NCBI RefSeq assembly: GCF_019059575.1
Contig: NW_024881966.1
Location: 124,001 to 188,000 of the forward strand
Reading direction: 5' to 3'
Source of the DNA: Amphibalanus amphitrite
Taxonomy: Eukaryota; Arthropoda; Thecostraca; Balanomorpha; Balanidae
Length of the DNA stretch: 64,000 bases
The notes below the pieces were generated by a model, which worked only from the letters and a program-made list of their open reading frames with translations, was not told where the DNA came from and searched no databases. Numbering within the stretch: the first letter of the stretch is position 1; every line of letters begins with the position of its first letter. This document shows positions 1 through 64,000 of this stretch, piece after piece. Both the position numbers and the translations under genes were made by a program.

Positions 1-840
1 ATATGTTATCATGCACCACATGATAACTAGATAACAGATATCCGCCATCTGGTTTTGAGAGCAAAATATTGCCAACTAAAAATGTTGAAGCAATATCATA
101 TGGAGTAGGGAATGGGCATTTGGGCAAAAGGCCTAATCTGATATACATACAACACAAACACAGCATATTGAGACAAGCCTATTCTGCTTCAAAATGTGCT
201 ACAGCCTACAACTGAAGCTGAGTAAGCAGCAATAATGCAAAACATTGCCTTATCCCTCAAACTTGCATTTTCAAATATTGACTTTTTGCCGCATCCCTTT
301 GACACTAAGCCACTTAATGATGAATTAATGCAGCAATAATGCAAGAAGCTAGTCACTTACAATAATGCATTCTTCATCTTATATCACACTGGCTGACATG
401 TAAAGTAGAACACTTATTGCAAAAGCAAAGTAGTTCAAGTTCATGTAAGAAGAAACTGCTCTTCACTGAGCCACACATCTCTGAATATCGAAACAAAATA
501 GGCGATCACAAAAATAAAAATACTTGCAAATTCACTGAAATTCACAAGCAAAAAGAAGTTGTAATCCTTGGTAGAATGGAAAACACATTTCATGCTACCA
601 TTCTCGGTAGAATGGAACATGGTATCCGGCTTTGAGTCGATGATGTAAAAGTAAATCAATAATATGACGTCAAGATCAGATAATTTGTCCTATTGAAGTG
701 CATTAACCATAAGTTGTTTAATTCTGGTTCAATATGCATTGCAAAATATTATAGTTTTTGAAAAAAATTGAAAATTATTCAATTGTTAAGCAGACTGACT
801 GTATTTATTATCATAAACTGAGGTTATTGTGAGGGTCGAG
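1..840. other. AT-rich stretch without recognisable gene
   Basis: No convincing coding region, splice pattern or repeat is visible. The short open frames here overlap each other on both strands and have no recognisable motif. Near the right edge a segment of about 46 bases is partly duplicated in tandem (GACTGACTGTA followed by TTATTATCAT at about 793-814 and again at 840-860; GAGGGTCG at 831-838 and 861-868), just where base composition switches to the GC-richer LINE. Confidence 0.5.
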
Positions 841-1053
841 ACTGACTGTATTATTATCATGAGGGTCGGTGTCGGGAGTTCGTGGGGATCGGACGTGTCG
901 CATCGAGCTCCTGCCCTGTCCCTTCGTCAGCTGTTGCTGTGACTCAGCTGTTGACGAGAACTCCAACGGTCGCTTTTCAAATTTTCCAAAGCAAATTTTC
1001 TTTATCGGTCTACACAGTTAATGGTCTCTGGTGAATTTAAATGAGAATTTGAA

Positions 1054-2532
1054 ATGCCTCTCGAACATTCACCGGTGTTACCGCGTCGACCTTCTGCATC
1101 TCTTCGAGACGACAAATCGGAGCAGAATCGCGCGCCAGATTCGTCACGAAACCTGATCCCCGACGCGGGGAACGACGCCACGGACTTCGCAAGTGGTGGA
1201 GACGGGCGAGACGGGGAAGGTACAGAAAAACGTGCAGGTATGGATCAGGCCACCAGCAAACCAGTCGGTAAGCTTGATGAAAGCATTTACAAGTTATTTG
1301 GCCAGGAATCAGTTAGTTCCCTCTCTCGCTCATCCAGCGATACTGGCAGCGAGGGGGCTGTGTGTAAAGGGGGCCCTAACAAAGTTTGTGGTAACCCAGT
1401 CAAGGACGGTGAAACAGGAGTCCAATGCGACAGGTGCCATGATTGGTTTCACGGTGCCTGCCAGGGAATACAGAAGGCAGCACTTAGGGCCCTTGAGAGA
1501 TTTGACACTCTTGCATGGCTGTGCTCAAAGTGTAAGTCGGACCTGAAAAGTAGGAAGGATCGTCCCCCAATGTTGGCTGCCCTTGAAAGTAAGATCGGAC
1601 AGCTTGAAAAGATGATTATCAGGCACATGGAAGCGGTCGACAGCTCAGTCCAGGTTCAGGAGCAAACCATGAAGGAACATGCTCACCAGGTGGAAAAGTC
1701 CCTGCAGGAGTATGCAAAAAAGGCCAAAGAACAAGTCAAAGTTGTCGAACAGTCAGTCATGCAACACAAAGCTTCGTACGCTGACACTGTTAAGGGCACA
1801 TGTAGCGAGATTGCGAATGTGGTGAAATCTCAGCTAGCCATGCTCCCCAAAGCAAATGAGGTTAGTGACAGGAAAAATGTGCAGGAGCTGTCAAAGGTGC
1901 TGGATGACCACTTGGACAAGGAGCGACGCAAAGCAAATGTTGTAATACACAATCTCCCTGAACAGGACGGCAGCACAGTGGGCGAAAGGTCGGCTAAAGA
2001 CATGGCCCTCTTCACCACCATTCTGAAAGATGTCATGAAGATCCATGCTCCAGCATCAAAGTCATTCAGAGTTGGTAAGAAGTATGAGGGCAAGCCAAGG
2101 CTACTGATAGTTACTCTTGAAAATGCTGCTTGCAAACATGACATCCTGAAAGGGGCCCCCCAACTCCGACATTCCGAACAGTATGGGGACATATATATCA
2201 CCCCAGACCTCACCCAGAAAGAAAGGGAGACTGGCAAAAAGTTGAGAGCAGAAATGGCAGCTCGCAGAAAGGCTGGTGAAGCCAACTTGACAATCAGAGG
2301 GGGGAAAATTGTACAGGTACCCACTGTCGTGGTGGAGGGAGGCAGTAGGGCTCCTGCTGTCCTCTCTAGTGGCAGTGGGGCACAAGCACAGGCAACATCT
2401 AATGGAGAGGCTCAAAGTAGAGAATCTACACGCGCCCCAGCTGTCCCCGGTGGTGACGGCGGGGCACAGGCTGTGCAACGACCACTCACCACCCCAACAC
2501 AGGCCAGTTCTGCCCCTGCTGCGCAGAAGTGA
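1054..2532 (+). CDS. LINE ORF1 protein: PHD finger, coiled coil, RRM-like nucleic-acid-binding region
   Basis: 492 residues. Seen: a Cys/His cluster at about residues 112-160 (VCGNPV, QCDRCHDWFHGAC, WLCSKC) in the order of a PHD finger; a Lys/Glu/Gln-rich heptad region at about 173-240, a likely coiled coil for multimerisation; then ERRKANVVIHNLPE at about 290, the start of the RRM-like block found in LINE ORF1 proteins, followed by a basic segment. The Ala/Gly/Ser/Pro-rich tail is low complexity. Such proteins bind element RNA and form the RNP used in target-primed reverse transcription; PHD-type ORF1s are known in CR1-group elements of invertebrates. The first ATG of the long frame is taken as start. 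It ends in a TGA in the same frame as the downstream endonuclease. Confidence 0.85.
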   Translation: MPLEHSPVLPRRPSASLRDDKSEQNRAPDSSRNLIPDAGNDATDFASGGDGRDGEGTEKRAGMDQATSKPVGKLDESIYKLFGQESVSSLSRSSSDTGSEGAVCKGGPNKVCGNPVKDGETGVQCDRCHDWFHGACQGIQKAALRALERFDTLAWLCSKCKSDLKSRKDRPPMLAALESKIGQLEKMIIRHMEAVDSSVQVQEQTMKEHAHQVEKSLQEYAKKAKEQVKVVEQSVMQHKASYADTVKGTCSEIANVVKSQLAMLPKANEVSDRKNVQELSKVLDDHLDKERRKANVVIHNLPEQDGSTVGERSAKDMALFTTILKDVMKIHAPASKSFRVGKKYEGKPRLLIVTLENAACKHDILKGAPQLRHSEQYGDIYITPDLTQKERETGKKLRAEMAARRKAGEANLTIRGGKIVQVPTVVVEGGSRAPAVLSSGSGAQAQATSNGEAQSRESTRAPAVPGGDGGAQAVQRPLTTPTQASSAPAAQK

Positions 2533-2536
2533 CTAG
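2527..2536 (+). promoter_or_regulatory. Candidate stop-codon readthrough site between ORF1 and ORF2
   Basis: ORF1 ends AAG TGA CTA GGT. The endonuclease frame continues in the same frame straight after this TGA, and no ATG precedes the first conserved endonuclease residues. UGA followed by CUAG is the best characterised leaky stop context in animal mRNAs, so ORF2 may be made by readthrough. Frame and context are seen directly; readthrough itself is inferred. Reinitiation at a non-ATG codon (for example GTG at 2575) is the alternative. Confidence 0.5.
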
Positions 2537-3558
2537 GTCAGCCTCCAGCTAGCCACAAGCCCAGGAGTCTGTGTGTGTTATACACAAATGCTGACCAGTT
2601 CGTGAGTAAGCGGGATGACATGTGCATGCTCATCTGTAATGACGAGCCTGATCTGATTATGGTAACAGAGACAATTCCCAAGGCCCAAAAAGTTCCCATA
2701 GCCCCCGCTCTCCTTCACATACCTGGGTACACACTCTACACCAATTTCTCGCTATCATCTCCGAATCTTGGATGCAGCGGCATAAGAGGAGTATGCATCT
2801 ACGCAGCTGATTATCTCAGGGTGTCAGAAGTCTCTCTCAGCTCATCGTCAGTGGAACATGTGTGGCTTAGACTGTCACTGATTGGGAGTGACTGTCTGCT
2901 GATGGGATGTGTTTACCGCAGTCCGTCAAGATCTGATGAAGAGCATGCCACTCACCTGGGTCAGCTAATTCGACAGGCAAGTTCGATGTCCTACTCGCAT
3001 CTGGTGATTGTAGGAGATTTCAACTTTCCCCAGATCAATTGGGAAACTGAAGCATCCAACGCACCTGACACCCATCTTTCTCAAACTTTTCTCGACACGA
3101 TACATGACTGCTTCCTTTTCCAGCACGTCCGCTCTCCTACTAGATTTCGATTGGGTGAAACTCCAAATGTACTGGACCTGGTGTTTACCAACGAAGAAGG
3201 CATGATTCGTAATCTCGAGCACCTAACTGGACTCGCCAGAAGCGATCATGTTGTCCTGAAATTTACTGTTGTTTGCTATGCGGATGTGTGTACCTCACAC
3301 CGCCCACCGATTCTACACATCAACTACGAGCGCCTTGCAGGTGTCCTGAGGTCACGAAACTGGGATGATATCAGAAACTTGGACCTGGAAGAAGCATACG
3401 AATCGTTCAAGTCGCAAATCACCGGAGACGTAGAAGACTGTTCGGTCAAGAGAAGCGCCCACTCCAGGAAGAACCTCTACATGAATCGGGCGGCGATGCA
3501 GCTGAGAAAGAGGAAGCAGGTGCTGTGGGGCGTCTACCGTCAAACTCTCGACACATAG
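2533..3558 (+). CDS. LINE ORF2, N-terminal part: apurinic-type endonuclease domain
   Basis: Encodes the nicking endonuclease that opens the target for reverse transcription. Seen in order: VLYTNADQF near the start (the usual opening strand), MVTETI with the catalytic Glu, GCVYRSPS, VGDFNFPQINW with the Asp/Asn pair, LDLVFTNE, and SDHVVLKF with the catalytic Asp-His. These are the expected motifs of the exonuclease-endonuclease-phosphatase fold. No ATG lies near the start; the frame opens right after the ORF1 stop and a GTG is at 2575. The frame closes at 3558, in the linker before the reverse transcriptase, where a one-base deletion moves the rest of ORF2 into another frame. Confidence 0.8.
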   Translation, partial: LGQPPASHKPRSLCVLYTNADQFVSKRDDMCMLICNDEPDLIMVTETIPKAQKVPIAPALLHIPGYTLYTNFSLSSPNLGCSGIRGVCIYAADYLRVSEVSLSSSSVEHVWLRLSLIGSDCLLMGCVYRSPSRSDEEHATHLGQLIRQASSMSYSHLVIVGDFNFPQINWETEASNAPDTHLSQTFLDTIHDCFLFQHVRSPTRFRLGETPNVLDLVFTNEEGMIRNLEHLTGLARSDHVVLKFTVVCYADVCTSHRPPILHINYERLAGVLRSRNWDDIRNLDLEEAYESFKSQITGDVEDCSVKRSAHSRKNLYMNRAAMQLRKRKQVLWGVYRQTLDT

Positions 3559-5387
3559 ATCATGCCCGGTTTGTGAGGTGCAGAAATCAGCTTAGGGGCC
3601 TGACGAGAAAACTTCGAAGGGACCACGAGTCAAAGCTGGCATCGAACCTCAGACAGAACCCCAAAGCATTTTGGAGGTACGCCAACTCTAGGCTGCGTAC
3701 TAGGTGCCGTGTTGAAGACCTGATGGATGACAACGGTGAGCTTGTGTCCAGCAACCGAGCAAAAGCTGAAGTACTAAGCAGGTTCTTCTCCAGCGTCTAC
3801 ACCTCAGAGGGAGCTGAGCCTCCCCCAGCTCTGCCATGCAACTTCCAGGTACTCCCACTGGTTGACGTGGATGTATCGCCACAGAAAGTTGAGGCTAAGC
3901 TGGCGGTCTTGAAGCCAACTAGCTCGCCAGGGCCGGATGCTATTCATCCCCGAGTGCTCCGCGAGTCTGCAGGCCCCCTGTCCGTACCCTTGAGTTTGCT
4001 ATTTGCAAAATCATTGGAAGCAGGAAGTCTCCCCTCTGATTGGAAGATTGGCGAAGTAGTCCCCATATACAAGAAAGGCGACCGCAGAAACCCCGCGAGC
4101 TACCGACCAGTGAGCCTTACGTCCATTCCGTCAAAGGTGCTCGAGTCCATCATTCGCGACCATCTTCTTCAACACTTCACGGACAGTGGCCTGCTGCATG
4201 CGGCTCAGCACGGATTTCTCCCGAGGAGATCATGTTCCAGTCAGCTACTGGAGGTGATGGAAGATTGGAGTGCTGCATTGGAAGATGGTGACCCAGTTGA
4301 TGTCGTATACCTCGACTTCGCCAAAGCCTTCGACTCGGTGCCGCATCAGCGACTCCTCAGCAAGCTGCGCGCCTATGGAGTCGGGGGGAAGCTGCTGAGT
4401 TGGATTGAGGCTTTCCTTGTTGGTCGTACTCAGAGGGTTGTGCTGCAGGGATCGAGGTCTGGCTGGGTCCCCGTCACCAGCGGTATCCCCCAGGGATCTG
4501 TCCTTGGTCCCGCCCTCTTCACGATTTTCGTCAATGACATGCCCCAGCAAGTGTCGAGCTGTGTCAAGCTGTTTGCAGACGACACAAAACTCTACCGTCG
4601 TGTGACAGGTGACCCTGCCGGCCTCCAAGCTGACATCAACGCTCTGGTCAACTGGTCGAAGAAGTGGCTGTTGCCCTTCAATGTGTCGAAGTGCAAAGTG
4701 ATGCATGTCGGAGATCTGAATCCTGAGCACACATACTTACTGGATAACGCCGCGATTGAGAGCGTGAGCGAAGAGAGGGATCTGGGCATCATTATCGACG
4801 AGAACCTGAAGTTCCACCAACAAACTGCTGCTGCCATTGCAAAAGCGACCCAGATGTTGGCTGTTGTGAGGCGCTCATTTGCTACCCTCGACGTGATCAC
4901 GCTGCCTCTGCTGTACAAGTCTGTGGTGAGACCGTTCCTCGAGTATGGCAACATTGTATGGGGGCCATTTGGCAGAGTCAATCAGAAACGGTTGGAACGG
5001 GTACAACGTCGAGCGACTCGCATGGTTGACACCATCAGACATCTCCCATACACCGAGCGTCTGCGCCGACTCGACATACCGTCGCTGTACTATCGTCGTC
5101 GCCGAGGGGACATGGTGACAGTGTTTCAGCTGTTCCATGGTGTCATGTCAGTGGCTCCTGAAGCGCTTCCGACCAGACACAGCTCCGACCGCACAAGGGG
5201 ACATCAGTGGAAGCTGCAGAAACCGAACGCAAGAACGCTCACGAGGAGGAACACCTTCAGCACAAGAGTCGTGAATGACTGGAACTCTCTGCCAGCTTCT
5301 GTAGTGTCTGCCACCAGCGTCAATCAGTTCAAGGCCAGGCTGGACGAACACTGGAAAAGCCTGAAGTATGACATTCCATACCCATAA
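3525..5387 (+). CDS. LINE ORF2, C-terminal part: reverse transcriptase
   Basis: Reverse transcriptase of the CR1-like element. Seen: SSPGPDAIHPRVLRE (motif 0/1), VPIYKKGDRRNPASYRPVSL, YLDFAKAFDSVPH (motif A with the first Asp), SGIPQGSVLGPALF (motif B), FADDTKLYR at about residues 350-357 (motif C, Asp352 and Asp353), then thumb and C-terminal region (VVRPFLEYGN, TFSTRVVNDWNSLP). No RNase H is evident, usual for this group. It starts 34 bases inside the end of the endonuclease frame and is shifted by one base relative to it. An unbroken element would have one ORF2; the break is either a mutation or an assembly error. Confidence 0.85.
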   Translation: MGRLPSNSRHIDHARFVRCRNQLRGLTRKLRRDHESKLASNLRQNPKAFWRYANSRLRTRCRVEDLMDDNGELVSSNRAKAEVLSRFFSSVYTSEGAEPPPALPCNFQVLPLVDVDVSPQKVEAKLAVLKPTSSPGPDAIHPRVLRESAGPLSVPLSLLFAKSLEAGSLPSDWKIGEVVPIYKKGDRRNPASYRPVSLTSIPSKVLESIIRDHLLQHFTDSGLLHAAQHGFLPRRSCSSQLLEVMEDWSAALEDGDPVDVVYLDFAKAFDSVPHQRLLSKLRAYGVGGKLLSWIEAFLVGRTQRVVLQGSRSGWVPVTSGIPQGSVLGPALFTIFVNDMPQQVSSCVKLFADDTKLYRRVTGDPAGLQADINALVNWSKKWLLPFNVSKCKVMHVGDLNPEHTYLLDNAAIESVSEERDLGIIIDENLKFHQQTAAAIAKATQMLAVVRRSFATLDVITLPLLYKSVVRPFLEYGNIVWGPFGRVNQKRLERVQRRATRMVDTIRHLPYTERLRRLDIPSLYYRRRRGDMVTVFQLFHGVMSVAPEALPTRHSSDRTRGHQWKLQKPNARTLTRRNTFSTRVVNDWNSLPASVVSATSVNQFKARLDEHWKSLKYDIPYP

Positions 5388-5468
5388 GAGCCCAGACTGT
5401 CCTAGTCCTAGAGCTCGATGAGAACGGGATCTCCAGGCCAAGTGGCCTTTTCCCTCCCGATCACTGTG

Positions 5469-5483
5469 AAGGTAAGGTAAGGT
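5469..5483 (+). repeat. 3' terminal microsatellite (AAGGT)3 of the LINE
   Basis: Three copies of AAGGT directly after the short 3' UTR, followed at once by unrelated AT-rich sequence. Elements of the CR1/L2 group end in short tandem repeats recognised by their own reverse transcriptase, so this marks the 3' end of the insertion. Confidence 0.7.
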
Positions 5484-5489
5484 ATAAAC

Positions 5490-7677
5490 GTCATTTTTTG
5501 TCTCCTCTGATTGTCATGCGGGGGCCATCTTTCCTTGGGTGACATTTATGACGCTCTCGCCGCATTTCATCATCTTTTGGTAACAGTTTATTTGGATAGG
5601 CTATCGGCATACTTTGTAGCATTGTATTCGATATTTCGGCACGGATATTTTTGGGGGGGAAAGGGTAGAAGGGGATGATTTATGATAGGAAGTTCTAAGT
5701 AAGACTCTTGTGCTTCTTGGCACACCTTGATATTTGCAATTTTCTTCAGCCTCTTTTCTGTTAACTTTAAAGTGAGGCAAATCTATTTTTGGGTTTCCTC
5801 CTTTACTGCTTTGGTGTCTAGTGCTTCCCACAGGTCAATGATTGAGCATCATATTCATACCTATTACCTGTGTTATCTAATGATGGACTTGCTGACAACA
5901 ATGTCACCTATTGGCTATTGCCATTCATAAACATATTTTCAAATTTAGAGTTAAAAGCTGGCACAGTATAGGTAGGTATATAATATATATTTGACTCAGA
6001 GCTACCTGCTGCATGCAATTATGTTTGTGTTCAACCTGCACTATAATTATGAATGATGTGTGAACCACCTATCCCCTGCCAATTTTGATGACATGTTTTG
6101 TAATTTGCATATTGATAATGGAAATAAGTTTGAACTTAAACTTATTTAAGAAATTTGTAATTTTCAACTAGTTTTCCGAATATGTCTGATGTGTTTGTCA
6201 CTTGTCCGTCCGATTTCCGAATCGGAATTCGGAAATTTTCGGAATTCCAAAATTTTCGGTTCCGATTGACACCTCTAGTGGGCACAATGAATATTTAATT
6301 GCGCTCCATCAGGTATTAAAATATGTTTAAAACTATGAATTTGCTGCAATAGCCATGGGGTGGAAATTTCCTGTTATAGACCAGGTACTATACATAATTA
6401 ATTACTCCGATAATGCTGTTGATATTTAAGAAATGTATATTTCATGGGAATGCTACAGTTTTTGAATGAACAACTGTCATTCACCGACATTGTCCGGTCT
6501 CTGGTTCCGGAGACCCTTTGTTTTCTTCTCGCGACACATGAAAATGCAACTGGCACGTGTCGTGGGGGTCGTGCCGTCAGCTGATTACGCCCAAGGGTAC
6601 GGCAGGTCGCACACAGGTCGGTGACCTTCCATGGGCCACCAACTCGTCACAACAGACGAGAGAATGAACGAGGAGTACTAGCATTTTCCCTTAACGCACG
6701 CTAGGGCCCGTCCCATGGCTCAGCAGGAGCAGCCATGACTCATTCAAAAAAGTGTTCACCCCCAACACCGGCGCACTCAGGCGCAGCTGAAATTTTGAGG
6801 ACATGTAGACAACTCCTTGACCCACAGGGTGGTGGTAGTCTGAGACCGTACACTAGCGTACAATTTTTTGTAGCTCTATAAGAACATTGACATTTTTTCA
6901 AAAAAGTGTGTCAATGTAAGGGCTGACGGAAATCAATAAATGTAACACCTATGTGCATTATAATTGCATAAATTATGACTCATTACAAAGCCAAAAGTTC
7001 GCGCTATCGTTTGGTACCCAAATTATATAGTTTTGTCAATCCAAAGCTCGAAGATGTTGACGTGAAGCAAGGTGACTGTTTCTGCGTTTGTTTGCCGAAG
7101 TTTAGCTTTTGAAAGTTGTCTGACTTTGTTGTACATTTTCAACGTTTTCAAAAGTAAAGAGAATAAAAGTTTCCGTCGTTAAAGATGCTCTGATCATTTC
7201 TGAACACGATAGTGGCCAAATGAATACGTTTAAAAATAGTTGATATTTCACGTCCTGGCCAGTTTTTGGCCAGCGTTAAAGCACGGTGCACTGGGGCGCG
7301 GGATATAGTGCATTCTTTTACTTTGAAGAAACACGAAAAGCCAAAATCTCGCAACCCACATGCGAGGTCCAGTGTGGGGTGGTATTTGAACGCCCGTTGG
7401 CTGCGAAGAGTCACGCAGACACAAGAGTACAGGTTTCGCGGGTTTTAGCGGTAGGTCGCTCGGCTGGCGGGAGGGCAACCAGCTCCGCCCCTGTATCGGC
7501 GACCCTATGCTCCGCCCAGTTACGCACGAGCGTGTACTACATCACGTAGTAGCGGGGGGAGGGGAGGGTAAGAGTGGCAGCGTGTGTAGGGGCTAAAACT
7601 GGTTTCTACCGCCTGGGCCGGCGGCACGTCATGCAGCCAGTGGACAGGGAAAGGTCAGAGGTCGCATACAATGTGCA
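5490..7677. other. Non-coding stretch without recognisable gene
   Basis: AT-rich to about 6.5 kb, then more GC-rich with frequent stops in all frames. The overlapping open frames at 7,150-7,550 on both strands contain no known motif and look like chance. The only structured piece is the hAT-like end listed separately. No splice-supported exon was found. Confidence 0.45.
6211..6277. repeat. hAT-like transposon end with TTCCGA/CGGAA array
   Basis: A cluster of overlapping CGGAA/TTCCG words ends in ATTGACACCTCTA. The terminal phrase closely matches the ends of the two hAT-type MITEs at 14.4 and 57.6 kb (TTGACATCTCTA and TTGACATCACTA), which also have short-word arrays inside. The opposite end and the 8-bp duplication were not found, so this may be a solo or decayed copy. 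Confidence 0.4.
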
Positions 7678-7678
7678 G

Positions 7679-9505
7679 TGAAACTTGAAACTTGAAACTT
7701 ATTTATTCACAACGAGTCCGTGACTGCAATCAGTGGCTTTTCGTCATTGCACGTCACAGAAGTAAACAAACATCGTTGATGGGGGGCACTCGTTCACAGT
7801 CTCACAGCTCACTGCAAATCAGACACGACACACCACTCATGCCCGAATAACGTCTGCGAACGATACGAGTACAATAGGCGTCATTCGCGGCGGCTAGGTT
7901 AGGTTGCCGCTTGGTAGCGGTTTTAACCCGCGCGGGGCTGGGGGGGGGGGTAAATTTTACCCCCCCTCGCGAATTTTTGCGATATCTCAAAAACGGCGGC
8001 GCGCAGCGCCGCCAAACTTTCAGTACCTTTTCTTACATCAATTTGACACGTTCCCTGAAAATTTGAGCGAAATCCGTCGGAAAATTTTTGAGAAATTGAC
8101 GTTATAGTGACGTCATGTTCGCCATTTTCGCCTCAAAAACGGCAAAAGTTCAAACACCGCTAACATCTTCATTTTTTAAGGAATCAAGACGTAACAAAAA
8201 AGGTTATACGTAATTTTACTTTGTCTATCAAATGGCTATCTCGGTTTTTTGAAAATTTTGGATTTTGGCCTAATTTTTTTCAAAAAACTGACTTTTTTGG
8301 GAAAATCATTATAAAATCCAAAATTTGGAGTCTATCGAAAAAACCGGAATATATGTCAGAGAAGTGGTCTATGTGCACCTACATACCAAATTTTAGAAGA
8401 ATCGGTTCAAAAATGTGGGATTTATTCAAAATGTTATGACGTCACGACACACAATTTTTTTGAAAAATGACTTTTTTGGAAGTTCTAGACCTCGTACGGA
8501 AACAAAAATAGCACCATTCGATTCCCCGTGAAAAACTGCATCAGATAGACACCTTTTTAGGCCTTAACAACCAACTTCAAAATTTGACCTCACTTGACCT
8601 GACCTTGACCTGACCTCGACCTGAAATTCATCCAGAGGTGGTCCATATCACTTATTGAGTGTGCCTATTGAATTCTATGAGTAAAATGACCCATAAAACA
8701 TGTGTCGCACATGCCCTTTTCTATATTTTGTTTTTTGGTGACCTGACCTGACCTGACCTGACCTTGACCTTGACCTCTGAATGATATTGTATGCAACGAA
8801 TATTGTCTTGGTAGCCTAAGAACACGTTTTGGGCGATCAGTCTCAGTCCATGACTCCATTCTTCGGCAACTACGGTGCAAGGCCGATACTGTAGAAACTT
8901 GCAATTTGTACCCTTGACCTGACCTTGACCTTGACCTCAAACTTTAAATTAAGTACATGTTTTTAGTAGTCCGTGATGAGAGCTTTCGATTGGCGTTTGA
9001 ATTTTCCAAATCGGACCATTAGTTCGGGAGATAACAGGGGGGGGTAAAATTTACCCCCCCCCCCCCCCCCAGCCCCGCGCGTTCGGCTGGAGACCCCAGC
9101 CCCGCGCGGGTTAAAAGACATTCCGGGTGGTCTCGGTACGTCGTTGTATGCCTTCACAGCACTGTAGCATAAACGACTGCGTCCTGCCTCGGTGCGGATG
9201 CGCGGCACAGAGAGGAGACCCGCAGTCCGTGTATTGTGATCGTGCTGATGGTGAGCGGGAGGGCAGATAGTCTGAGCTATGGGTGACGGTACATGGTAGT
9301 CTAACAGTCGGTGAATGACTAGAACTCGGTGGTAAGTTATGAGCTCTTCAGCAGTAAACCAGCCCAGCGCTCGTACTGCATCTGAAATGTGATCAGTTTT
9401 CCGGCGTCCGGTTACAACACGTGCGGCAAAGTTGACTAATTTTTGGATACGACGCACCTGGGTTTTGTTGCAAATTCCATAGATAGACATGCAGTACCGC
9501 ATTGT
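7679..9505 (-). pseudogene. 3' fragment of a non-LTR retrotransposon, interrupted by a TTAA element
   Basis: Reading the minus strand from about 9,502, an open stretch carries the C-terminal region typical of L2/CR1-type reverse transcriptases (YGICNKTQVRRIQKLVNFAA, RVVTGRRKTDHIS, LPRIRTEAGRSRLCYSAV in related spelling). It is cut at 9,115 by the 1.2-kb TTAA element and resumes at 7,922. It ends in a tail of repeated CAAGTTT units at about 7,679-7,700 next to AATAAATAAG, the microsatellite 3' end of such elements. The catalytic part is missing; the 5' side ends at the 21-bp tandem repeat. Clearly a dead fragment. Confidence 0.7.
7927..9110. mobile_element. TTAA-flanked non-autonomous element A (piggyBac-like)
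   Basis: Flanked by TTAA at 7,923-7,926 and 9,111-9,114. Termini are CCCGCGCGGGGCTGGGG and its inverse. Just inside each end is a G-run, a palindromic core (TAAATTTTA / TAAAATTTA) and a C-run, then GGCGGCGCGCAGCGCCGCC on the left. The interior has no protein but many TGACCT words, including a TGACCTGACC-type run at 8,740-8,775. TTAA duplication and CCC-start ends are piggyBac traits; the transposase source is not in the window. The insertion splits a LINE fragment, proving mobility. Confidence 0.75.
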
Positions 9506-9526
9506 GGGAAAGACTACACATTTTTA

Positions 9527-9730
9527 CACTCAACTTGAAATAAGTCACACTCAAATTAAAAAAGGTCAAATTCAAATTAAAAAAGGTCACAATCAAATTA
9601 AAAAAGATCACACTCAAATTAAAAAAGGTCACATACAAATTAAAAAAGATCACACTCAAATTAAAAAAGGTCACATTCGATTTAAAAAGGTCATATTCCA
9701 ATTAAAAAAGGTCACATTCAAATTAAAACT
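9527..9730 (+). repeat. 21-bp tandem repeat, about 9-10 units, several carrying AGGTCA
   Basis: Units of the type CACACTCAAATTAAAAAAGGT repeat every 21 bases; several contain AGGTCA and others GATCA. Because 21 is divisible by three, the plus strand reads as a 7-residue repeat (QIKKGHI-like), which probably explains the long open frame here; I do not call it a gene. It abuts the broken end of the LINE fragment. Confidence 0.7.
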
Positions 9731-9895
9731 GTATTTCGTTTACCCTTTTCCAGCCATATATTTTGGCAACCGCTTGGCCGATTCATCTATCTGTAAGAAT
9801 CTTGGATTCATCAGCGGTCTGGAGCATCAGATATCCCAATCATTTCAAACACTGAATAACTGTTTTGATGTATCCGGGTAACCGTCCCGGCGCGT

Positions 9896-9897
<2 letters not shown>

Positions 9898-9927
<30 letters not shown>
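9898..9927. repeat. (CT)n microsatellite
   Basis: About 15 uninterrupted CT dinucleotides following GCGTGG, ending TTTC. Confidence 0.9.
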
Positions 9928-9930
<3 letters not shown>

Positions 9931-10084
9931 AAATGCCAAATCAGGAGCGTGTAAATGACTTCTCTCACAAGTCACATAGCTTTGCAAGGATTGGAACGAT
10001 TATTATGAAACTCATGGCTTGTATAACTATTCTATTTTACTTACCTATATTGGGTTCCATGTGGCAATAAATTATCATGTGTCA

Positions 10085-10400
10085 CGGTCGGGGTGCTGTT
10101 GCACGTGCGCATGTGTGGGACCCGCTTATGTATCTCGAGAACAACAAGGCCGATTGCACTCAGAGCTGTTACACAGATGGGGACCGGCTGTCTGGGTGAT
10201 TTTAGCAAGTCAGTTGCTGTCTCATTTTGCACATGCGCACGTGTTGAGACGAATTTTGCATATCAAGAACGGTTAGGCCGATGAGACTCAAAGTTCATAT
10301 GCCGCTAGGGACAGGCTATTTGGGTATCCCGTTGATTTCAGTTAGGGTCAGCACATGCGCAGAGTAATCTGAGTATCCACGGTACACTTAACTTATATGT
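10085..10400. repeat. Degenerate tandem units with CTCGAGAAC and CACGTGCGCA phrases
   Basis: Two or three diverged units contain a CACGTGCGCATGTG-type phrase, then ATCTCGAGAAC / ATCAAGAACGG and GGCCGAT, then a GGACCGGCT/GGACAGGCT phrase. The same order appears in better preserved units at 54.9-55.2 kb. The open frames on both strands here are a by-product. Function unknown. Confidence 0.5.
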
Positions 10401-10547
10401 ACTCGATCAGATGTGTGTCCATGTAGCCCTGAGGCTGGTAGGTATATGTAGTGCTCTGCGCGTGCACGTGCGCACAGGGGCGTCGCCACGGATCCCCAAC
10501 TTGTACGGACATATTCTGTCAGCCGTAATACTCGTCAGATGCGTTAA

Positions 10548-11435
10548 CCCTCGCCCGTATAGGGGGGGGGGTCGAACGGACCCCCCCCCCATGGTTTTTC
10601 GCGAATAACTCGCGTAAAAAGCGGCCGATCGCGACGAAACTTTCAGTACCCTCGCGTTAATCAATTTTACACCTACCCTGAAAATTTCATGACCCTGACC
10701 CCAATGACCTTTGACCTGTGACCTACTTTTCGAGACTATGTTTGGCCGGAATCGCGATTCGGCGTATGTCGGCTCGCATTAGCCGCGCGTTTGCAGTCTT
10801 TTCGTGGTTTCAAGCGTTCAAACATGTGATATGATGCTGCCCCCATGCATTAGGGTGGGTGTCAAGGTCACCTGAAGGTCAGGTCAGGTCATTGACCTTT
10901 GGTGATCTCGGTTCACTTTTTCGAGTTTTACATGTTTCTAGGCCAGTTTTTGGAGCTGAATTCGAATTTAGCAGCCATATGAACATTTACGAAGTAGTTT
11001 TGGTGCCTTCGTAACATGTTACGAAGCTGTCAGAGGCGGTTGACACCTACTAGGAATATCCGGCAGGACCCCTACTGGTTGACCTGACCTGACCTGACCC
11101 GACCTGCACTAAATGCATAAAGACATCATCTGTGATCAAAACTAACATGATATTCGTGATCAGCGCCCCGAAAAACCCCATAGCAGCCACACTTTACGAC
11201 GTTCTAACAGGTCCCGATTTTCCCGACTTTTGGGTCATTGACCTGACCTGCAAGGTCAACCAATGACCTAGGACCTTAAAATTAGGTATCATCGGCTTCC
11301 TCTCGTCACGGGCAACACGCTCGTTTTTTCCGCGAAGCTCTAGCTTGATCAGGGGCGAAACGGCAAGGGGGGGGGTCCAACGGACCCCCCCCCCTTATAC
11401 GTTCGCGGCTGGAAAAACACCAATACGGGCGAGGG
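10548..11435. mobile_element. TTAA-flanked non-autonomous element B
   Basis: TTAA at 10,544-10,547 and 11,436-11,439. Perfect 13-bp inverted ends CCCTCGCCCGTAT / ATACGGGCGAGGG. Left: G10, TCGAACGGA, C10, then a TTTTTCGCGAATAACTCGCG segment; right: G9, TCCAACGGA, C-run. The interior is non-coding with AGGTCA clusters at about 10,870-10,890 and 11,240-11,270. Same family as element A but with CCCTCGC ends. Confidence 0.8.
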
Positions 11436-11439
11436 TTAA

Positions 11440-11490
11440 CCCACGCGGACCCAGGGAGGGTGTTTTTCGTCCTCCCCCCCCCCCCACATA
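11440..11490 (+). mobile_element. Left end of a further TTAA element abutting element B
   Basis: Right after the TTAA that closes element B comes CCCACGCGGACCCAGGG and a C12 run, the left-end style of this family. No matching right end was found downstream, so it is a solo or decayed end sharing one TTAA with element B. Confidence 0.45.
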
Positions 11491-11499
11491 CACACCTCG

Positions 11500-12750
11500 G
11501 ACGAATAGTTGCGATAGCCCCCGAATGCCTAGTGGTTTTGGGGAAAAAATAGAAACACATTTTACATGCATTGTTTGCTTTTTCATATTTCGTCTCTTTT
11601 TGTCCTTATCCTACCTATCCATTGTCAGCCCTGGGTACTCAGCGGACGTCACTAGCCATGCTATCTGTCTGCTGGGTCCCCAGGGGTAACCTTTTTACTA
11701 ATACCTGTGGTGGCGGGCTGTCCATAGCTAAAAAAAGAGCGGGGAGTGATGTGACCTAATGTGCTTGAATTCCCCTCGTTGAATGAAGTTCTATGGTATT
11801 TAACGTAGCCAGGTCACATGGGCATGGAAGGGCACTCCTGCATACCTGTTCCACTATGTTTCACGTGGGGGGCAATTCAATAGGTATGGGACAAAAAAAA
11901 AAAGAATTGATACCAACCTACATTAGGTCAAAGGGTTAGCGACATTAGGTCAAAGGTTAGGTTAGCGACCCCGAGCTGCGGCTTTTTTGCAGATTTCTTC
12001 ACCAAAAAAGGTCCTAGACTTAAAGCAGTGGTACTATTGGTCTCAAGATAAGGGTCCAGGCGACCTGTAGGTTTGATGCGGTGAATACCCCCACCTTCGC
12101 CACACTCGCTCGGTGCTACGGAGGTCCGATTTCGCGACCGGTCACCTGTACTTGTAGACTGTGCCGCATGACATAGCAGTCGAGCGGGCCAGCGGAGCTT
12201 AGGCGGAAACTAGCGCCGCGTTTGACAGAGAAGGACGTTCACCATTCCGGCGGGAGGGCCGCTCGCCATTTTAACTCCATGTAGCGTCTCGCTGACAATG
12301 AAAGACACTACAGGACAACACTACAGGGTTCGGCAAAAGTTATGTCCACTACCTATGACAACACTTAAGGATAAAACTTATGCCGGACCATGTAGCTCAC
12401 GCATCATTCATTGCAGTTTCACCTTAGACTGCAACACGTGGCAATTTGTTTAGGACATAGCAATTAATGCTGTCATGATCGGCATACCGCCGAGTACGTC
12501 ACTATTTGCATATATCATTATCTTAACGATTGCATATTTCAACCTTCATAACTTTTAATTTCCTACTGTTTCATATAATTTCATTTATGGCGCTGAACAA
12601 GTGTTGAACAGTTCATTTCAATAACTGCATTGTTAAACCTCCGGTAGGGTTAACCATTAAACAATATGTTAAGTGTTACTCTAGCCCCGTTGGCTATGTG
12701 TTCGCTTTATAATTCTATCAAACGTGATATCATTCCAAGAAAGCACTAAT
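11500..12750. other. Intervening sequence without recognisable gene
   Basis: No supported coding sequence. It holds a copy of a 75-bp repeat found inverted at 46.4 kb, and TACAGGG-type phrases near 12,320 that recall mariner-like ends, without a partner end. Confidence 0.4.
12030..12103 (+). repeat. 75-bp interspersed repeat, copy 1
   Basis: Runs from GTACTATTGGTCTCAAGATA to the GCGGTGAATACCC phrase. A near-identical inverted copy lies at 46,434-46,509. It belongs to a longer repeat not otherwise recognised. Confidence 0.6.
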
Positions 12751-12757
12751 AGTGCAG

Positions 12758-13675
12758 CCCTCGCCCGTAAAGTAAACGGTGTTTTGTCACCTTCGCCCAT
12801 GCGGGGGGAGGGGGGGTTGGTGCGACCCCCTGGCGTTTGAAAGCGGAGCGTCGTAGAGCTTAGCGGAAAAGACCAACGGATTGCTCTCCACGAGATCTCG
12901 CGATTGGTGGCATATTTTTTGGTCCTAGGTCAACATTTGACCTAATTATGACCAGTCAAAGGTCAAATTTTCGAAAAAATCTAACTTTTTTCAGATTTCC
13001 GCGCCGATTGCGGCAAACCGGTAAGAGATATCGACTTGAAACCTTCACTATCGTGATCCTTGATCAATTCTCTATCGTTTGGTGTGTATTTCGATGTCAT
13101 ATCTCTAAAAATGATGCGTTGGGAGCATCGGAAGTCTGCAAGGTCATTTGTGCAGTGGGTCACGTCAGGCGTGTGACGTCACTGACCTGACCCTGACCCA
13201 AAATGAACTACAAGAAACAACCGATGATGCCTGAAATGGATAGCAAATTCGAATTCAGGGCATCAAAATACCCCGAAAAGGCATACAAGTGCAAGAAGTC
13301 ATTACAGGTCAACCGAGGTCACTGACCTTACCTTGACCTTTAGTAACCTTCAAAATGTCAACGGACACTGTGCCAATGTCAAATCAGCCACCTATGATTC
13401 TAAAACAATCCATCAGTGTGTCAGGTCAGTCGGCATTTATACCAATGTGAAGCAATCTCCAATTTAGCGTAAATCTGGCCGGAGGTTGTTCCCTTTATGA
13501 CATCATAATTCCGTGACCTGACATGACCTTGACAAAAAAAATACCAAAAGTTTCGCAAAAGATGCCCCATAGGGTACTGAAAATTTGAGCACGCTATCTG
13601 AAATGGTTCGGCGTGTAGCTGAGAAAAACCTCAGGGGGGGGTTCACCACCCCCCCCCCCCCTACATGGGCGAGGG
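12758..13675. mobile_element. Element C of the TTAA family, target site decayed
   Basis: The left end CCCTCGCCCGTAAAGTAAACGG and right end ending GGGCGAGGG match element F (34.86-35.80 kb) in inverted orientation, including the AGCTTAGCGGAAAAGACCAA segment. G-run/C-run hairpins lie inside both ends. The flanks are GCAG and GGTA instead of TTAA, so it is older or was rearranged. Non-coding, with several TGACCT clusters. Confidence 0.65.
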
Positions 13676-14375
13676 GTAGAGTGTAGAAGCCATTCCCACT
13701 GATGGGACTCGAAGCGATGCAGCTAGGTAATGCATAAGGCTGATTGGCGAACTTCAGCTGGTAGACAAGACAAGGAAACGTTCTCAAAAATCAAATCCAC
13801 ACGTAACAAACGTATTTCAAGAGTGCACGTATCTCGTTGTCGTTGTATCCGTTATTCCTCGTCGGACCTATCGGCTTTCTGAATACCGAGAGACGTCTAG
13901 AGTGTGTGTGTGCGTGGGGGGGGGGGGGAACCCCGCCGCCGTTTCGCCCATTAAGCCTTGCAAACAAAAACAACACCCAACGATTCACAATCAAGTTAAA
14001 AGTGTCAGATCAGCATGTGACCTCTGAGGTCAGGTCACGTGCACAAGTGCAGGGTGTTCATTAGCGAATGACGTAAAGTAAGCCCCCTCTGGAGCCCCAA
14101 ATGATCGCCGGCCATTGTGCAGCCGAAGCCTTCAACGACTCACGGCAGCGTTTAGTTCATCAAGGGTCTTGGACTCTTGAGTTCGCTCCGCAATTTGAGT
14201 TGCTTGAGGTTAAACGGTGAAGTCCAAGCAGGAGAAATCCAGACTGCAGAGTGACCAGGGGTGCTGGGATCTTGTTCAGTTGCTCGAAAGTGCAGAGAGT
14301 CTAGCAATTCTTTAGTAATCTGACTAGTATTCACGTTCGCAATGGCTTAAGAAACCTGGGAAGGCATTTTTAAAT
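13676..14375. other. Intervening sequence without recognisable gene
   Basis: Contains a short GT run leading into a G12 tract at about 13,900-13,928, and one AGGTCAGGTCACGTGC phrase near 14,025. No coding signal. Confidence 0.4.
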
Positions 14376-14383
14376 ATATGGAC

Positions 14384-14652
14384 TTGTGATGTCAATTACA
14401 GAAAGTCGTGATACCGATACCAAACCAAATACCAACAGGAACCGTGGGAAAATACCGAAACCGAACCGATTACCGACTTGGGAATATCAGGGAAATGCCA
14501 AGTTTTTACCAAAGTCACAGTCTCTTTTACAGTAGCGAGGATTCACAATACCAACAAAAAACCAAATGTGTTAGCCTCGAAACGCCAAATACCAAGTTGG
14601 TATCGGTTTGGTATCGGTATGCCAAAAAGTTGGTATTTGATTGACATCTCTA
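14384..14652. mobile_element. hAT-type MITE with 8-bp target duplication
   Basis: Flanked by a perfect 8-bp direct repeat ATATGGAC (14,376-14,383 and 14,653-14,660). Imperfect inverted ends TTGTGATGTCAATTAC and ATTGACATCTCTA. Both halves are filled with TACCAA/TTGGTA words, probably binding sites for the transposase. Too short to encode a protein. A second copy in the other orientation is at 57,589-57,850. 8-bp duplication and this end style are hAT superfamily traits. Confidence 0.8.
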
Positions 14653-14732
14653 ATATGGACAATCCTCCACAAGAAGAAACTGAACTGGAAACATTATCGT
14701 CCGATCCTAATGACCGTCATCTCCCCTGACAG

Positions 14733-14980
14733 CATGGTGTCGAAGCTGGAAGCGTGCACCTTTTGGCTCACGGCTCAGTGAAGCGGAAGAATGGTTCGAA
14801 AGGGTGATATGTGACGAAAAGTGGCTCACGCTACAGCAAGCACCCGCAAGAATAATACATGAGGCTCCTTCGCCGAAGAATCTACAAAAGTTGATTCCAT
14901 ACAAGGATGTGCACGGAGCGAAGGTCTTGGCCGAGGTCTGCCGCACGGAAAAGCAAGTTTTCTTTGAGCGACACAACTGA
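14733..14980 (+). CDS. Candidate terminal exon of an unrecognised gene
   Basis: A pyrimidine-rich acceptor (CATCTCCCCTGACAG) is followed by an open frame of 81 codons ending in TGA at 14,978. The composition looks like protein: SEAEEWFERVICDEKWLTLQ, then a Lys/Pro-rich stretch, ending VCRTEKQVFFERHN. No family recognised. No upstream exon could be linked: the hAT MITE lies about 80 bases upstream and the further sequence shows no clear donor-bounded frame. It may be the last exon of a gene lying upstream or a dead fragment. Confidence 0.35.
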
Positions 14981-15010
14981 TTTCTGTTTGTGCTATGTAA
15001 AATGTCTAAA

Positions 15011-15194
15011 GGCTGAAACAGACTCTTTCCGCGTTCAGGAAATCGCATGCGAGAGCCTATTCTAATACATTGTAATTCTTTTCGCATCAATCGCTTGCGG
15101 GAGGTGCGTGCCATTGATGCGAGCGTGTTTCCATGTATTTGAATAGGCTCTCGCATGCGATTTCCTGACTGCGGAAAGAGTCTGTTTCAGGCTT
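15011..15194. mobile_element. Foldback MITE with about 60-bp inverted ends
   Basis: The left arm begins GGCTGAAACAGACTCTTTCC and the right arm is its inverse, ending GTTTCAGGC; the match runs through CGCATGCGAGAGCCTATT. The loop itself contains smaller inverted pieces (CGCATCAATCGC / GCGATTGATGCG-like). No protein. The target duplication is not clear, so the superfamily is open. Confidence 0.7.
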
Positions 15195-15329
15195 AAGATG
15201 TATCATTCCAACGGTGAGCTGTTTATGCAATATGTCTTACGCCTCTGGCGGGGCTGACTTTATGTCATCTTTTTTTTGATGACCCTGTAATTTAGAGGAT
15301 AGCGCGTGGATGTTTAAATGCGGTTATCC

Positions 15330-15790
15330 CGCACCGTAGACAGTGTTTACAATTGCTTCACGTGCAAAGAGAGAAAATTATCAGGTGTCGTGTAACTGAA
15401 TTTTTTAAACGTCTAGTCGATTAACAAACCGTTAAACGTCTAGTAAACATTTCGTCTAGTCTGAAATATGTCGTATTTTTATATAAAATGTATTCTTTAT
15501 CATTAAGCGCCCGAAAGATATCGGCGGTACGGGATAAAATTATTTAACCGCTCGTAGGTAGAAAAATATTTCAAACGTCTCGCCTAACCGCTCGACGTTT
15601 AAAATATTTTTCTACCTACTCGCGGTTTAATATATAATAGAGGTGGCAAAACTGGAAAATTTTGGGACCCGGACCCGGACCCGGTCTGACTGGCACATTT
15701 CTGGAACCGGTCAGACCCGGTCTAAGTCAGCGTTGGAACCAGATGGACCCGTTCCTGAAATTCATTATGAAAATTGTGTACAGTTGTAGG
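15330..15790 (+). repeat. Left arm of a large inverted repeat pair (partner at 38.0-38.6 kb)
   Basis: From CCGCACCGTAGACAGTGTTT through AAACGTCTAG-rich sequence and a hairpin of about 90 bases (GTAGGTAGAAAAATATTT / AAATATTTTTCTACCTAC) to a hAT-like end TAGAGGTGGCAAAA at 15,638 followed by GGACCC words. The same series, inverted, lies at 38,030-38,628. The 8 bases left of the hAT-like end are ATATATAA, and the same 8-mer follows the partner end at 38,151. Confidence 0.7.
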
Positions 15791-16498
15791 TAAAGCAAGA
15801 AGAAAATAGTTTCTTTCCAATTGGGCATACTTGTGTTGCAAAATGCAAAGCAAAAAAACTCATGCCATGGTCATTTCACTTCGCTTCACCACAGTTTGTA
15901 TTTTAGAACCAGATTAAGGTCATATTTAAGAATATAAGAAGTAAGTAGACCAATGAATTTCATGCTAACCTAAGCCACTTTTACTACAGCTGCTAAAAAT
16001 GATGTGAACTGGCCTGGGGATCCATGGAGCAGTGCCTTCACCAGTCAGAACCTAACATCAACATGGAACAAGATAACCATACTGATACATACCTTTTCTA
16101 ATATTCTTGGTAAAAGATATTCGTTTTTAGAATTAAATTCATTAGTCCTTACAAATTTTATCAACTATCCAAGGCCCCAAACGAGAAAACATTCAAAATC
16201 AAAATAGAAACATCAAAACTTTGGGGTGCAGTTATTTTTTTACATCTTAGTTTTTGTTGCCGCGTTTTTAGACGTTTTTCGGCGCACTGTTGTTGAAATT
16301 ATACAGGCCTATTTTACAGCTATTTTTGATTCACAAAACTGCTGCAATTTTTATAACTTTTTTATTTGCATTTTGACATTTTGATGGAATTGGAATGCAT
16401 TATAAGATGTTTATTCTTAAATCTTGAATGCCAATATAATAACAATGTGAATCGAGCCACGCTCGGAGCGAAATATTACGAATCAATGAAAATAACAG
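15791..16498. other. AT-rich sequence without recognisable gene
   Basis: No coding motif or splice-supported exon. Only short chance frames. Confidence 0.4.
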
Positions 16499-16500
16499 TA

Positions 16501-17464
16501 GGGGAGAGTGGGGCACATTCGTGCAAAAAATGGATATTGAAAAAAAATGGATAAAAAACCCACATATCTGTTCTTTGGTTAGTGCAATGGCAAAATTGTT
16601 GATTGTAGTATGGAAAGGAACTATTGCAGATAGTTTTCCTCTTTAAAAGTTATCCTATAAAATTATTGCTTCCATTAGAAAAATGACTTTTATTAACTCT
16701 GAACATTTGCACGAAACTGCCCCACCTATGGGGCACATTCGTTCAAGAGATGGGGCACTTCCGTTCACCCGGCAAAATTCGAGAAATTACCGGGCATTGC
16801 CAGAAATTTACCAAAGGAAATTGGCAGGGGGTCATTTCACTTGATTCCTTTCGACAAGAATGCATTGCACAACAAATGTAGAAAGAATGGGCTGGCCAAC
16901 AAGAATGTGCCAACTGCCGGCCTCCGTGACCTCGCCAAGTTCGCGTGCATTGCTCGTCACGACGTCGCAAGCAGTCGAGACTGAGTCAGGCGAGCGTCAT
17001 TAGAGAAACCTACTACAGATAAAGTCATAAATCGCAAAAACTAAAAAAAATATGCACGAATGTGTCCCCAGGCAGTGCGTACACGAACCTGCCCCACAAC
17101 GTTATTAGTAATATATTTCAAAATTTCTTTTTGAAAAAATGACACTTTTTCAACAAACAAGTTTGCAGCAGTTCCGTGAATAGAGTGGGCTTCTTCACCC
17201 CCAATTTTGAAAAGCTGAACCACATTTCCGAGTCAGGATCACGAAAATGGATGATATGAGAAAAGTTTGGAAAGCTCACGAATATTACAAATTTGCGTTT
17301 TTATCAAGCATGACAGCAGGTACAGTGTTGTCTTCTACGGTGAACGAAGGGCGGCAATGATATACATATTTCCATAATTTACCTTGAGCTCGTGCAGTCA
17401 CTCGTGTTCCCATAAACTGCTGAAAACGAATGTGCCCCATGCACGAATGTGCCCCACTCTCCCC
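16501..17464. mobile_element. TA-flanked element with GGGGAGAGTGGGG inverted ends
   Basis: Ends are perfect inverted repeats of about 25 bases (GGGGAGAGTGGGGCACATTC...), flanked by TA on each side (16,499-16,500 and 17,465-17,466). Internal copies of GGGGCACATTCGT and GCACGAATGTG occur near both ends. No transposase is visible in 964 bases. TA duplication is compatible with Tc1/mariner-like or related families, but I cannot assign it. A second family member with the same terminal 13-mer is at 51,062-55,299. Confidence 0.7.
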
Positions 17465-17466
17465 TA

Positions 17467-18740
17467 ACCGGCAGAAAATATGTAGTTACCGCGATTGTAT
17501 AAGATAATACTATATATACCGCGTGAAATTGACAGCAGATACCACAAGAATAATAGCCTATACAAATATTGAAATAACTGAAAGCTCATAATACCCGCTT
17601 AGCACTGCTAACGCTGACCATTTTCTTCGAATATTAAATGCTTACCATACCATAACATCTGAAGATAATGAACTTGAACCTCGAAAAGCGAGTTGTCCAG
17701 TTTCAGTCTCAGTTTGTGCGGTACTGGGATACATTCATTATCAGTGAATCAAATAAAAATTGTCCGGGGCATCATGCTGTGATTATATGAACCCGTTAAT
17801 ATGTATAAGATCTAGTTATTGGCCAAACGTAACGGCCACGGACCGTAGGTTGACGACCCCGAAATTTAGCGAAATGGAGTACAAGTTCAAGCAGTTTCAA
17901 TAATGTTGGTGCGTGGAGTTGAAGAGTGATGTAAACGTGGCCACAGTCTACAAACACGATAGCAAAGATCGATTGCGCTTCGCTCAACCAGAGCCATGCT
18001 CGTTCTTGCTCATGAAACAGTGCATCCCCATTAAATGAAAAGTCTGAACGAATGCATTTAGGTTCCTACCTCTGAATCACCTTATATTGAGATCCGTTTC
18101 TTAACAAGAACACAAACGCAGCCCATCAATTTGTCAGTACTAAGGCAACAGCGTCTGACAAGTGACAACGCATCAAATGGCCAACTTCTGACACTATCTA
18201 CCAATAAGGTTACGGCAATAAAATTGCATTGCAAAATGCAAATAATATTGCACCATTTCCAAGCGCAGCTTGAAACCTAGTGCGACCAGCTAGTGTCATT
18301 TTCACAACCAAGTGCAACCAGTTAGTGTCTCGAGACACATTCCAACTGCATAGATACCGCAGTAACCCATTAGGGGCGAAAGGAAACACATGATTTGTGT
18401 ACGACCAGCGTTCTGTCAGCGTACGACGCATAAAGCAAACTGCTAAAAAAACTGCGATCCCGAACAACACAACACAGAGCTCAGAAACGAATGGTTTACA
18501 AAAGTCTACGACTGACGACATCGAAACAGTACGTTCATCGGGACTAGTCACATGACACGCTCAACCCAGCTGGGTTATGGGTACTAATTGCGCTTCAAAT
18601 TGACCTCTGGCTCTGACAGCCATTTACTTACGCTAGTTTGATGCATAAAACTGTACATTGAAACTCAAGCGGCAGCACATAGGTCTCCATCAAGGTGGTT
18701 ATATACAACAGAGCACCTCGCTAAAACGAGCGCGAGCCGC
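17467..18740. other. Intervening sequence without recognisable gene
   Basis: The frame on the minus strand at 18,210-18,551 has hydrophobic stretches but no motif or supported start. Nothing else to report. Confidence 0.35.
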
Positions 18741-18742
18741 AC

Positions 18743-18915
18743 TGTAACACTGACAGTTAACACTGAGCCAAGAGTCGTGACAGTCGCACTGCATCATATG
18801 CACGCAGATGTCGCACTCACGGCACCGTTGCTGGCACAGCACTGCGGGTGGACACGCGCGGTGCAGTAGCTCCACGGTGTGCGTCTCACCGGAGGGATTA
18901 CCAGTCTCCGACCGG
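18743..18915 (-). pseudogene. SWIM-like zinc finger fragment of a transposon-type protein
   Basis: On the minus strand an open stretch encodes THTVELLHRACPPAVLC and then CRECDICVHMMQCDCHDS, the Cys-rich C-terminal pattern of a widespread transposon-linked protein class in arthropods. A normal finger would continue with a CKHIH-type ending; here the sequence reads NCQC, so the last ligands are lost. A stop lies just upstream and no long frame exists. Likely a decayed fragment; family assignment is by pattern memory. Confidence 0.4.
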
Positions 18916-19115
18916 ACAGTCTAGGCGGGAAGTGCGGTGTCTTCAATCATGACCGCCGTCCCCGTCTCCGCGGAGTGCCGCACGGCGGCGACGCGGCGGC
19001 GTCGGATCTTGAGCTGGTGGACACTGGACTCCTGCCACAGCTGCCAGCTTCAGCCCTTCAGCATCGTGTCATCAGCAAACTCCAGCAGAGCCCCAATGCA
19101 ACTGGGAAAATAAAA

Positions 19116-19985
19116 TGTATGCTATTAAGCCAAATCAACCAAAACATTTCCTTGCAGAGGATTCTCTTTGGCAGTTCAGCAAGATCTTCTGTGACATCCA
19201 TGGACATGACCGTGACTTGTGAGGTGAATTATGAGGTGAAAGTTATTAAGAAGCAGTTTGTTTTTTAGAAAACAGCTTCAATCCATGTTTGCCTGATTCC
19301 AATCTCAAGGCAACATCTCATAGTTTTGACAGCATGAAATTTCATATGAAACCATATTGAGGTTACAATTTCCATTATCTTGTCACAAACAGTGCACTTT
19401 AATATGGATAACTAACACCAAATCATCCAACCTTGTATCTTTATCTGGTGAAACTCAAGAAACCAATAAAGCAAACAATTTCTGAGTAAAACATTTAGGC
19501 ATTTGACAAGCTCGACTACTGCCATGCAGCCTAATGCTCGTTGATTACAGATTAAATACCTACTTTTCAAATATAAATTTGGTAGTTCAATATATAATGA
19601 AATACCCAGCTCAATAGAGGCAATGATGATAATGACAGCATGTAAGCAAAGTAAAAATAAAATCAAATAATTCTTCTACAGAAAAAAAACACTTGTACCC
19701 ACTCAACTTAATTTTACTACATCACTTATTTGAATTATCAGTCATCACCAGACTTGTAAAAAAAAAACTCTATAGATATTATGCCACAAAAAATAAGCAA
19801 AGTACCTGAAATTGCATAATATAGGCACCAGCCACTGGAGCGGTATGATGGGGTCTCGTAACTTGAACGTTCAGTCTGTAAGAGCATGCCTGACTTGACT
19901 TAACGGCTTTGAGGCATCACCTTTGCAGCAGCTCCTCCTATTCTTTTTTAACACAAACTTAAACTACCTCAAATTACCATGCTAT
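19116..19985. other. AT-rich flank of the LTR element
   Basis: No coding signal. It ends in CTAT, the left half of the target duplication of the gypsy element. Confidence 0.4.
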
Positions 19986-20338
19986 TGTTAGGCACGGGCC
20001 TTGAAATGTAAACAAAAGGGTAACCAATGAGCAGGCGTGAGACAGCCGAAACGGTTATTAGCGCAATGATGATTGGTGCGGCAGTTAAACCAATGAGCGA
20101 GCGCGATGCATCTGAGGCGGCTGTGAGGAAGGCGGTCATTGGCAGTTGCGTACGGCTGGCCATGATGCGTGAACACAGAAAATTGGCGCCAGATTGTGGA
20201 GAGCCGCGTGTTGAGGCGGGTTGTGCGAGGGTGGGCTCGCGGGGTATACCGACAGGTGTTGAGAGAAATAGAGTTAAGAAGAGAAAAAGGTTTGTTTACG
20301 CTCGGCTAAGGATGAATGAAGGTTAGCACACACTAACA
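19986..20338 (+). repeat. 5' LTR of the gypsy element
   Basis: 353 bases bounded by TGTTAG...CTAACA. It should carry the promoter and polyadenylation signals for the element RNA. It contains repeated CCAATGAGC-type phrases (CCAATGAGCAGGCG, CCAATGAGCGAGCG), which resemble CCAAT boxes. It encodes no recognised protein although a 99-codon frame crosses it in both LTR copies. Confidence 0.95.
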
Positions 20339-20413
20339 TCAGCGGTGGGATATAACTTATTGCCTTTTTTATTGTGTAAAGTGTTGCAAGGCTGCGAATG
20401 AAGAAAAATCAAG

Positions 20414-23400
20414 ATGGCGCTGGACCGGAACAAAGGTGAGACGGCGGTGAGTAAAGAAATTGGAAATGCTGTAACGGCGACTGCCGGAGGTCTCGCTGGT
20501 TGGAGTGGGTTCGCTGGAGTGCCACCACCCACATGCACTGACGCAGACGATGCCGAGGAATTTCTGCGGAAACTACGTAGGTCCGCGCGCGCTAATGGCT
20601 GGAGTGAGCAGAGACAGCTGGATCTTCTTCCGGCACTGCTACTGGACGGGACAAGCTGGGTGGCGGATGAGTTGGAAAATAACCCACCAAAAGACATGCA
20701 AGAGGCCACGGAAATGATCAGAAACCTGCTCTGCCCCAAAGAAAAGAGAAAAGTGCTGCTACACAGGTTCTATGAAGAAAGAATGAAGGTAGATGACAAT
20801 CCTCGTTTGTTTGTGCTGAAGCTACAGCAGTTGTTGCGTGGGGGCATGCCAGAGTTGTCCAAGGAGGCACAAGACAGCTTGCTATTGGAGCAACTGCCTC
20901 GAGTGGTACCAAGTAAGTGGACCATGAAGCTGCTGGATGCTGATGCTAGCTCTGTGGAAGCTGTCATTCGGAAGCTGGAGCGACTGCAGACGATGGAGCA
21001 GCTGCAAAAGGAGATGACTGCTCAAGAACGTCAGGAACCACCACTGGTACGAACTGTTGTAACCGAAAGACGGTGCTACAACTGTGGCCAGTTAGGTCAC
21101 ATCAAGAGGTTCTGCCCTCGCGCAGTGCAACAAGGGTACGGCAGGGAGAACAGAGGCTTCACACAGGGAGCTGCACGCACAAGACCACCAGCGAAGTACC
21201 AACAACACCGACAAGAAGGACCGCGACCGGCAGCCCGACAGACGGGTGAAGCTGGAGGAAGTGATCAGCCTCAGCCACCAACAGGTAGGGCCGAAATAAA
21301 ATGTTTTCAGTGTGGAGGTGTGGGCCATGTCAGATCAGTGTGTCCAAGTGTGCCCCAACATGATGTGCGCCGGCTTGGCACAGCTCCAACTGGTGAAATG
21401 AGGGTTAACATGCTGCTGAATGGGGTGAAAATGGAAGGTGTCCTTGACACGGGGAGTGCCATAAGCCTGCTCAACATGACTGTGGTGGAGGAGCTTGGTT
21501 TGACGGTAACCGCGATGCCAGAAGTGAAATGTTTGGCTGCTAATGGATCTGAGGTATCTCTGATGGGTCAAGTGGAGTTGGAGATAGAACTGGGCCCAGC
21601 CAGAGTTGTTCACCAGCTGTGTGTGTCTGCGGGGCTCACGGACCCTCTGCTCATTGGACTGGATCTTCTGAACAAGTTGGGCGTGGTCATCCACTGCGGC
21701 ACAGGTCAACTGCGGGTCGGAGATGAACCCGTGGAGAGATGTGAGTCTCAAGAAGTTTCAACCAGATGTCCGGTGGTCTGTGCTGCACGGTCTCAGACCT
21801 TCATCCGTGTCAGTCGACTGGTACAACCGCAGACACAGCTGTTCCAGCCATCAGATGTTTCGGGGGTGACGATCGCGCCGGCAGTTCACCTCAAGCACCA
21901 AGGAACACCGGTTCGGATCCTGAACATGGGGGATGAAGATGTCACCATTCCAGCAGGCACAGTGCTCGGAGTCCATGAGTCTGTTCATGTTGCTGAGCTG
22001 CATCAGGGACAGAAGAGAAAGGAAGAACGTGTGATGCAGAGTCAACCAGAGGGACCACAGCTGCCATCGTTGGATCACCTGAACGTGCCAGAGAAGAAGC
22101 CGTTCAAGGATCTTCTGGAGGAGTATCAAGATGTATTCTCGCAGTCACCTGATGACATCGGGAGCTACCAAGGTCCTCATCAGCTCGTCATCACAACCGA
22201 GGCCGCGCCTGTCCAACAACGTGCGTACCGCACTCCACTTCACCTACGGGGACAACTGAAGGAGAAACTGGACAGACTTCAAGAACAGGGAGTGATCGAA
22301 GAATCCAATTCTCCCTGGTCATCACCCGTTGTACTCATACGGAAGAAAGATGGAGGAATACGGTTCTGCTGTGACTACCGTGCCGTGAATGCAGTCATAA
22401 GACACGATGCCTACCCCCTGCCAAGAATCGAAGACCTCATCCATGCTACACGGGAAGCCAGGATCTACTCAGTACTTGACCAGAGGTCAGCCTACTGGGC
22501 TGTCCCTATCGCTCCAGAATCACGAGAGGTGACGGCGTTCATCACCGAATATGGGTTGAAACACTGGACACGTCAGCCCTTTGGGCTTAAGACGAGTCCG
22601 GGGACATTTCAGCGAATCATGGAGGATGTGTTGGATGGTTTGAACTGGGAAACAGCAGTGGTCTACCTGGATGATGTCATTGTGTACAGCTCGACGATGT
22701 CAGAACATCTGGAGGTGCTGAAGCAGGTGCTGGAGCGCTTCCGTCGAGCCGGCTTGAAGCTGCATCCTGAGGAATGCCAAGTGGCGGTCAAGAAGGTGAA
22801 CTTCCTGGGACATCAGATCGACGAGACGGGGATCAGTCCGTCAGTGGACAAAGTGGAAGCCATAAAGGACTGGCCGAGACCAAGCAACGTCAAGGAAGTG
22901 CGCCAGTTTCTAGGTCTCGTGGGCTACTATCGTCAGTACATCCCGCACTTTGCTGACAAGTCGGTGCACCTCACAAACCTGCTGCAGAAGGACTCGAACT
23001 TCGAGTGGACTGATGACTGCGTAGACAACTTTCAGACCCTGAAGAAAGACCTCCAGTGGTACCCGGTACTGCAGTCTCCTGACCCAACGGACAAGTTCGT
23101 GTTGACAACGGACGCAAGTGGATCGGGATGGGGAGCTGAACTGAGCCAATCGAAGGGCGTAGTTGCTTTCGCTTCAGGGAAATGGACGCCCGCAGAGAGC
23201 AACTGGAGCGTCACGGAGCGCGAACTGGGAGCGGTGGTGAAAGCGACGTCGAAATTTCACCACTACCTGGTGGGAAAATCCTTCCTACTGAGGACCGACC
23301 ATGAGGCGATAAAGTTCCTGCATCGTTCGAAGTCACCGTCAGGAAGATTGTTTCGATGGCTTGAGCAACTGCAACAGTTTGACTACACCGTTGAGCACGT

Positions 23401-25048
23401 GGCGGGTCGCCTGATTCCCCAAGCAGACGCTCTGTCTCGCAAGTTTGAGATGAACAACATGAAGCACGAACTACGACCGACCGCACCAGAATTCGTACCA
23501 AGAGGAGTGGGAGTGGTGGACAATGTGACACTGCGGCGCTCTACAGTCGTGGACGCGCAAGAGCCATCCACGGAAGGTGCAAACGACGGAGAGACACCAG
23601 AAGCTGAAAACCGCGGCGAGAGAGTAGAAGTTGAAAATGATGGGGAGGTAAGGGAAGAAGGAAACGACGAAGAAGCCGGAGAAGGAGGAAACGTCGGCGA
23701 CAGTCCATGTGACGTCGTAGACATCGAGCACCTTGGCGACCTGGTTACAGAGACACGGACAGATCCTGTACTGTGCCAGCTCACTCGTCACCTGAAAAAG
23801 CAGTCAGTGAAGACGGACAAGTTGACGCACAGCCAGCAAGCAGAACTGGACTTCTACAGCGGACTTTCAGGCTTGCAGCTACACAACGGCATAGTTCAGC
23901 GGATTTTGGAGGGACACCAGAGAGCGCAAGTGATCCTGCCGACAAGCGTCAGACAGAGAGCACTGCGTCTGGCTCACGACGTTCCGATGTCAGGGCATGG
24001 TGGCGTGAGGCGAACACTCCATCGTCTGACAACAGGCTTTTTCTGGTACAACATACAGCGCGAAGTACGACGTTACTGCGGAAGCTGCACGTCGTGTTTG
24101 AAGACGAAGCCGAAGTACACAGGCTGCAAAGAGGGAAGAGGAACAATTTCGGTAGAAGGCGAGCCGTTCCTGCACTGGTCAGCAGATATCCTCGAGCTTC
24201 CGGAAAGTGACACTGGTTACAAGTACGTGCTGGTCATGACGGACCTCTTCAGCAAGTGGGTGGAAGTGTTTCCGTTGAAACGGCAGACTGCGGAAGAAAT
24301 CGTGCACTGTGTGATGCAGGTGATCGGCCGCTTCGGGGTAATGAAGACCCTGTTGACCGATCAGGGCCGCAATTTTGAAGGAGCCCTCATGAAAGGAGTC
24401 TGTCACCTGTTGGGTGTCAAGAAGCTGAGAACAACTATATACCACCCATGCTGTAACGGACAAGCGGAGCGACTAAATCGGACACTGATGGAACTACTCA
24501 CCCACTACGTGGCAGAAAACAGGCGCGACTGGGACCTGTGGCTACCTGTGGTAGCATCGGCGTACAACTCGGGATGTCACAGCGCGACGGGATTCTCACC
24601 CGGGGAGCTGGTGTACGGGAGACCAATGCGAACTGTTCTGGAAGACGAATTCGACGTGGAGAACATCAAGAACCAATCTCACCGTCAGTTTCTGGGAGAG
24701 CTGAAGAAGCGCCTGGATCACACGCATCAGAAAGCACTGGAACTGATCAGACAGAAGCAGAGTCTTCGCACCGACACGAGACCAGCAACGTTTCAGCCAG
24801 GAGATGCCGTGTGGTGTCGCAACTTCACAGCCGGAAAAGGAGTGCATGGGAAACTGAGACCGAAGTTTGAAGGACCCTACACAGTGGTGGAGGCACGACC
24901 ACCAGACTACGTGATAAGGAAAGGTCGGAAACGCAGACTGATACACGGTTGTCACCTGAAGAAGGGGGAGAGTACAGCAGGCGAGCGGAGAAATGTCAGT
25001 GCTGGAGATCGAGGAGAGACACGGCACTGGAAGGGACGACTATGCTGA
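20414..25048 (+). CDS. Gag-Pol polyprotein of the Ty3/gypsy element
   Basis: 1,544 residues in one frame. Seen: two CCHC knuckles (CYNCGQLGHIKRFC at about 221; CFQCGGVGHVRSVC at about 297); protease active site LDTGSA with Asp345; reverse transcriptase with YLDD at about 751-754; RNase H starting LTTDASGSG (Asp900); an acidic Glu/Gly-rich linker at about 1,050-1,110; integrase with a zinc-binding His-Cys region from about 1,188 (GHGG, CGSCTSC), catalytic Asp1258, Asp1316 and Glu1352, the last two spaced 35 apart; and a GPYTV module near the C-terminus. All key residues are present, so the enzyme set looks intact. Two knuckles fit Mag-type lineages, which is a guess. The frame ends near the start of a +1-shifted frame that probably supplies the natural C-terminus. 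Confidence 0.93.
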   Translation: MALDRNKGETAVSKEIGNAVTATAGGLAGWSGFAGVPPPTCTDADDAEEFLRKLRRSARANGWSEQRQLDLLPALLLDGTSWVADELENNPPKDMQEATEMIRNLLCPKEKRKVLLHRFYEERMKVDDNPRLFVLKLQQLLRGGMPELSKEAQDSLLLEQLPRVVPSKWTMKLLDADASSVEAVIRKLERLQTMEQLQKEMTAQERQEPPLVRTVVTERRCYNCGQLGHIKRFCPRAVQQGYGRENRGFTQGAARTRPPAKYQQHRQEGPRPAARQTGEAGGSDQPQPPTGRAEIKCFQCGGVGHVRSVCPSVPQHDVRRLGTAPTGEMRVNMLLNGVKMEGVLDTGSAISLLNMTVVEELGLTVTAMPEVKCLAANGSEVSLMGQVELEIELGPARVVHQLCVSAGLTDPLLIGLDLLNKLGVVIHCGTGQLRVGDEPVERCESQEVSTRCPVVCAARSQTFIRVSRLVQPQTQLFQPSDVSGVTIAPAVHLKHQGTPVRILNMGDEDVTIPAGTVLGVHESVHVAELHQGQKRKEERVMQSQPEGPQLPSLDHLNVPEKKPFKDLLEEYQDVFSQSPDDIGSYQGPHQLVITTEAAPVQQRAYRTPLHLRGQLKEKLDRLQEQGVIEESNSPWSSPVVLIRKKDGGIRFCCDYRAVNAVIRHDAYPLPRIEDLIHATREARIYSVLDQRSAYWAVPIAPESREVTAFITEYGLKHWTRQPFGLKTSPGTFQRIMEDVLDGLNWETAVVYLDDVIVYSSTMSEHLEVLKQVLERFRRAGLKLHPEECQVAVKKVNFLGHQIDETGISPSVDKVEAIKDWPRPSNVKEVRQFLGLVGYYRQYIPHFADKSVHLTNLLQKDSNFEWTDDCVDNFQTLKKDLQWYPVLQSPDPTDKFVLTTDASGSGWGAELSQSKGVVAFASGKWTPAESNWSVTERELGAVVKATSKFHHYLVGKSFLLRTDHEAIKFLHRSKSPSGRLFRWLEQLQQFDYTVEHVAGRLIPQADALSRKFEMNNMKHELRPTAPEFVPRGVGVVDNVTLRRSTVVDAQEPSTEGANDGETPEAENRGERVEVENDGEVREEGNDEEAGEGGNVGDSPCDVVDIEHLGDLVTETRTDPVLCQLTRHLKKQSVKTDKLTHSQQAELDFYSGLSGLQLHNGIVQRILEGHQRAQVILPTSVRQRALRLAHDVPMSGHGGVRRTLHRLTTGFFWYNIQREVRRYCGSCTSCLKTKPKYTGCKEGRGTISVEGEPFLHWSADILELPESDTGYKYVLVMTDLFSKWVEVFPLKRQTAEEIVHCVMQVIGRFGVMKTLLTDQGRNFEGALMKGVCHLLGVKKLRTTIYHPCCNGQAERLNRTLMELLTHYVAENRRDWDLWLPVVASAYNSGCHSATGFSPGELVYGRPMRTVLEDEFDVENIKNQSHRQFLGELKKRLDHTHQKALELIRQKQSLRTDTRPATFQPGDAVWCRNFTAGKGVHGKLRPKFEGPYTVVEARPPDYVIRKGRKRRLIHGCHLKKGESTAGERRNVSAGDRGETRHWKGRLC

Positions 25049-25520
25049 AGCAAACGGACCAGATGTCGTCAGCGTAGAGACTGAGTTGGCGGCAACGACA
25101 GTGACTGGTGGAAGAGAAGAAGGTGTGGCTGAAGATGTTCAGTTGGATGAACCGAATATCGATGGTCAGATACCGAAGAACGCGGTACAGCCGTCACGAG
25201 GAACGGATGACGCAGGGCTCAATCCGACGGAGCTGTTGGAACCAGTGGCGAGAGCAGCGCAAGACACGACGGTCGACGGGAAGACGTCAGCGCCAGACGA
25301 AACGCCGGACGAGGGAGCCGCTGACAATGTGAAGACCGACGAGACCAGTTCGACACAGGACGATTCGCTGGAGCCAGATGATCTCGCGAGGACGAGAGAT
25401 GACCTGAACGAGACGGACGTCAGCATGATGACCTCAGCTGATGAGACGGTTCCGGAGGCTGCCGGGACAACGCGAACGAGGTATGGTCGTGAGGTGAGGA
25501 AACCATCGCGCTACCTCTAG
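24993..25520 (+). CDS. Acidic C-terminal ORF of the gypsy element, overlapping Pol in the +1 frame
   Basis: 175 residues, rich in Asp, Glu and Thr, ending RYGREVRKPSRYL. A basic-aromatic ending of this kind is common at the very C-terminus of gypsy Pol proteins. It overlaps Gag-Pol by 56 bases in the next frame. It may be the real Pol tail reached by a +1 frameshift, a separate product, or the outcome of a single-base indel. No recognised enzyme domain. Confidence 0.6.
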   Translation: MSVLEIEERHGTGRDDYAEANGPDVVSVETELAATTVTGGREEGVAEDVQLDEPNIDGQIPKNAVQPSRGTDDAGLNPTELLEPVARAAQDTTVDGKTSAPDETPDEGAADNVKTDETSSTQDDSLEPDDLARTRDDLNETDVSMMTSADETVPEAAGTTRTRYGREVRKPSRYL

Positions 25521-25679
25521 CAAGAACCGTTTATGGGCTTAGTGCTTGGTTTTGAGTTAGGTATGTTTTAGTGTAAGTTGTGACTGAGGATGCTCGTGTT
25601 CCTGTGACGCGGTATTGTGGAATCGCTAGTTGTGCGGTACAGCTTCAATTATTTGATGTTCGCCCTATGTTTCTAGTTT

Positions 25680-25692
25680 AAGGGGAGGGGGA
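25680..25692 (+). promoter_or_regulatory. Polypurine tract of the gypsy element
   Basis: AAGGGGAGGGGGA lies immediately before the 3' LTR, the expected primer for plus-strand DNA synthesis. Confidence 0.85.
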
Positions 25693-26045
25693 TGTTAGGC
25701 ACGGGCCTTGAAATGTAAACAAAAGGGTAACCAATGAGCAGGCGTGAGACAGCCGAAACGGTTATTAGCGCAATGATGATTGGTGCGGCAGTTAAACCAA
25801 TGAGCGAGCGCGATGCATCTGAGGCGGCTGTGAGGAAGGCGGTCATTGGCAGTTGCGTACGGCTGGCCATGATGCGTGAACACAGAAAATTGGCGCCAGA
25901 TTGTGGAGAGCCGCGTGTTGAGGCGGGTTGTGCGAGGGTGGGCTCGCGGGGTATACCGACAGGTGTTGAGAGAAATAGAGTTAAGAAGAGAAAAAGGTTT
26001 GTTTACGCTCGGCTAAGGATGAATGAAGGTTAGCACACACTAACA
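25693..26045 (+). repeat. 3' LTR of the gypsy element
   Basis: 353 bases, same ends and same length as the 5' LTR; no difference was found by eye, including the shared 99-codon frame. Followed by CTAT of the target duplication. Confidence 0.95.
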
Positions 26046-26706
26046 CTATGATGATGAGGTGGCTGGTTTCAGGCGCATGAAAAGTAGCAGCCCTTCTTTC
26101 ATTCTATTTCCTTGTTTTCACATGCTGCACAAAACGTTTTTTCTTCCTTCTGTCATTATAAAAAATAATAGGTATCATAATTGCTTCACTTCTTCTTTAT
26201 ATTCCAAGTATTGCTGCTGGAATTCATCACATCTCCCGTTAGTAAACCATTGCCCTATGGCCGCTAAAGTAAATAAGTGGAATGCGCCAGAAATTGTCAA
26301 AATCGCGCCAAAATAGCAAACTAAGATGAGAAAAAATAACCGCACCCAAACTTTGTGATGTCCGCCAGAAATGTCGGCACGATAGCAATGCAAGGACAAA
26401 ACAGGCGTTAAATCACTGCAAAATTTTGTTGGGGTTTAAGTACTGCAAAATCGTAATGGCAATAAACTTATAAGTACTGCAAGGTTGCGATCATGACTTA
26501 AGTGCCAATTTATCAACGTAGAAAACAAACAACATTTTGTTGTTAGTACCTACCTAGATATAGAATTAATACCAAGGGTTCTGAGACTTACCTGATTTCT
26601 TCCCGAACGTGTTCCAAAATGGGAGAGCACAGAGCAAAGCTTTCAATAATGGCCACCAGGTGGCAGCAAGGGCGTTACTGCCGATCCATTTGCTGTCACG
26701 GCCGGG
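26046..26706. other. Flanking sequence without recognisable gene
   Basis: AT-rich, no supported coding sequence. Confidence 0.4.
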
Positions 26707-26844
26707 GCCGGGTGTCACGGAGCGCTGCCAACGCTGTTGGCGCTTTTGGTTTCATACTTGTTGCACACTACCATAGTGTTGGAGATATAGGGGTACAGTG
26801 ACAAGTATGAAATCAAGGCAGCGCTCCGTGGAACACGGCCCGGC
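26707..26844. mobile_element. Foldback MITE
   Basis: GCCGGGTGTCACGGAGCGCT on the left and its near-inverse AGCGCTCCGTGGAACACGGC on the right, plus inner arms ending GGTTTCATACTTGT and ACAAGTATGAAATC. A hairpin with about 45-55 paired bases and no protein. Confidence 0.6.
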
Positions 26845-26849
26845 CTGCG

Positions 26850-27440
26850 TCCGTCACCCAAGTCCCAGCAATTAGGTATCGCGCCTCAGGCTGACGTGCA
26901 ACTGGCTGCTGCTGATGTCCAGCAGCTGGTAGACCAGCTTCAGGCTCATGCCGCCATGCCATCAAATGAACCCAAAGCTTTCAATCATATGATAGATAAC
27001 TACCAAATGAACCCTTCCGTAACTCGACTCTTACTCAGAGCAAGAGTCACATCGCAAGGTCAGGTCACTGCCGAGGCGAGAGCCGAATCAGAGGCACGCA
27101 TTCATCCAATATTCTCGATTCTAACGTCAGAAAAGAAACTATGCGAACAGATATGGCGAAAAATAGATGTGCGGATAATTTCGTTACACCCTGTAGGAGT
27201 TCCTTTAGACCATGCCCGTATCCTGTAACCAGCTGCAGACAGTACTCGTTCGTTTCTATTCATGCCAATGAACTCATGACTTATGAGCGTCACTGCGCGA
27301 TGGCGAATACAACATATGACTTTTGAAGCAGTGTATGATAGTCAACAGCGGTGTATTGAACTGACATTGAAACATAGCAGAGTACCTACTAGCTAAACCA
27401 CTTTGACAAGGCAAACTCCAAAACTCACAAGGCAAACTCC
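26850..27440. other. Intervening sequence; weak open frame only
   Basis: A plus-strand frame at 26,896-27,228 starts with a Gln/Ala-rich helical-looking segment, but no splice signals or family support it. Near 27,165-27,200 is the phrase CGGATAATTTCGTTACACCC, which recurs with small changes at about 46,805 (inverted) and 49,845; it looks like a transposon end. Confidence 0.35.
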
Positions 27441-27445
27441 AAAAC

Positions 27446-28045
27446 TCAAAAGCATTCAATACCACCGATTACCAAATAGCATACAGCTTTCATGAGCAAT
27501 GCACTGTGCACGAGCATACACATGTAGCCCTCCAATGCACCATTCACAAATGTAGGCATGTACAATAAACATGAGACGGTGAAGCTCAGTCTGCTAATGC
27601 TAACGTCCCAGAGCGCACACATCCCTGCCACCTGCATGAGCGATTTCTGCAGGCTACAGACGAGACACACAGAACGGAATATGTCTGAAAGAACAGGTAC
27701 GTAACCGGCATCGATTTGCCCCCTAAGAAACGAGTAAGTCTTGATCAGACCAGTCATACGCCCGACATGGATATGATCCCTCGTGATAGCGAGCGACTGA
27801 GTGCGTTCGGCGGGAGAGAGCTGGGACTTCACTTTAAGGAACGCTGGTGTTATGACACGCACATCACGACAGGCTAACAGATCTTGGACATTGAACCCTG
27901 GTGCTGATATTGACAGCACCATCAGATAGCCCCGCAGTGGTGCAGCACACCCCCCTTCAGTGTCGCACTCCTCATAAGCAGCAACGTTAGGTGGAGGTGG
28001 AGCACTCTTCTCCATTTCCTCTGCCTGCTGAGCCCATTCTTGTAC
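27446..28045 (-). CDS. Candidate exon of an unrecognised minus-strand gene
   Basis: On the minus strand the acceptor TTTATTGTTTTCACAG is followed at 28,045 by an open frame of 199 codons to a stop at 27,446. It begins VQEWAQQAEEMEKSAPPPPN, continues with a mixed region containing PAFLKVKSQLSPAERTQS, and ends with hydrophobic Cys-rich segments. The first part looks coding; the last 60 or so codons may be intron read-through. No family recognised. The phase fits the exon at 28,495-28,650. Confidence 0.4.
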   Translation of the reverse strand, partial: VQEWAQQAEEMEKSAPPPPNVAAYEECDTEGGCAAPLRGYLMVLSISAPGFNVQDLLACRDVRVITPAFLKVKSQLSPAERTQSLAITRDHIHVGRMTGLIKTYSFLRGQIDAGYVPVLSDIFRSVCLVCSLQKSLMQVAGMCALWDVSISRLSFTVSCLLYMPTFVNGALEGYMCMLVHSALLMKAVCYLVIGGIECF

Positions 28046-28494
28046 CTGTGAAAACAATAAAATTTGTATTAACTGCTTCATACATACTGTATACAGCCTG
28101 ACAAGGCATAAGATAGACCATTATCAGAAACCTTATGCACATCTTTTATTACCACTGGTTGGTTCTGAGCAATTAACATCTGCCAAAAGATGAAAACACT
28201 TAAGATTGAACATACAATTTGCCCAGTTAAGTATACTTTTGTGACTTGTCTGTGAGTTGTGGGATAATAAAACTTTCAAAAAACAAACTGAGAAGTGATC
28301 CCCTTACACCTGCCATCCAAATCACAAAACAGAGAATCTCCTATCCTGTCTGGATCTGACAGTGTCTGCCCATTGCTCAAATGTCAATAACGATAAACAA
28401 CAGTTATAGATAAATAGTGCCACAAGGCACAAACCTATTCATCTTATCTGCAGGTAAAGGACAGCATCTAAGCTCTGTAGTTGTTTGCACTGAC

Positions 28495-28650
28495 CAAGCT
28501 GTCCAACAGCTGGCCATGTTCCTTTTCCTTGCGCATAGCCTGCCTACGAATTGCTGAAGCAGTTGAAGCTGGTGCTTTGCCCTGAGTAACAGATGGAATA
28601 ACCCCCTTCTTTAGCTCCTTCTGCTGTTGTCTGGCCCTTGACAATGCACA
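28495..28650 (-). CDS. Candidate upstream exon of the same minus-strand gene
   Basis: An open minus-strand frame encodes a basic, Gln/Lys-rich stretch (RARQQQKELKKGV, then AIRRQAMRKEKEHGQLLDSL) ending at a possible donor TTG|GTCAGT in phase 0, matching the phase-0 start of the exon at 28,045. If unspliced it runs 8 codons further to TAG at 28,468. The upstream acceptor is unclear. A coiled-coil segment is plausible; function unknown. It lies about 2.3 kb downstream of the THAP exon on the same strand, with two TTAA elements between, so one gene is possible. Confidence 0.35.
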
Positions 28651-28689
28651 TCATTGTTTACAGCACTGTGAAGTGTTTTCTTGCCTTAA

Positions 28690-29692
28690 CCCGCGCACCG
28701 ACGGGGGGGGGCGGATATCCGCCCCCCCCTGAGGTTTTTCGCGGATAGCGGGAAAACCGCGGCGCGTAGCGCCGCGAAATTTGGTATGACTATTCTCTCA
28801 TCAATTTTACACAGGGTGTGCAAGTTTGAACCTCCTAACTTTTAAGGTCAGGTCACCAGGTCACTTTGAATGACCCAACCTCAAGTCACTTTTTTGCAAC
28901 TTTGTCACCGTGCCAGAGCTACAGTAGATGTCGGAGGCCTTTGAAAGTCGCAGGATGTTATTAGGTCATTAGTAGCTACAATTTGTATATCTCGGAATTT
29001 TGATGTCGGTGACCTAAGGTCAGGTCAATTTCGCGACCTCCCCATTATAAGTCAATGGGGGAAAAATCAACTCCCTGTTTTTACCACTAAAACGGGTCGG
29101 AATGGCCCCATATACCATACATGACTTCACATACGATCAACCTTCACTACCTTGAGGTCTGTTTTGCTGTTGGGCAGCTGTAAGGTCATGTGACGTCATC
29201 AAAGGTCACCAAAGGGTTTTTGCCAATAACTCCTTACAGGAACAAGATACAGCCGCGCGGATGGTCTCATTGTGTTCAGCTCGTCAAGACGCATCGAATG
29301 ATATACATGATGATCTCGAGGTCACGTGACCTGAGGTCAACCTTTGACCTTGACCTTTCGAGGTCAACATATATATCATTCGATGCGGATTGACGAGAGG
29401 ATCACGATGATGCCCTTAGTTTGTTCCTATCTTGACTACTTCGAAAGTTATTCGAGAAAAACCCTCTCCATATCTAGCGCCGCCATTTTGACTTTTTCGA
29501 CCCCTGTGACGTCATCTTTGACCTGACCTGAAAATGACCTTAGTAAAAATTGTAGACCTTGTCCGTGCGTATCCGATGCCGTTTACCGCTTGTCGCTATC
29601 TTGCTTCGTTCTCGAGATCTCAGGGGGGGGGCGGTCATCCGCCCCCCCCCCCGTCGGTACTAAGGTGGCGCAGACCCCCGTCGGTGCGCGGG
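28690..29692. mobile_element. TTAA-flanked non-autonomous element D (1.0-kb subfamily)
   Basis: TTAA at 28,686-28,689 and 29,693-29,696. Perfect inverted ends CCCGCGCACCGACGGGGG. The left hairpin is G9-CGGATATCCG-C8, followed by CGCGGCGCGTAGCGCCGCG. The 1,003-base interior holds about 18 AGGTCA/TGACCT words, including the 14-base palindrome AGGTCACGTGACCT. Two nearly identical copies lie at 47.6-49.6 kb. The right TTAA also opens element E. No protein-coding function is proposed for its short shared frames. Confidence 0.85.
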
Positions 29693-29696
29693 TTAA

Positions 29697-30638
29697 CCCT
29701 CGCACGACCAGGCCATTTCTCATAACACGAACGACCAGGGGGGGGGGTGTTACGACCCCCCCCCCTGGCGTTTCGAAACGGAAGGTCGTAGAGCTTAGCG
29801 GAAAAAGCCAACGGATTGCTCTCAACGAGATCTCGCGATTGGTGGTATATTTTTTGGTCCTAGGTCAACATTTGACCTACTTATGACCGGTCAAAGGTTA
29901 AATTTTCCGAAAAAATCAAACTTTTTCAACTTTCCGCGGCGATTGCGGCAAAACGGTGGGAGATATCGACTTGAAACCTTCACTATCGTGTTCCTTGATC
30001 AATTCTCTATCGTTTGGTATGTATTTCGTTTCCCTAGCTCTAAAAATGGCGCGTTGGGAGCGCCGGAAGTCGGCAAGGTCACAGTCGGCTGCAGAAATTC
30101 GAAAAATCAAAATTTAAATTTTTGAAATCTGATTGTATTTTTGGATTTGGGAGGTCCATTTGCTCCCTATAGAAGCTAATATTGCTGTATATTCCCATTG
30201 AGGTGACAAGAATTAGCAAAATAGTGGTTCGGGCGCTTTTCAAAAATAGTACCGGACGCTGTTCCTCTTGTGACGTCATAGCTCCGTGACCTGACCTGAC
30301 CCGGTCAATTTTCTTGCACCACACGATAGCCAATGCTTGCCCCAACATGCATGGGAAGTTTCATCATGATCCATCAAACAATGTGGGTATCACCGGCAGA
30401 AAACCTAGGGATTCGGCGCACACGTTTGGTAACTGTCGGCCGGAAGCTGTACCTCCTATGACGTCATAACTCCGTGACCTGACATGACCCGATCAATTTT
30501 TTCGGCAAAAGATGCGCAAAGGTTGCCCCAGAGGGTATTGAAAATTTCAGCCCGATACGACAAGCCGTTTAGCGTGCACTTCGAAAAAACCTCAGGGGGG
30601 GGGGTTGATACAACCCCCCCCCCCTAGGCGTTCTAGGG
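29697..30638. mobile_element. TTAA-flanked non-autonomous element E
   Basis: Begins CCCTCGCACGACCAGG right after the TTAA shared with element D and ends CTAGGCGTTCTAGGG before TTAA at 30,639-30,642. Hairpins inside: G10-TGTTACGA-C10 and G12-TTGATACAA-C12. The body matches element F in inverted orientation; an 89-codon frame is open in both copies (minus strand 30,079-30,348 here) but has no recognisable domain, so I read it as shared ancestry. Confidence 0.8.
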
Positions 30639-30922
30639 TTAAACTTTGATGGATCATGAAGTATACGAACCCACCTATGATGTTGATGTGAGATGTCTAC
30701 GAAGCATGCAATAGCTTGTACAAATAAAGGTAGTTGTATAATTCTAAGATTAAATGATTGTTGACCTCTGTAGTATTCAGGACATGAATATTAAATGAAA
30801 AGCAGACCCATTTTTCTTTTGATACTTATGGTGGTAGCCGGTAGGTGACTTCCCAGTTCCCCTGGTGGCGAATGATAGGGTATATCTTAGATACAAAGCT
30901 GCGCATGACCATAAAAACTTAC

Positions 30923-31106
30923 CGTAGGCAGTATATTCCAAAAAATCATCGTCGGTGAAATGCTTCCGACACACAACCAAGAGTTTGGTGGGATGAAATC
31001 CGTTGCAGCCTGAGCCAAGCCTGAGCCATATCTTCCTCGGCCTCTTGTCGCGAGAAAATACAAACCCACCATTCTCCGAGCAGCCATAGACACAACACTG
31101 GGCCAT
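30923..31106 (-). CDS. First exon encoding a THAP-type zinc finger
   Basis: On the minus strand ATG at 31,106 opens MAQCCVYGCSENGGFVFSRD and reaches VCRKHFTDDDF. This gives the THAP C2CH ligands (C-x4-C near the start, C-x2-H near residue 47) plus the conserved Pro, the Trp in KIWLRLG and the aromatic after the ligand His. The exon ends at 30,923 with G|GTAAGT, a perfect donor in phase 1. THAP domains bind DNA in host transcription factors and in P-element-type transposases. The next exon is not identified with certainty; elements D and E fill the following 2 kb. It could be a host THAP gene or a domesticated or old transposase. Confidence 0.7.
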
Positions 31107-31339
31107 TTTCTTCCAAATTTAGGTATTATGCCACATGTGACTCACTACTTCCTCAATATTTCACCCACTTTCACCGCACGACACGGCTCCGAACGGCACC
31201 GGCGCAAATTGAATCAGCAGGAACGCCTACAGTGACACCTGGCGGCCAAAGTTCCGTGTTATCTCCCATTGTAACCTTTATGCAGTAGATTAGCGTGCGT
31301 AAGGCATAGCATATATGACGCTCAAATGCGCCATTTTCA

Positions 31340-32125
31340 CATCAACACGGAATCCATAGATATAAAAGACTAGGGGCCTGTTCCAGCGCCTCCAGTAGAA
31401 ATTCTTGACTGGAGGCTCTACCAGAGGTTTCACTGGAGGCGCTGGAACGCAATCTGGAGATTTCTGGAGATTGGCATCACAGATACCAAAAGAATGACGA
31501 TTGTTCTCTCTTGAAACGCAAAATTTGCTTTCAATTTTATAAAGAAAGATAAACAATATTATAGCAATGTAATTTTCTTTACTTTCAAGTTGTAAAATAA
31601 TCAGTCTAAAGTCCTTTGTTTACATTCGTGATTATCACATGTGCGCCATAATTGTAGACCAGAGCCTCCAGAGAAATTTGGACCTCCCAACTCTCTGGAG
31701 GCTACTGGAGGTTTCTGGAGCTTCGGCGAGAGCTTTCTGGAGCTTTCTGGAGGCGCTGGAACGCTCTCTGGAGGATTCTAGAGCTTTCTGGAGCTTTCTG
31801 GAGGCGCTGGAACAGGCCCTAGATGGGACATTGGCAGTGTTTTAGTGCGTGCGACTGACCGCCATGTTTGTGAGGGCGGGAATCTGCGGCGCTGTGTAAA
31901 CACTACGGGAGGAGGGGGGTATTTGAGACTGATTTTGTGGTATTTTTCGACCGAAAAGTGCTAATCTTTTTTGCTCACGGCATTCTTTGGAATGTGTAGA
32001 TTGTGGAACAAGTGCTGAAATATGCTTATCTATTGTAATTTGGCTATGTTAGCCTTAGACATGTTGCACTGTTGACGCTGATGAAGAATAGGCGGCACCA
32101 AAGGTAGATTTGCTTGGCATGCCTG
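31340..32125 (+). repeat. Inverted repeat copy 1 (partner at 36.94-37.31 kb), interrupted by a MITE
   Basis: Shares with 36,937-37,310 (inverted) a series including ATAGATATAAAAGACTAG, the CTGCGGCGCTGTGTAAACAC phrase, GGGAGGAGGGGGGT, TTTCGACCGAAAAGTG and CATTCTTTGGAATG. The CCGCCATGTT phrase resembles a YY1/Pho-type site. Copy 1 is split by the 447-bp TA-flanked MITE. It lies directly upstream of the THAP exon and could include its promoter. Confidence 0.65.
31373..31819. mobile_element. TA-flanked MITE with GGGCCTGTTCCAGCG ends
   Basis: Inverted ends GGGGCCTGTTCCAGCGCCTC / inverse, flanked by TA at 31,371-31,372 and 31,820-31,821. The interior is a set of TCTGGAGG / CTTTCTGGAGC words, so a single transcript would fold strongly. 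GGGSCTGTTCCA-type ends with TA duplication recall ISL2EU or Harbinger relatives. No protein; the open frame within comes from the repeats. Confidence 0.65.
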
Positions 32126-32129
32126 TTTT

Positions 32130-33870
32130 AGATTTAATTCAGTTCCCATGTTTTTTTTTGTGCACACCACAATCCTTTAATTATTCTTGCATGGATAGAG
32201 CATCAGTCATATGATTTTTCACAAAGAAAGCTTACCTAGATAGGTACCAGAACATTGGCAGTAGAAAGCAGACTCATTACCTACACTTGCTTTGCCTGCT
32301 CACTTTCTACTGTTGCCTTCAATGGACAATATTTATGAAGTAAGAAGGTTTTATGATTATAGGTTTTAAATAAGTACTTTACTTAATGTCATCAGTTAGT
32401 ATTAAATAGTAGTTCAGTGCCAAACGAAAAATCCATGCACTATGCCAGATGCCTCGGGGGCTCTTATCCGCTCTGGGTTCAGAGTGCAGTGGCATGCCAC
32501 GCTCACCCTCAACCAGAGCTGATAGATAGTGAAAATGCCAGACGTCGTGATATCTGCACCAGTGAACCGTGTCGCACATTTGATCCCAATAATGAACAGC
32601 ACAGGGGTGACGTAAAAATGTGCGTTAGTTGGAGCACCTAAACTCAGATTGTCATTACCTAATTAGTTTTCACATTGTAAAGCTTAAACTACACTTCATG
32701 CTCTTTTGGCTCACCTGTTATCTCTAGTAAATTATCTATTTAATTATCTAGTAAATTATCCATCTAAATAAATTATCTATTTAATTTAATTATCTAGTAA
32801 ATTATCTAGTAAATTATCTCTAGTTAAATTATCTATTTATCTATCAGTAAATAGGGTATTAGTAAATCTGGCGTTACCATCAATGCTAAGTGCTAACAAG
32901 TAAATATGAAGTCCAAGGAAGATAAAAATCATAATCTTACTTGACCTAACCTTACCTACTAACCTAACTAACCTACAACCTACAAACCTCAACCTACATA
33001 CAACCTCCATACCTACAACCTACCCACCTACAACCTACCAACCTTATATGTGCCGACGGTGGTACCAGATTTATGGATACCCTTATTTGTTAGGTACTTC
33101 ACTCCACTTCTCATTTTATTTGAAGCTCATTTAAATTCTTGTATTTAAGTCTGTGTAAACTATTATTTTAAAAACCTGATGCTTTTCCATGACTGTAATC
33201 TCACTGTTTGCTATGTGTATTTTGTAGTGTGTACTGTGTGCAAATCCAGTATCCTACACTTGTATGCTACAGGCCTTGTTTTGATCTGACTAACTGTTAA
33301 TATGTTTCAGCTTTAAAGACTAGTATCTTTTGAAATTGAAATTTGCCTCTCAGTCTCTCAAGATGCCAAATAGATGTGCAGGATTTGATTGCTGACAAAC
33401 CAGGGATGAGGCTCAAGAGTCAAGAGATCACCCTGCATTGGCAAGTAAAAGCTACAGACTTTTGATTTTTTATATTGTTACAGGTTATCTGTCACCGAGA
33501 GCGATTGCTGTAGTTCAATTTATTGCATCAAAATTGGCAGAATATGACTTCACTGATCACTCTGACGTCATTTCCGGCCGACCTCTGGTAGCTACACAAT
33601 TTTTATTTCTATAAAATGTTTCAGATTGATGCAGCCGAAGGTACTGCAAGTTTCGTATTGACACGTCTAGTGGTTTAGAAATATTGCAATAAATATATAT
33701 TTTAATTTTTTCAATATATAAATGTAAATATTTTATTGCAGAAAACAGGAGAGGGGCTCTGTAGAGCCCCACCCTCCAGTCATGCGTGGGTAAAGGCCCA
33801 TCAGTCACTAAAACCAGAATAAGTGCAAAAAATTATTACCAAATGCCCGGAGACTGCTTTACCATTGCCA
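32130..33870. other. AT-rich intervening sequence with one possible decayed THAP start
   Basis: At 33,363 an ATG reads MPNRCAGFDC and then hits TGA; the opening resembles a THAP domain and lies on the same strand as the P-transposase tail at 34.3 kb, but no further ligands are seen in frame. At 32,700-32,850 there are repeats of AAATTATCTA. Nothing else is supported. Confidence 0.35.
32935..33045. repeat. Low-complexity ACCTA/AACCTACA repeat
   Basis: Irregular repeats of AACCTACA and ACCTAACCT. It recalls a degenerate TTAGG-type strand in places but is too irregular to call telomeric. Confidence 0.6.
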
Positions 33871-33871
<1 letters not shown>

Positions 33872-33960
<89 letters not shown>

Positions 33961-34157
33961 GCGTGTGCGTGTGCGTGTGCGTGTGCGTGTGCGTGTGCGT
34001 GTGCGTGTGCGTGTGCGTGTGCGTGTGCGTGTGCGTGTGCGTGTGCGTGTGCGTGTGCGTGTGCGTGTGCGTGTGCGTGTGCGTGTGCGTGTGCGTGTGC
34101 GTGTGCGTGTGCGTGTGCGTGTGCGTGTGCGTGTGCGTGTGCGTGTGCGTGTGTGTC
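33872..34157. repeat. Compound microsatellite (GT)n then (GTGTGC)n
   Basis: About 80 bases of pure GT followed by about 33 units of GTGTGC and a short GT end. All long frames in this interval come from the repeat. Alternating purine-pyrimidine sequence of this length can adopt Z-DNA. Confidence 0.95.
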
Positions 34158-34258
34158 AACAATGTGTTAACAACAAATACAACACTTGTGCCTGGCGTAT
34201 GTTAACACTAAACACTACTTATTAGCCATATTTTATTGATACTAATCGAACCTTCCAG

Positions 34259-34660
34259 GTGGCTGGAACAACCCCAGTGCCGCACAGTTCTGCGGGATAT
34301 TCCGGCACCTGCTCCACCGCTGCGGCGTCCGGCCCGGCAGCACAGGGAAAGTGGCAGCCCTCGACCCGACCAGCATCCTGGCAGTCGGTCACACGACCAG
34401 CGGACGGGGAGCCAGCCTTACTACCTCGGCCTCCACCACCTCAGACAACGGTGCCACGGCACTCCACATCATCACGGAGCACGACTTCCAGCCTGGGCTG
34501 TCGTCTGGTGGGCAACATCGCCACCTACATCGCAGGGTTCGTGGTGAAGAAGGCGCTCGACTCTGTCAGCTGTAGCACCTGTCAGGAGGCCCTGGTGAGC
34601 GACATCCAGCCGGACGACATGACACAGCTTTACCACCTCTTCATCATCTCTGCCAGATGA
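34259..34660 (+). pseudogene. C-terminal exon of a P-element/THAP9-type transposase, frameshifted
   Basis: After the acceptor TCGAACCTTCCAG, frame 1 encodes GGWNNPSAAQFCGIFRHLLH and CGVRPGS, the conserved block near the C-terminus of P-type transposases. Further on, VGNIATYIAGFVVKKALDS with CSTCQEALVS appears in a different frame and ends in a stop at 34,660. A one-base indel between about 34,480 and 34,520 separates them, so this copy is broken (or the assembly is). The N-terminal two thirds are absent, apart from a possible THAP-like start at 33,363. P-type transposases cut and paste elements and make 8-bp duplications. Confidence 0.6.
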
Positions 34661-34858
34661 GCTAAGGTGGGGACGGGTTACATGCCTGGGATCTGACTGA
34701 GACCCGCTCATACCCTGCCGAAGTGTTGGTGATTTCAGCGGTCAGCTGTCTCTAGCCAGTGTCAGTGAGTCGCGGCCAGCTGCCGCTGGAGTGGGTATCT
34801 ACCGTCGATAGCTGCTGTGTGGCGGATAGCGTGGATTTGGATGGACACTTCATATTAA

Positions 34859-35798
34859 CCCTCGCCCATGTAGGGGGGGGGTTGGTGCAACCCCCCCCCT
34901 GAGGTTTTTCGGAAATAGTGCAAAAACGGCGGCGCGCAGCGCCGCCAAATTTTGGGTACCTTATGGGGCAAGCCTTGCGCATCTTTTGATAAAAAAAAAT
35001 TTGACCGGGTCATGTCAGGTCACGGAGTTATGACGTCACAAAGGGAACAGCCTCCGGCCGGATTTTCACAAACTGAGTGCCAACGCCCGAGGTTTCCTGC
35101 CGGTGGTACGGAGATCGGTTGATGGATCGTGATGAAACTTCCCATGCATGTTGGGGCAAGTATTGGCTATCATATGGTATAAGAAACTTGACCGGGTCAG
35201 GTCAGGTCACGGAGCTATGACGTCACAAGAGGAACAGCGTCCGATACTATTTTTGAAAAGCGCCCGAACCACTATTTTGCTAATTCTTGTCACCTCAATG
35301 GGAATATGCAGCAATATTAGCTTCCATAGGGAGCAAATGGACCTCCCAAATCAAAAAATACAATCAGATTTCAAAAATTTAAATTTTGATTTTTCGAATT
35401 TCTGCCGCCGACTGTGACCTTGCCGACTTCCGGCGCTCCCAACGCGCCATTTTTAGAGCTGAGGAAACGAAATACATACCAAACGATAGAGAATTGATCA
35501 AGGAACACGATAGTGAAGGTTTCAAGTCGATATCTTCCACCGTTTGGCCGCAATCGCCGCCGAAAGTTGAAAAAAGTCTATTTTTCCGAAAATTTGACCT
35601 TTGACCGGTCAAAAGTAGGTCAAATGTTGACCTAGGACCAAAAAATATACCACCAATCGCGAGATCTCGGCGAGAGCAATCCGTTGGTCTTTTCCGCTAA
35701 GCTCTACGACGCTCCGTTTTCAAACGCCAAGGGGGGGGTCGCACCAACCCCCCCCCCTGCATGGGCGAAGGTGGCAGATCGCCGTTTACGGGCGAGGG
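34859..35798. mobile_element. TTAA-flanked non-autonomous element F
   Basis: TTAA at 34,855-34,858 and 35,799-35,802. Ends CCCTCGCCCATGTAGG and ACGGGCGAGGG. Hairpins G9-TTGGTGCAA-C9 on the left and G8-TCGCACCAA-C9 on the right; GGCGGCGCGCAGCGCCGCC follows the left hairpin. The body is an inverted match of element E and a relative of element C. Confidence 0.8.
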
Positions 35799-35903
35799 TT
35801 AATGAACAGATCAATGTCTGGCCGATAAAAGACGTATTTTGTCGATGATTGCTTAGTGACTGGGTGGGTCCACTGGCGACCAATGCAGTGGGCGCTGGGT
35901 TAA

Positions 35904-36841
35904 CGCCTCGCCTTTTGTGGCCGTGTCGATATATATGTAGCACTGTTAATTGCCGATTCGTTGCCGGCCGTCTCTGCTCCGTGGCTGGCTGATCCGGCAC
36001 AAACTGGTGTTCGTGGCTGAAGGCGCGGCTACAGTTACACTAGCTCGCCACGTGCCTGTGCGACTATCGTCGGTGCTGTCTGCAAGGGCGATGTCGGTGC
36101 CTGGTAGGGGGCGCGGATTGATTCAAAGTGAGGAATGGGTCATCGGAGCTCGGGTCAGGTCATGTTCGGCTAAAATAAGCGGATTTTGCGATTTGCCGCA
36201 TCCGGGTGAATTTCCTTGCCTTCTAGTGCATGTTTATGCATTTTACATGCGTTTTTTTAGTGTTGATGTCTAGATAATGTGCATTTGCCTCGAGGTCAAG
36301 GCTGCGCTTCATATGGGCAGTTTTCGGAGCATCTTGCCCATTTTATTCGTAATCCTTAATTATGTTTGCGGATTTGTGCCCGCAAATCATTTTTTAAAGT
36401 AAGATTGACACGGGATTCGAGATCGGCGCCCATAAATACACTTCACATGACCCGCCATGTGTCAAGGCCATCCGAGGTCATCTAAGGTCGCTGACCTTGT
36501 ATGACCTTATGTGACCCGGTTCGCTAGATTTCGAGATGAGGTTGATTGGGAATGATGTAACCCATTTCGCCGACAGTTCACGCGTTTTGGTCGATTTTAT
36601 AGCGAAAGATCTCAAACTCCAGTGACTTTACTGGTTCGATTTCCAGTGTTTGACCTGACCTCTAAGTTCACCTGTTGACCTAGTACCCTGAAATTTGGTA
36701 TCACTGGTTTACTCACATCGCGGACAGCATACCTATTTTTTTCCGTTCTTGCTCCGTCGAGGGGCGAACGGCTGGAGTTCACTCCGTTCACCCTGGCTTC
36801 CCCTACTCGTAAGACGCTGACAAACTACGAACGGGTGAGGG
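35904..36841. mobile_element. Element M, older member of the TTAA family
   Basis: The right end CGAACGGGTGAGGG is followed by CTAA, a decayed TTAA. The interior from about 36,150 to 36,700 matches element L (62.8-63.3 kb): GGATTTTGCGATTTGCCGCA, the GTGATGTCTAGA-like phrase, GACCCGCCATGTGTCAAGG and runs of AGGTCATC. The left end is uncertain; TTAACGCCTCGCC at 35,900 is a candidate. Confidence 0.5.
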
Positions 36842-36936
36842 CTAAAATTGCACTTATTGTCGATCATTGTCCATTGCATACTGCATACATAGATATAAAG
36901 TATGGTAGCCATAATGGGAAACGAATTTAATCTTAA

Positions 36937-37310
36937 ATTAGCATGCCAATTGCATCTACCTTCGGTGCCGCATATCCTTTATCAGCGTCTTCAGGGCTAT
37001 ATGTCTAGGGCTGATGTAATTACAGTACAATAAATACACATGTTTCTGCCCTTGTTTCACAATCTACTCATTCCAAAGAATGCCATAGGTAAAAAAGATT
37101 AACACTTTTCGGTCGAAAAAATACCACAAAATCTGTCCCAAACACCCCCCTCCTCCCATAGTGTTCACACAGCGCCGCAGATTCTCGCCCTCACCAACAT
37201 GGCGGCCGCTGCTACGTATTCGCGAGTCGCTCCCGACATGGGGGTGCCCTTGGGGGTGCCCTATCTAGTCTTTATATCTATGACGGAATCATTGGCCTTG
37301 GAGAAGGTCA
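36937..37310 (-). repeat. Inverted repeat copy 2 (partner at 31.34-32.12 kb)
   Basis: Inverted and uninterrupted copy of the repeat upstream of the THAP exon, including GGCATTCTTTGGAATG when read on the minus strand. It contains CAACATGGCGGCCGC at 37,195-37,209, a strong match to the YY1/Pho core, so promoter activity is possible. Confidence 0.65.
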
Positions 37311-38029
37311 TTGGTATTGACTTTGTTTTTTGCCAGCTGCTGCCGTATGATGGCGCTAGTAGAGCGCTATATGTATAATACGCTCTGCTAGCGCCACCAT
37401 GCGGCGCCAGTTGGCTAAAAATCTGATCAATACTACGGTTTCTGGAGAATGCCTTGGATTCATTTTTAGCTTTATGGATTTATGCAAGGGCATGTTGGTT
37501 TTATGAGTTGTCTTCTGGCCGTAATAGAAATAATTTCAAAGCTGTTTGAGTTATGAAATGCATTTGAATATCAAACATGAACTCTGATTTCCGGTGGGCA
37601 TAGTGACTTTGGTATGTCAATGTCTTTGAAAAGTCAGGTGAGAATGCCACTGGTCAGCCTTGCTTCAATTGGATTTGTGTCCATTCATAAATGGATTTCA
37701 GTCATACCTACTTACCTACATATGTTGTTGGTATTTGATTTCTACAGCTCAAAATATTGCTATGTGTTGTACAGCAAACTGAATGGAAGTGATCCGTACA
37801 AACATTTGGTGAAATGTTTTCTGGATTGCTAGCACTTAGAACTTGTTTATTCTGTTGTAGGTGACAAGATAAGAAATTGAAGCAAGACTGACCAGTATGC
37901 TATAGAATAGGTAGCCCAATCTGCAGGAATATTAAAATTCAAAAGTGGAATTGGGACTTATGAACTGGAAACTGCATCAACTATGTTTGCCAAAGCATAA
38001 AAGCTATTAACATTTAGGACCATAAAGTA
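37311..38029. other. Intervening sequence without recognisable gene
   Basis: A small inverted pair, GATGGCGCTAGTAGAGCG and CGCTCTGCTAGCGCCACCAT, lies at 37,350-37,402. No coding signal. Confidence 0.4.
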
Positions 38030-38628
38030 CAGGGGAATGATAGGACACGGTTGGACCCGGCCAAATATTTTGGGGGACCAGGTCTGGACCCATCCGGGTC
38101 CAGACCGGTTCCATAGACCGGGTCCCCGGGTCCACATTTTGCCACCTCTAATATATAACCACCTTGTATTTCAGTTGGAACGGTAGTATTTCAGTTAGAA
38201 CGGTAGTTAATATATATTAAGCCACGAGTAGGTGGAGCAAATTTTTTAAACGTCCAGTCGATAGGCGAGACGTTTAAAATATTTGTCTACCTACGAGTGG
38301 TTTAATTATTTTATCCCGTACCGCCGGCATCTTTTGGTCACTTAAGTTAAAAAATACATTTTATGTAAAAATACGGCATATTTCAGACTAGACAAACGTC
38401 TAGACGTTTAGTTGTATATATGTATTGTTATTCAGCTGGGACATAATTAATGTGCAAAAAAGTTGTTCTGACACCAGCTTTGTAGTTTTATTGGGAGCTA
38501 TCTAGAGCGTCTAGACGTTTAAAGCTATTAACAGCTATTAATCAGGTAAACGACATCTGACAAATTTCTCTCTTTGCACGTGAAGCAATTGTAAACATTG
38601 TCTACGGTGCGGAATAGTGACAAAAAAA
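38030..38628 (-). repeat. Right arm of the large inverted repeat pair (partner at 15.3-15.8 kb)
   Basis: Inverted copy of the 15.33-15.79 kb arm: GGACCC/GGGTCC words, hAT-like end TTTTGCCACCTCTA at 38,137-38,150, ATATATAA, a hairpin with GTAGGTAGACAAATATTT when inverted, AAACGTCTAG-rich sequence and GTCTACGGTGCGG at the end. It has an extra pair of AGTATTTCAGTTRGAACGGT units at about 38,165-38,205 not present in the left arm. Confidence 0.7.
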
Positions 38629-38733
38629 AACTCCAATCTCTATGTAAGGTCGTTTATGACGTTGCACATGGTTCACAACGCAAAAGTTGAGCATCGATCT
38701 TGCAAGGAGTGAAGCTACACGAGCACATGTTGA

Positions 38734-41700
38734 TCAAGACAGCCCATATTCAGCCCAGATTCAGCCCGGATTCAGCCCAGATTCGGGACACCTCTGATCA
38801 AGCTGAAACTCGCACACAATGTAGGCCATGACATGCCCAATCCACAGTCCAATTCATTCGGTGGCACTCCCAGCCGTTTGACCTACAGAGGTCAGCAAAG
38901 GTCACGTGGCCAAAATTTGCACAGCAGATTGTGGCCCACCCAGTAGAGCTAGAGCGCTAAAAATGGCACCAATCGACTCGCCAGCATCTAATCTTACTTT
39001 CCCAACACTCATTTGACCTCTCAAGGTCATGCGATGACCTAAGGTCATTTGTGGACTATGTCGAAAATACACTTGCACAGCAGTTTTCGAGTAGATGGAT
39101 TGACCGAATTCCAAATCAAAGCACATCATCGGGTAGCCCATAGGCCGTAGTAACTTTCCTTAAAAACCACTTTTCGATATGTGACCCCGTTTGACCTCGG
39201 CAGGTCAAAATGCGCAAATAAACGACACTCAATACGTCGCAGCCCGGATTCAGCCCAGATTCGGGACACCTCCGATCAAGCTGAAACTCGCACACCATAA
39301 AGGCCATGACATGCCCAATCCACAGTCCAAGTCATTCGGTGGCACTCCCAGCCATTTGACCTACAGAGGTCAGCAAAGGTCACGTGGCCCAAATTTGCAC
39401 AGCAGATTGTGGCCCACCCAGTAGAGCTAGAGCGCTAAAAATGGCACCAATCGACTCGCCAGCATCTAATCTTACTTTCCCAACACTCATTTGACCTCTC
39501 AAGGTCATGCGATGACCTAAGGTCATTTGTGGGCTATGTCAAAAATACACTTGCACAGCAGTTTTCGAGTAGATGGATTGACCGAATTATAAATTAAAGC
39601 ACATCATCGGGTAGCCCATAGGCCGTAGTAACTTTCCTTAAAAACCGCTTTTCGATATGTGACCCCGTTTGACCTCGGCAGGTAAAAATGTGCAAATAAA
39701 CGACACTCAATACGTCGCAGCCCGGATTCAGCCCAGATTAAGGACACCTCCGATCAAGCTGAAACTCGCACACAATGTAGGCCATGACATGACCAATCCA
39801 CAGTCCAAGTCATTCGGTGGCACTCCCAGCCGTTGGACCTACAGAGGTCAGCAAAGGTCACGTGGCCAAAATTTGCACAGCAGATTGTGGCCCACCCAGT
39901 AGAGCTAGAGCGCTAAAAATGGCACCAATCGACTCGCCAGCATCTAATCTTACTTTCCCAACACTCATTTGACCTCTCAAGGTCATGCGATGACCTAAGG
40001 TCATTTGTGGGCTATGTCAAAAATACACTTGCACAGCAGTTTTCGAGTAGATCGATTGACCGAATTATAAATCAAAGCACATCATCGGGTAGCCCATAGG
40101 CCATAGTAACTTTCCCTAAAAACCGCTTTTCGATATGTGACCCCGTTTCACCTCGGCAGGTAAAAATGTGCAAATAAACGACACTCAATACGTCGCAGCC
40201 CGGATTCAGCCCAGATTAAGGACACCTCCGATCAAGCTGAAACTCGCACACAATGTAGGCCATGACATGACCAATCCACAGTCCAAGTCATTCGGTGGCA
40301 CTCCCAGCCGTTGGACCTACAGAGGTCAGCAAAGGTCACGTGGCCAAAATTTGCACAGCAGATTGTGGCCCACCCAGTAGAGCTAGAGCGCTAAAAATGG
40401 CACCAATCGACTCGCCAGCATCTAATCTTACTTTCCCAACACTCATTTGACCTCTCAAGGTCATGCGATGACCTAAGGTCATTTGTGGGCTATGTCGAAA
40501 ATACACTTGCACAGCAGTTTTCGAGTAGATGGATTGACCGAATTCCAAATCAAAGCACATCATCGGGTAGCCCATAGGCCGTAGTAACTTTCCTTAAAAA
40601 CCGCTTTTCGATATGTGACCCCGTTTGACCTCGGCAGGTCAAAATGCGCAAATAAACGACACTTAATACGTCGCAGCCCGGATTCAGCCCAGATTCGGGA
40701 CACCTCCGATCAAGCTGAAACTCGCACACCATGTAGGCCATGACATGCCCAATCCACAGTCCAAGTCATTCGGTGGCACTCCCTGCCGTTTGACCTACAG
40801 AGGTCAGCAAAGGTCACGTGGCCCAAATTTGCACAGCAGATTGTGGCCCACCCAGTAGAGCTAGAGCGCTAAAAATGGCACCAATCGACTCGCCAGCATC
40901 TAATCTTACTTTCCCAACACTCATTTGACCTCTCAAGGTCATGCGATGACCTAAGGTCATTTGTGGGCTATGTCGAAAATATACTTGCACAGCAGTTTTC
41001 GAGTAGATGGATTGACCTCATTCCAAATCAAAGCACATCATCGGGTAGCCCATAGGCCGTAGTAACTTTCCTTAAAAACCGCTTTTCGATATGTGACCCC
41101 GTTTGAACTCAACAAGTCAAAATGTGCAAATAAACGACACTCAATACGTCGAAGCCCGGATTCAGCCCAGATTCGGGACACCTCCGATCAAGCTGAAACT
41201 CGCACACAATGTAGGCCATGACATGCCCAATCCACAGTCTAAGTCATTCGGTGGCACTCCCTGCCGTTTGACCTACAGAGGTCAGCAAAGGTCACGTGGC
41301 CCAAATTTGCACAGCAGATTGTGGCCCACACAGTAGAGCTAGAGCGCTAAAATGGCACCAATCGACTTGCCAGCATCTAATCTTACTTTCCCAACACTCA
41401 TTTGACTTCTCAAGGTCATGCGATGACTTAAGTTCATTTGTGGGCTATGTCGAAAATACAATTGCACAACAGTTTTCGAGTAGATGGATTGACCTAATTC
41501 CAAATCAAAGCACATCATCGGGTAGCCCATAGGCCGTAGTAACTTTCCTTAAAAACCGCTTTTCGATATGTGACCCCGTTTGACCTCGGCAGGTAAAAAT
41601 GTGCAAATAAACGACACTCAATACGTCGCAGCCCGGATTCAGCCCAGATTCGGGACACCTCCGATCAAGCTGAAACTCGCACACAATGTAGGCCATGACA

Positions 41701-43024
41701 TGCCCAATCCACAGTCCAAGTCATTCGGTGGCACTCCCAGCCGTTGGACCTACAGAAGTCAGCAAAGGTCACGTGGCCCAAATTTGCACAGCAGATTGTG
41801 GCCCACCCAGTAGAGCTAGAGCGCTAAAAATGGCACCAATCGACTCGCCAGCATCTAATCTTACTATCCCAATACTCATTTGACCTTTCAAGGTCATGCG
41901 ATGCCTAAGGTCATTTGTGGGCTATGTCGAAAACACACTTGCACAGCAGTTTTCGAGTAGATGAATTGACCGAATTCCAAATCAAAGCACACCATCGGGT
42001 AGCCCATAGGCCGTAGTAACTTTCCTCAAAAACCGCTTTTCGATACGTGACCCCGTTTGACCTCGGCAGGTCAAAATGTGCAAATAAACGACACTCAATA
42101 CGTCGCAGCCCGGATTCAGCCCAGTTCGGGACACCTCTGATCAAGCTGAAAATCGCACACAATGTAGGCCAGGACATGCCCAATCCACAGTCCAAGTCAT
42201 TCGGTGGCACTCCCAGCCGTTTGACCTACAGAGGTCAGCAAAGGTCACGTGGCCCAAATTTGCACAGCAGATTGTGGCCCACCCAGTAGAGCTAGAGCGC
42301 TAAAAATGGCACCAATCGACTCGCCAGCATCTAATCTTACTTGCCCAAGACTCATTTGACCTCTCACGGTCATGCGATGACCTAAGGTCATTTGTGGGCT
42401 ACGTCGAAAATACATTTGCACAGCAGTTTTCGAGTAGATGGACTGACCGAATTCCAAATCAAAGCACATCATCGGGTAGCCCATAGGCCGTAGTAACTTT
42501 CCTTAAAAACCGCTTTTCGATATGTGACCCCGTTTGAACTCAACAGGTCAAAATGTGCAAATAAACGACACTCAATACGTCGAAGCCCGGATTCAGCCCA
42601 GATTCGGGACACCTCCGATCAAGCTGAAACTCGCACACAGTGTAGGCGATGACATGCTCAATCCACAGTTTAAGTCATTCGATGGCACTCCCAGCCGTTT
42701 GACCTACAGAGGTCAGCAAAGGTCACGTGGCCCAAATTTGCACAGCAGATTGTGGCCCACACAGTAGAGCTAGAGCGCTAAAAATGGTACCAATCGACTC
42801 GCCAGCATCTAATCTTACTTTTCCAACACTCATTTGACCTCTCAAGGTCATGCGATGACCTAAGGTCATTTGTGGGCTATGTCTAAAATACACTTGCACA
42901 GCAGTTTTTGAGTAGATGGATTGACCGAATTCCAAATCAAAGCACATCATCGGGTAGCCCATAGGCCGTAGTAACTTCCCTTAAAAACTACATTTCGATA
43001 TGTGACCCCGTTTGACCTCGGCAG
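38734..43024 (+). repeat. Satellite array, forward block (about 9 units of about 478 bp)
   Basis: Nearly identical head-to-tail units, each containing the CGGCAGGTCAAAATG segment, CAGCCCGGATTCAGCCC, TGACCTACAGAGGTCAGC, AAAGGTCACGTGGCC and TGACCTCTCAAGGTCATGCG. Each complete unit holds nine AGGTCA/TGACCT words. The outer start (38,734) is special: TCAAGACAGCCCATATTCAG with two additional CAGCCC repeats. The many 60-80 codon frames repeat with the units and are not genes. Confidence 0.95.
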
Positions 43025-45617
43025 GGCCACAATCTGCTGTGCAAATTTGGGCCACGTGACCTTTGCTGACCTCTGTAGGTCAAACGGCTGGGAGTGCCAC
43101 CGAATGACTTGGACTGTGGATTGGGCATGTCCTGGCCTACATTGTGTGCGAGTTTCAGCTTGATCGGAGGTGTCCAGAATCTGGGCTGAATCCGGGCTTC
43201 GACGTATTGAGTGTCGTTTATTTGCACATTTTGACCTGCCGAGGTCAAACGGGGTCACATATCGAAAAGCGGTTTTTAAGGAAAGTTACTACGGCCTATG
43301 GGCTACCCGATGATGTGCTTCGATTTGGAATTCGGTCAATCAATCTACTCGAAAACTGTTGTGCAATTGTATTTTCGACATAGCCCACAAATGACCTTAG
43401 GTCATCGCATGACCTTGAGAGGTCACATGAGTGTTGGGAAAGTAAGATTAGATGCTGGCGAGTCGATTGGTGCCATTTTTAGCGCTCTAGCTCTACTGGG
43501 TGGGCCACAATCTGCTGTGCAAATTTGGGTCACGTGACCTTTGCTGACCTCTGTAGGTCAAACGGCTGGGAATGCCACCTCATGACTTAAACTGTGGATT
43601 GGGCATGTCATGGCCTACATTGTGTGCGAGTTTCAGCTTGATCGGAGGTGTCCCGAATCTGTGCTGAATCCGGGCTTCGACGTATTGAGTGTCGTTTATT
43701 TGCACATTTTGACCTGCCGAGGTCAAACGGGGTCACATATCGAAAAGCAGTTTGTTAGGAAAGTTACTACGGCCTATGGGCTACCCGATGATGTGCTTTG
43801 ATTTGGAATTCGGTCAATCCATCTACTCGAAAACTGCTGTGCAAGTGTATTTTCGACATAGCCCACAAATGACCTTAGGTCATCGCATGACCTTGAGAGG
43901 TCAAATGAGTGTTGGGAAAGTAAGATTAGATGCTGGCGAGTCGATTGGTGCCATTTTTAGCGCTCTAGCTCTACTGGGTGGGCCATAATCTGCTGTGCAA
44001 ATTTGGGCCACGTGGCCTTTGCTGACCTCTGTAGGTCAAACGGCTGGGAGTGCCACCGAATGACTTGGACTGTGGATTATGCATGTCATGGCCTACATTG
44101 TGTGCGAGTTTCAGCTTGATCGGAGGTGTCCAGAATCTGGGCTGAATCCGGGCTGCGGCGTATTGAGTGTCGTTTATTTGCACATTTTGACCTGCCGAGG
44201 TCAAACGGGGTCACATATCGAAAAGCGGTTTTTAAGGAAAGTTACTACGGCCTATGGGCTACCCGATGATGTGCTTTGATTTGGAATTCTGTCAATCCAT
44301 CTACTCGAAATTTGCTGTGCAAGTGTATTTTCGACATAGCCCACAAATGACCTTAGGTCATCGCATGACCTTGAGAGGTCAAATGAGTGTTGGGAAAGTA
44401 AGATTAGATGCTGGCGAGTCGATTGGTGCCATTTTTAGCGCTCTAGCTCTACTGGGTGGGCCATAATCTGCTGTGCAAATTTGGGCCACGTGGCCTTTGC
44501 TGACCTCTGTAGGTCAAACGGCTGGGAGTGCCACCGAATGACTTGGACTGTGGATTGGGCATGTCATGGCCTACATTGTGTGCGAGTTTCAGCTTGATCG
44601 GAGGTGTCCAGAATCTGGGCTGAATCCGGGCTGCGACGTATTGAGTGTCGTTTATTTGCACATTTTGACCTGCCGAGGGCAAACGGGGTCACATATCGAA
44701 AAGCGGTTTTTAAGTAAAGTTACTACGCCCTATGAGCTACCCGATGATGTGCTTTGATTTGGAATTCGGTCAATCCATCTACTCGAAAACTGCTGTGCAA
44801 GTGTATTTTCGACATAGCCCTCAAATGACCTTAGGTCATCGCATGACCTTGAGAGGTCAAATGAGTATTGGGAGAGTAAGATTAGATGCTGGCGAGTCGA
44901 TTGGTGCCATTTTTAGCGCTCTAGCTCTACTGGGTGGGCCATAATCTACTGTGCAAATTTGGGCCACGTGACCTTTGCTGACCTCTGTAGGTCAAACGGC
45001 TGGGAGTGCCACCGAATGACTTGGACTGTGGATTGGGCATGTCATGGCCTACATTGTGTGCGAGTTTCAGCTTGATCGGAGGTGTCACGAATCTGGGCTG
45101 AATCCGGGCTGCGGCGTATTGAGTGTCGTTTATTTGCACATTTTGACCTGCCGAGGTCAAACGGGGTCACATATCGAAAAGCGGTTTTTAAGGAAAGTTA
45201 CTACGGCCTATGGGCTACCCGATGATGTGCTTTGATTTGGAATTCGGTCAGTTCATCTACTCGAAAACTGCTGTGCAAGTGTATTTTCGACATAGCCCAC
45301 AAATGACCTTAGGTCATTGCATGACCTTGAGAGGTCAAATGAGTGTTGGGAAAGTAAGATTAGATGCTGGCGAGTCGATTGGTGCCATTTTTAGCGCTCT
45401 AGCTTTACTGGGTGGGCCACAATCTGCTGTGCAAATTTGGGCCACGTGACCTTTGCTGACCTCTGTAGGTCAAACGGCTGGGAGTGCCACCGAATGACTT
45501 GGACTGTGGATTGGGCATGTCATGGCCTACATTGTGTGCGAGTTTCAGCTTGATCGGAGGTGTCCCGAATCTGGGCTGAATCCGGGCTGAATCTGGGCTG
45601 AATATGGGCTGTCTTGA
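43025..45617 (-). repeat. Satellite array, inverted block (about 5.4 units)
   Basis: Same 478-bp unit in the opposite orientation, starting abruptly inside the CGGCAGG motif at about 43,025. It ends at 45,617 with the exact inverse of the special start of the forward block (GGCTGAATATGGGCTGTCTTGA). The two blocks together form a 6.9-kb structure with matching outer ends. Confidence 0.95.
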
Positions 45618-46068
45618 CGGACATCGAGGATGTCTCCCTTGCTGAATTATGATGGTGAGGGAGGTCACGTCATTGACCTAGCTTTACGTGAACTTCAAGA
45701 AATTACGAGACATTAAAGTTGCAAGGTCTCGGAAGAATATGAAGTCCTCTGAGTTTTATTTATTTGCAGAAGTTGATCTAGCAATGGCGGAATTGCCAAG
45801 CCGCAATATTTTGGGACCGAGTGAAGTCTTTTATGACGTCATAGGTCAGTGACTCGACAAGAATTGAAAATGTAATTGGTCGTTGGTGTCACCAGATAAT
45901 CGGCTTGAATCAAGTCAGGTGTGCTATTTTTCAGCTTTCAGGTTTCCTTGTTGAGAGCAATCGCAAGAAGTCTGGGGTAGGTAACACCCGTCACCCTCAT
46001 CTAAGGAAAGTTATGCTTTTGAGGAGCGACCTTCAAAGCTAGTGCGCCCCATGCACTGTCGCGTTTTC

Positions 46069-46208
46069 AGCTTGCTGTCGGTTTTCCAATATATGGAAGC
46101 CAGTTACAGGCGTCTCTTAGTCTCTCATTGGTCAATCGCACACACCACGTGTGGTTCATCAACGACCAATGAGAAGATGAGAAACGCCAGCGAACTGACA
46201 GCATGCTG
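46069..46208. mobile_element. Foldback MITE
   Basis: AGGCGTCTCTTAGTCTCTCA with CATTGGTC on the left, and GACCAATGAG with GAGAAACGCC on the right, inside outer arms CAGCTTGCTGTC / GACAGCATGCTG. About 140 bases, non-coding. Confidence 0.5.
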
Positions 46209-46433
46209 ATTTGGTGATCAAACAGCGCCCTGGCCACACCCCTCCCATCTATCGCTGACACCCTGCTCGGTAACTCGTCTCGAGACGCGACTGAGCCAGG
46301 CCCTTCGACCGGTTACCGCCGCCGGCATAATTCCGCCTGATTCCGACTGCACCGCTGGACACCACACTGCGGCGAGCGACCCCGCTGTCAGACTCGGGCC
46401 GAACGCACCCCCTCCCCTACCCCCACTCCAGCT

Positions 46434-46509
46434 GTGGCGAGGGTGAGGGTATTCACCGCATCAAACCTACAGGCCGCCTGGACCCTTATCTTGAGACCAA
46501 TAGTACCAA
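46434..46509 (-). repeat. 75-bp interspersed repeat, copy 2
   Basis: Inverted, near-identical copy of 12,030-12,103. Confidence 0.6.
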
Positions 46510-47631
46510 CGCATTGGTCATGTCAAGACACGTCGAATGACATATAGGTTGCTTGAAAAGGTCAAGTTTTATGTTGACCTCATGTGACCTCGAATGGCTT
46601 TTGGTTGACGTTTACACATGATCAGTCTCATTTGCTGTATTTGAAGTATATACTATATACTATATACTATATATAAGTCACTGGCTACGATTTTGTCATT
46701 CCTTTTGATCTAAGCATTCATTTAGAGCCTCAGGATGACAAAAGTGACATAATTAGGGTAATATGACTGACGTATCAGTAAAATAGCCTATAGAAGGATA
46801 CGGGGTGTAACGAAATTATCCGGCCACCTTTCTTCTTGCTGTGATTAAGAAACAAGACAGCCTGAGGTTTTCCTTTTGATGAAGATATCGCCAGCTTTCA
46901 TAAGATTTAGAAATACCTGTAACATTCCAGCTACTGGGTTTTCAAGAAGTGGGTTTCATGTGGACAGACGCCGTATTAGCATGTATGTGCTCACATACAG
47001 TTGGGCGGTCCTGGTGCCGGGTGTCCCCTTATTCACTTCCCACTGAACAAAAATCCTTAAGATCTCTATGAATTCAGGATGACAACTATTTCCAAGTCGG
47101 CGCCCGTTAGTCCAGAAGGATAAGAGCTTCTCCTGATGTCACTTCTGATTCTCCTACGGACTTAAATGTAGCGCTCCAGCCTGCACGAAGGCAGCGTGGC
47201 TTGAATCAAAATCAATGCGTTTTTAGAAATCGAGCCCTCCCGTGCCGTCCGGTTGAGCGGCTCCAATTATTTGTTTGCCAGGATGCTGCTTCGGTAATAC
47301 TCGTCACTGAAGGTGGTCTTCTGTGACACAATGCACAGCTGGAACATCACACATAAGCTGAACATGTCCCAGATCTGGATCTTGGCCGGATGTTTGACGC
47401 CGGTGACGGCCGGCACGTTTGAGTAATGAGTTACTGGCAGCCAACACAAGCCGCTTTGACGGTTCAAAGGACAATACAGCGCGAATAGCTGCCCACTCCA
47501 CCAAACGCTCATGTCTTCCCTCGACCAGTGCAGTAGATGTGTCTTGGCGTGAGGCCAAAGGTGGTGCACTAGCTATTTTCCCGTCCATTGCGTTGTCTTT
47601 TTCAGTTTGATAGGCAGAAGAACCAAGTTAA

Positions 47632-49640
47632 CCCGCGCACCGACGGGGGGGGGCGGATATCCGCCCCCCCTGAGGTTTTTCGCGAATAGCGGGGAAACCG
47701 CGGCGCGTAGCGCCGCGAAATTTGGTATGACTATAACCTCATCAATTTTACACATGATGTGCAAGTTTGAACCTCCTACCTTTTAACCCGCGCACCGACG
47801 GGGGGGGGGGGCGGATATCCGCCCCCCCCCCTGAGGTTTTTCGCGGATAGCGGGAAAACCGCGGCGCGTAGCGCCGCGAAATTTGGTATGACTATTCTCT
47901 CATCAATTTTACACAGGGTGTGCAAGTTTGAACCTCCTAACTTTTAAGGTCAGGTCACCAGGTCACTTTGAATGACCCAACCTCAAGTCACTTTTTTGCA
48001 ACTTTGTCACCGTGCCAGAGCTACAGTAGATGTCGGAGGCCTTTGAAAGTCGCAGGATGTTATAAGGTCATTAGTAGCTACAATTTGTATATCTCGGAAT
48101 TTTGATGTCGGTGACCTAAGGTCAGGTCAATTTCGCGACCTCCCCATTATAAGTCAATGGGGGAAAAATCAACTCCCTGTTTTTACCACTAAAACGGGTC
48201 GGAATGGCCCCATATGCCATACATGACTTCACATACGATCAACCTTCACTACCTTGAGGTCTGTTTTGCTGTTGGGCAGCTGTAAGGTCATGTGACGTCA
48301 TCAAAGGTCACCAAAGGTTTTTTGCCAATAACTCCTTACAGGAACAAGATACAGCCGCGCGGATGGTCTCATTGTGTTCAGCTCGTCAAGACGCATCGAA
48401 TGATATACATGATGACCTCGAGGTCACGTGACCTGAGGTCAACCTTTGACCTTGACCTTTCGAGGTCAACATATATATCATTCGATGCGGATTGACGAGA
48501 GGATCACGATGATGCCCTTAGTTTGTTCCTATCTTGACTACTTCGAAAGTTATTCGAGAAAAACCCTCTCCAAATCTAGCGCCGCCATTTTGACTTTTTC
48601 GACCCCTGTGACGTCATCTTTGACCTGACCTGAAAATGACCTTAGTAAAAATTGTAGACCTTGTCCGTGCGTATCCGATGCCGTTTACCGCTTGTCGCTA
48701 TCTTGCTTCGTTCTCGAGATCTCAGGGGGGGGCGGTCATCCGCCCCCCCCGTCGGTACTAAGGTGGCGCAGACCCCCGTCGGTGCGCGGGTTAAGGTCAG
48801 GTCACCAGGTCACTTTGAATGACCCAACCTCAAGTCACTTTTTTGCAACTTTGTCACCGTGCCAGAGCTACAGTAGATGTCGGAGGCCTTTGAAAGTCGC
48901 AGGATATTATAAGGTCATTAGTAGCTACAATTTGTATATCTCGGAATTTTGATATCGGTGACCTAAGGTCAGGTCAATTTCGCGACCTCCCCATTATAAG
49001 TCAATAGGGGAAAAATCAACTCCCTGTTTTTACCACTAAAACGGGTCGGAATGGCCCCATATACCATACATGACTTCATATACGATCAACCTTCACTATC
49101 TTGAGGTCTGTTTTGCTGTTGGGCAGCTGTGAGGTCATATGACGTCATCAAAGGTCACCAAAGGTTTTTGGCCAATAACTCCGTACAGGAACAAGATACA
49201 GACGCGTGGATGGTCTCATTGTGTTCAGCTCGTCAAGACGCATCGAATGATATACATGATGACCTCGAGGTCACGTGACCTGAGGTCAACCTTTGACCTT
49301 GACCTTTCGAGGTCAACATATATATCATTCGATGCGGATTGACGAGAGGATCACGATGATGCCCTTAGTTTGTTCCTATCTTGACTAATTCGAAAGTTAT
49401 TCGAGAAAAACTCTCTCCATATCTAGCGCCGCCATTTTGACTTTTTCGTCCCCTGTGACGTCATCTTTGACCTGACCTGAAAATGTCCTTAGTAAAAGTT
49501 GTAGATCTTGGCCGTGCGTATCCGATGCCGTTTACCGCTTGTCGCTATCTTGCTTCGTTCTCGAGATCTCAGGGGGGGGCGGTCATCCGCCCCCCCCCCC
49601 GTCGGTGCGAAGTTGGCGCAGACCCCCGTCGGTGCGCGGG
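47632..49640. mobile_element. TTAA element N (1.0-kb subfamily), split by a nested copy
   Basis: TTAA at 47,628-47,631 and 49,641-49,644, ends CCCGCGCACCGACGGGGG and inverse. It is interrupted at a TTAA in its own body by element O; without O and one TTAA it is about 1,001 bases, matching element D along its length. Its sequence stops at 47,782 in the CCTACC+TTTTAA phrase and resumes at 48,791 with TTAAGGTCAGGTCACC, exactly as uninterrupted in element D. Confidence 0.85.
47787..48790. mobile_element. TTAA element O nested inside element N
   Basis: 1,004 bases between TTAA at 47,783-47,786 and 48,791-48,794. Nearly identical to element D, including G12-CGGATATCCG-C10 on the left and the GTCGGTGCGCGGG end. 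Insertion into an internal TTAA of a sister copy shows both target choice and recent movement. Confidence 0.9.
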
Positions 49641-49644
49641 TTAA

Positions 49645-50139
49645 GGGGTGGATAGTGTTGGGCTGGTGGGTCATGATGTAGGCCTTCTAGTTCTTATTAT
49701 CTGCCCTGCCAAGAATACAAGTCAATCTGCAGATTGATTGTTGTCGTATGCTTGTCGTTATCTTGACAACTCTCCTAACCACTTGGCAAAGCGCGGCTTT
49801 AGCGGTCGCGGCCGGGCTGAGTTCTAATAAATAAGAAATAGATGTCCGAATAACTTCGTTACACCCTATATACCTACTCTTTCGTGACATTGACTTTGGG
49901 GCGGCCTTGGATCGTAACTTTAACCACAAATAGGGCCTGATAAACTTTAACCTGCTTCAAACATGTGCGAAGACTGCCTTTGCGGTCGACGAAACTTGTA
50001 CGGACATTCCGTACAAGTTTCCGGGCCTTCCAAAACTTGTACGGACACTGTCCGTAGTGTCCGTAGTGGTGGCGACGCCAATGCGTGCGCATATGCAAAG
50101 TGAGACCCTTACTGACATCAACGGGATAGGAGATACCCA
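49645..50139. other. Intervening sequence without recognisable gene
   Basis: Contains the perfect hairpin AAACTTGTACGGA / TCCGTACAAGTTT at 49,993-50,021 with two further ACTTGTACGGACA words, and the CCGAATAACTTCGTTACACC phrase at 49,845 seen elsewhere. No coding signal. Confidence 0.4.
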
Positions 50140-50571
50140 AATAGCTGTCCCTAAAACTGTTTCCGAAAAAATCAGCTATTTTTGCAGTTTTTGCCCCCTG
50201 CAGGCAAAACCGTTGACGTTAGGTCAAATCTGAGGGAGTTACTCAGAAAGGGCGTTAATAGGGCTATCGAATGCGCTTTTCCGCGGCGCTGTAGCTTTAT
50301 TGGTTCCCGAGTTATGCGTTGGCTTCCTGGAAATTGTCGACATTCGACCTGAAAATCGGCGAAATTTTGCCTTCAATGACCTCTGGTGACCTGACCTTTG
50401 ACCTGACCAAAAAAGTGACCGAAGTGATTTCGTCATTATTTTTGGCGCTCTTTCGAACCCCGCCTTCCGCGTGTCGCTACGTGGCCCAGGAGCCGAGTTA
50501 GAAGGGGGGGGGTGTTCAAACACCCCCCCCCAGCAGGGCGTGGAAATCCAGGACCCCCAGCCGGGCGCGGG
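50140..50571. mobile_element. Element G, right part of a TTAA element (H subfamily)
   Basis: Inverted match to the left third of element H: GGAAATTGTCGACATTCGAC, AGTGACCGAAGTGATTTCGT, G9-TGTTCAAACA-C9, and the end CCGGGCGCGGG followed by TTAA at 50,572. The opposite end is missing, so it is truncated at about 50,140. Confidence 0.65.
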
Positions 50572-50869
50572 TTAATCCTTTACTTAGAACCTCCATTTGC
50601 GCTTCACTTAGTACCCTCGTACTACTGTTCACTACCTGTTTTGCCTTTCCTTTTCCTGTGTTTTTATCAGCTTTCTGAAGAGCGTCAAACTTTTTTTTTC
50701 TGTACACTCGCAACCTGCGTGTATTCCTTATCTGCCCCTTTTTCGACTAGTAGCCGAAAAACGTACCTACCTTGAATTAAGATCTCTAGTCGTAAAAGCT
50801 TGAAATCATATATGTCAACGGCTGTTCAAATTTTGCTTGCTCTTCTCACATTTGATGATTTGTTTCCAG

Positions 50870-51033
50870 TATGAAGAAGCTAAGACTCCCGCCGGGCCTA
50901 AGCGAGAGCTGCCTGACGAAAATCCTGGAGGATTCCGAGGGTTTGGAGGAACTGCTCATGACTTCACCCTCCGACTCGACGGGACAGTGGGCGCGGCTAC
51001 TGCCATCGTCTTTGAAGAAGCTAGACGTTTTCG
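50870..51033 (+). CDS. Exon of a leucine-rich-repeat-like gene
   Basis: Acceptor TTTGTTTCCAG, then T and ATG AAG AAG...; 54 codons plus one base to the donor G|GTGAGA (phase 1). The peptide (MKKLRLPPGLSESC, EGLEELLM, SLKKLDVFG) has the Leu spacing of leucine-rich repeats. The next candidate exon (56,973) starts with two bases that complete this phase. Another frame is also open here but lacks repeat character. The true start may lie in an earlier exon. Confidence 0.5.
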
Positions 51034-51338
51034 GTGAGATCCTGTGGAAGACCAAATAATAGGGGAGAGTGGGGTAAGATGCCCAGGTTGGGAAAGACGC
51101 CCCACCCCCTCTAGCGGCAAAACAAAGAATCGAACCTGGAAATTAATGTTCTTAGCGTGAAGTGGAAGACTGCCTTGGTAACTGCACAAAAATTTGCGAA
51201 GCTCAGTTGGGCAACGGCTGGCTGGTGATTGCATGTTTTTTATTTGCTTCTTTCGAAAAATATTTTGGTGTCAAAACATTGTAAATATCAAAGAAGGTAA
51301 ATATTTTTATGTCTCTTGCTATGGTCGTGATACATTAA

Positions 51339-52531
51339 CCCGCGCCCGGCTGTGGGTCCTGGATTTCCACGCCATGCTGGGGGGGGGGGGGGTTGAACAC
51401 CCCCCCCCCTTGTAACTCGGCTCCTGGGCCATGTAGCGATACGCGGAAGGCGGCGTTCGAAAGAGCGTCAAAAATAATGGCGAAATCACTTCGGTCAATT
51501 TTTTGGTCAGGTCAAATGTCAGGTCACCAGAGGTCATTGAAGGCAAAATTTCGCCGATTTCCAGGTCGAATGGCGAAAATTTCCAAGAAGCCAACGCATA
51601 ACTCGGGAACCAATAGAGCTACAGCGCCGCGGAAAATCGCATTCGATAGCCCTATTAACGCTCTTTCTGAATAATTCTCTCAGATTTGACCTAACGTCAA
51701 CGGTTTTGCCTGCAGGGGGCAAAAACTGCAAAAATAGCCGATTTTTTCGGAAACAGTTTTTTCTGCAATAACTTTTGACCCAAGCCCTGTACGAGCTTAC
51801 TTTTACCGGCATCGTGTTCCTCTCGTCAAGACGCATCGATTGAACTATAACTTGACCTTGAAAGGTCAACTTGAAGATTTGACCTCAGGTCAAGGTCATG
51901 ACCTGACCGGAAAGGGTCATGTTGCATATCAGTCGATCCGTATCGTCGAGCTGAACACATCTAAGGCGTTTTCATCGCTATAGCATGCCTCTATCAAAAG
52001 TTGTTTGCGAAAAACTGTTAGATATCACTCGTGACCTAAGATGACCTCAGGGAATAAACAAGGGTCACGGACACCATTTTCATGTTCAGTGTGTCTAAAC
52101 CACTTGTAATTCGGTGTTTGGGAGTGTTTATAATGTCTTTCGTCCAAAAGAGGCGCATTTCAATTTTCTCCCATTGACTGATAATGGGGAGGCCGCAAAA
52201 TTGACCTGACCTTAGGTCATCGATATCAAAATTCTGAGATATACATTTTGTACATGCTATTGTTCTAAGCAATCGCTGAAAGTTTCAAAGCGATCGGTCA
52301 CTCGGTGTAGCTATGACAGACATTGAAACTTTTTATGAGGTGAGGTCACTTCAAGTGACCTGGTGACCTGACCTTGAATGACCTTGGCCTGAAATTTTCC
52401 CAACATGTGTAGAATTGATGTATGATAAGGTGTACCAAAAACGGCGGCGCGGAGCGCCGCCGTTTTTGAGATATTCGCGAAAAACCACAAGGGGGGGGGG
52501 GTGTTCAAACACCCCCCCAGCAGGGCGCGGG
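51339..52531. mobile_element. TTAA-flanked non-autonomous element H
   Basis: TTAA at 51,335-51,338 and 52,532-52,535; ends CCCGCGCCCGGCTGTGGG and CAGCAGGGCGCGGG. Hairpins G12-TTGAACA-C10 (left) and G11-TGTTCAAACA-C7 (right), with ACGGCGGCGCGGAGCGCCGC beside the right one. 1,193 bases, rich in TGACCT. Partial relatives: element G and 60.4-61.0 kb. Confidence 0.8.
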
Positions 52532-52739
52532 TTAACATGCGTGTACTGTGTCCCAAACAGTTTGTTTCAGGGTATAGTTGTATGGCTAACAAATTGTACT
52601 GATTTAATGTTAATTCGGTACTTTGGGGTAAGATGCCCCCTGCCCTGATGGGGAAAGACGCCCCCTAAATCCGTAGGCTGGCCTTCAAGGAACCCGTCAA
52701 ATCATTTATTACATACTTGTGATGAGAGACAAAACCCGA

Positions 52740-53110
52740 TCTGGGACTATTGAGAGTCCAGTAGGTACGGTCGGGTGCTACCCATGCCGGTCTCTCGGCA
52801 CACACAGCGACTTTTTGGGCGGCATCTGACTCTGAGAGCCCTCACGACGGCCTCTGTGGGCCCCATTATTGGCTCCAAGGCCCCTCACGACATCCTTTGA
52901 GGGCTCCCATGTTGGCTCCACGGGCCGCGCTGGCATCTGAGGTCCCCACGATGGGCTCGAGGGCCCTCAAGCATCATGGAGACCTGTAAGAGCCCCACAG
53001 CGGTCTCCGAACGCCACCACGGAGGCTTGTTTGGCCGCGCTGAACTATGTATAATGACCCTGACGATGACCTCTGAAGCCCCTTACGACTACTTTTGAGG
53101 GCCCTTACGA
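52740..53110. repeat. Degenerate GC-rich minisatellite
   Basis: Irregular units of about 30 bases built on GAGGGCCCTCACGA / GGGCTCC phrases. No open frame of interest. Confidence 0.5.
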
Positions 53111-53189
53111 TGACGTTTAGTGTCTATTGCAGGCTCGAAGGGACTACTGATTCGTTCAGGCGATTCACGTGCTCATTTATGTCACATAA

Positions 53190-54354
53190 CCCGCGTCCCG
53201 TAGGGCTACCGGCGGACCCTACCACCCGTAGGGGGGCCGTTTCGGCCCCCCCTAAGATCTCGGAAATTTACCGGCCGATTTTCAAAATTCAAACGGCGTT
53301 CGATAGCCCCACCCGGGAACTACCTTGTGACCAAATTTCATTGACCTAGGTCAAACCGATAACGTCACAGGTCAGGTCAAAGGTCGGATTTTCACCGTTT
53401 ACAGGCATTTCAAGGAATGTGTTGTGAAATCGAGTAAATTGGTAAGTTGTTGAAAACCATCGATGGTACATTGTTCGTCGAACACATACTTCGCTATCTG
53501 AGGTCACTGATACCAGGTCAGGTCACAGAGGTCAGGTCACTGGGGGTCACCTGGGGTCACAATATGAAAGTGTCGTGTGATACATGTTTTATGGTCCATT
53601 TTACATGACAAATGCGATGATGTGGGTCAGGCAGCTTTTGGGGCCAGCTTAGTTCACGTTTTGGTGAAGGTCAGGTCAAGGTCAGGTCATATTAGGTCAA
53701 ATTTCAAAGTTGATATTTTTGCATAAAATAGGTATCGATTCGATGCAGCTCGTCACGGGGAGTCTAATGTTGGTCTTTGTTTTGCCCTCCGTGGTCTAGA
53801 ATTGACAATATTGAGTTTGAAAATTTGACGTCATCATTTTTGAACAGTTTTTTTCGCTATAACTTGGCCAAAAAACGAGCTATCGATCTAAAACTTGGTA
53901 TGTAGATAGAAGACGGTACGTACTATCACATATATTCCGGTTTTTTGATACTTAAAAAAACTTTTTGATTTTTTGGCTAATATATCCAAAAAAATGCATT
54001 TTTGATTTTTGGGGGTCAACACTCAAAAATTTCAAAAATCCGAGATAGCAGTTTTGTAGCCCTGTCAATTCTACACCTTTTATGTCTTGATCATTTTTCT
54101 GATCTTCAAAGCTGTAGGCATGACAGCTCTTCTCGCGAAGGTCTTTTTTCGGTCGAAAATGGCAGAACATGACGTCATTCTGACGTCATTTGTGGCCAAC
54201 CTATCAAAGCCTCTGGAAAAATGTTTGGTCCCAATGTGTAAACTTGATGCCCGGAGGGGTCCTGAAAGTTTGGTGGCGATATCTCCAGCCGTTTAGGAGA
54301 TATTGAGGGAAAAGGACAGGGGGCGTTTCGGCCCCCCCCCTTACGGGGCGCGGG
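53190..54354. mobile_element. Element J of the TTAA family, target decayed
   Basis: Left CCCGCGTCCCGTAGGG after ATAA; right TTACGGGGCGCGGG before TAGT. Hairpins GGGGGGCCGTTTCGGCCCCC and GGGGGCGTTTCGGCCCCC. The body matches element K in inverted orientation (for example the ACAAATGCGATGATGTGGGT segment). AGGTCAGGTCA clusters at about 53,515-53,560 and 53,670-53,700. Confidence 0.65.
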
Positions 54355-54624
54355 TAGTGCAGGGGGCATCTTCCCCAACGCCAGGGGGCGTCTCTCCCAC
54401 CCTGTGGGGTAAGATGCCCCCTTTCACTTCTTCAGGAAAATGCTTAATAGCATAAAAGCTATCATATTTCAGGCACGAAAGTGTGTTATTTTTTGGATAA
54501 AAATGATGTCGGCTTCCGTTGAAACTCCAATTTTTTGCTTTCCGATCGTCATTTTGGAATAATTACGGAGCGAGCGAAGCGAGCGTAGTCTTTCCTTAGA
54601 TTAACGGAAATTTCTTAGTATGAG

Positions 54625-54650
54625 CGGCCGGCCGGCCGGCCGGCCGGCCT
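54625..54650. repeat. (GGCC)n microsatellite
   Basis: About six GGCC units, fully self-complementary. Confidence 0.9.
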
Positions 54651-54904
54651 TGCGGACGCTTTTGCGAGGCTTATATCTCAGCAACCACTTGACCGATTTA
54701 CACGGGGTAATTTTTGTAGGGTAGCTTCATTCCTTCTACCAAGTATTGGACTATTCCCGATGCATGTGGGTGACCCCTTATGCACGTGCCACGCGCAAAA
54801 CGAAGAGGTGTCAGTTTTGTAATTGTTGCAATATCTCGGTAACTACTTGGCCGATTGCGCTGAAAGTTGGCATGTAGGTAGGCACCCACTAGGCGCTGCA
54901 TATC

Positions 54905-55170
54905 CATGTGCCAGAGTTGGGGTGCTGCTGCACGTGCGCACGTGCAGGGGTCGTTTCCAGATCTCGAGAACGGCTGGACCGATGGCGCTCAAATTTGGTA
55001 CACGGTTAGGGACCAGTTAGTAGGGTGTCGTGCACAAGTCAGTTGGGACTTATTTTGCACGTGCGCACGTGCAGGGTGCCGCTTCCAGATCTCGAGAACG
55101 GCTGGGCCGATTGTGCTTAAATTTGGCACATCGCTAGAGACCGGTTAGTAGGGTGCCGTGCACAAGTCAT
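54905..55170. repeat. Tandem pair with CTCGAGAACGGCTGG phrase
   Basis: Two units of about 125 bases: GCACGTGCGCACGTGCAGGG, CCAGATCTCGAGAACGGCTG, GGACCGAT/GGGCCGAT, CAAATTTGG, then GTTAGTAGGGTG and CGTGCACAAGTCA. Related diverged units lie at 10.1-10.4 kb. The 16-base core GCACGTGCGCACGTGC is a perfect palindrome. Confidence 0.65.
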
Positions 55171-55599
55171 TGGAGGTACCCCCTCAAAATTTCGCACGTG
55201 CAAGGCTCACCCTCTCGCTCGCTCCGTTAGACGGTCCCAAAAGGCGCTATACTGGTATATGAGATTGTAAAACCCTGGGCATCTTACCCCACTCTCCCCT
55301 ACCTATCACTCCTGACTTGGGAGGAGGGGGCAGATAGCTGCAGATGCAGATAATTATTTTGCATATCCTTCCATCATATGCCCATTGCATGTAATATCAA
55401 TGTAATACTACAGGCATACAAAGTAACAGATCACATCCCCTCACATGGATCACTTAGACGGCATTATAGCGAAATCGCTTCACAATCCGCCTGTATTGTG
55501 TCAGAACTTATACTTCAGATGAATTTCTTCAAATCATGTTGTTGAAGTCAGTGCTATGCTCTCCACGTAATTAATCATTATGTAATGTCTTTGCATTAA

Positions 55600-56756
55600 C
55601 CCTCGCCCCGCTTGGGGGGGGGGGCAATACGCCCCCCCCCTGTGGTTTTTCCTGAATAGCAAGAAAACGGCAGTGCGCAGCGCCGCCAAATTTTGGGTAC
55701 CTTCCCGGGCATCGATTTGACACCTTCACACAAAATTTCAAGTCACAGGTCACCCTGGTTCAGGAGTTACTGAGGTCAAACTGAGGTCATGTTCGAGCAA
55801 AAATGAGCAAAAAACATGACATCTTGAAACGCTCACCAAATCTACAGTTAACAGGTAATTTTAAAGTTTTTTATGTGGTCGTGTAGAGAAAAGATGGCGC
55901 TACAAAACTGCTATCTCGGATTTTCAAACTTTTGGGATTTTGACCCCCAAAAATAAAATAATGATTTTTTTTTTAAAACTCAAAAAATTCCAAAACTTTT
56001 TTTGAATTTCGAAAAAACGGAATATATATGATAGCCCTACCCTCTTCTATCTACATACTAAATTATGGATCGATATCACTTTTTTGGCCAAGTTATAGCG
56101 AAAAAATGTTCAAAATTGATGACGTCACATTTTCAATCTCAATTTTTAGCAATTCTAGACCATGTAGCGAAAAACAAAGACCAATATCAGACTCCCCGTG
56201 TCGAGCTGCATCGAATCGATACCCATTTTAAGCAAAAATATCAAGTTTGAAATTTTACCTTATTTGACCTGACCTTGACCTGACCTTCACCAGAACATAA
56301 CCTAAACTGGCCCTAAAGGTTGCCTGACCCACATAATCGCATTTGTCATGTAAAATGGACCATAAAACATGCATCACATGATATTTTCATATTGTGACCC
56401 TCAGTGACCTGACCTCTGTGACCTGACCTGGTATCAGTGAACTCAAATAACAACATAAGTGTTTAACGAACAATTCCCTATCGATGATTTTCAATGATAT
56501 GCATTCAACTCGATTTTACAACACATTTCTTGAAATGCCTGCAAACGATGAAAATTCGACCTTTGACCTGACCTGTGACGTCATCGGTTTGACCGAGGTC
56601 AATGAAATTAGGTCACAAGGTAGTTCCCCGTTGGGGCTATCCAACGCCGTTTGCTGCTTGTCGCTATGTTGCATGGTTCTCGAGATCTTGGGGGGGGGCA
56701 AATTGCCCCCCCCCCCAGCGGGGCGCGTTGCTCGGCAGACCCCAGCGGGGCGCCGG
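55600..56756. mobile_element. TTAA-flanked non-autonomous element K
   Basis: TTAA at 55,596-55,599 and 56,757-56,760. Ends CCCTCGCCCCGCTTGGGG and CCCCAGCGGGGCGCCGG. Hairpins G11-CAATACG-C10 and G9-CAAATTG-C12. 1,157 bases, non-coding, with TGACCT clusters around 56,265-56,430 and 56,560-56,575. It lies in the intron before the 56,973 exon. Confidence 0.8.
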
Positions 56757-56972
56757 TTAATGTTATGGTGTATACTGTATATTAGATAATAACCATGTAC
56801 GCATGAGCACAGGCACATAACTGTAAAATTGCCCAGTAGTGAGAAGTCGGCTGTGTCGGTGTCAGTGTCGGCTGTGTCCGTGTTTGACCACATAGTGTCA
56901 GCGGCCTCCCGACCCGGCGGCATGGCAGTTCCGTCCGACTGCAGTCAGCTGACACAGCTCTCACTCCGACAG

Positions 56973-57116
56973 GACCGGGGGAGACGGGGGAGCCGGTGAG
57001 ACTGGTCCGACAGCTCGAACATGGGCTGGAGGTCGTCATGCAACAGGCGGGAGATGACGTCATCAACCAGCTGGCCAAGGAGCTGGGACCACGGATTACC
57101 TCGCTGGCCATGTTCA
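56973..57116 (+). CDS. Exon of the leucine-rich-repeat-like gene
   Basis: Acceptor CAGCTCTCACTCCGACAG, then two bases completing the previous phase-1 codon, 47 codons and one base to the donor A|GTGAGT (phase 1). The peptide includes RLVRQLEHGLEVVMQQAGDD and INQLAKELGPRITSLAMF, amphipathic and Leu-rich. Phase agreement with 51,033 and 58,133 supports one gene. No diagnostic domain in this piece alone. Confidence 0.5.
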
Positions 57117-57588
57117 GTGAGTGGCGGTGGTTCGGACAGGTTATCGGTATGAGTGGCTAGGTATAGTGATGATACCGAGTAGCTGTGCATGGTAACACCG
57201 TCCCAGCACAGGTGAACCGGGAACATATGCATGGGACAGGTCATGGGGGTACGTCAGAGTGGTGTGATGATAACGGTTTATGTGATGAGTTCATTAGTGG
57301 TTATTTCAATATGTCTTTCATGCACAATGCTGTTTGATATTAGTTATGTCGATTACTGCTATATTTCTGAAAAGTCATACGTGAGCAGTAGGTAGTAGCC
57401 GAGCAGGTTATCGATATGAATGGTCAGATATAGTGATGAACACAGAGTACCTAGTAATGGTGCACGGTTACACCGTACCAGTAGAGGAGAACCATTGACT
57501 ATGGACAGTATTAGCAATGACGTCACAAACGTGTATATGTTTGTAAGTGTGTATGTGTGGTATGTTGGGTCGGACTGACTATGTTAGG
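57117..57588. other. Intron-like sequence
   Basis: No recognised feature; contains short diverged duplicates (GAGTACCTAGTAATGG and GAGTAGCTGTGCATGG surroundings). Confidence 0.35.
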
Positions 57589-57850
57589 TAGAGATATCAA
57601 TTGGATACCAACCTTTTGGTATACCGATACCAAACCGATACCAACTTGGTAATTGGTATTTGAAGGCTAGTGGATTTGGTATTTTGTTGGTATTATGAAC
57701 CCTCACTAATGTAAAACAGGCTGAGAATTTGGTATATAGTTGGTATTTTCCTCATATTCCCAAGTCGGTTTGGTTTCGGTATTTTTCCATGGATATTGTT
57801 GGTATTTGGTTTGGTATCGGTATCTCGATTTTTCGTAATTGACATCACTA
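57589..57850. mobile_element. hAT-type MITE, second copy
   Basis: Inverted relative of 14,384-14,652: ends TAGAGATATCAATTGG and AATTGACATCACTA, interior full of TTGGTA/TACCAA words. Flanks ATGTTAGG and ATGTTGGG form an 8-bp duplication with one mismatch. Lies in the intron between the 57,116 and 58,133 exon edges. Confidence 0.75.
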
Positions 57851-58132
57851 ATGTTGGGTGACTGACGACAGGTATGTCGACGGGTATGATACCACTCGTG
57901 CCGAGTGTGTGCGGAGTGGTGTGATGACATGACATGGACACGTATAAAAGTGATAAACATCACAATTACTCATCAGCTATGTGAATAGGTATATCGTTTC
58001 ACTTGCAATGCTATTGACTGTGCTGATAACGTATTTTGCTATAAGCGCAGATGATTTCAGTATGCATAATGTCTGTCATTTCCCACACCATTCACCTACC
58101 AATACCATGTCTGTATGTGACTGTGCCCCCAG

Positions 58133-58409
58133 ACCGCCCGCGTGTCACTGCTGGGGCCCTACAGAGGCTGCTGAGCAGCCTCTCCCAGCAGCCGGAACTT
58201 GGGGCTGTTGGGGCTGTTGCGGCTGCTCACCAGCCGCTGGGCTGGCGCGGCCTCATCGGCCTGGAAGACGTCACACTTGGCCGCTCTCCATCCGGCGCCT
58301 TCACTGACGCCTCACTGGCCGCCCTCCACGGCTGCTCCCAGCTGCGTGTACTGCAGCTGGGGGACAGCGTGTACCAATGCACGGATATACCGGTCTCAGC
58401 GGTCAGCAG
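58133..58409 (+). CDS. Exon of the leucine-rich-repeat-like gene
   Basis: Acceptor GACTGTGCCCCCAG, then AC completing the phase-1 codon. The frame encodes GALQRLLSSLSQQPELGAV, GWRGLIGLEDVTLG, FTDASLAALHGCSQLRVLQL: the last part reads as classic leucine-rich repeats of the FBXL or related type (GCSQLRVLQLGD). The donor is uncertain; CAGCAG|GTCAGT at 58,410 is the best seen. The frame then enters a CAGACC minisatellite, which I do not include. Likely a host gene, name unknown. Confidence 0.55.
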
Positions 58410-58429
58410 GTCAGTCAGCTGTACACACA

Positions 58430-58612
58430 GACCAGACCCAGACACAGACCAGACACAGAGCAGACCCAGACACAGACCAGACACAGAGCAGACCCAGACC
58501 AGACCAGACCAGACCAGACCAGACCCAGACCAGACCCAGACCAGACCCAGACCAGACCCAGACCAGACCCAGACCCACACCAGGCCAGACCAGGCCAGAC
58601 CCAGATCAGACC
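58430..58612. repeat. Minisatellite of CAGACC / CAGACCCAGAC units
   Basis: Irregular 5-, 6- and 11-base units (CAGACCAGACCCAGAC). Explains all long frames on both strands here. Lies just after the LRR-like exon. Confidence 0.9.
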
Positions 58613-58668
58613 AATTGAGCTGTAATCGCCACGCACTTTGAGAATGTGGATCGCTCATGATTATTCAA

Positions 58669-58713
58669 TGCAATACAATACAATACAATACAATACAATA
58701 CAATACAATACAA
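58669..58713. repeat. (CAATA)n microsatellite
   Basis: About nine ACAAT/CAATA units in a row. Confidence 0.9.
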
Positions 58714-58844
58714 ACAAAAACAAGCATGTATACTATACTATTGTATGTATACTATTGTATAGTCTGTATGTAAGGTCTGTGTATTGTGGGTATAACCAAA
58801 GCATTTTTGTATAAATGTATATGTTACGGGCAAAGTGCGAAGTT

Positions 58845-58962
58845 GGGCAATTCGCGAATTGCCTAGGCCATTCGCGAACTGCCGGCAATTCGCGAATGGC
58901 CTAGGCATTTTGCACATTGCCGGCAATTCGCGAATGGCCTAGGCAATTCGCGAATTGCCTGG
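58845..58962. repeat. Array of palindromic words TTCGCGAA and GCCTAGGC
   Basis: Repeats of AATTCGCGAATTGCC and GGCCTAGGCAATTCGCG in changing order on both strands; each word is its own inverse. No open frame relevance. Resembles the short-word arrays of the hAT-type ends but without recognisable termini. Confidence 0.6.
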
Positions 58963-58964
58963 TG

Positions 58965-59834
58965 GTGATAGAACATTTTTGAAACGAAAATTCGTAATAG
59001 CGCTGCTGAAATGAACATTTCTTCACGTCTACGGTGCCGGTTTTGGTGCCGGTAATAGCTTTGGAGAAAAAGTTGCATCTCTACAAGTGGCACCACCTGA
59101 CCCGACCTCGGTCGGATTTGTCGGCTGGCCGCTCACTCTGTTTTGTGCTGGATCGCAGGAGGGTCGCTGGTCGCTGTGTGCAGAGGTCAGGTAAGTGGTC
59201 CAACGACTGTCTGTGTGGATGTGTTCGTGCAGGGTTGTTTAACCCTCTGCCTGTAGGGGTTACTCATATTACTCATTTATATTGTAGGTTATTTTTAAAT
59301 GAAGTTACTCCTTTATATTGTAATTGTGTTCATACTTATACCAGTAAGACGTCATGGATGGCGAGGAACGAGCGAGGTGAATTTAACATGCAAACCATAT
59401 GGCAAAATTTATATTCCCCACGTGCGCATTAGTGGTGAGGCACCTCTTTCGTGACAATTGGAAGTCACTGAGACGGTGGGTTTCTAACCACATACCAAAT
59501 TTGAGCCCGATCGGTCAAGCCGTTACCGAGTTACAGACGCCAAAAGCGTAGGAACCATGGGTGCAGTGGGTGCAGCTGCACCCACAATAATTTGGCAGTG
59601 GGTGCAGGCAATGTATTCTGCACCCACAATAATCTGGAACAAAAGCCCCTTTTCGCGTCAACACTAACTCCCAATAATCCCATGAGTACCACGAAACTAC
59701 ATAGGATATTTTGCCCTCTGCAAGATGGTCTTCAAAGCTTACACATATATCCGCTCAGGTGGAAGAAGCCATAGCACATGTGATATAACACATACCTTAT
59801 GATGACCCACTCCAGATGGTTTTAGCCCGTTATT
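58965..59834. other. Intervening sequence without recognisable gene
   Basis: Contains a possible decayed TTAA-element end (TTTAACCCTCTGCCTGTAGG at 59,237) and a hairpin GTGGGTGCAGCTGCACCCAC at 59,565-59,584. No supported coding sequence. Confidence 0.4.
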
Positions 59835-59838
59835 TTAA

Positions 59839-60394
59839 CCAACGCCCCGTTGGAGGTCCAGGATTTCCACACTCGGCAGCAGCTGGGATATTTCGTCACC
59901 CGCCACTTGCTGGGGAGGGGGGGGGTAAACGTCCCCAGTCGACAACTCGAGAACCAATAGCCGCAGCGACAAGGGCGAGGCGGCAAACGAAAACTCGTGA
60001 CAAGACGCTTCCGTTGATGTGAACTTTGACCTCTAGCGCCTAAACGGTTGACCTGAGGTCAAATCTGACGACTTACTTCAGATAGCCCAATTCATTGCGC
60101 ATCTTACCTTTTTTGCAGATCAAAGCTATCTGTCTTAGTTTGGGCGCGAGACCGGCTAAAGCAAAGCGCTGCACGTTTGACCAAAAAGTGCGAAAATTTT
60201 GCATTGATGACGTCATTTGACCTTGAAGATGTTGACCTAGGATCACCAAATTTGCACCACAAAGAGTTCTTATGCGGGCCTACCCACCCCCCAAGTTTCG
60301 TGTTTCTAGCATTTCTGGGAGCCGAGATAGCAGGGGGGCAGAATATGCCCCCCCTCGAGGGCGCGTAATTCTCAGACCCTCTCCAGGGGACGTG
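59839..60394. mobile_element. Element I, TTAA-flanked, diverged
   Basis: TTAA at 59,835-59,838 and 60,395-60,398. Left CCAACGCCCCGTTGGAGG, right CTCTCCAGGGGACGTG. Inside: GGGGAGGGGGGG...CGTCCCC on the left and a GGGGGGCAGAATATGCCCCC hairpin on the right. It sits at a TTAA in a copy of the H subfamily whose body resumes with TGACCTCTGGTGACC. Confidence 0.55.
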
Positions 60395-60398
60395 TTAA

Positions 60399-60594
60399 TG
60401 ACCTCTGGTGACCTGACCTCTGACCTGAACAAAAAAGTGACCGAAGTGATTTCTTCCTTATTTTTGACGCTCTTCGAACGCCGCCTTTCCGGTATCGCTA
60501 CGTGGCCCAGGAGCCGAGTTAGAAGGGGGGGGGGGGGTGTTCAAACACTCCCCCAGCAGGGCGTGGAAATCCAGGACCCCCAGCGGGGCGCGGG
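60399..60594. mobile_element. Right part of an H-subfamily TTAA element
   Basis: Matches the end of element G: AAGTGACCGAAGTGATTTC, G13-TGTTCAAACA-C5, AGCAGGGCGTGGAAATCCAG, end GCGGGGCGCGGG before TTAA at 60,595-60,598. Confidence 0.65.
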
Positions 60595-60598
60595 TTAA

Positions 60599-61025
60599 AG
60601 ATCGTGTTGCATATCAGCCGATCTGTATATCGTCTAGCCGAACAAAACTAAGGTGTTTTAAACTTTACTCTATCATGCCTCTCCCAAAAGTTATTTACGA
60701 AAAAGTTAGATACAATTCCCCACCAAAGATGACCTCAGCTGCTAAAAGAGGTGTCACACGTGCCATTTTTCGGTTCTGTTGTGTGTCGTGCTAACTTAGG
60801 TATAATTTGGTGTTTGAAATTATTGAGAATGACGTTCGTTCAAAAGAGACACCTTTTAATTTTCTTCCATTGACCTACAAGAGAGGATGCAAAATTGACC
60901 TGTCCTTAGGTCATCTGGTCACCGATTTTTGCCGCTTTTTTTGTAAAAAAAAAGCGGCGTGAAGCTCACCGTTTTCGTTTGTTTGTTTGTTTCTTATTGA
61001 TATTCAGGGGAAAATAGGGTGCGGG
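60599..61025. mobile_element. Fragment of another H-subfamily element
   Basis: Matches the middle of element H (GTTGCATATCAGCCGATCTG, CTATCATGCCTCTCCCAAAA, AAATTGACCTGTCCTTAGGT) and ends AGGGTGCGGG before TTAA at 61,026-61,029. It starts at the TTAA that closes the previous fragment, suggesting one TTAA element jumped into another. Confidence 0.55.
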
Positions 61026-61029
61026 TTAA

Positions 61030-61665
61030 AAATGGTAAAGTCGGTATATCACATCCAATTGCCGCTTCCTACCCCCCCCCCCGCTCAACCAGCTATGGCT
61101 AGACTCCTGCAATCTGCACCTATGCGCCCACAATGTTCTAGCCGTTTCTACGCCCATGACAGACGCTGCAGTTATTGAAAATCGAAGGTGGAGTGCGCAC
61201 GTGCGCGCGCGCGGCACAATCTCCCTTCTCACTCTTGTGGAGGGTTAGGCCTATGAGTACCTAGTAGCATGCCAAATTTCAACACTATCGGCGCAGACGT
61301 TCCAAGGCTGTAGCATTGTATTTTTTTCGACACCCCTCACTCTGCACGTGCCACGTGCTAAATTTGGTACCCACATGGTTCGGGGTATGCTCCATTCGTG
61401 GCAAAGGGATGTAGCTCCCCATCAATGAAAGCCACTTGTCAATCAGACATGTGGTTGCAAAGTTATAAGCTGTCAATTAGCGTCGTTTGGCCGGGTCGGG
61501 CTGCTAATACTTACATTTTTCCACTAAACCACAAAGGACTCGCTCGCACTTCGCGCTCGCTCGTAATTATCATTCTTTGTATATTATATAATATTTATCA
61601 ATATTTTTTAAATTCATAAAGTCAATTTGTTATTGTAATCTTGCATACATCTCTATCTTTCGCAG
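61030..61665. other. Upstream region of the integrase gene
   Basis: No recognised coding sequence. Has CGTGCGCGCGCG near 61,200 and CGCTCGCACTTCGCGCTCGC near 61,540. Ends in the acceptor of the first integrase exon. Confidence 0.4.
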
Positions 61666-62330
61666 GTAGACCGTTCGTCGTTTCTGCAAAGATGTCTCAA
61701 AAAGAACAGTTCTATAAACTGGTTCACGAAACCAAAATATCTTCAAACTCTGCTTTGATTACCGATGAAAAGTACGAGATTATAAAGGAAGAACTGCAGG
61801 GAATCAGCAAAGGCGCAAAACCGTCGGGCACCGCGAAACGCTATCGCATCTGGCAGAAGTACAGGCTAGTCAAGTTCGGATCAATTGAAAAGGTTGTAGA
61901 TAAGAAAAGTGCAAAAGAAATCGTGCGGGAATCAGATTTGTTTGATGTGATTAATGAACTCCATTCTTTGGCTGGGCATTGCGGAAGAGACAAGACGCTT
62001 ATGGAAGTTCAAAAGCACTATGCAAGCGTCAGCAGAAAAGTCGTCTGGGCATTCCTCTCAACTTGCCAAACGTGCGAGCAGAAAAAGCCTAGGCCTGGCC
62101 AGAAGGTAGTGACTAAGCCTATTCTCAGCAACGACATGAACTCCAGAGCCCAGGTTGATCTAATAGACTGGACGAGTGAAAGCTCAAAGGGATTCAGATA
62201 CATTTTAACATATCAAGACCACCTAACCAAGTTTGTCGTTTTGCGGCCCTTAAAATCAAAAAGGGCGGAAGAGGTGGTATTTCATCTCATCGACATATTC
62301 TGCCTGTTTGGGGCTCCAAACATCTTGCAG
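61666..62330 (+). CDS. Ginger/KRBA2-type integrase gene, exon with zinc-binding and first catalytic segment
   Basis: Acceptor ATCTTTCGCAG, then ATG at 61,692 and 213 codons to the donor CAG|GTAAAG in phase 0. Seen: an N-terminal charged region; an HHCC zinc-binding module (LHSLAGHCGRDKTLM, then TCQTCEQKK) at about residues 90-140; the integrase core start AQVDLIDW with Asp156; YILTYQDHLTKFVVLRPL, a conserved core strand. This is the layout of gypsy-integrase-derived proteins such as KRBA2 and Ginger transposases. It is either a domesticated host gene or a live transposon; no terminal repeats were found. The next exon follows 1.2 kb downstream. Confidence 0.75.
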
Positions 62331-62766
62331 GTAAAGTAGCTTTGTCATATTGTATTTTTTTACCGATATATAGGTGAAAGCAATCATGAACGTTCTCTGT
62401 TTTTATTTTTTCTCTGTTTTTAAGTGCAAAAACAGTTTATCTCACCCTCATTGAATGTTAAGGGAATTTCATCATTAAGACCCTACATTTTGTCTATGGT
62501 CTGCATCTGTACTATATTATCATGTATTACCGGTTGTTTTAATATATTCCATCTCATCAGCAGCAGCAGCCAGCAAGCGCTTATTCGTAAAATATGTACG
62601 GCTCTCCAAGATATTAGGGTGGGGTTGGCCGCTTCAGTCTTTAGAAAATTACTTGGATATGAGCGAACATGCACTGGTCGTTCTTTTGCGCATTATAGCA
62701 GATGCTGGAGTTGATATAACTGACTTGATTAGAAGAAAACCAGAGACATACATAGTTTCAGATTAA

Positions 62767-63360
62767 CCCTCGCACTTGTAGGGGGGTCGGATGACCCCCC
62801 CCCCATGGTTTTTCGCGAATAACTCGCGTAAAACGCGGCGGATCGCCGCGAAACTTACAGTACCCTCGCGTTGATCAATCTGACACGTACTGTGGAAATT
62901 TCAAGTCGATGTCATGTCAGGTCATCAAGTCATGACGTCATATGTCAGGTCATGTTTGGACGAAATCGGCAGGTTTTGCGATCTGTCGCACGATGGTGCG
63001 CGTTCTTGCTTCCCAGCGCATGAGTATGCATTCTATGAGAGTTTATTGGTGTTTATGGATGTCTAGACATCGCATACAGTTGACTCAAGGTCAAGGTCAC
63101 GCAAGGTCACGCTTGTTAGGAGCATCTTCTAGGTCAATTTAGTCGCTTCAATTAGCTGTTTTTTTTTTGCGAGTTTGAGCGTCAGGATGATTGCTTAGAG
63201 GTGAATGGATGTCAGATTCGAGCTCAGCGCCTATGAATACACTATAGTTGACCCGCCATGTGTCAAGGTCATCCGTGGTCATCCGAGGTCATCTGAGGTC
63301 ACTGACCTAGGATTACCTTTGATGACCTTTTCACCTAAGGTCAAGATTAGGGTAATTTGA
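62767..63360 (+). mobile_element. Element L of the TTAA family inside the integrase-gene intron
   Basis: TTAA at 62,763-62,766, left end CCCTCGCACTTGTAGGGG, hairpin GGGGGG-TCGGATGA-C9, then TTTTTCGCGAATAACTCGCG and ACGCGGCGGATCGCCGCG. The body matches element M. No right end with G/C runs was found, so it is truncated or decayed at about 63,360. AGGTCATC-type words cluster at 63,270-63,310. Confidence 0.65.
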
Positions 63361-63519
63361 ACTGTTCTAAGTCACTTTTACAATGATTCGCTCGTGATTC
63401 ATGAAGGTAACTGCACAACCACTGTGTGAAACATCGCAATAAAAACATGAAAGTAGTTCAGATAAAGGCTAAGATTGCGTTAAAAATTCGTTAAAACAGA
63501 AAACCTAAATGTGTTTCAG

Positions 63520-63624
63520 AGCGACAACGGACGCGAGTTTCGCAACAAAGTAATAAAGCAGTGCACAGCCATGTGGCCATCGCTCCAGCTCGTTCGTGGA
63601 CGACCTCGCCATTCGCAGTCCCAG
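63520..63624 (+). CDS. Integrase gene, exon with second catalytic Asp
   Basis: Acceptor AAATGTGTTTCAG, 35 codons, donor CAG|GTGAGC; phase 0 on both sides, matching the 62,330 donor. Encodes SDNGREFRNKVIKQC and GRPRHSQSQ: the integrase motif with the second catalytic Asp (SDNGREF) and the region leading toward the third catalytic Glu, which must lie in a further exon beyond the window. The intron sits exactly before SDNG. Confidence 0.75.
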
Positions 63625-64000
63625 GTGAGCGATTGATAGGTATAAGCCAGATTGGCTATTCACCAATATACGAATTTAGATTTGGTATAGAATTAGCTTG
63701 TTGTTCCTACATGGATTTTTGAAGTCTTTAAAATAGATATTCATATTGAATTGATCGTGTGCATGTTTGTGCTGGGGTTTATGGACGGACGCTAAAGCGC
63801 AAATAGGCTATCAAGCGCCCTTATTTGATTGCTCAAAAAGTGACTATTCAATATCAATGCCTGCGCAAATAAATAGAAGTGGAAAGAACATGAATAAATA
63901 AATCGAGAGTTAAAAGAGGTCAATGCAAACTGTACCATGTAATATTCGCCGCCATGTGCATGCTTGACTTTCTCATGTACGGATATAGTAATATTTATTT
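63625..64000 (+). other. Intron of the integrase gene
   Basis: AT-rich, no acceptor-exon combination found before the window ends. Confidence 0.45.

Follow-up and report, generated by a model that had tools for sequence, protein, structure and literature searches.

Clusters of AGGTCA on a ~170-bp grid in TTAA-bounded elements and a satellite of the barnacle Amphibalanus amphitrite suggest nucleosome ladders with candidate host-protein sites in their linkers

Across the window analyzed here, a 64,000-nucleotide stretch of the Amphibalanus amphitrite genome (contig NW_024881966.1, positions 124,001 to 188,000), clusters of the hexamer AGGTCA/TGACCT recur every ~170 bp, on a grid that also takes in the TTAA ends of the transposable elements that carry them. 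The transposon spacers show a 10-bp dinucleotide rhythm, and the AGGTCA sites of the transposons have diverged more slowly than their flanks. We propose, with a probability of roughly 0.5, that piggyBac-type non-autonomous TTAA elements and a 478-bp satellite are nucleosome ladders whose linkers carry predicted binding sites of a host protein. The ~146-bp stretches with a 10-bp AA/TT/TA rhythm should wrap nucleosomes, which we infer to occupy the grid, alternating with linkers that would carry the AGGTCA clusters and, at some positions, a second word, TGACGTCA; the element ends, being on the same grid, would also lie in linkers. A host protein, most likely a nuclear receptor, would occupy these linkers by recognizing plain AGGTCA, and its binding may keep ends and linkers open, or gather copies, in cells where mobilization pays, which we put forward as the reason that the elements have kept these sites while otherwise drifting.

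AGGTCA/TGACCT is the most frequent hexamer of the window, with 351 copies in 64 kb; the next listed, poly-C/G, has 254. The other 179 words of the same composition average 29.6 copies, which excludes chance or base composition as the source of the sites; the highest of them were GGTCAA (163) and AAGGTC (130), both of which overlap AGGTCA, and GCTGAA (80). Altogether, 319 of the 351 sites fall inside TTAA-type elements (202 sites in 15,580 bp, 13.0/kb), the 478-bp satellite (111 in 6,872 bp, 16.2/kb) and a 21-bp array (6 in 203 bp); the remaining window DNA holds 32 sites in 41,345 bp, or 0.77/kb, slightly above the ~0.49/kb expected by chance. Nor is enrichment a general property of repeats, as a LINE (2 sites in 4.3 kb), a gypsy element (5 in 6.1 kb) and seven other repeat copies (0) in the window did not show it. 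Elsewhere in the genome, in a sample of 20 stretches of 10 kb each, AGGTCA ranked third among hexamers, with 564 sites vs. a same-composition mean of 81, and at least 10 sites occurred in 16 of the 20 (~4 expected each); 22.2 kb of this 200-kb sample was similar to the window's elements.

These results replicate the massive enrichment claimed in an earlier, sequence-only reading of this DNA. The shuffled-hexamer comparison, set beforehand as its refuter, found same-composition words not to be enriched in either the window or the 20 stretches, so that the enrichment stands. Its counts of nine half-sites per 478-bp unit and about 18 in an element D agree with ours (nine in the consensus; 18 at 28686–29696, 1,011 bp including the TTAAs), as does its remark that the half-site is frequent in most other TTAA elements and recurs in several units of the 21-bp repeat. 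The ~170-bp ladder and TGACGTCA were absent from its observations. A few small site clusters lie outside the repeat classes, for example at 14018–14032 and 46559–46585. We set aside the AGGTCA copies in a 196-bp satellite of locus L025, whose units mostly read AGGCCA and in which AGGTCA looks like a point variant, and three IMG/VR contigs whose AGGTCA arrays are short-spaced and lack a ladder.

The TTAA elements have ~150-bp terminal modules in common and group into related families. To family F1 belong E1 (7923–9114, + strand), recognized by its TTAA ends, inverted termini, sites and intervals, with AGGTCA clusters centered at 8602, 8757 and 8926 and TGACGTCA at the vacant grid positions 8108 and 8437; E10 (55596–56760, + strand), with clusters at 55771, 56276, 56418 and 56588 and a 505-bp gap in which TGACGTCA at 56120 falls on the grid; and a − strand copy (53197–54400, boundaries approximate) with TGACGTCA at 53826, 54170 and 54181. 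E2 of family F2 (10544–11439, + strand) has four clusters and intervals of 169, 168, 205, 165 and 184 bp; its relatives are the 36k element (36000–36850, boundaries approximate, + strand), with degenerate ends, and E11 (62763–63400, boundary approximate, + strand), the 3′ end of which was not found. E5 of family F3, the former element D (28686–29696, + strand), carries an inverted duplication and holds its 18 sites in five clusters at intervals of 146–190 bp; another E5 copy (47628–49644, + strand) is split by a nested E5 (outer parts 47628–47786 and 48791–49644, inner copy 47783–48794). E6 of family F4 (29693–30642, + strand) has a TTAA in common with E5 and contains a 188-bp module in tandem duplicate, bearing TGACGTCA and TGACCT. 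A second E6 copy lies at 34855–35802 (− strand), and E4 (12758–13690, boundaries approximate, + strand) is a degenerate F4 relative with 88% identity to E6 over 337 bp. Family F5 is represented by the partial E8 (50153–50578, + strand) and its relative, the 60k element (59835–60598, + strand; intervals 210, 176, 191 and 182 bp). E9 (51335–52535, + strand) is a mosaic of an F5-like left part and an F3-like right part, with 20 sites in six clusters at intervals of 155–192 bp. The satellite (38740–45611) forms two arrays of inverted orientation that meet near 43025, with at least 261 matches in the genome; the nine sites of its consensus unit form three clusters spaced 140, 168 and 170 bp apart. 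The 21-bp tandem array (9526–9728, + strand) has 9.7 units.

Among seven elements, 33 of the 36 intervals between TTAA ends and clusters measured 135–222 bp, a periodicity matched in 0 of 1000 simulations; two of the three exceptions, 679 and 505 bp, lie near multiples of 170, and the third, −2, is a boundary artefact. TGACGTCA is a second enriched word that occupies some of the vacant grid positions, and with its inclusion and correction of the 60k boundary, 37 of 39 intervals were in this range (mean 174.7 bp, SD 16.8), the others being 329 and 352 bp. When one element per family and one satellite unit were used, with internal intervals only, 17 of 18 remained in range (the other was 505 bp), and 0 of 2000 simulations matched at each of three exclusion distances. 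The internal centre-to-centre mean of 172 bp (SD 20; 24 internal intervals <260 bp) places the unit near one nucleosome repeat. Measured edge to edge, no more than 12 of the 24 internal spacers reach 147 bp; some of the predicted nucleosomes would therefore need to extend over outer sites. In a word control on the seven elements AGGTCA ranked 2 of 31, outscored by the end word GGTTAA because of the location of the latter at element ends. In the 20 other stretches, AGGTCA had the top excess of 128 words at distances of 140–200 bp vs. 220–280 bp (753 to 110; median ratio 1.2); sample DNA without similarity to the window's elements has a weak ladder (198 sites in 170.8 kb, with a modest rise at 160–220 bp).

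The rhythm between clusters was analyzed in the transposon spacers, leaving out the satellite. AA/TT/TA steps gave a spectral peak at 10.0–10.2 bp (3.16; 107 spacers). For 39 mutually non-similar spacers the 10-bp peak was 2.88, compared to 1.5 in 683 control 150-mers that differ from the spacers in GC (0.487 vs. 0.437), and 0 of 5000 control resamples reached it (highest 2.84). The rhythm of SS steps was equalled by 235 of 5000 control resamples, and the 10-bp rhythm had no fixed phase relative to the spacer midpoint (0.166 vs. 0.160 by chance). Linker flanks were AT-richer than spacer cores (GC 0.411 vs. 0.468; 58 half-spacers, P = 0.002).

Pooling 26 alignments, which as local alignments may be anchored by the sites in common, we determined a divergence of 4.9% for AGGTCA sites vs. 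11.0% for other non-CpG bases, with site identity higher in 24 of the 26 alignments and site divergence lower for all six query elements. The trend was opposite in two (E2/L027 and E10/L022), and likewise in two of the 21 alignments of another set (E5/48k and E2/E11). AGGTCA hexamers were retained in 494 of 581 cases vs. 14,506 of 27,032 for other non-CpG words (rank 10 of 376), and in the window alone in 68 of 87 vs. 3,008 of 6,909 (rank 17 of 120), several of the higher-ranking words overlapping AGGTCA. Satellite units showed no extra conservation of sites, with deviating letters at 19 of 753 site positions (2.5%) vs. 92 of 5,263 (1.7%) elsewhere. Selection on the hexamer, as suggested earlier, is thus supported by the transposon sites; those of the satellite show no constraint.

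These comparisons bear on a neutral history, which we consider unlikely, in which an ancestral ~170-bp AGGTCA module was duplicated in tandem and spread among TTAA elements, with slippage of AGGTC and no binding now. The common terminal modules, the internal duplications of E6 and E5, the numerous overlapping 5-bp copies and the unconstrained satellite sites would all follow from it, and the one-mismatch excess in the elements corresponds to ~7% per-base decay, within the range of intra-family divergence. However, pooled site divergence is less than half that of neighboring bases, exact sites persist although the interiors of different families give only marginal matches in alignment, and a different word, TGACGTCA, fills vacant grid positions. 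One homologous sequence behind every site is excluded by these marginal interior similarities and by the satellite, which has none. Descent from a single ancestral element, a possibility raised by the sequence-only reading, is therefore favored by the common ends and the E6 tandem duplication and opposed by the interiors and satellite; its description of the repeats as unrelated applies to the latter two but not to the TTAA elements as a whole, given their related ends.

The elements resemble piggyBac-type non-autonomous elements in their TTAA target duplication, demonstrated by comparing the E5 nested in E5 with the empty site, in ends that start CCC, and in having no transposase frame among the listed frames of ≥150 aa. 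The ends of E1, E2 and E5 mirror each other as terminal inverted repeats; those of E9 and the degenerate copies match less well. At least 116 piggyBac-type transposase matches, many with open frames, occur in the genome, and together with the TTAA boundaries, inverted termini and target duplication they would suit a reading of AGGTCA as the binding site of a mobilizing piggyBac-type transposase or transposase-derived host protein. Yet the transposase domains of the 12 loci inspected contain no AGGTCA cluster, the hexamer being absent or present as two single copies. None of these loci is an autonomous partner with the exact TTAACCCKCGC ends, TTAACCC-type ends being present in three (L032, L033 and L042). 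The AGGTCA arrays near L033 and L043 belong to, or adjoin, the small elements and are not part of the transposase gene, and AGGTCA is found throughout the interiors as well as in the satellite and 21-bp array, which have no TTAA ends. Transposase sites are hence out as the first-choice reading and appear improbable, and the shared transposase binding offered earlier has lost ground. We also weighed a centromere or heterochromatin role, in which a chromosomal-domain protein common to satellites and dispersed repeats would recognize AGGTCA much as CENP-B does its box, with one cluster for each nucleosome. The layout common to both repeat types is compatible with it, and a clean hexamer without dimer geometry would suit a non-receptor binder, but the dispersal of the elements over the 200-kb sample, and of sites over most of its stretches, makes such a role improbable.

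Site geometry bears on the host protein of the ladder proposal. Among adjacent direct pairs in the sample, overlapping 5-bp repeats predominate (85 of 209), DR1 is rare (9 of 209) and a spacing of 10 (DR4) accounts for 34 of 209; DR4 pairs are also expected from three 5-bp repeats with the middle copy lost. Isolated sites have no TCA 5′ extension, and DR1 is not preferred in the window or the sample. The AGGTCA core is thus enriched over shuffled words, yet shows no preferred receptor half-site spacing or 5′ extension; the geometry matches none of the familiar receptor dimers or extended monomers and does not point to RXR-type dimers or FTZ-F1/ERR monomers. The genome encodes NR2C-, NR2F-, RXR-, EcR- and NR5-like DNA-binding domains with AGGTCA-class P-boxes, which we take to read AGGTCA; an NCBIfam scan of the receptor exons gave no match, as expected from a prokaryotic library. 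The ecdysone-receptor match suggests an arthropod or another moulting animal; in protein searches environmental contigs scored best, and the top named arthropod hit was a barnacle protein (37% identity over 43% of the query). The binder is plausibly a nuclear receptor, and NR2C/HR78 or NR2F/COUP types may best fit the mixed orientations and spacings. COUP-TF binds AGGTCA repeats from DR0 to DR13, inverted and everted, with top affinity for DR1 (PMC2811727); such tolerance suits the mixed arrangements here, whereas the preferred DR1 is rare among our pairs. NR2C/F orphan receptors are described as binding TCAGGG variant telomere repeats in ALT cells and remodeling chromatin, likewise on a tandem repeat with a receptor-type half-site, but that system concerns human telomeric hexamer repeats, without transposons or a 170-bp grid (PMC13187458).

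By analogy, the barnacle elements may work like the HIM-17-bound MITEs CERP2 and CELE2 of Caenorhabditis, although we claim no membership. Carelli et al. 2022 (PMC9757741) describe paired transcription-factor motifs in the inverted repeats, along with a TT bias of 10-bp periodicity in CERP2 and, to a degree, in CELE2 that they tie to nucleosome positioning, so that factor motifs and 10-bp periodicity are features in common. As described there, CERP2/CELE2 carry one m1m2 motif pair and act at germline promoters, whereas here AGGTCA plus TGACGTCA fill as many as six linkers of one element, across several families whose interiors cannot be aligned as well as in a satellite. A broader, tentative reading is that, in this lineage, selection has acted on the chromatin fibre of whole transposon superfamilies rather than on sequence as such. 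Separate families and the satellite would each have arrived at, or preserved, a single code: a 10-bp rhythm, a pitch of ~170 bp, a copy of AGGTCA or TGACGTCA in almost all linkers, and element ends placed in linkers. Receptor-type sites would in this way be seeded genome-wide; extrapolation from the 20 stretches suggests hundreds of thousands or more across the 800-Mb genome.

If the ladder proposal is true, the transposons themselves specify the nucleosome array that they form and retain sites for host factors in its linkers. This would open a direct way into the question of how such elements cope with chromatin, and would make them the origin of very many receptor-type sites across the genome. 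The proposal predicts phased nucleosomes on the elements named here and a single host protein whose pull-down would recover both satellite and transposon DNA. Alu elements also carry AGGTCA half-sites in a dispersed repeat, seeding nuclear-receptor half-sites; Alu is a single SINE family, and we know of no nucleosome-length ladder in it. Finally, internal TTAAs are few (one in E5, two in E2), and nested insertions were seen in two cases: an autonomous piggyBac in an E2-like copy (L033), and the E5 in E5, which sits at the internal TTAA of the outer copy, adjoining its first AGGTCA cluster.

The sequence-only reading had reported a massive excess of AGGTCA in repeats, and the hexamer counts bear this out. 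AGGTCA/TGACCT is the most frequent hexamer of the window, with 351 occurrences over both strands compared with a mean of 29.6 for the other 179 hexamers of identical composition; poly-C/G trails it with 254, and the nearest same-composition words, GGTCAA (163) and AAGGTC (130), both overlap AGGTCA. TTAA-type elements contain 202 sites in 15,580 bp, the 478-bp satellite (38740-45611) 111 in 6,872 bp and the 21-bp tandem array (9526-9728) 6 in 203 bp, leaving 32 in the other 41,345 bp. No enrichment was found in the window's other repeats, namely the LINE, the gypsy element and seven further copies. Within 12,152 bp of elements, 161 perfect copies compare with a sum of 167 for the 18 one-mismatch words, including ACGTCA (34) and GGGTCA (29), over a same-composition background of 5.3 per word; ACGTCA is part of a second enriched word, TGACGTCA.

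The majority of elements lie between two TTAA sites, have inverted ends that follow the pattern TTAACCC(G/T)CGC and carry G/C-run palindromes close to the ends. These palindromes lie inside the TTAA, have runs of 7-17 bases and are common to most families (e.g., 28703-28729 and 29623-29652). One copy of E5, the element at 28686-29696, is nested in a second one, at an internal TTAA adjoining the first AGGTCA cluster; comparison with the empty site at 28842 shows the TTAA duplication. The terminal ~150 bp can be aligned across families, with identities of roughly 63-75% for most pairs, while clear alignment of internal spacers is confined to members of one family (E1/E10/53k, E2/E11/36k, E5/E9-right, E6/E4 and E8/E9-left/60k). 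E9 (51335-52535) is a two-family mosaic whose left end is of F5 type and whose right end is of F3 type. When 52 spacers with masked sites were compared by BLAST (cut-off E 0.01), internal spacers gave few matches across families, all with E ≥0.006, and the satellite gave none at all. The description of these repeats as unrelated therefore holds for the interiors and the satellite and fails for the element ends.

AGGTCA clusters repeat every ~170 bp, and pair distances, satellite excluded, peak near 165, 330, 500 and 670 bp. Measured from TTAA end through successive clusters to TTAA end, 33 of 36 intervals in seven elements fall within 135-222 bp; the remaining three are 679 and 505 bp, near 4x and 3x 170, and one boundary artefact. 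A period of 170 bp fits best, and the observed value was reached by 0/1000 random placements. Among 31 words tested on the seven elements AGGTCA ranked second to GGTTAA, which marks the element ends themselves. A reduced test using one representative per family, one satellite unit and internal intervals only placed 17/18 intervals in the same range (the other being 505 bp), matched by 0/2000 simulations at exclusion distances of 60, 80 and 100 bp.

TGACGTCA occurs 25 times in the window, with about one copy expected, and with AGGTCA and some repeats masked it is the most enriched 8-mer apart from poly-C (21 copies, 26-fold). Of its 14 copies inside elements, 10 are ≤16 bp from an AGGTCA (P=0.001), a count that excludes the 47-49k copies and retains other related ones. 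Three copies occupy vacant positions of the ~170-bp grid, at 8108 and 8437 in E1 and at 56120 in E10. Counting both words, 37/39 intervals measure 135-222 bp (mean 174.7, SD 16.8), the other two being 329 and 352 bp.

For replication, twenty 10-kb stretches were taken from 20 other contigs of the same assembly (807.6 Mb, 2,644 contigs), chosen by contig number; 7,500 of the 200,000 letters were N. The sample contains 564 AGGTCA versus a same-composition mean of 81 (per-stretch range 5-73), with distance maxima near 165, 330 and 520 bp and a smaller one near 670. Distances of 140-200 bp exceeded those of 220-280 bp by 753 to 110, the largest ratio of 128 hexamers (median word 1.2). TGACGTCA was the top palindromic 8-mer (50 copies, mean 4.3); its distances to AGGTCA or to itself peak at 140-180, 300-340 and 480-500 bp, and it lies ≤30 bp from an AGGTCA in just 10/50 cases, compared with 9.4% of random positions. 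DNA similar to the window elements (22.2 kb) accounts for 343 of the sample's 564 sites, and the sample therefore mostly shows further copies of the same families; in the dissimilar DNA, with 198 sites over 170.8 kb, the ladder is weak.

Conservation of the sites was evaluated by aligning window elements to the sample with BLAST: 116 alignments were reduced to 40 by requiring ≥250 bp and <98% identity, to 27 by dropping satellite and overlapping alignments, and to 26 by dropping one with <12 site columns. AGGTCA bases were better conserved than other non-CpG bases in 24/26 (E2/L027 and E10/L022, the latter of each pair being a sample stretch, went the other way) and for 6/6 query elements. Pooled divergence was 4.9% at sites versus 11.0% elsewhere (P=7e-19, under an assumption of independent bases and alignments that does not hold). 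Hexamers were retained in 494/581 cases for AGGTCA versus 14,506/27,032 for other non-CpG words, ranking AGGTCA 10th of 376; four of the nine words above it overlap it (ACCTGA, CCTGAC, CAGGTC, CTGACC), and the others are rare, with 25-37 occurrences each. Retention within the window alone was 68/87 versus 3,008/6,909 (rank 17 of 120), and a first window-only run had found sites better conserved in 19/21 alignments, some mutually overlapping. Across 14 units the satellite showed no extra conservation of the sites, where 2.5% of letters deviate, compared with 1.7% at the remaining non-CpG positions.

Spacers between clusters, excluding the satellite, the 21-bp array and the 47-49k copies, display an AA/TT/TA spectral peak at 10.0-10.2 bp of 3.16 (107 spacers) or 2.88 (39 mutually non-similar spacers), compared with 1.5 in control segments lying ≥400 bp away from all sites (one run used 600 of the 683, the other all 683), which have a higher GC content (0.487 vs 0.437). 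None of 5000 control resamples reached 2.88 (maximum 2.84); for AA/TT alone 1/5000 matched the spacers, and for SS steps 235/5000. In a smaller test of 24 spacers, 0/300 dinucleotide shuffles were equally strong. GC content is 0.411 at 22-52 bp from cluster centres versus 0.468 at 60-125 bp (58 half-spacers, P=0.002). Edge-to-edge spacer length averages 146 bp, with only 12/24 at ≥147, and the 10-bp rhythm shows no phasing relative to the midpoints of the spacers. The closest precedent found is CERP2/CELE2 of Caenorhabditis, described as MITEs that carry transcription-factor motifs and show a TT rhythm of 10 bp, which is tied to nucleosome positioning (PMC9757741). Compared with that description, the barnacle elements would form several-nucleosome ladders, use a different word and comprise several families plus a satellite. 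A search of titles and abstract openings for work linking such motifs to transposable elements, satellites, nucleosomes or piggyBac, with most subscription papers and all preprints outside its range, returned no description of this arrangement.

At least 116 matches of piggyBac type (PF13843) occur in the genome, and many of them lie in open frames. Across 12 excised loci the transposase domain carries 0 or 2 single AGGTCA; TTAACCCKCGC ends bound the transposase at none of the 12, and other TTAACCC ends occur at three (L032, L033, L042). At L033 (595-3594) a piggyBac gene or element with TTAACCCATTA ends, of TTAACCC type, is nested in an E2-like copy. The sequences flanking it align to the parts of E2 left and right of the internal TTAA at 11276, which adjoins E2's last AGGTCA cluster, and the flanking ladder therefore belongs to the small element. 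At L043 AGGTCA clusters likewise lie outside the transposase gene.

As to what might bind the word, AGGTCA is sharp, with little flank preference, and occurs in both orientations at many spacings. Among 209 adjacent direct pairs in the sample, 85 overlap at a spacing of 5 bp; spacings of 10 and 6 bp account for 34 and 32, and DR1 for only 9. Overlapping sites could presumably not be filled together, and a monomer binder on a homotypic cluster therefore fits better than a fixed dimer. There are 77 zf-C4 matches in the genome (exons, some from apparently duplicated haplotypes), and 10 of 16 examined have a CEGCKG or CESCKG P-box, the type that reads AGGTCA. For the five that were compared, the best relatives with solved structures are NR2C2 (L048), COUP-TF1 (L054), RXR (L053), the ecdysone receptor (L059) and NR5A2 (L046). 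Judged from these sequences, a nuclear receptor is a plausible binder, because of the P-boxes and relatives and because COUP-TF is reported to bind direct repeats from DR0 to DR13 as well as inverted and everted ones (PMC2811727) and NR2C/F receptors to bind variant telomere repeats (PMC13187458). A zinc-finger or other protein might instead read AGGTCA.

The satellite consists of two inverted, head-to-head arrays, of about 4.3 and 2.6 kb, flanked on both sides by 11-bp CAGCCCAGATT repeats as in a foldback element; plus and minus units are close neighbours on further contigs too (e.g., C365, C1667 and C537). Elsewhere in the genome, L025 (3591-7696) carries a GC-rich 196-bp satellite built of about 21-bp GGGCCCTCAGAGGCCA-like subrepeats, in which AGGTCA is mostly spaced 193-197 bp and is apparently a variant of AGGCCA. 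The window also includes 47 near-perfect copies of TGTGCG (33874-34153) and a CAGAC/CAGACC microsatellite (58428-58613) traversed by an open frame that has no Pfam match and whose start resembles a host exon. The Ty3/gypsy element (20402-25048) has a long open frame and is probably a recent insertion, because its 353-bp end repeats (19986-20338 and 25693-26045) are identical. The LINE (1045-5387) has a PHD-finger in its first frame and also encodes an endonuclease and a reverse transcriptase, the latter with environmental contigs as its best matches, at up to 72% identity.
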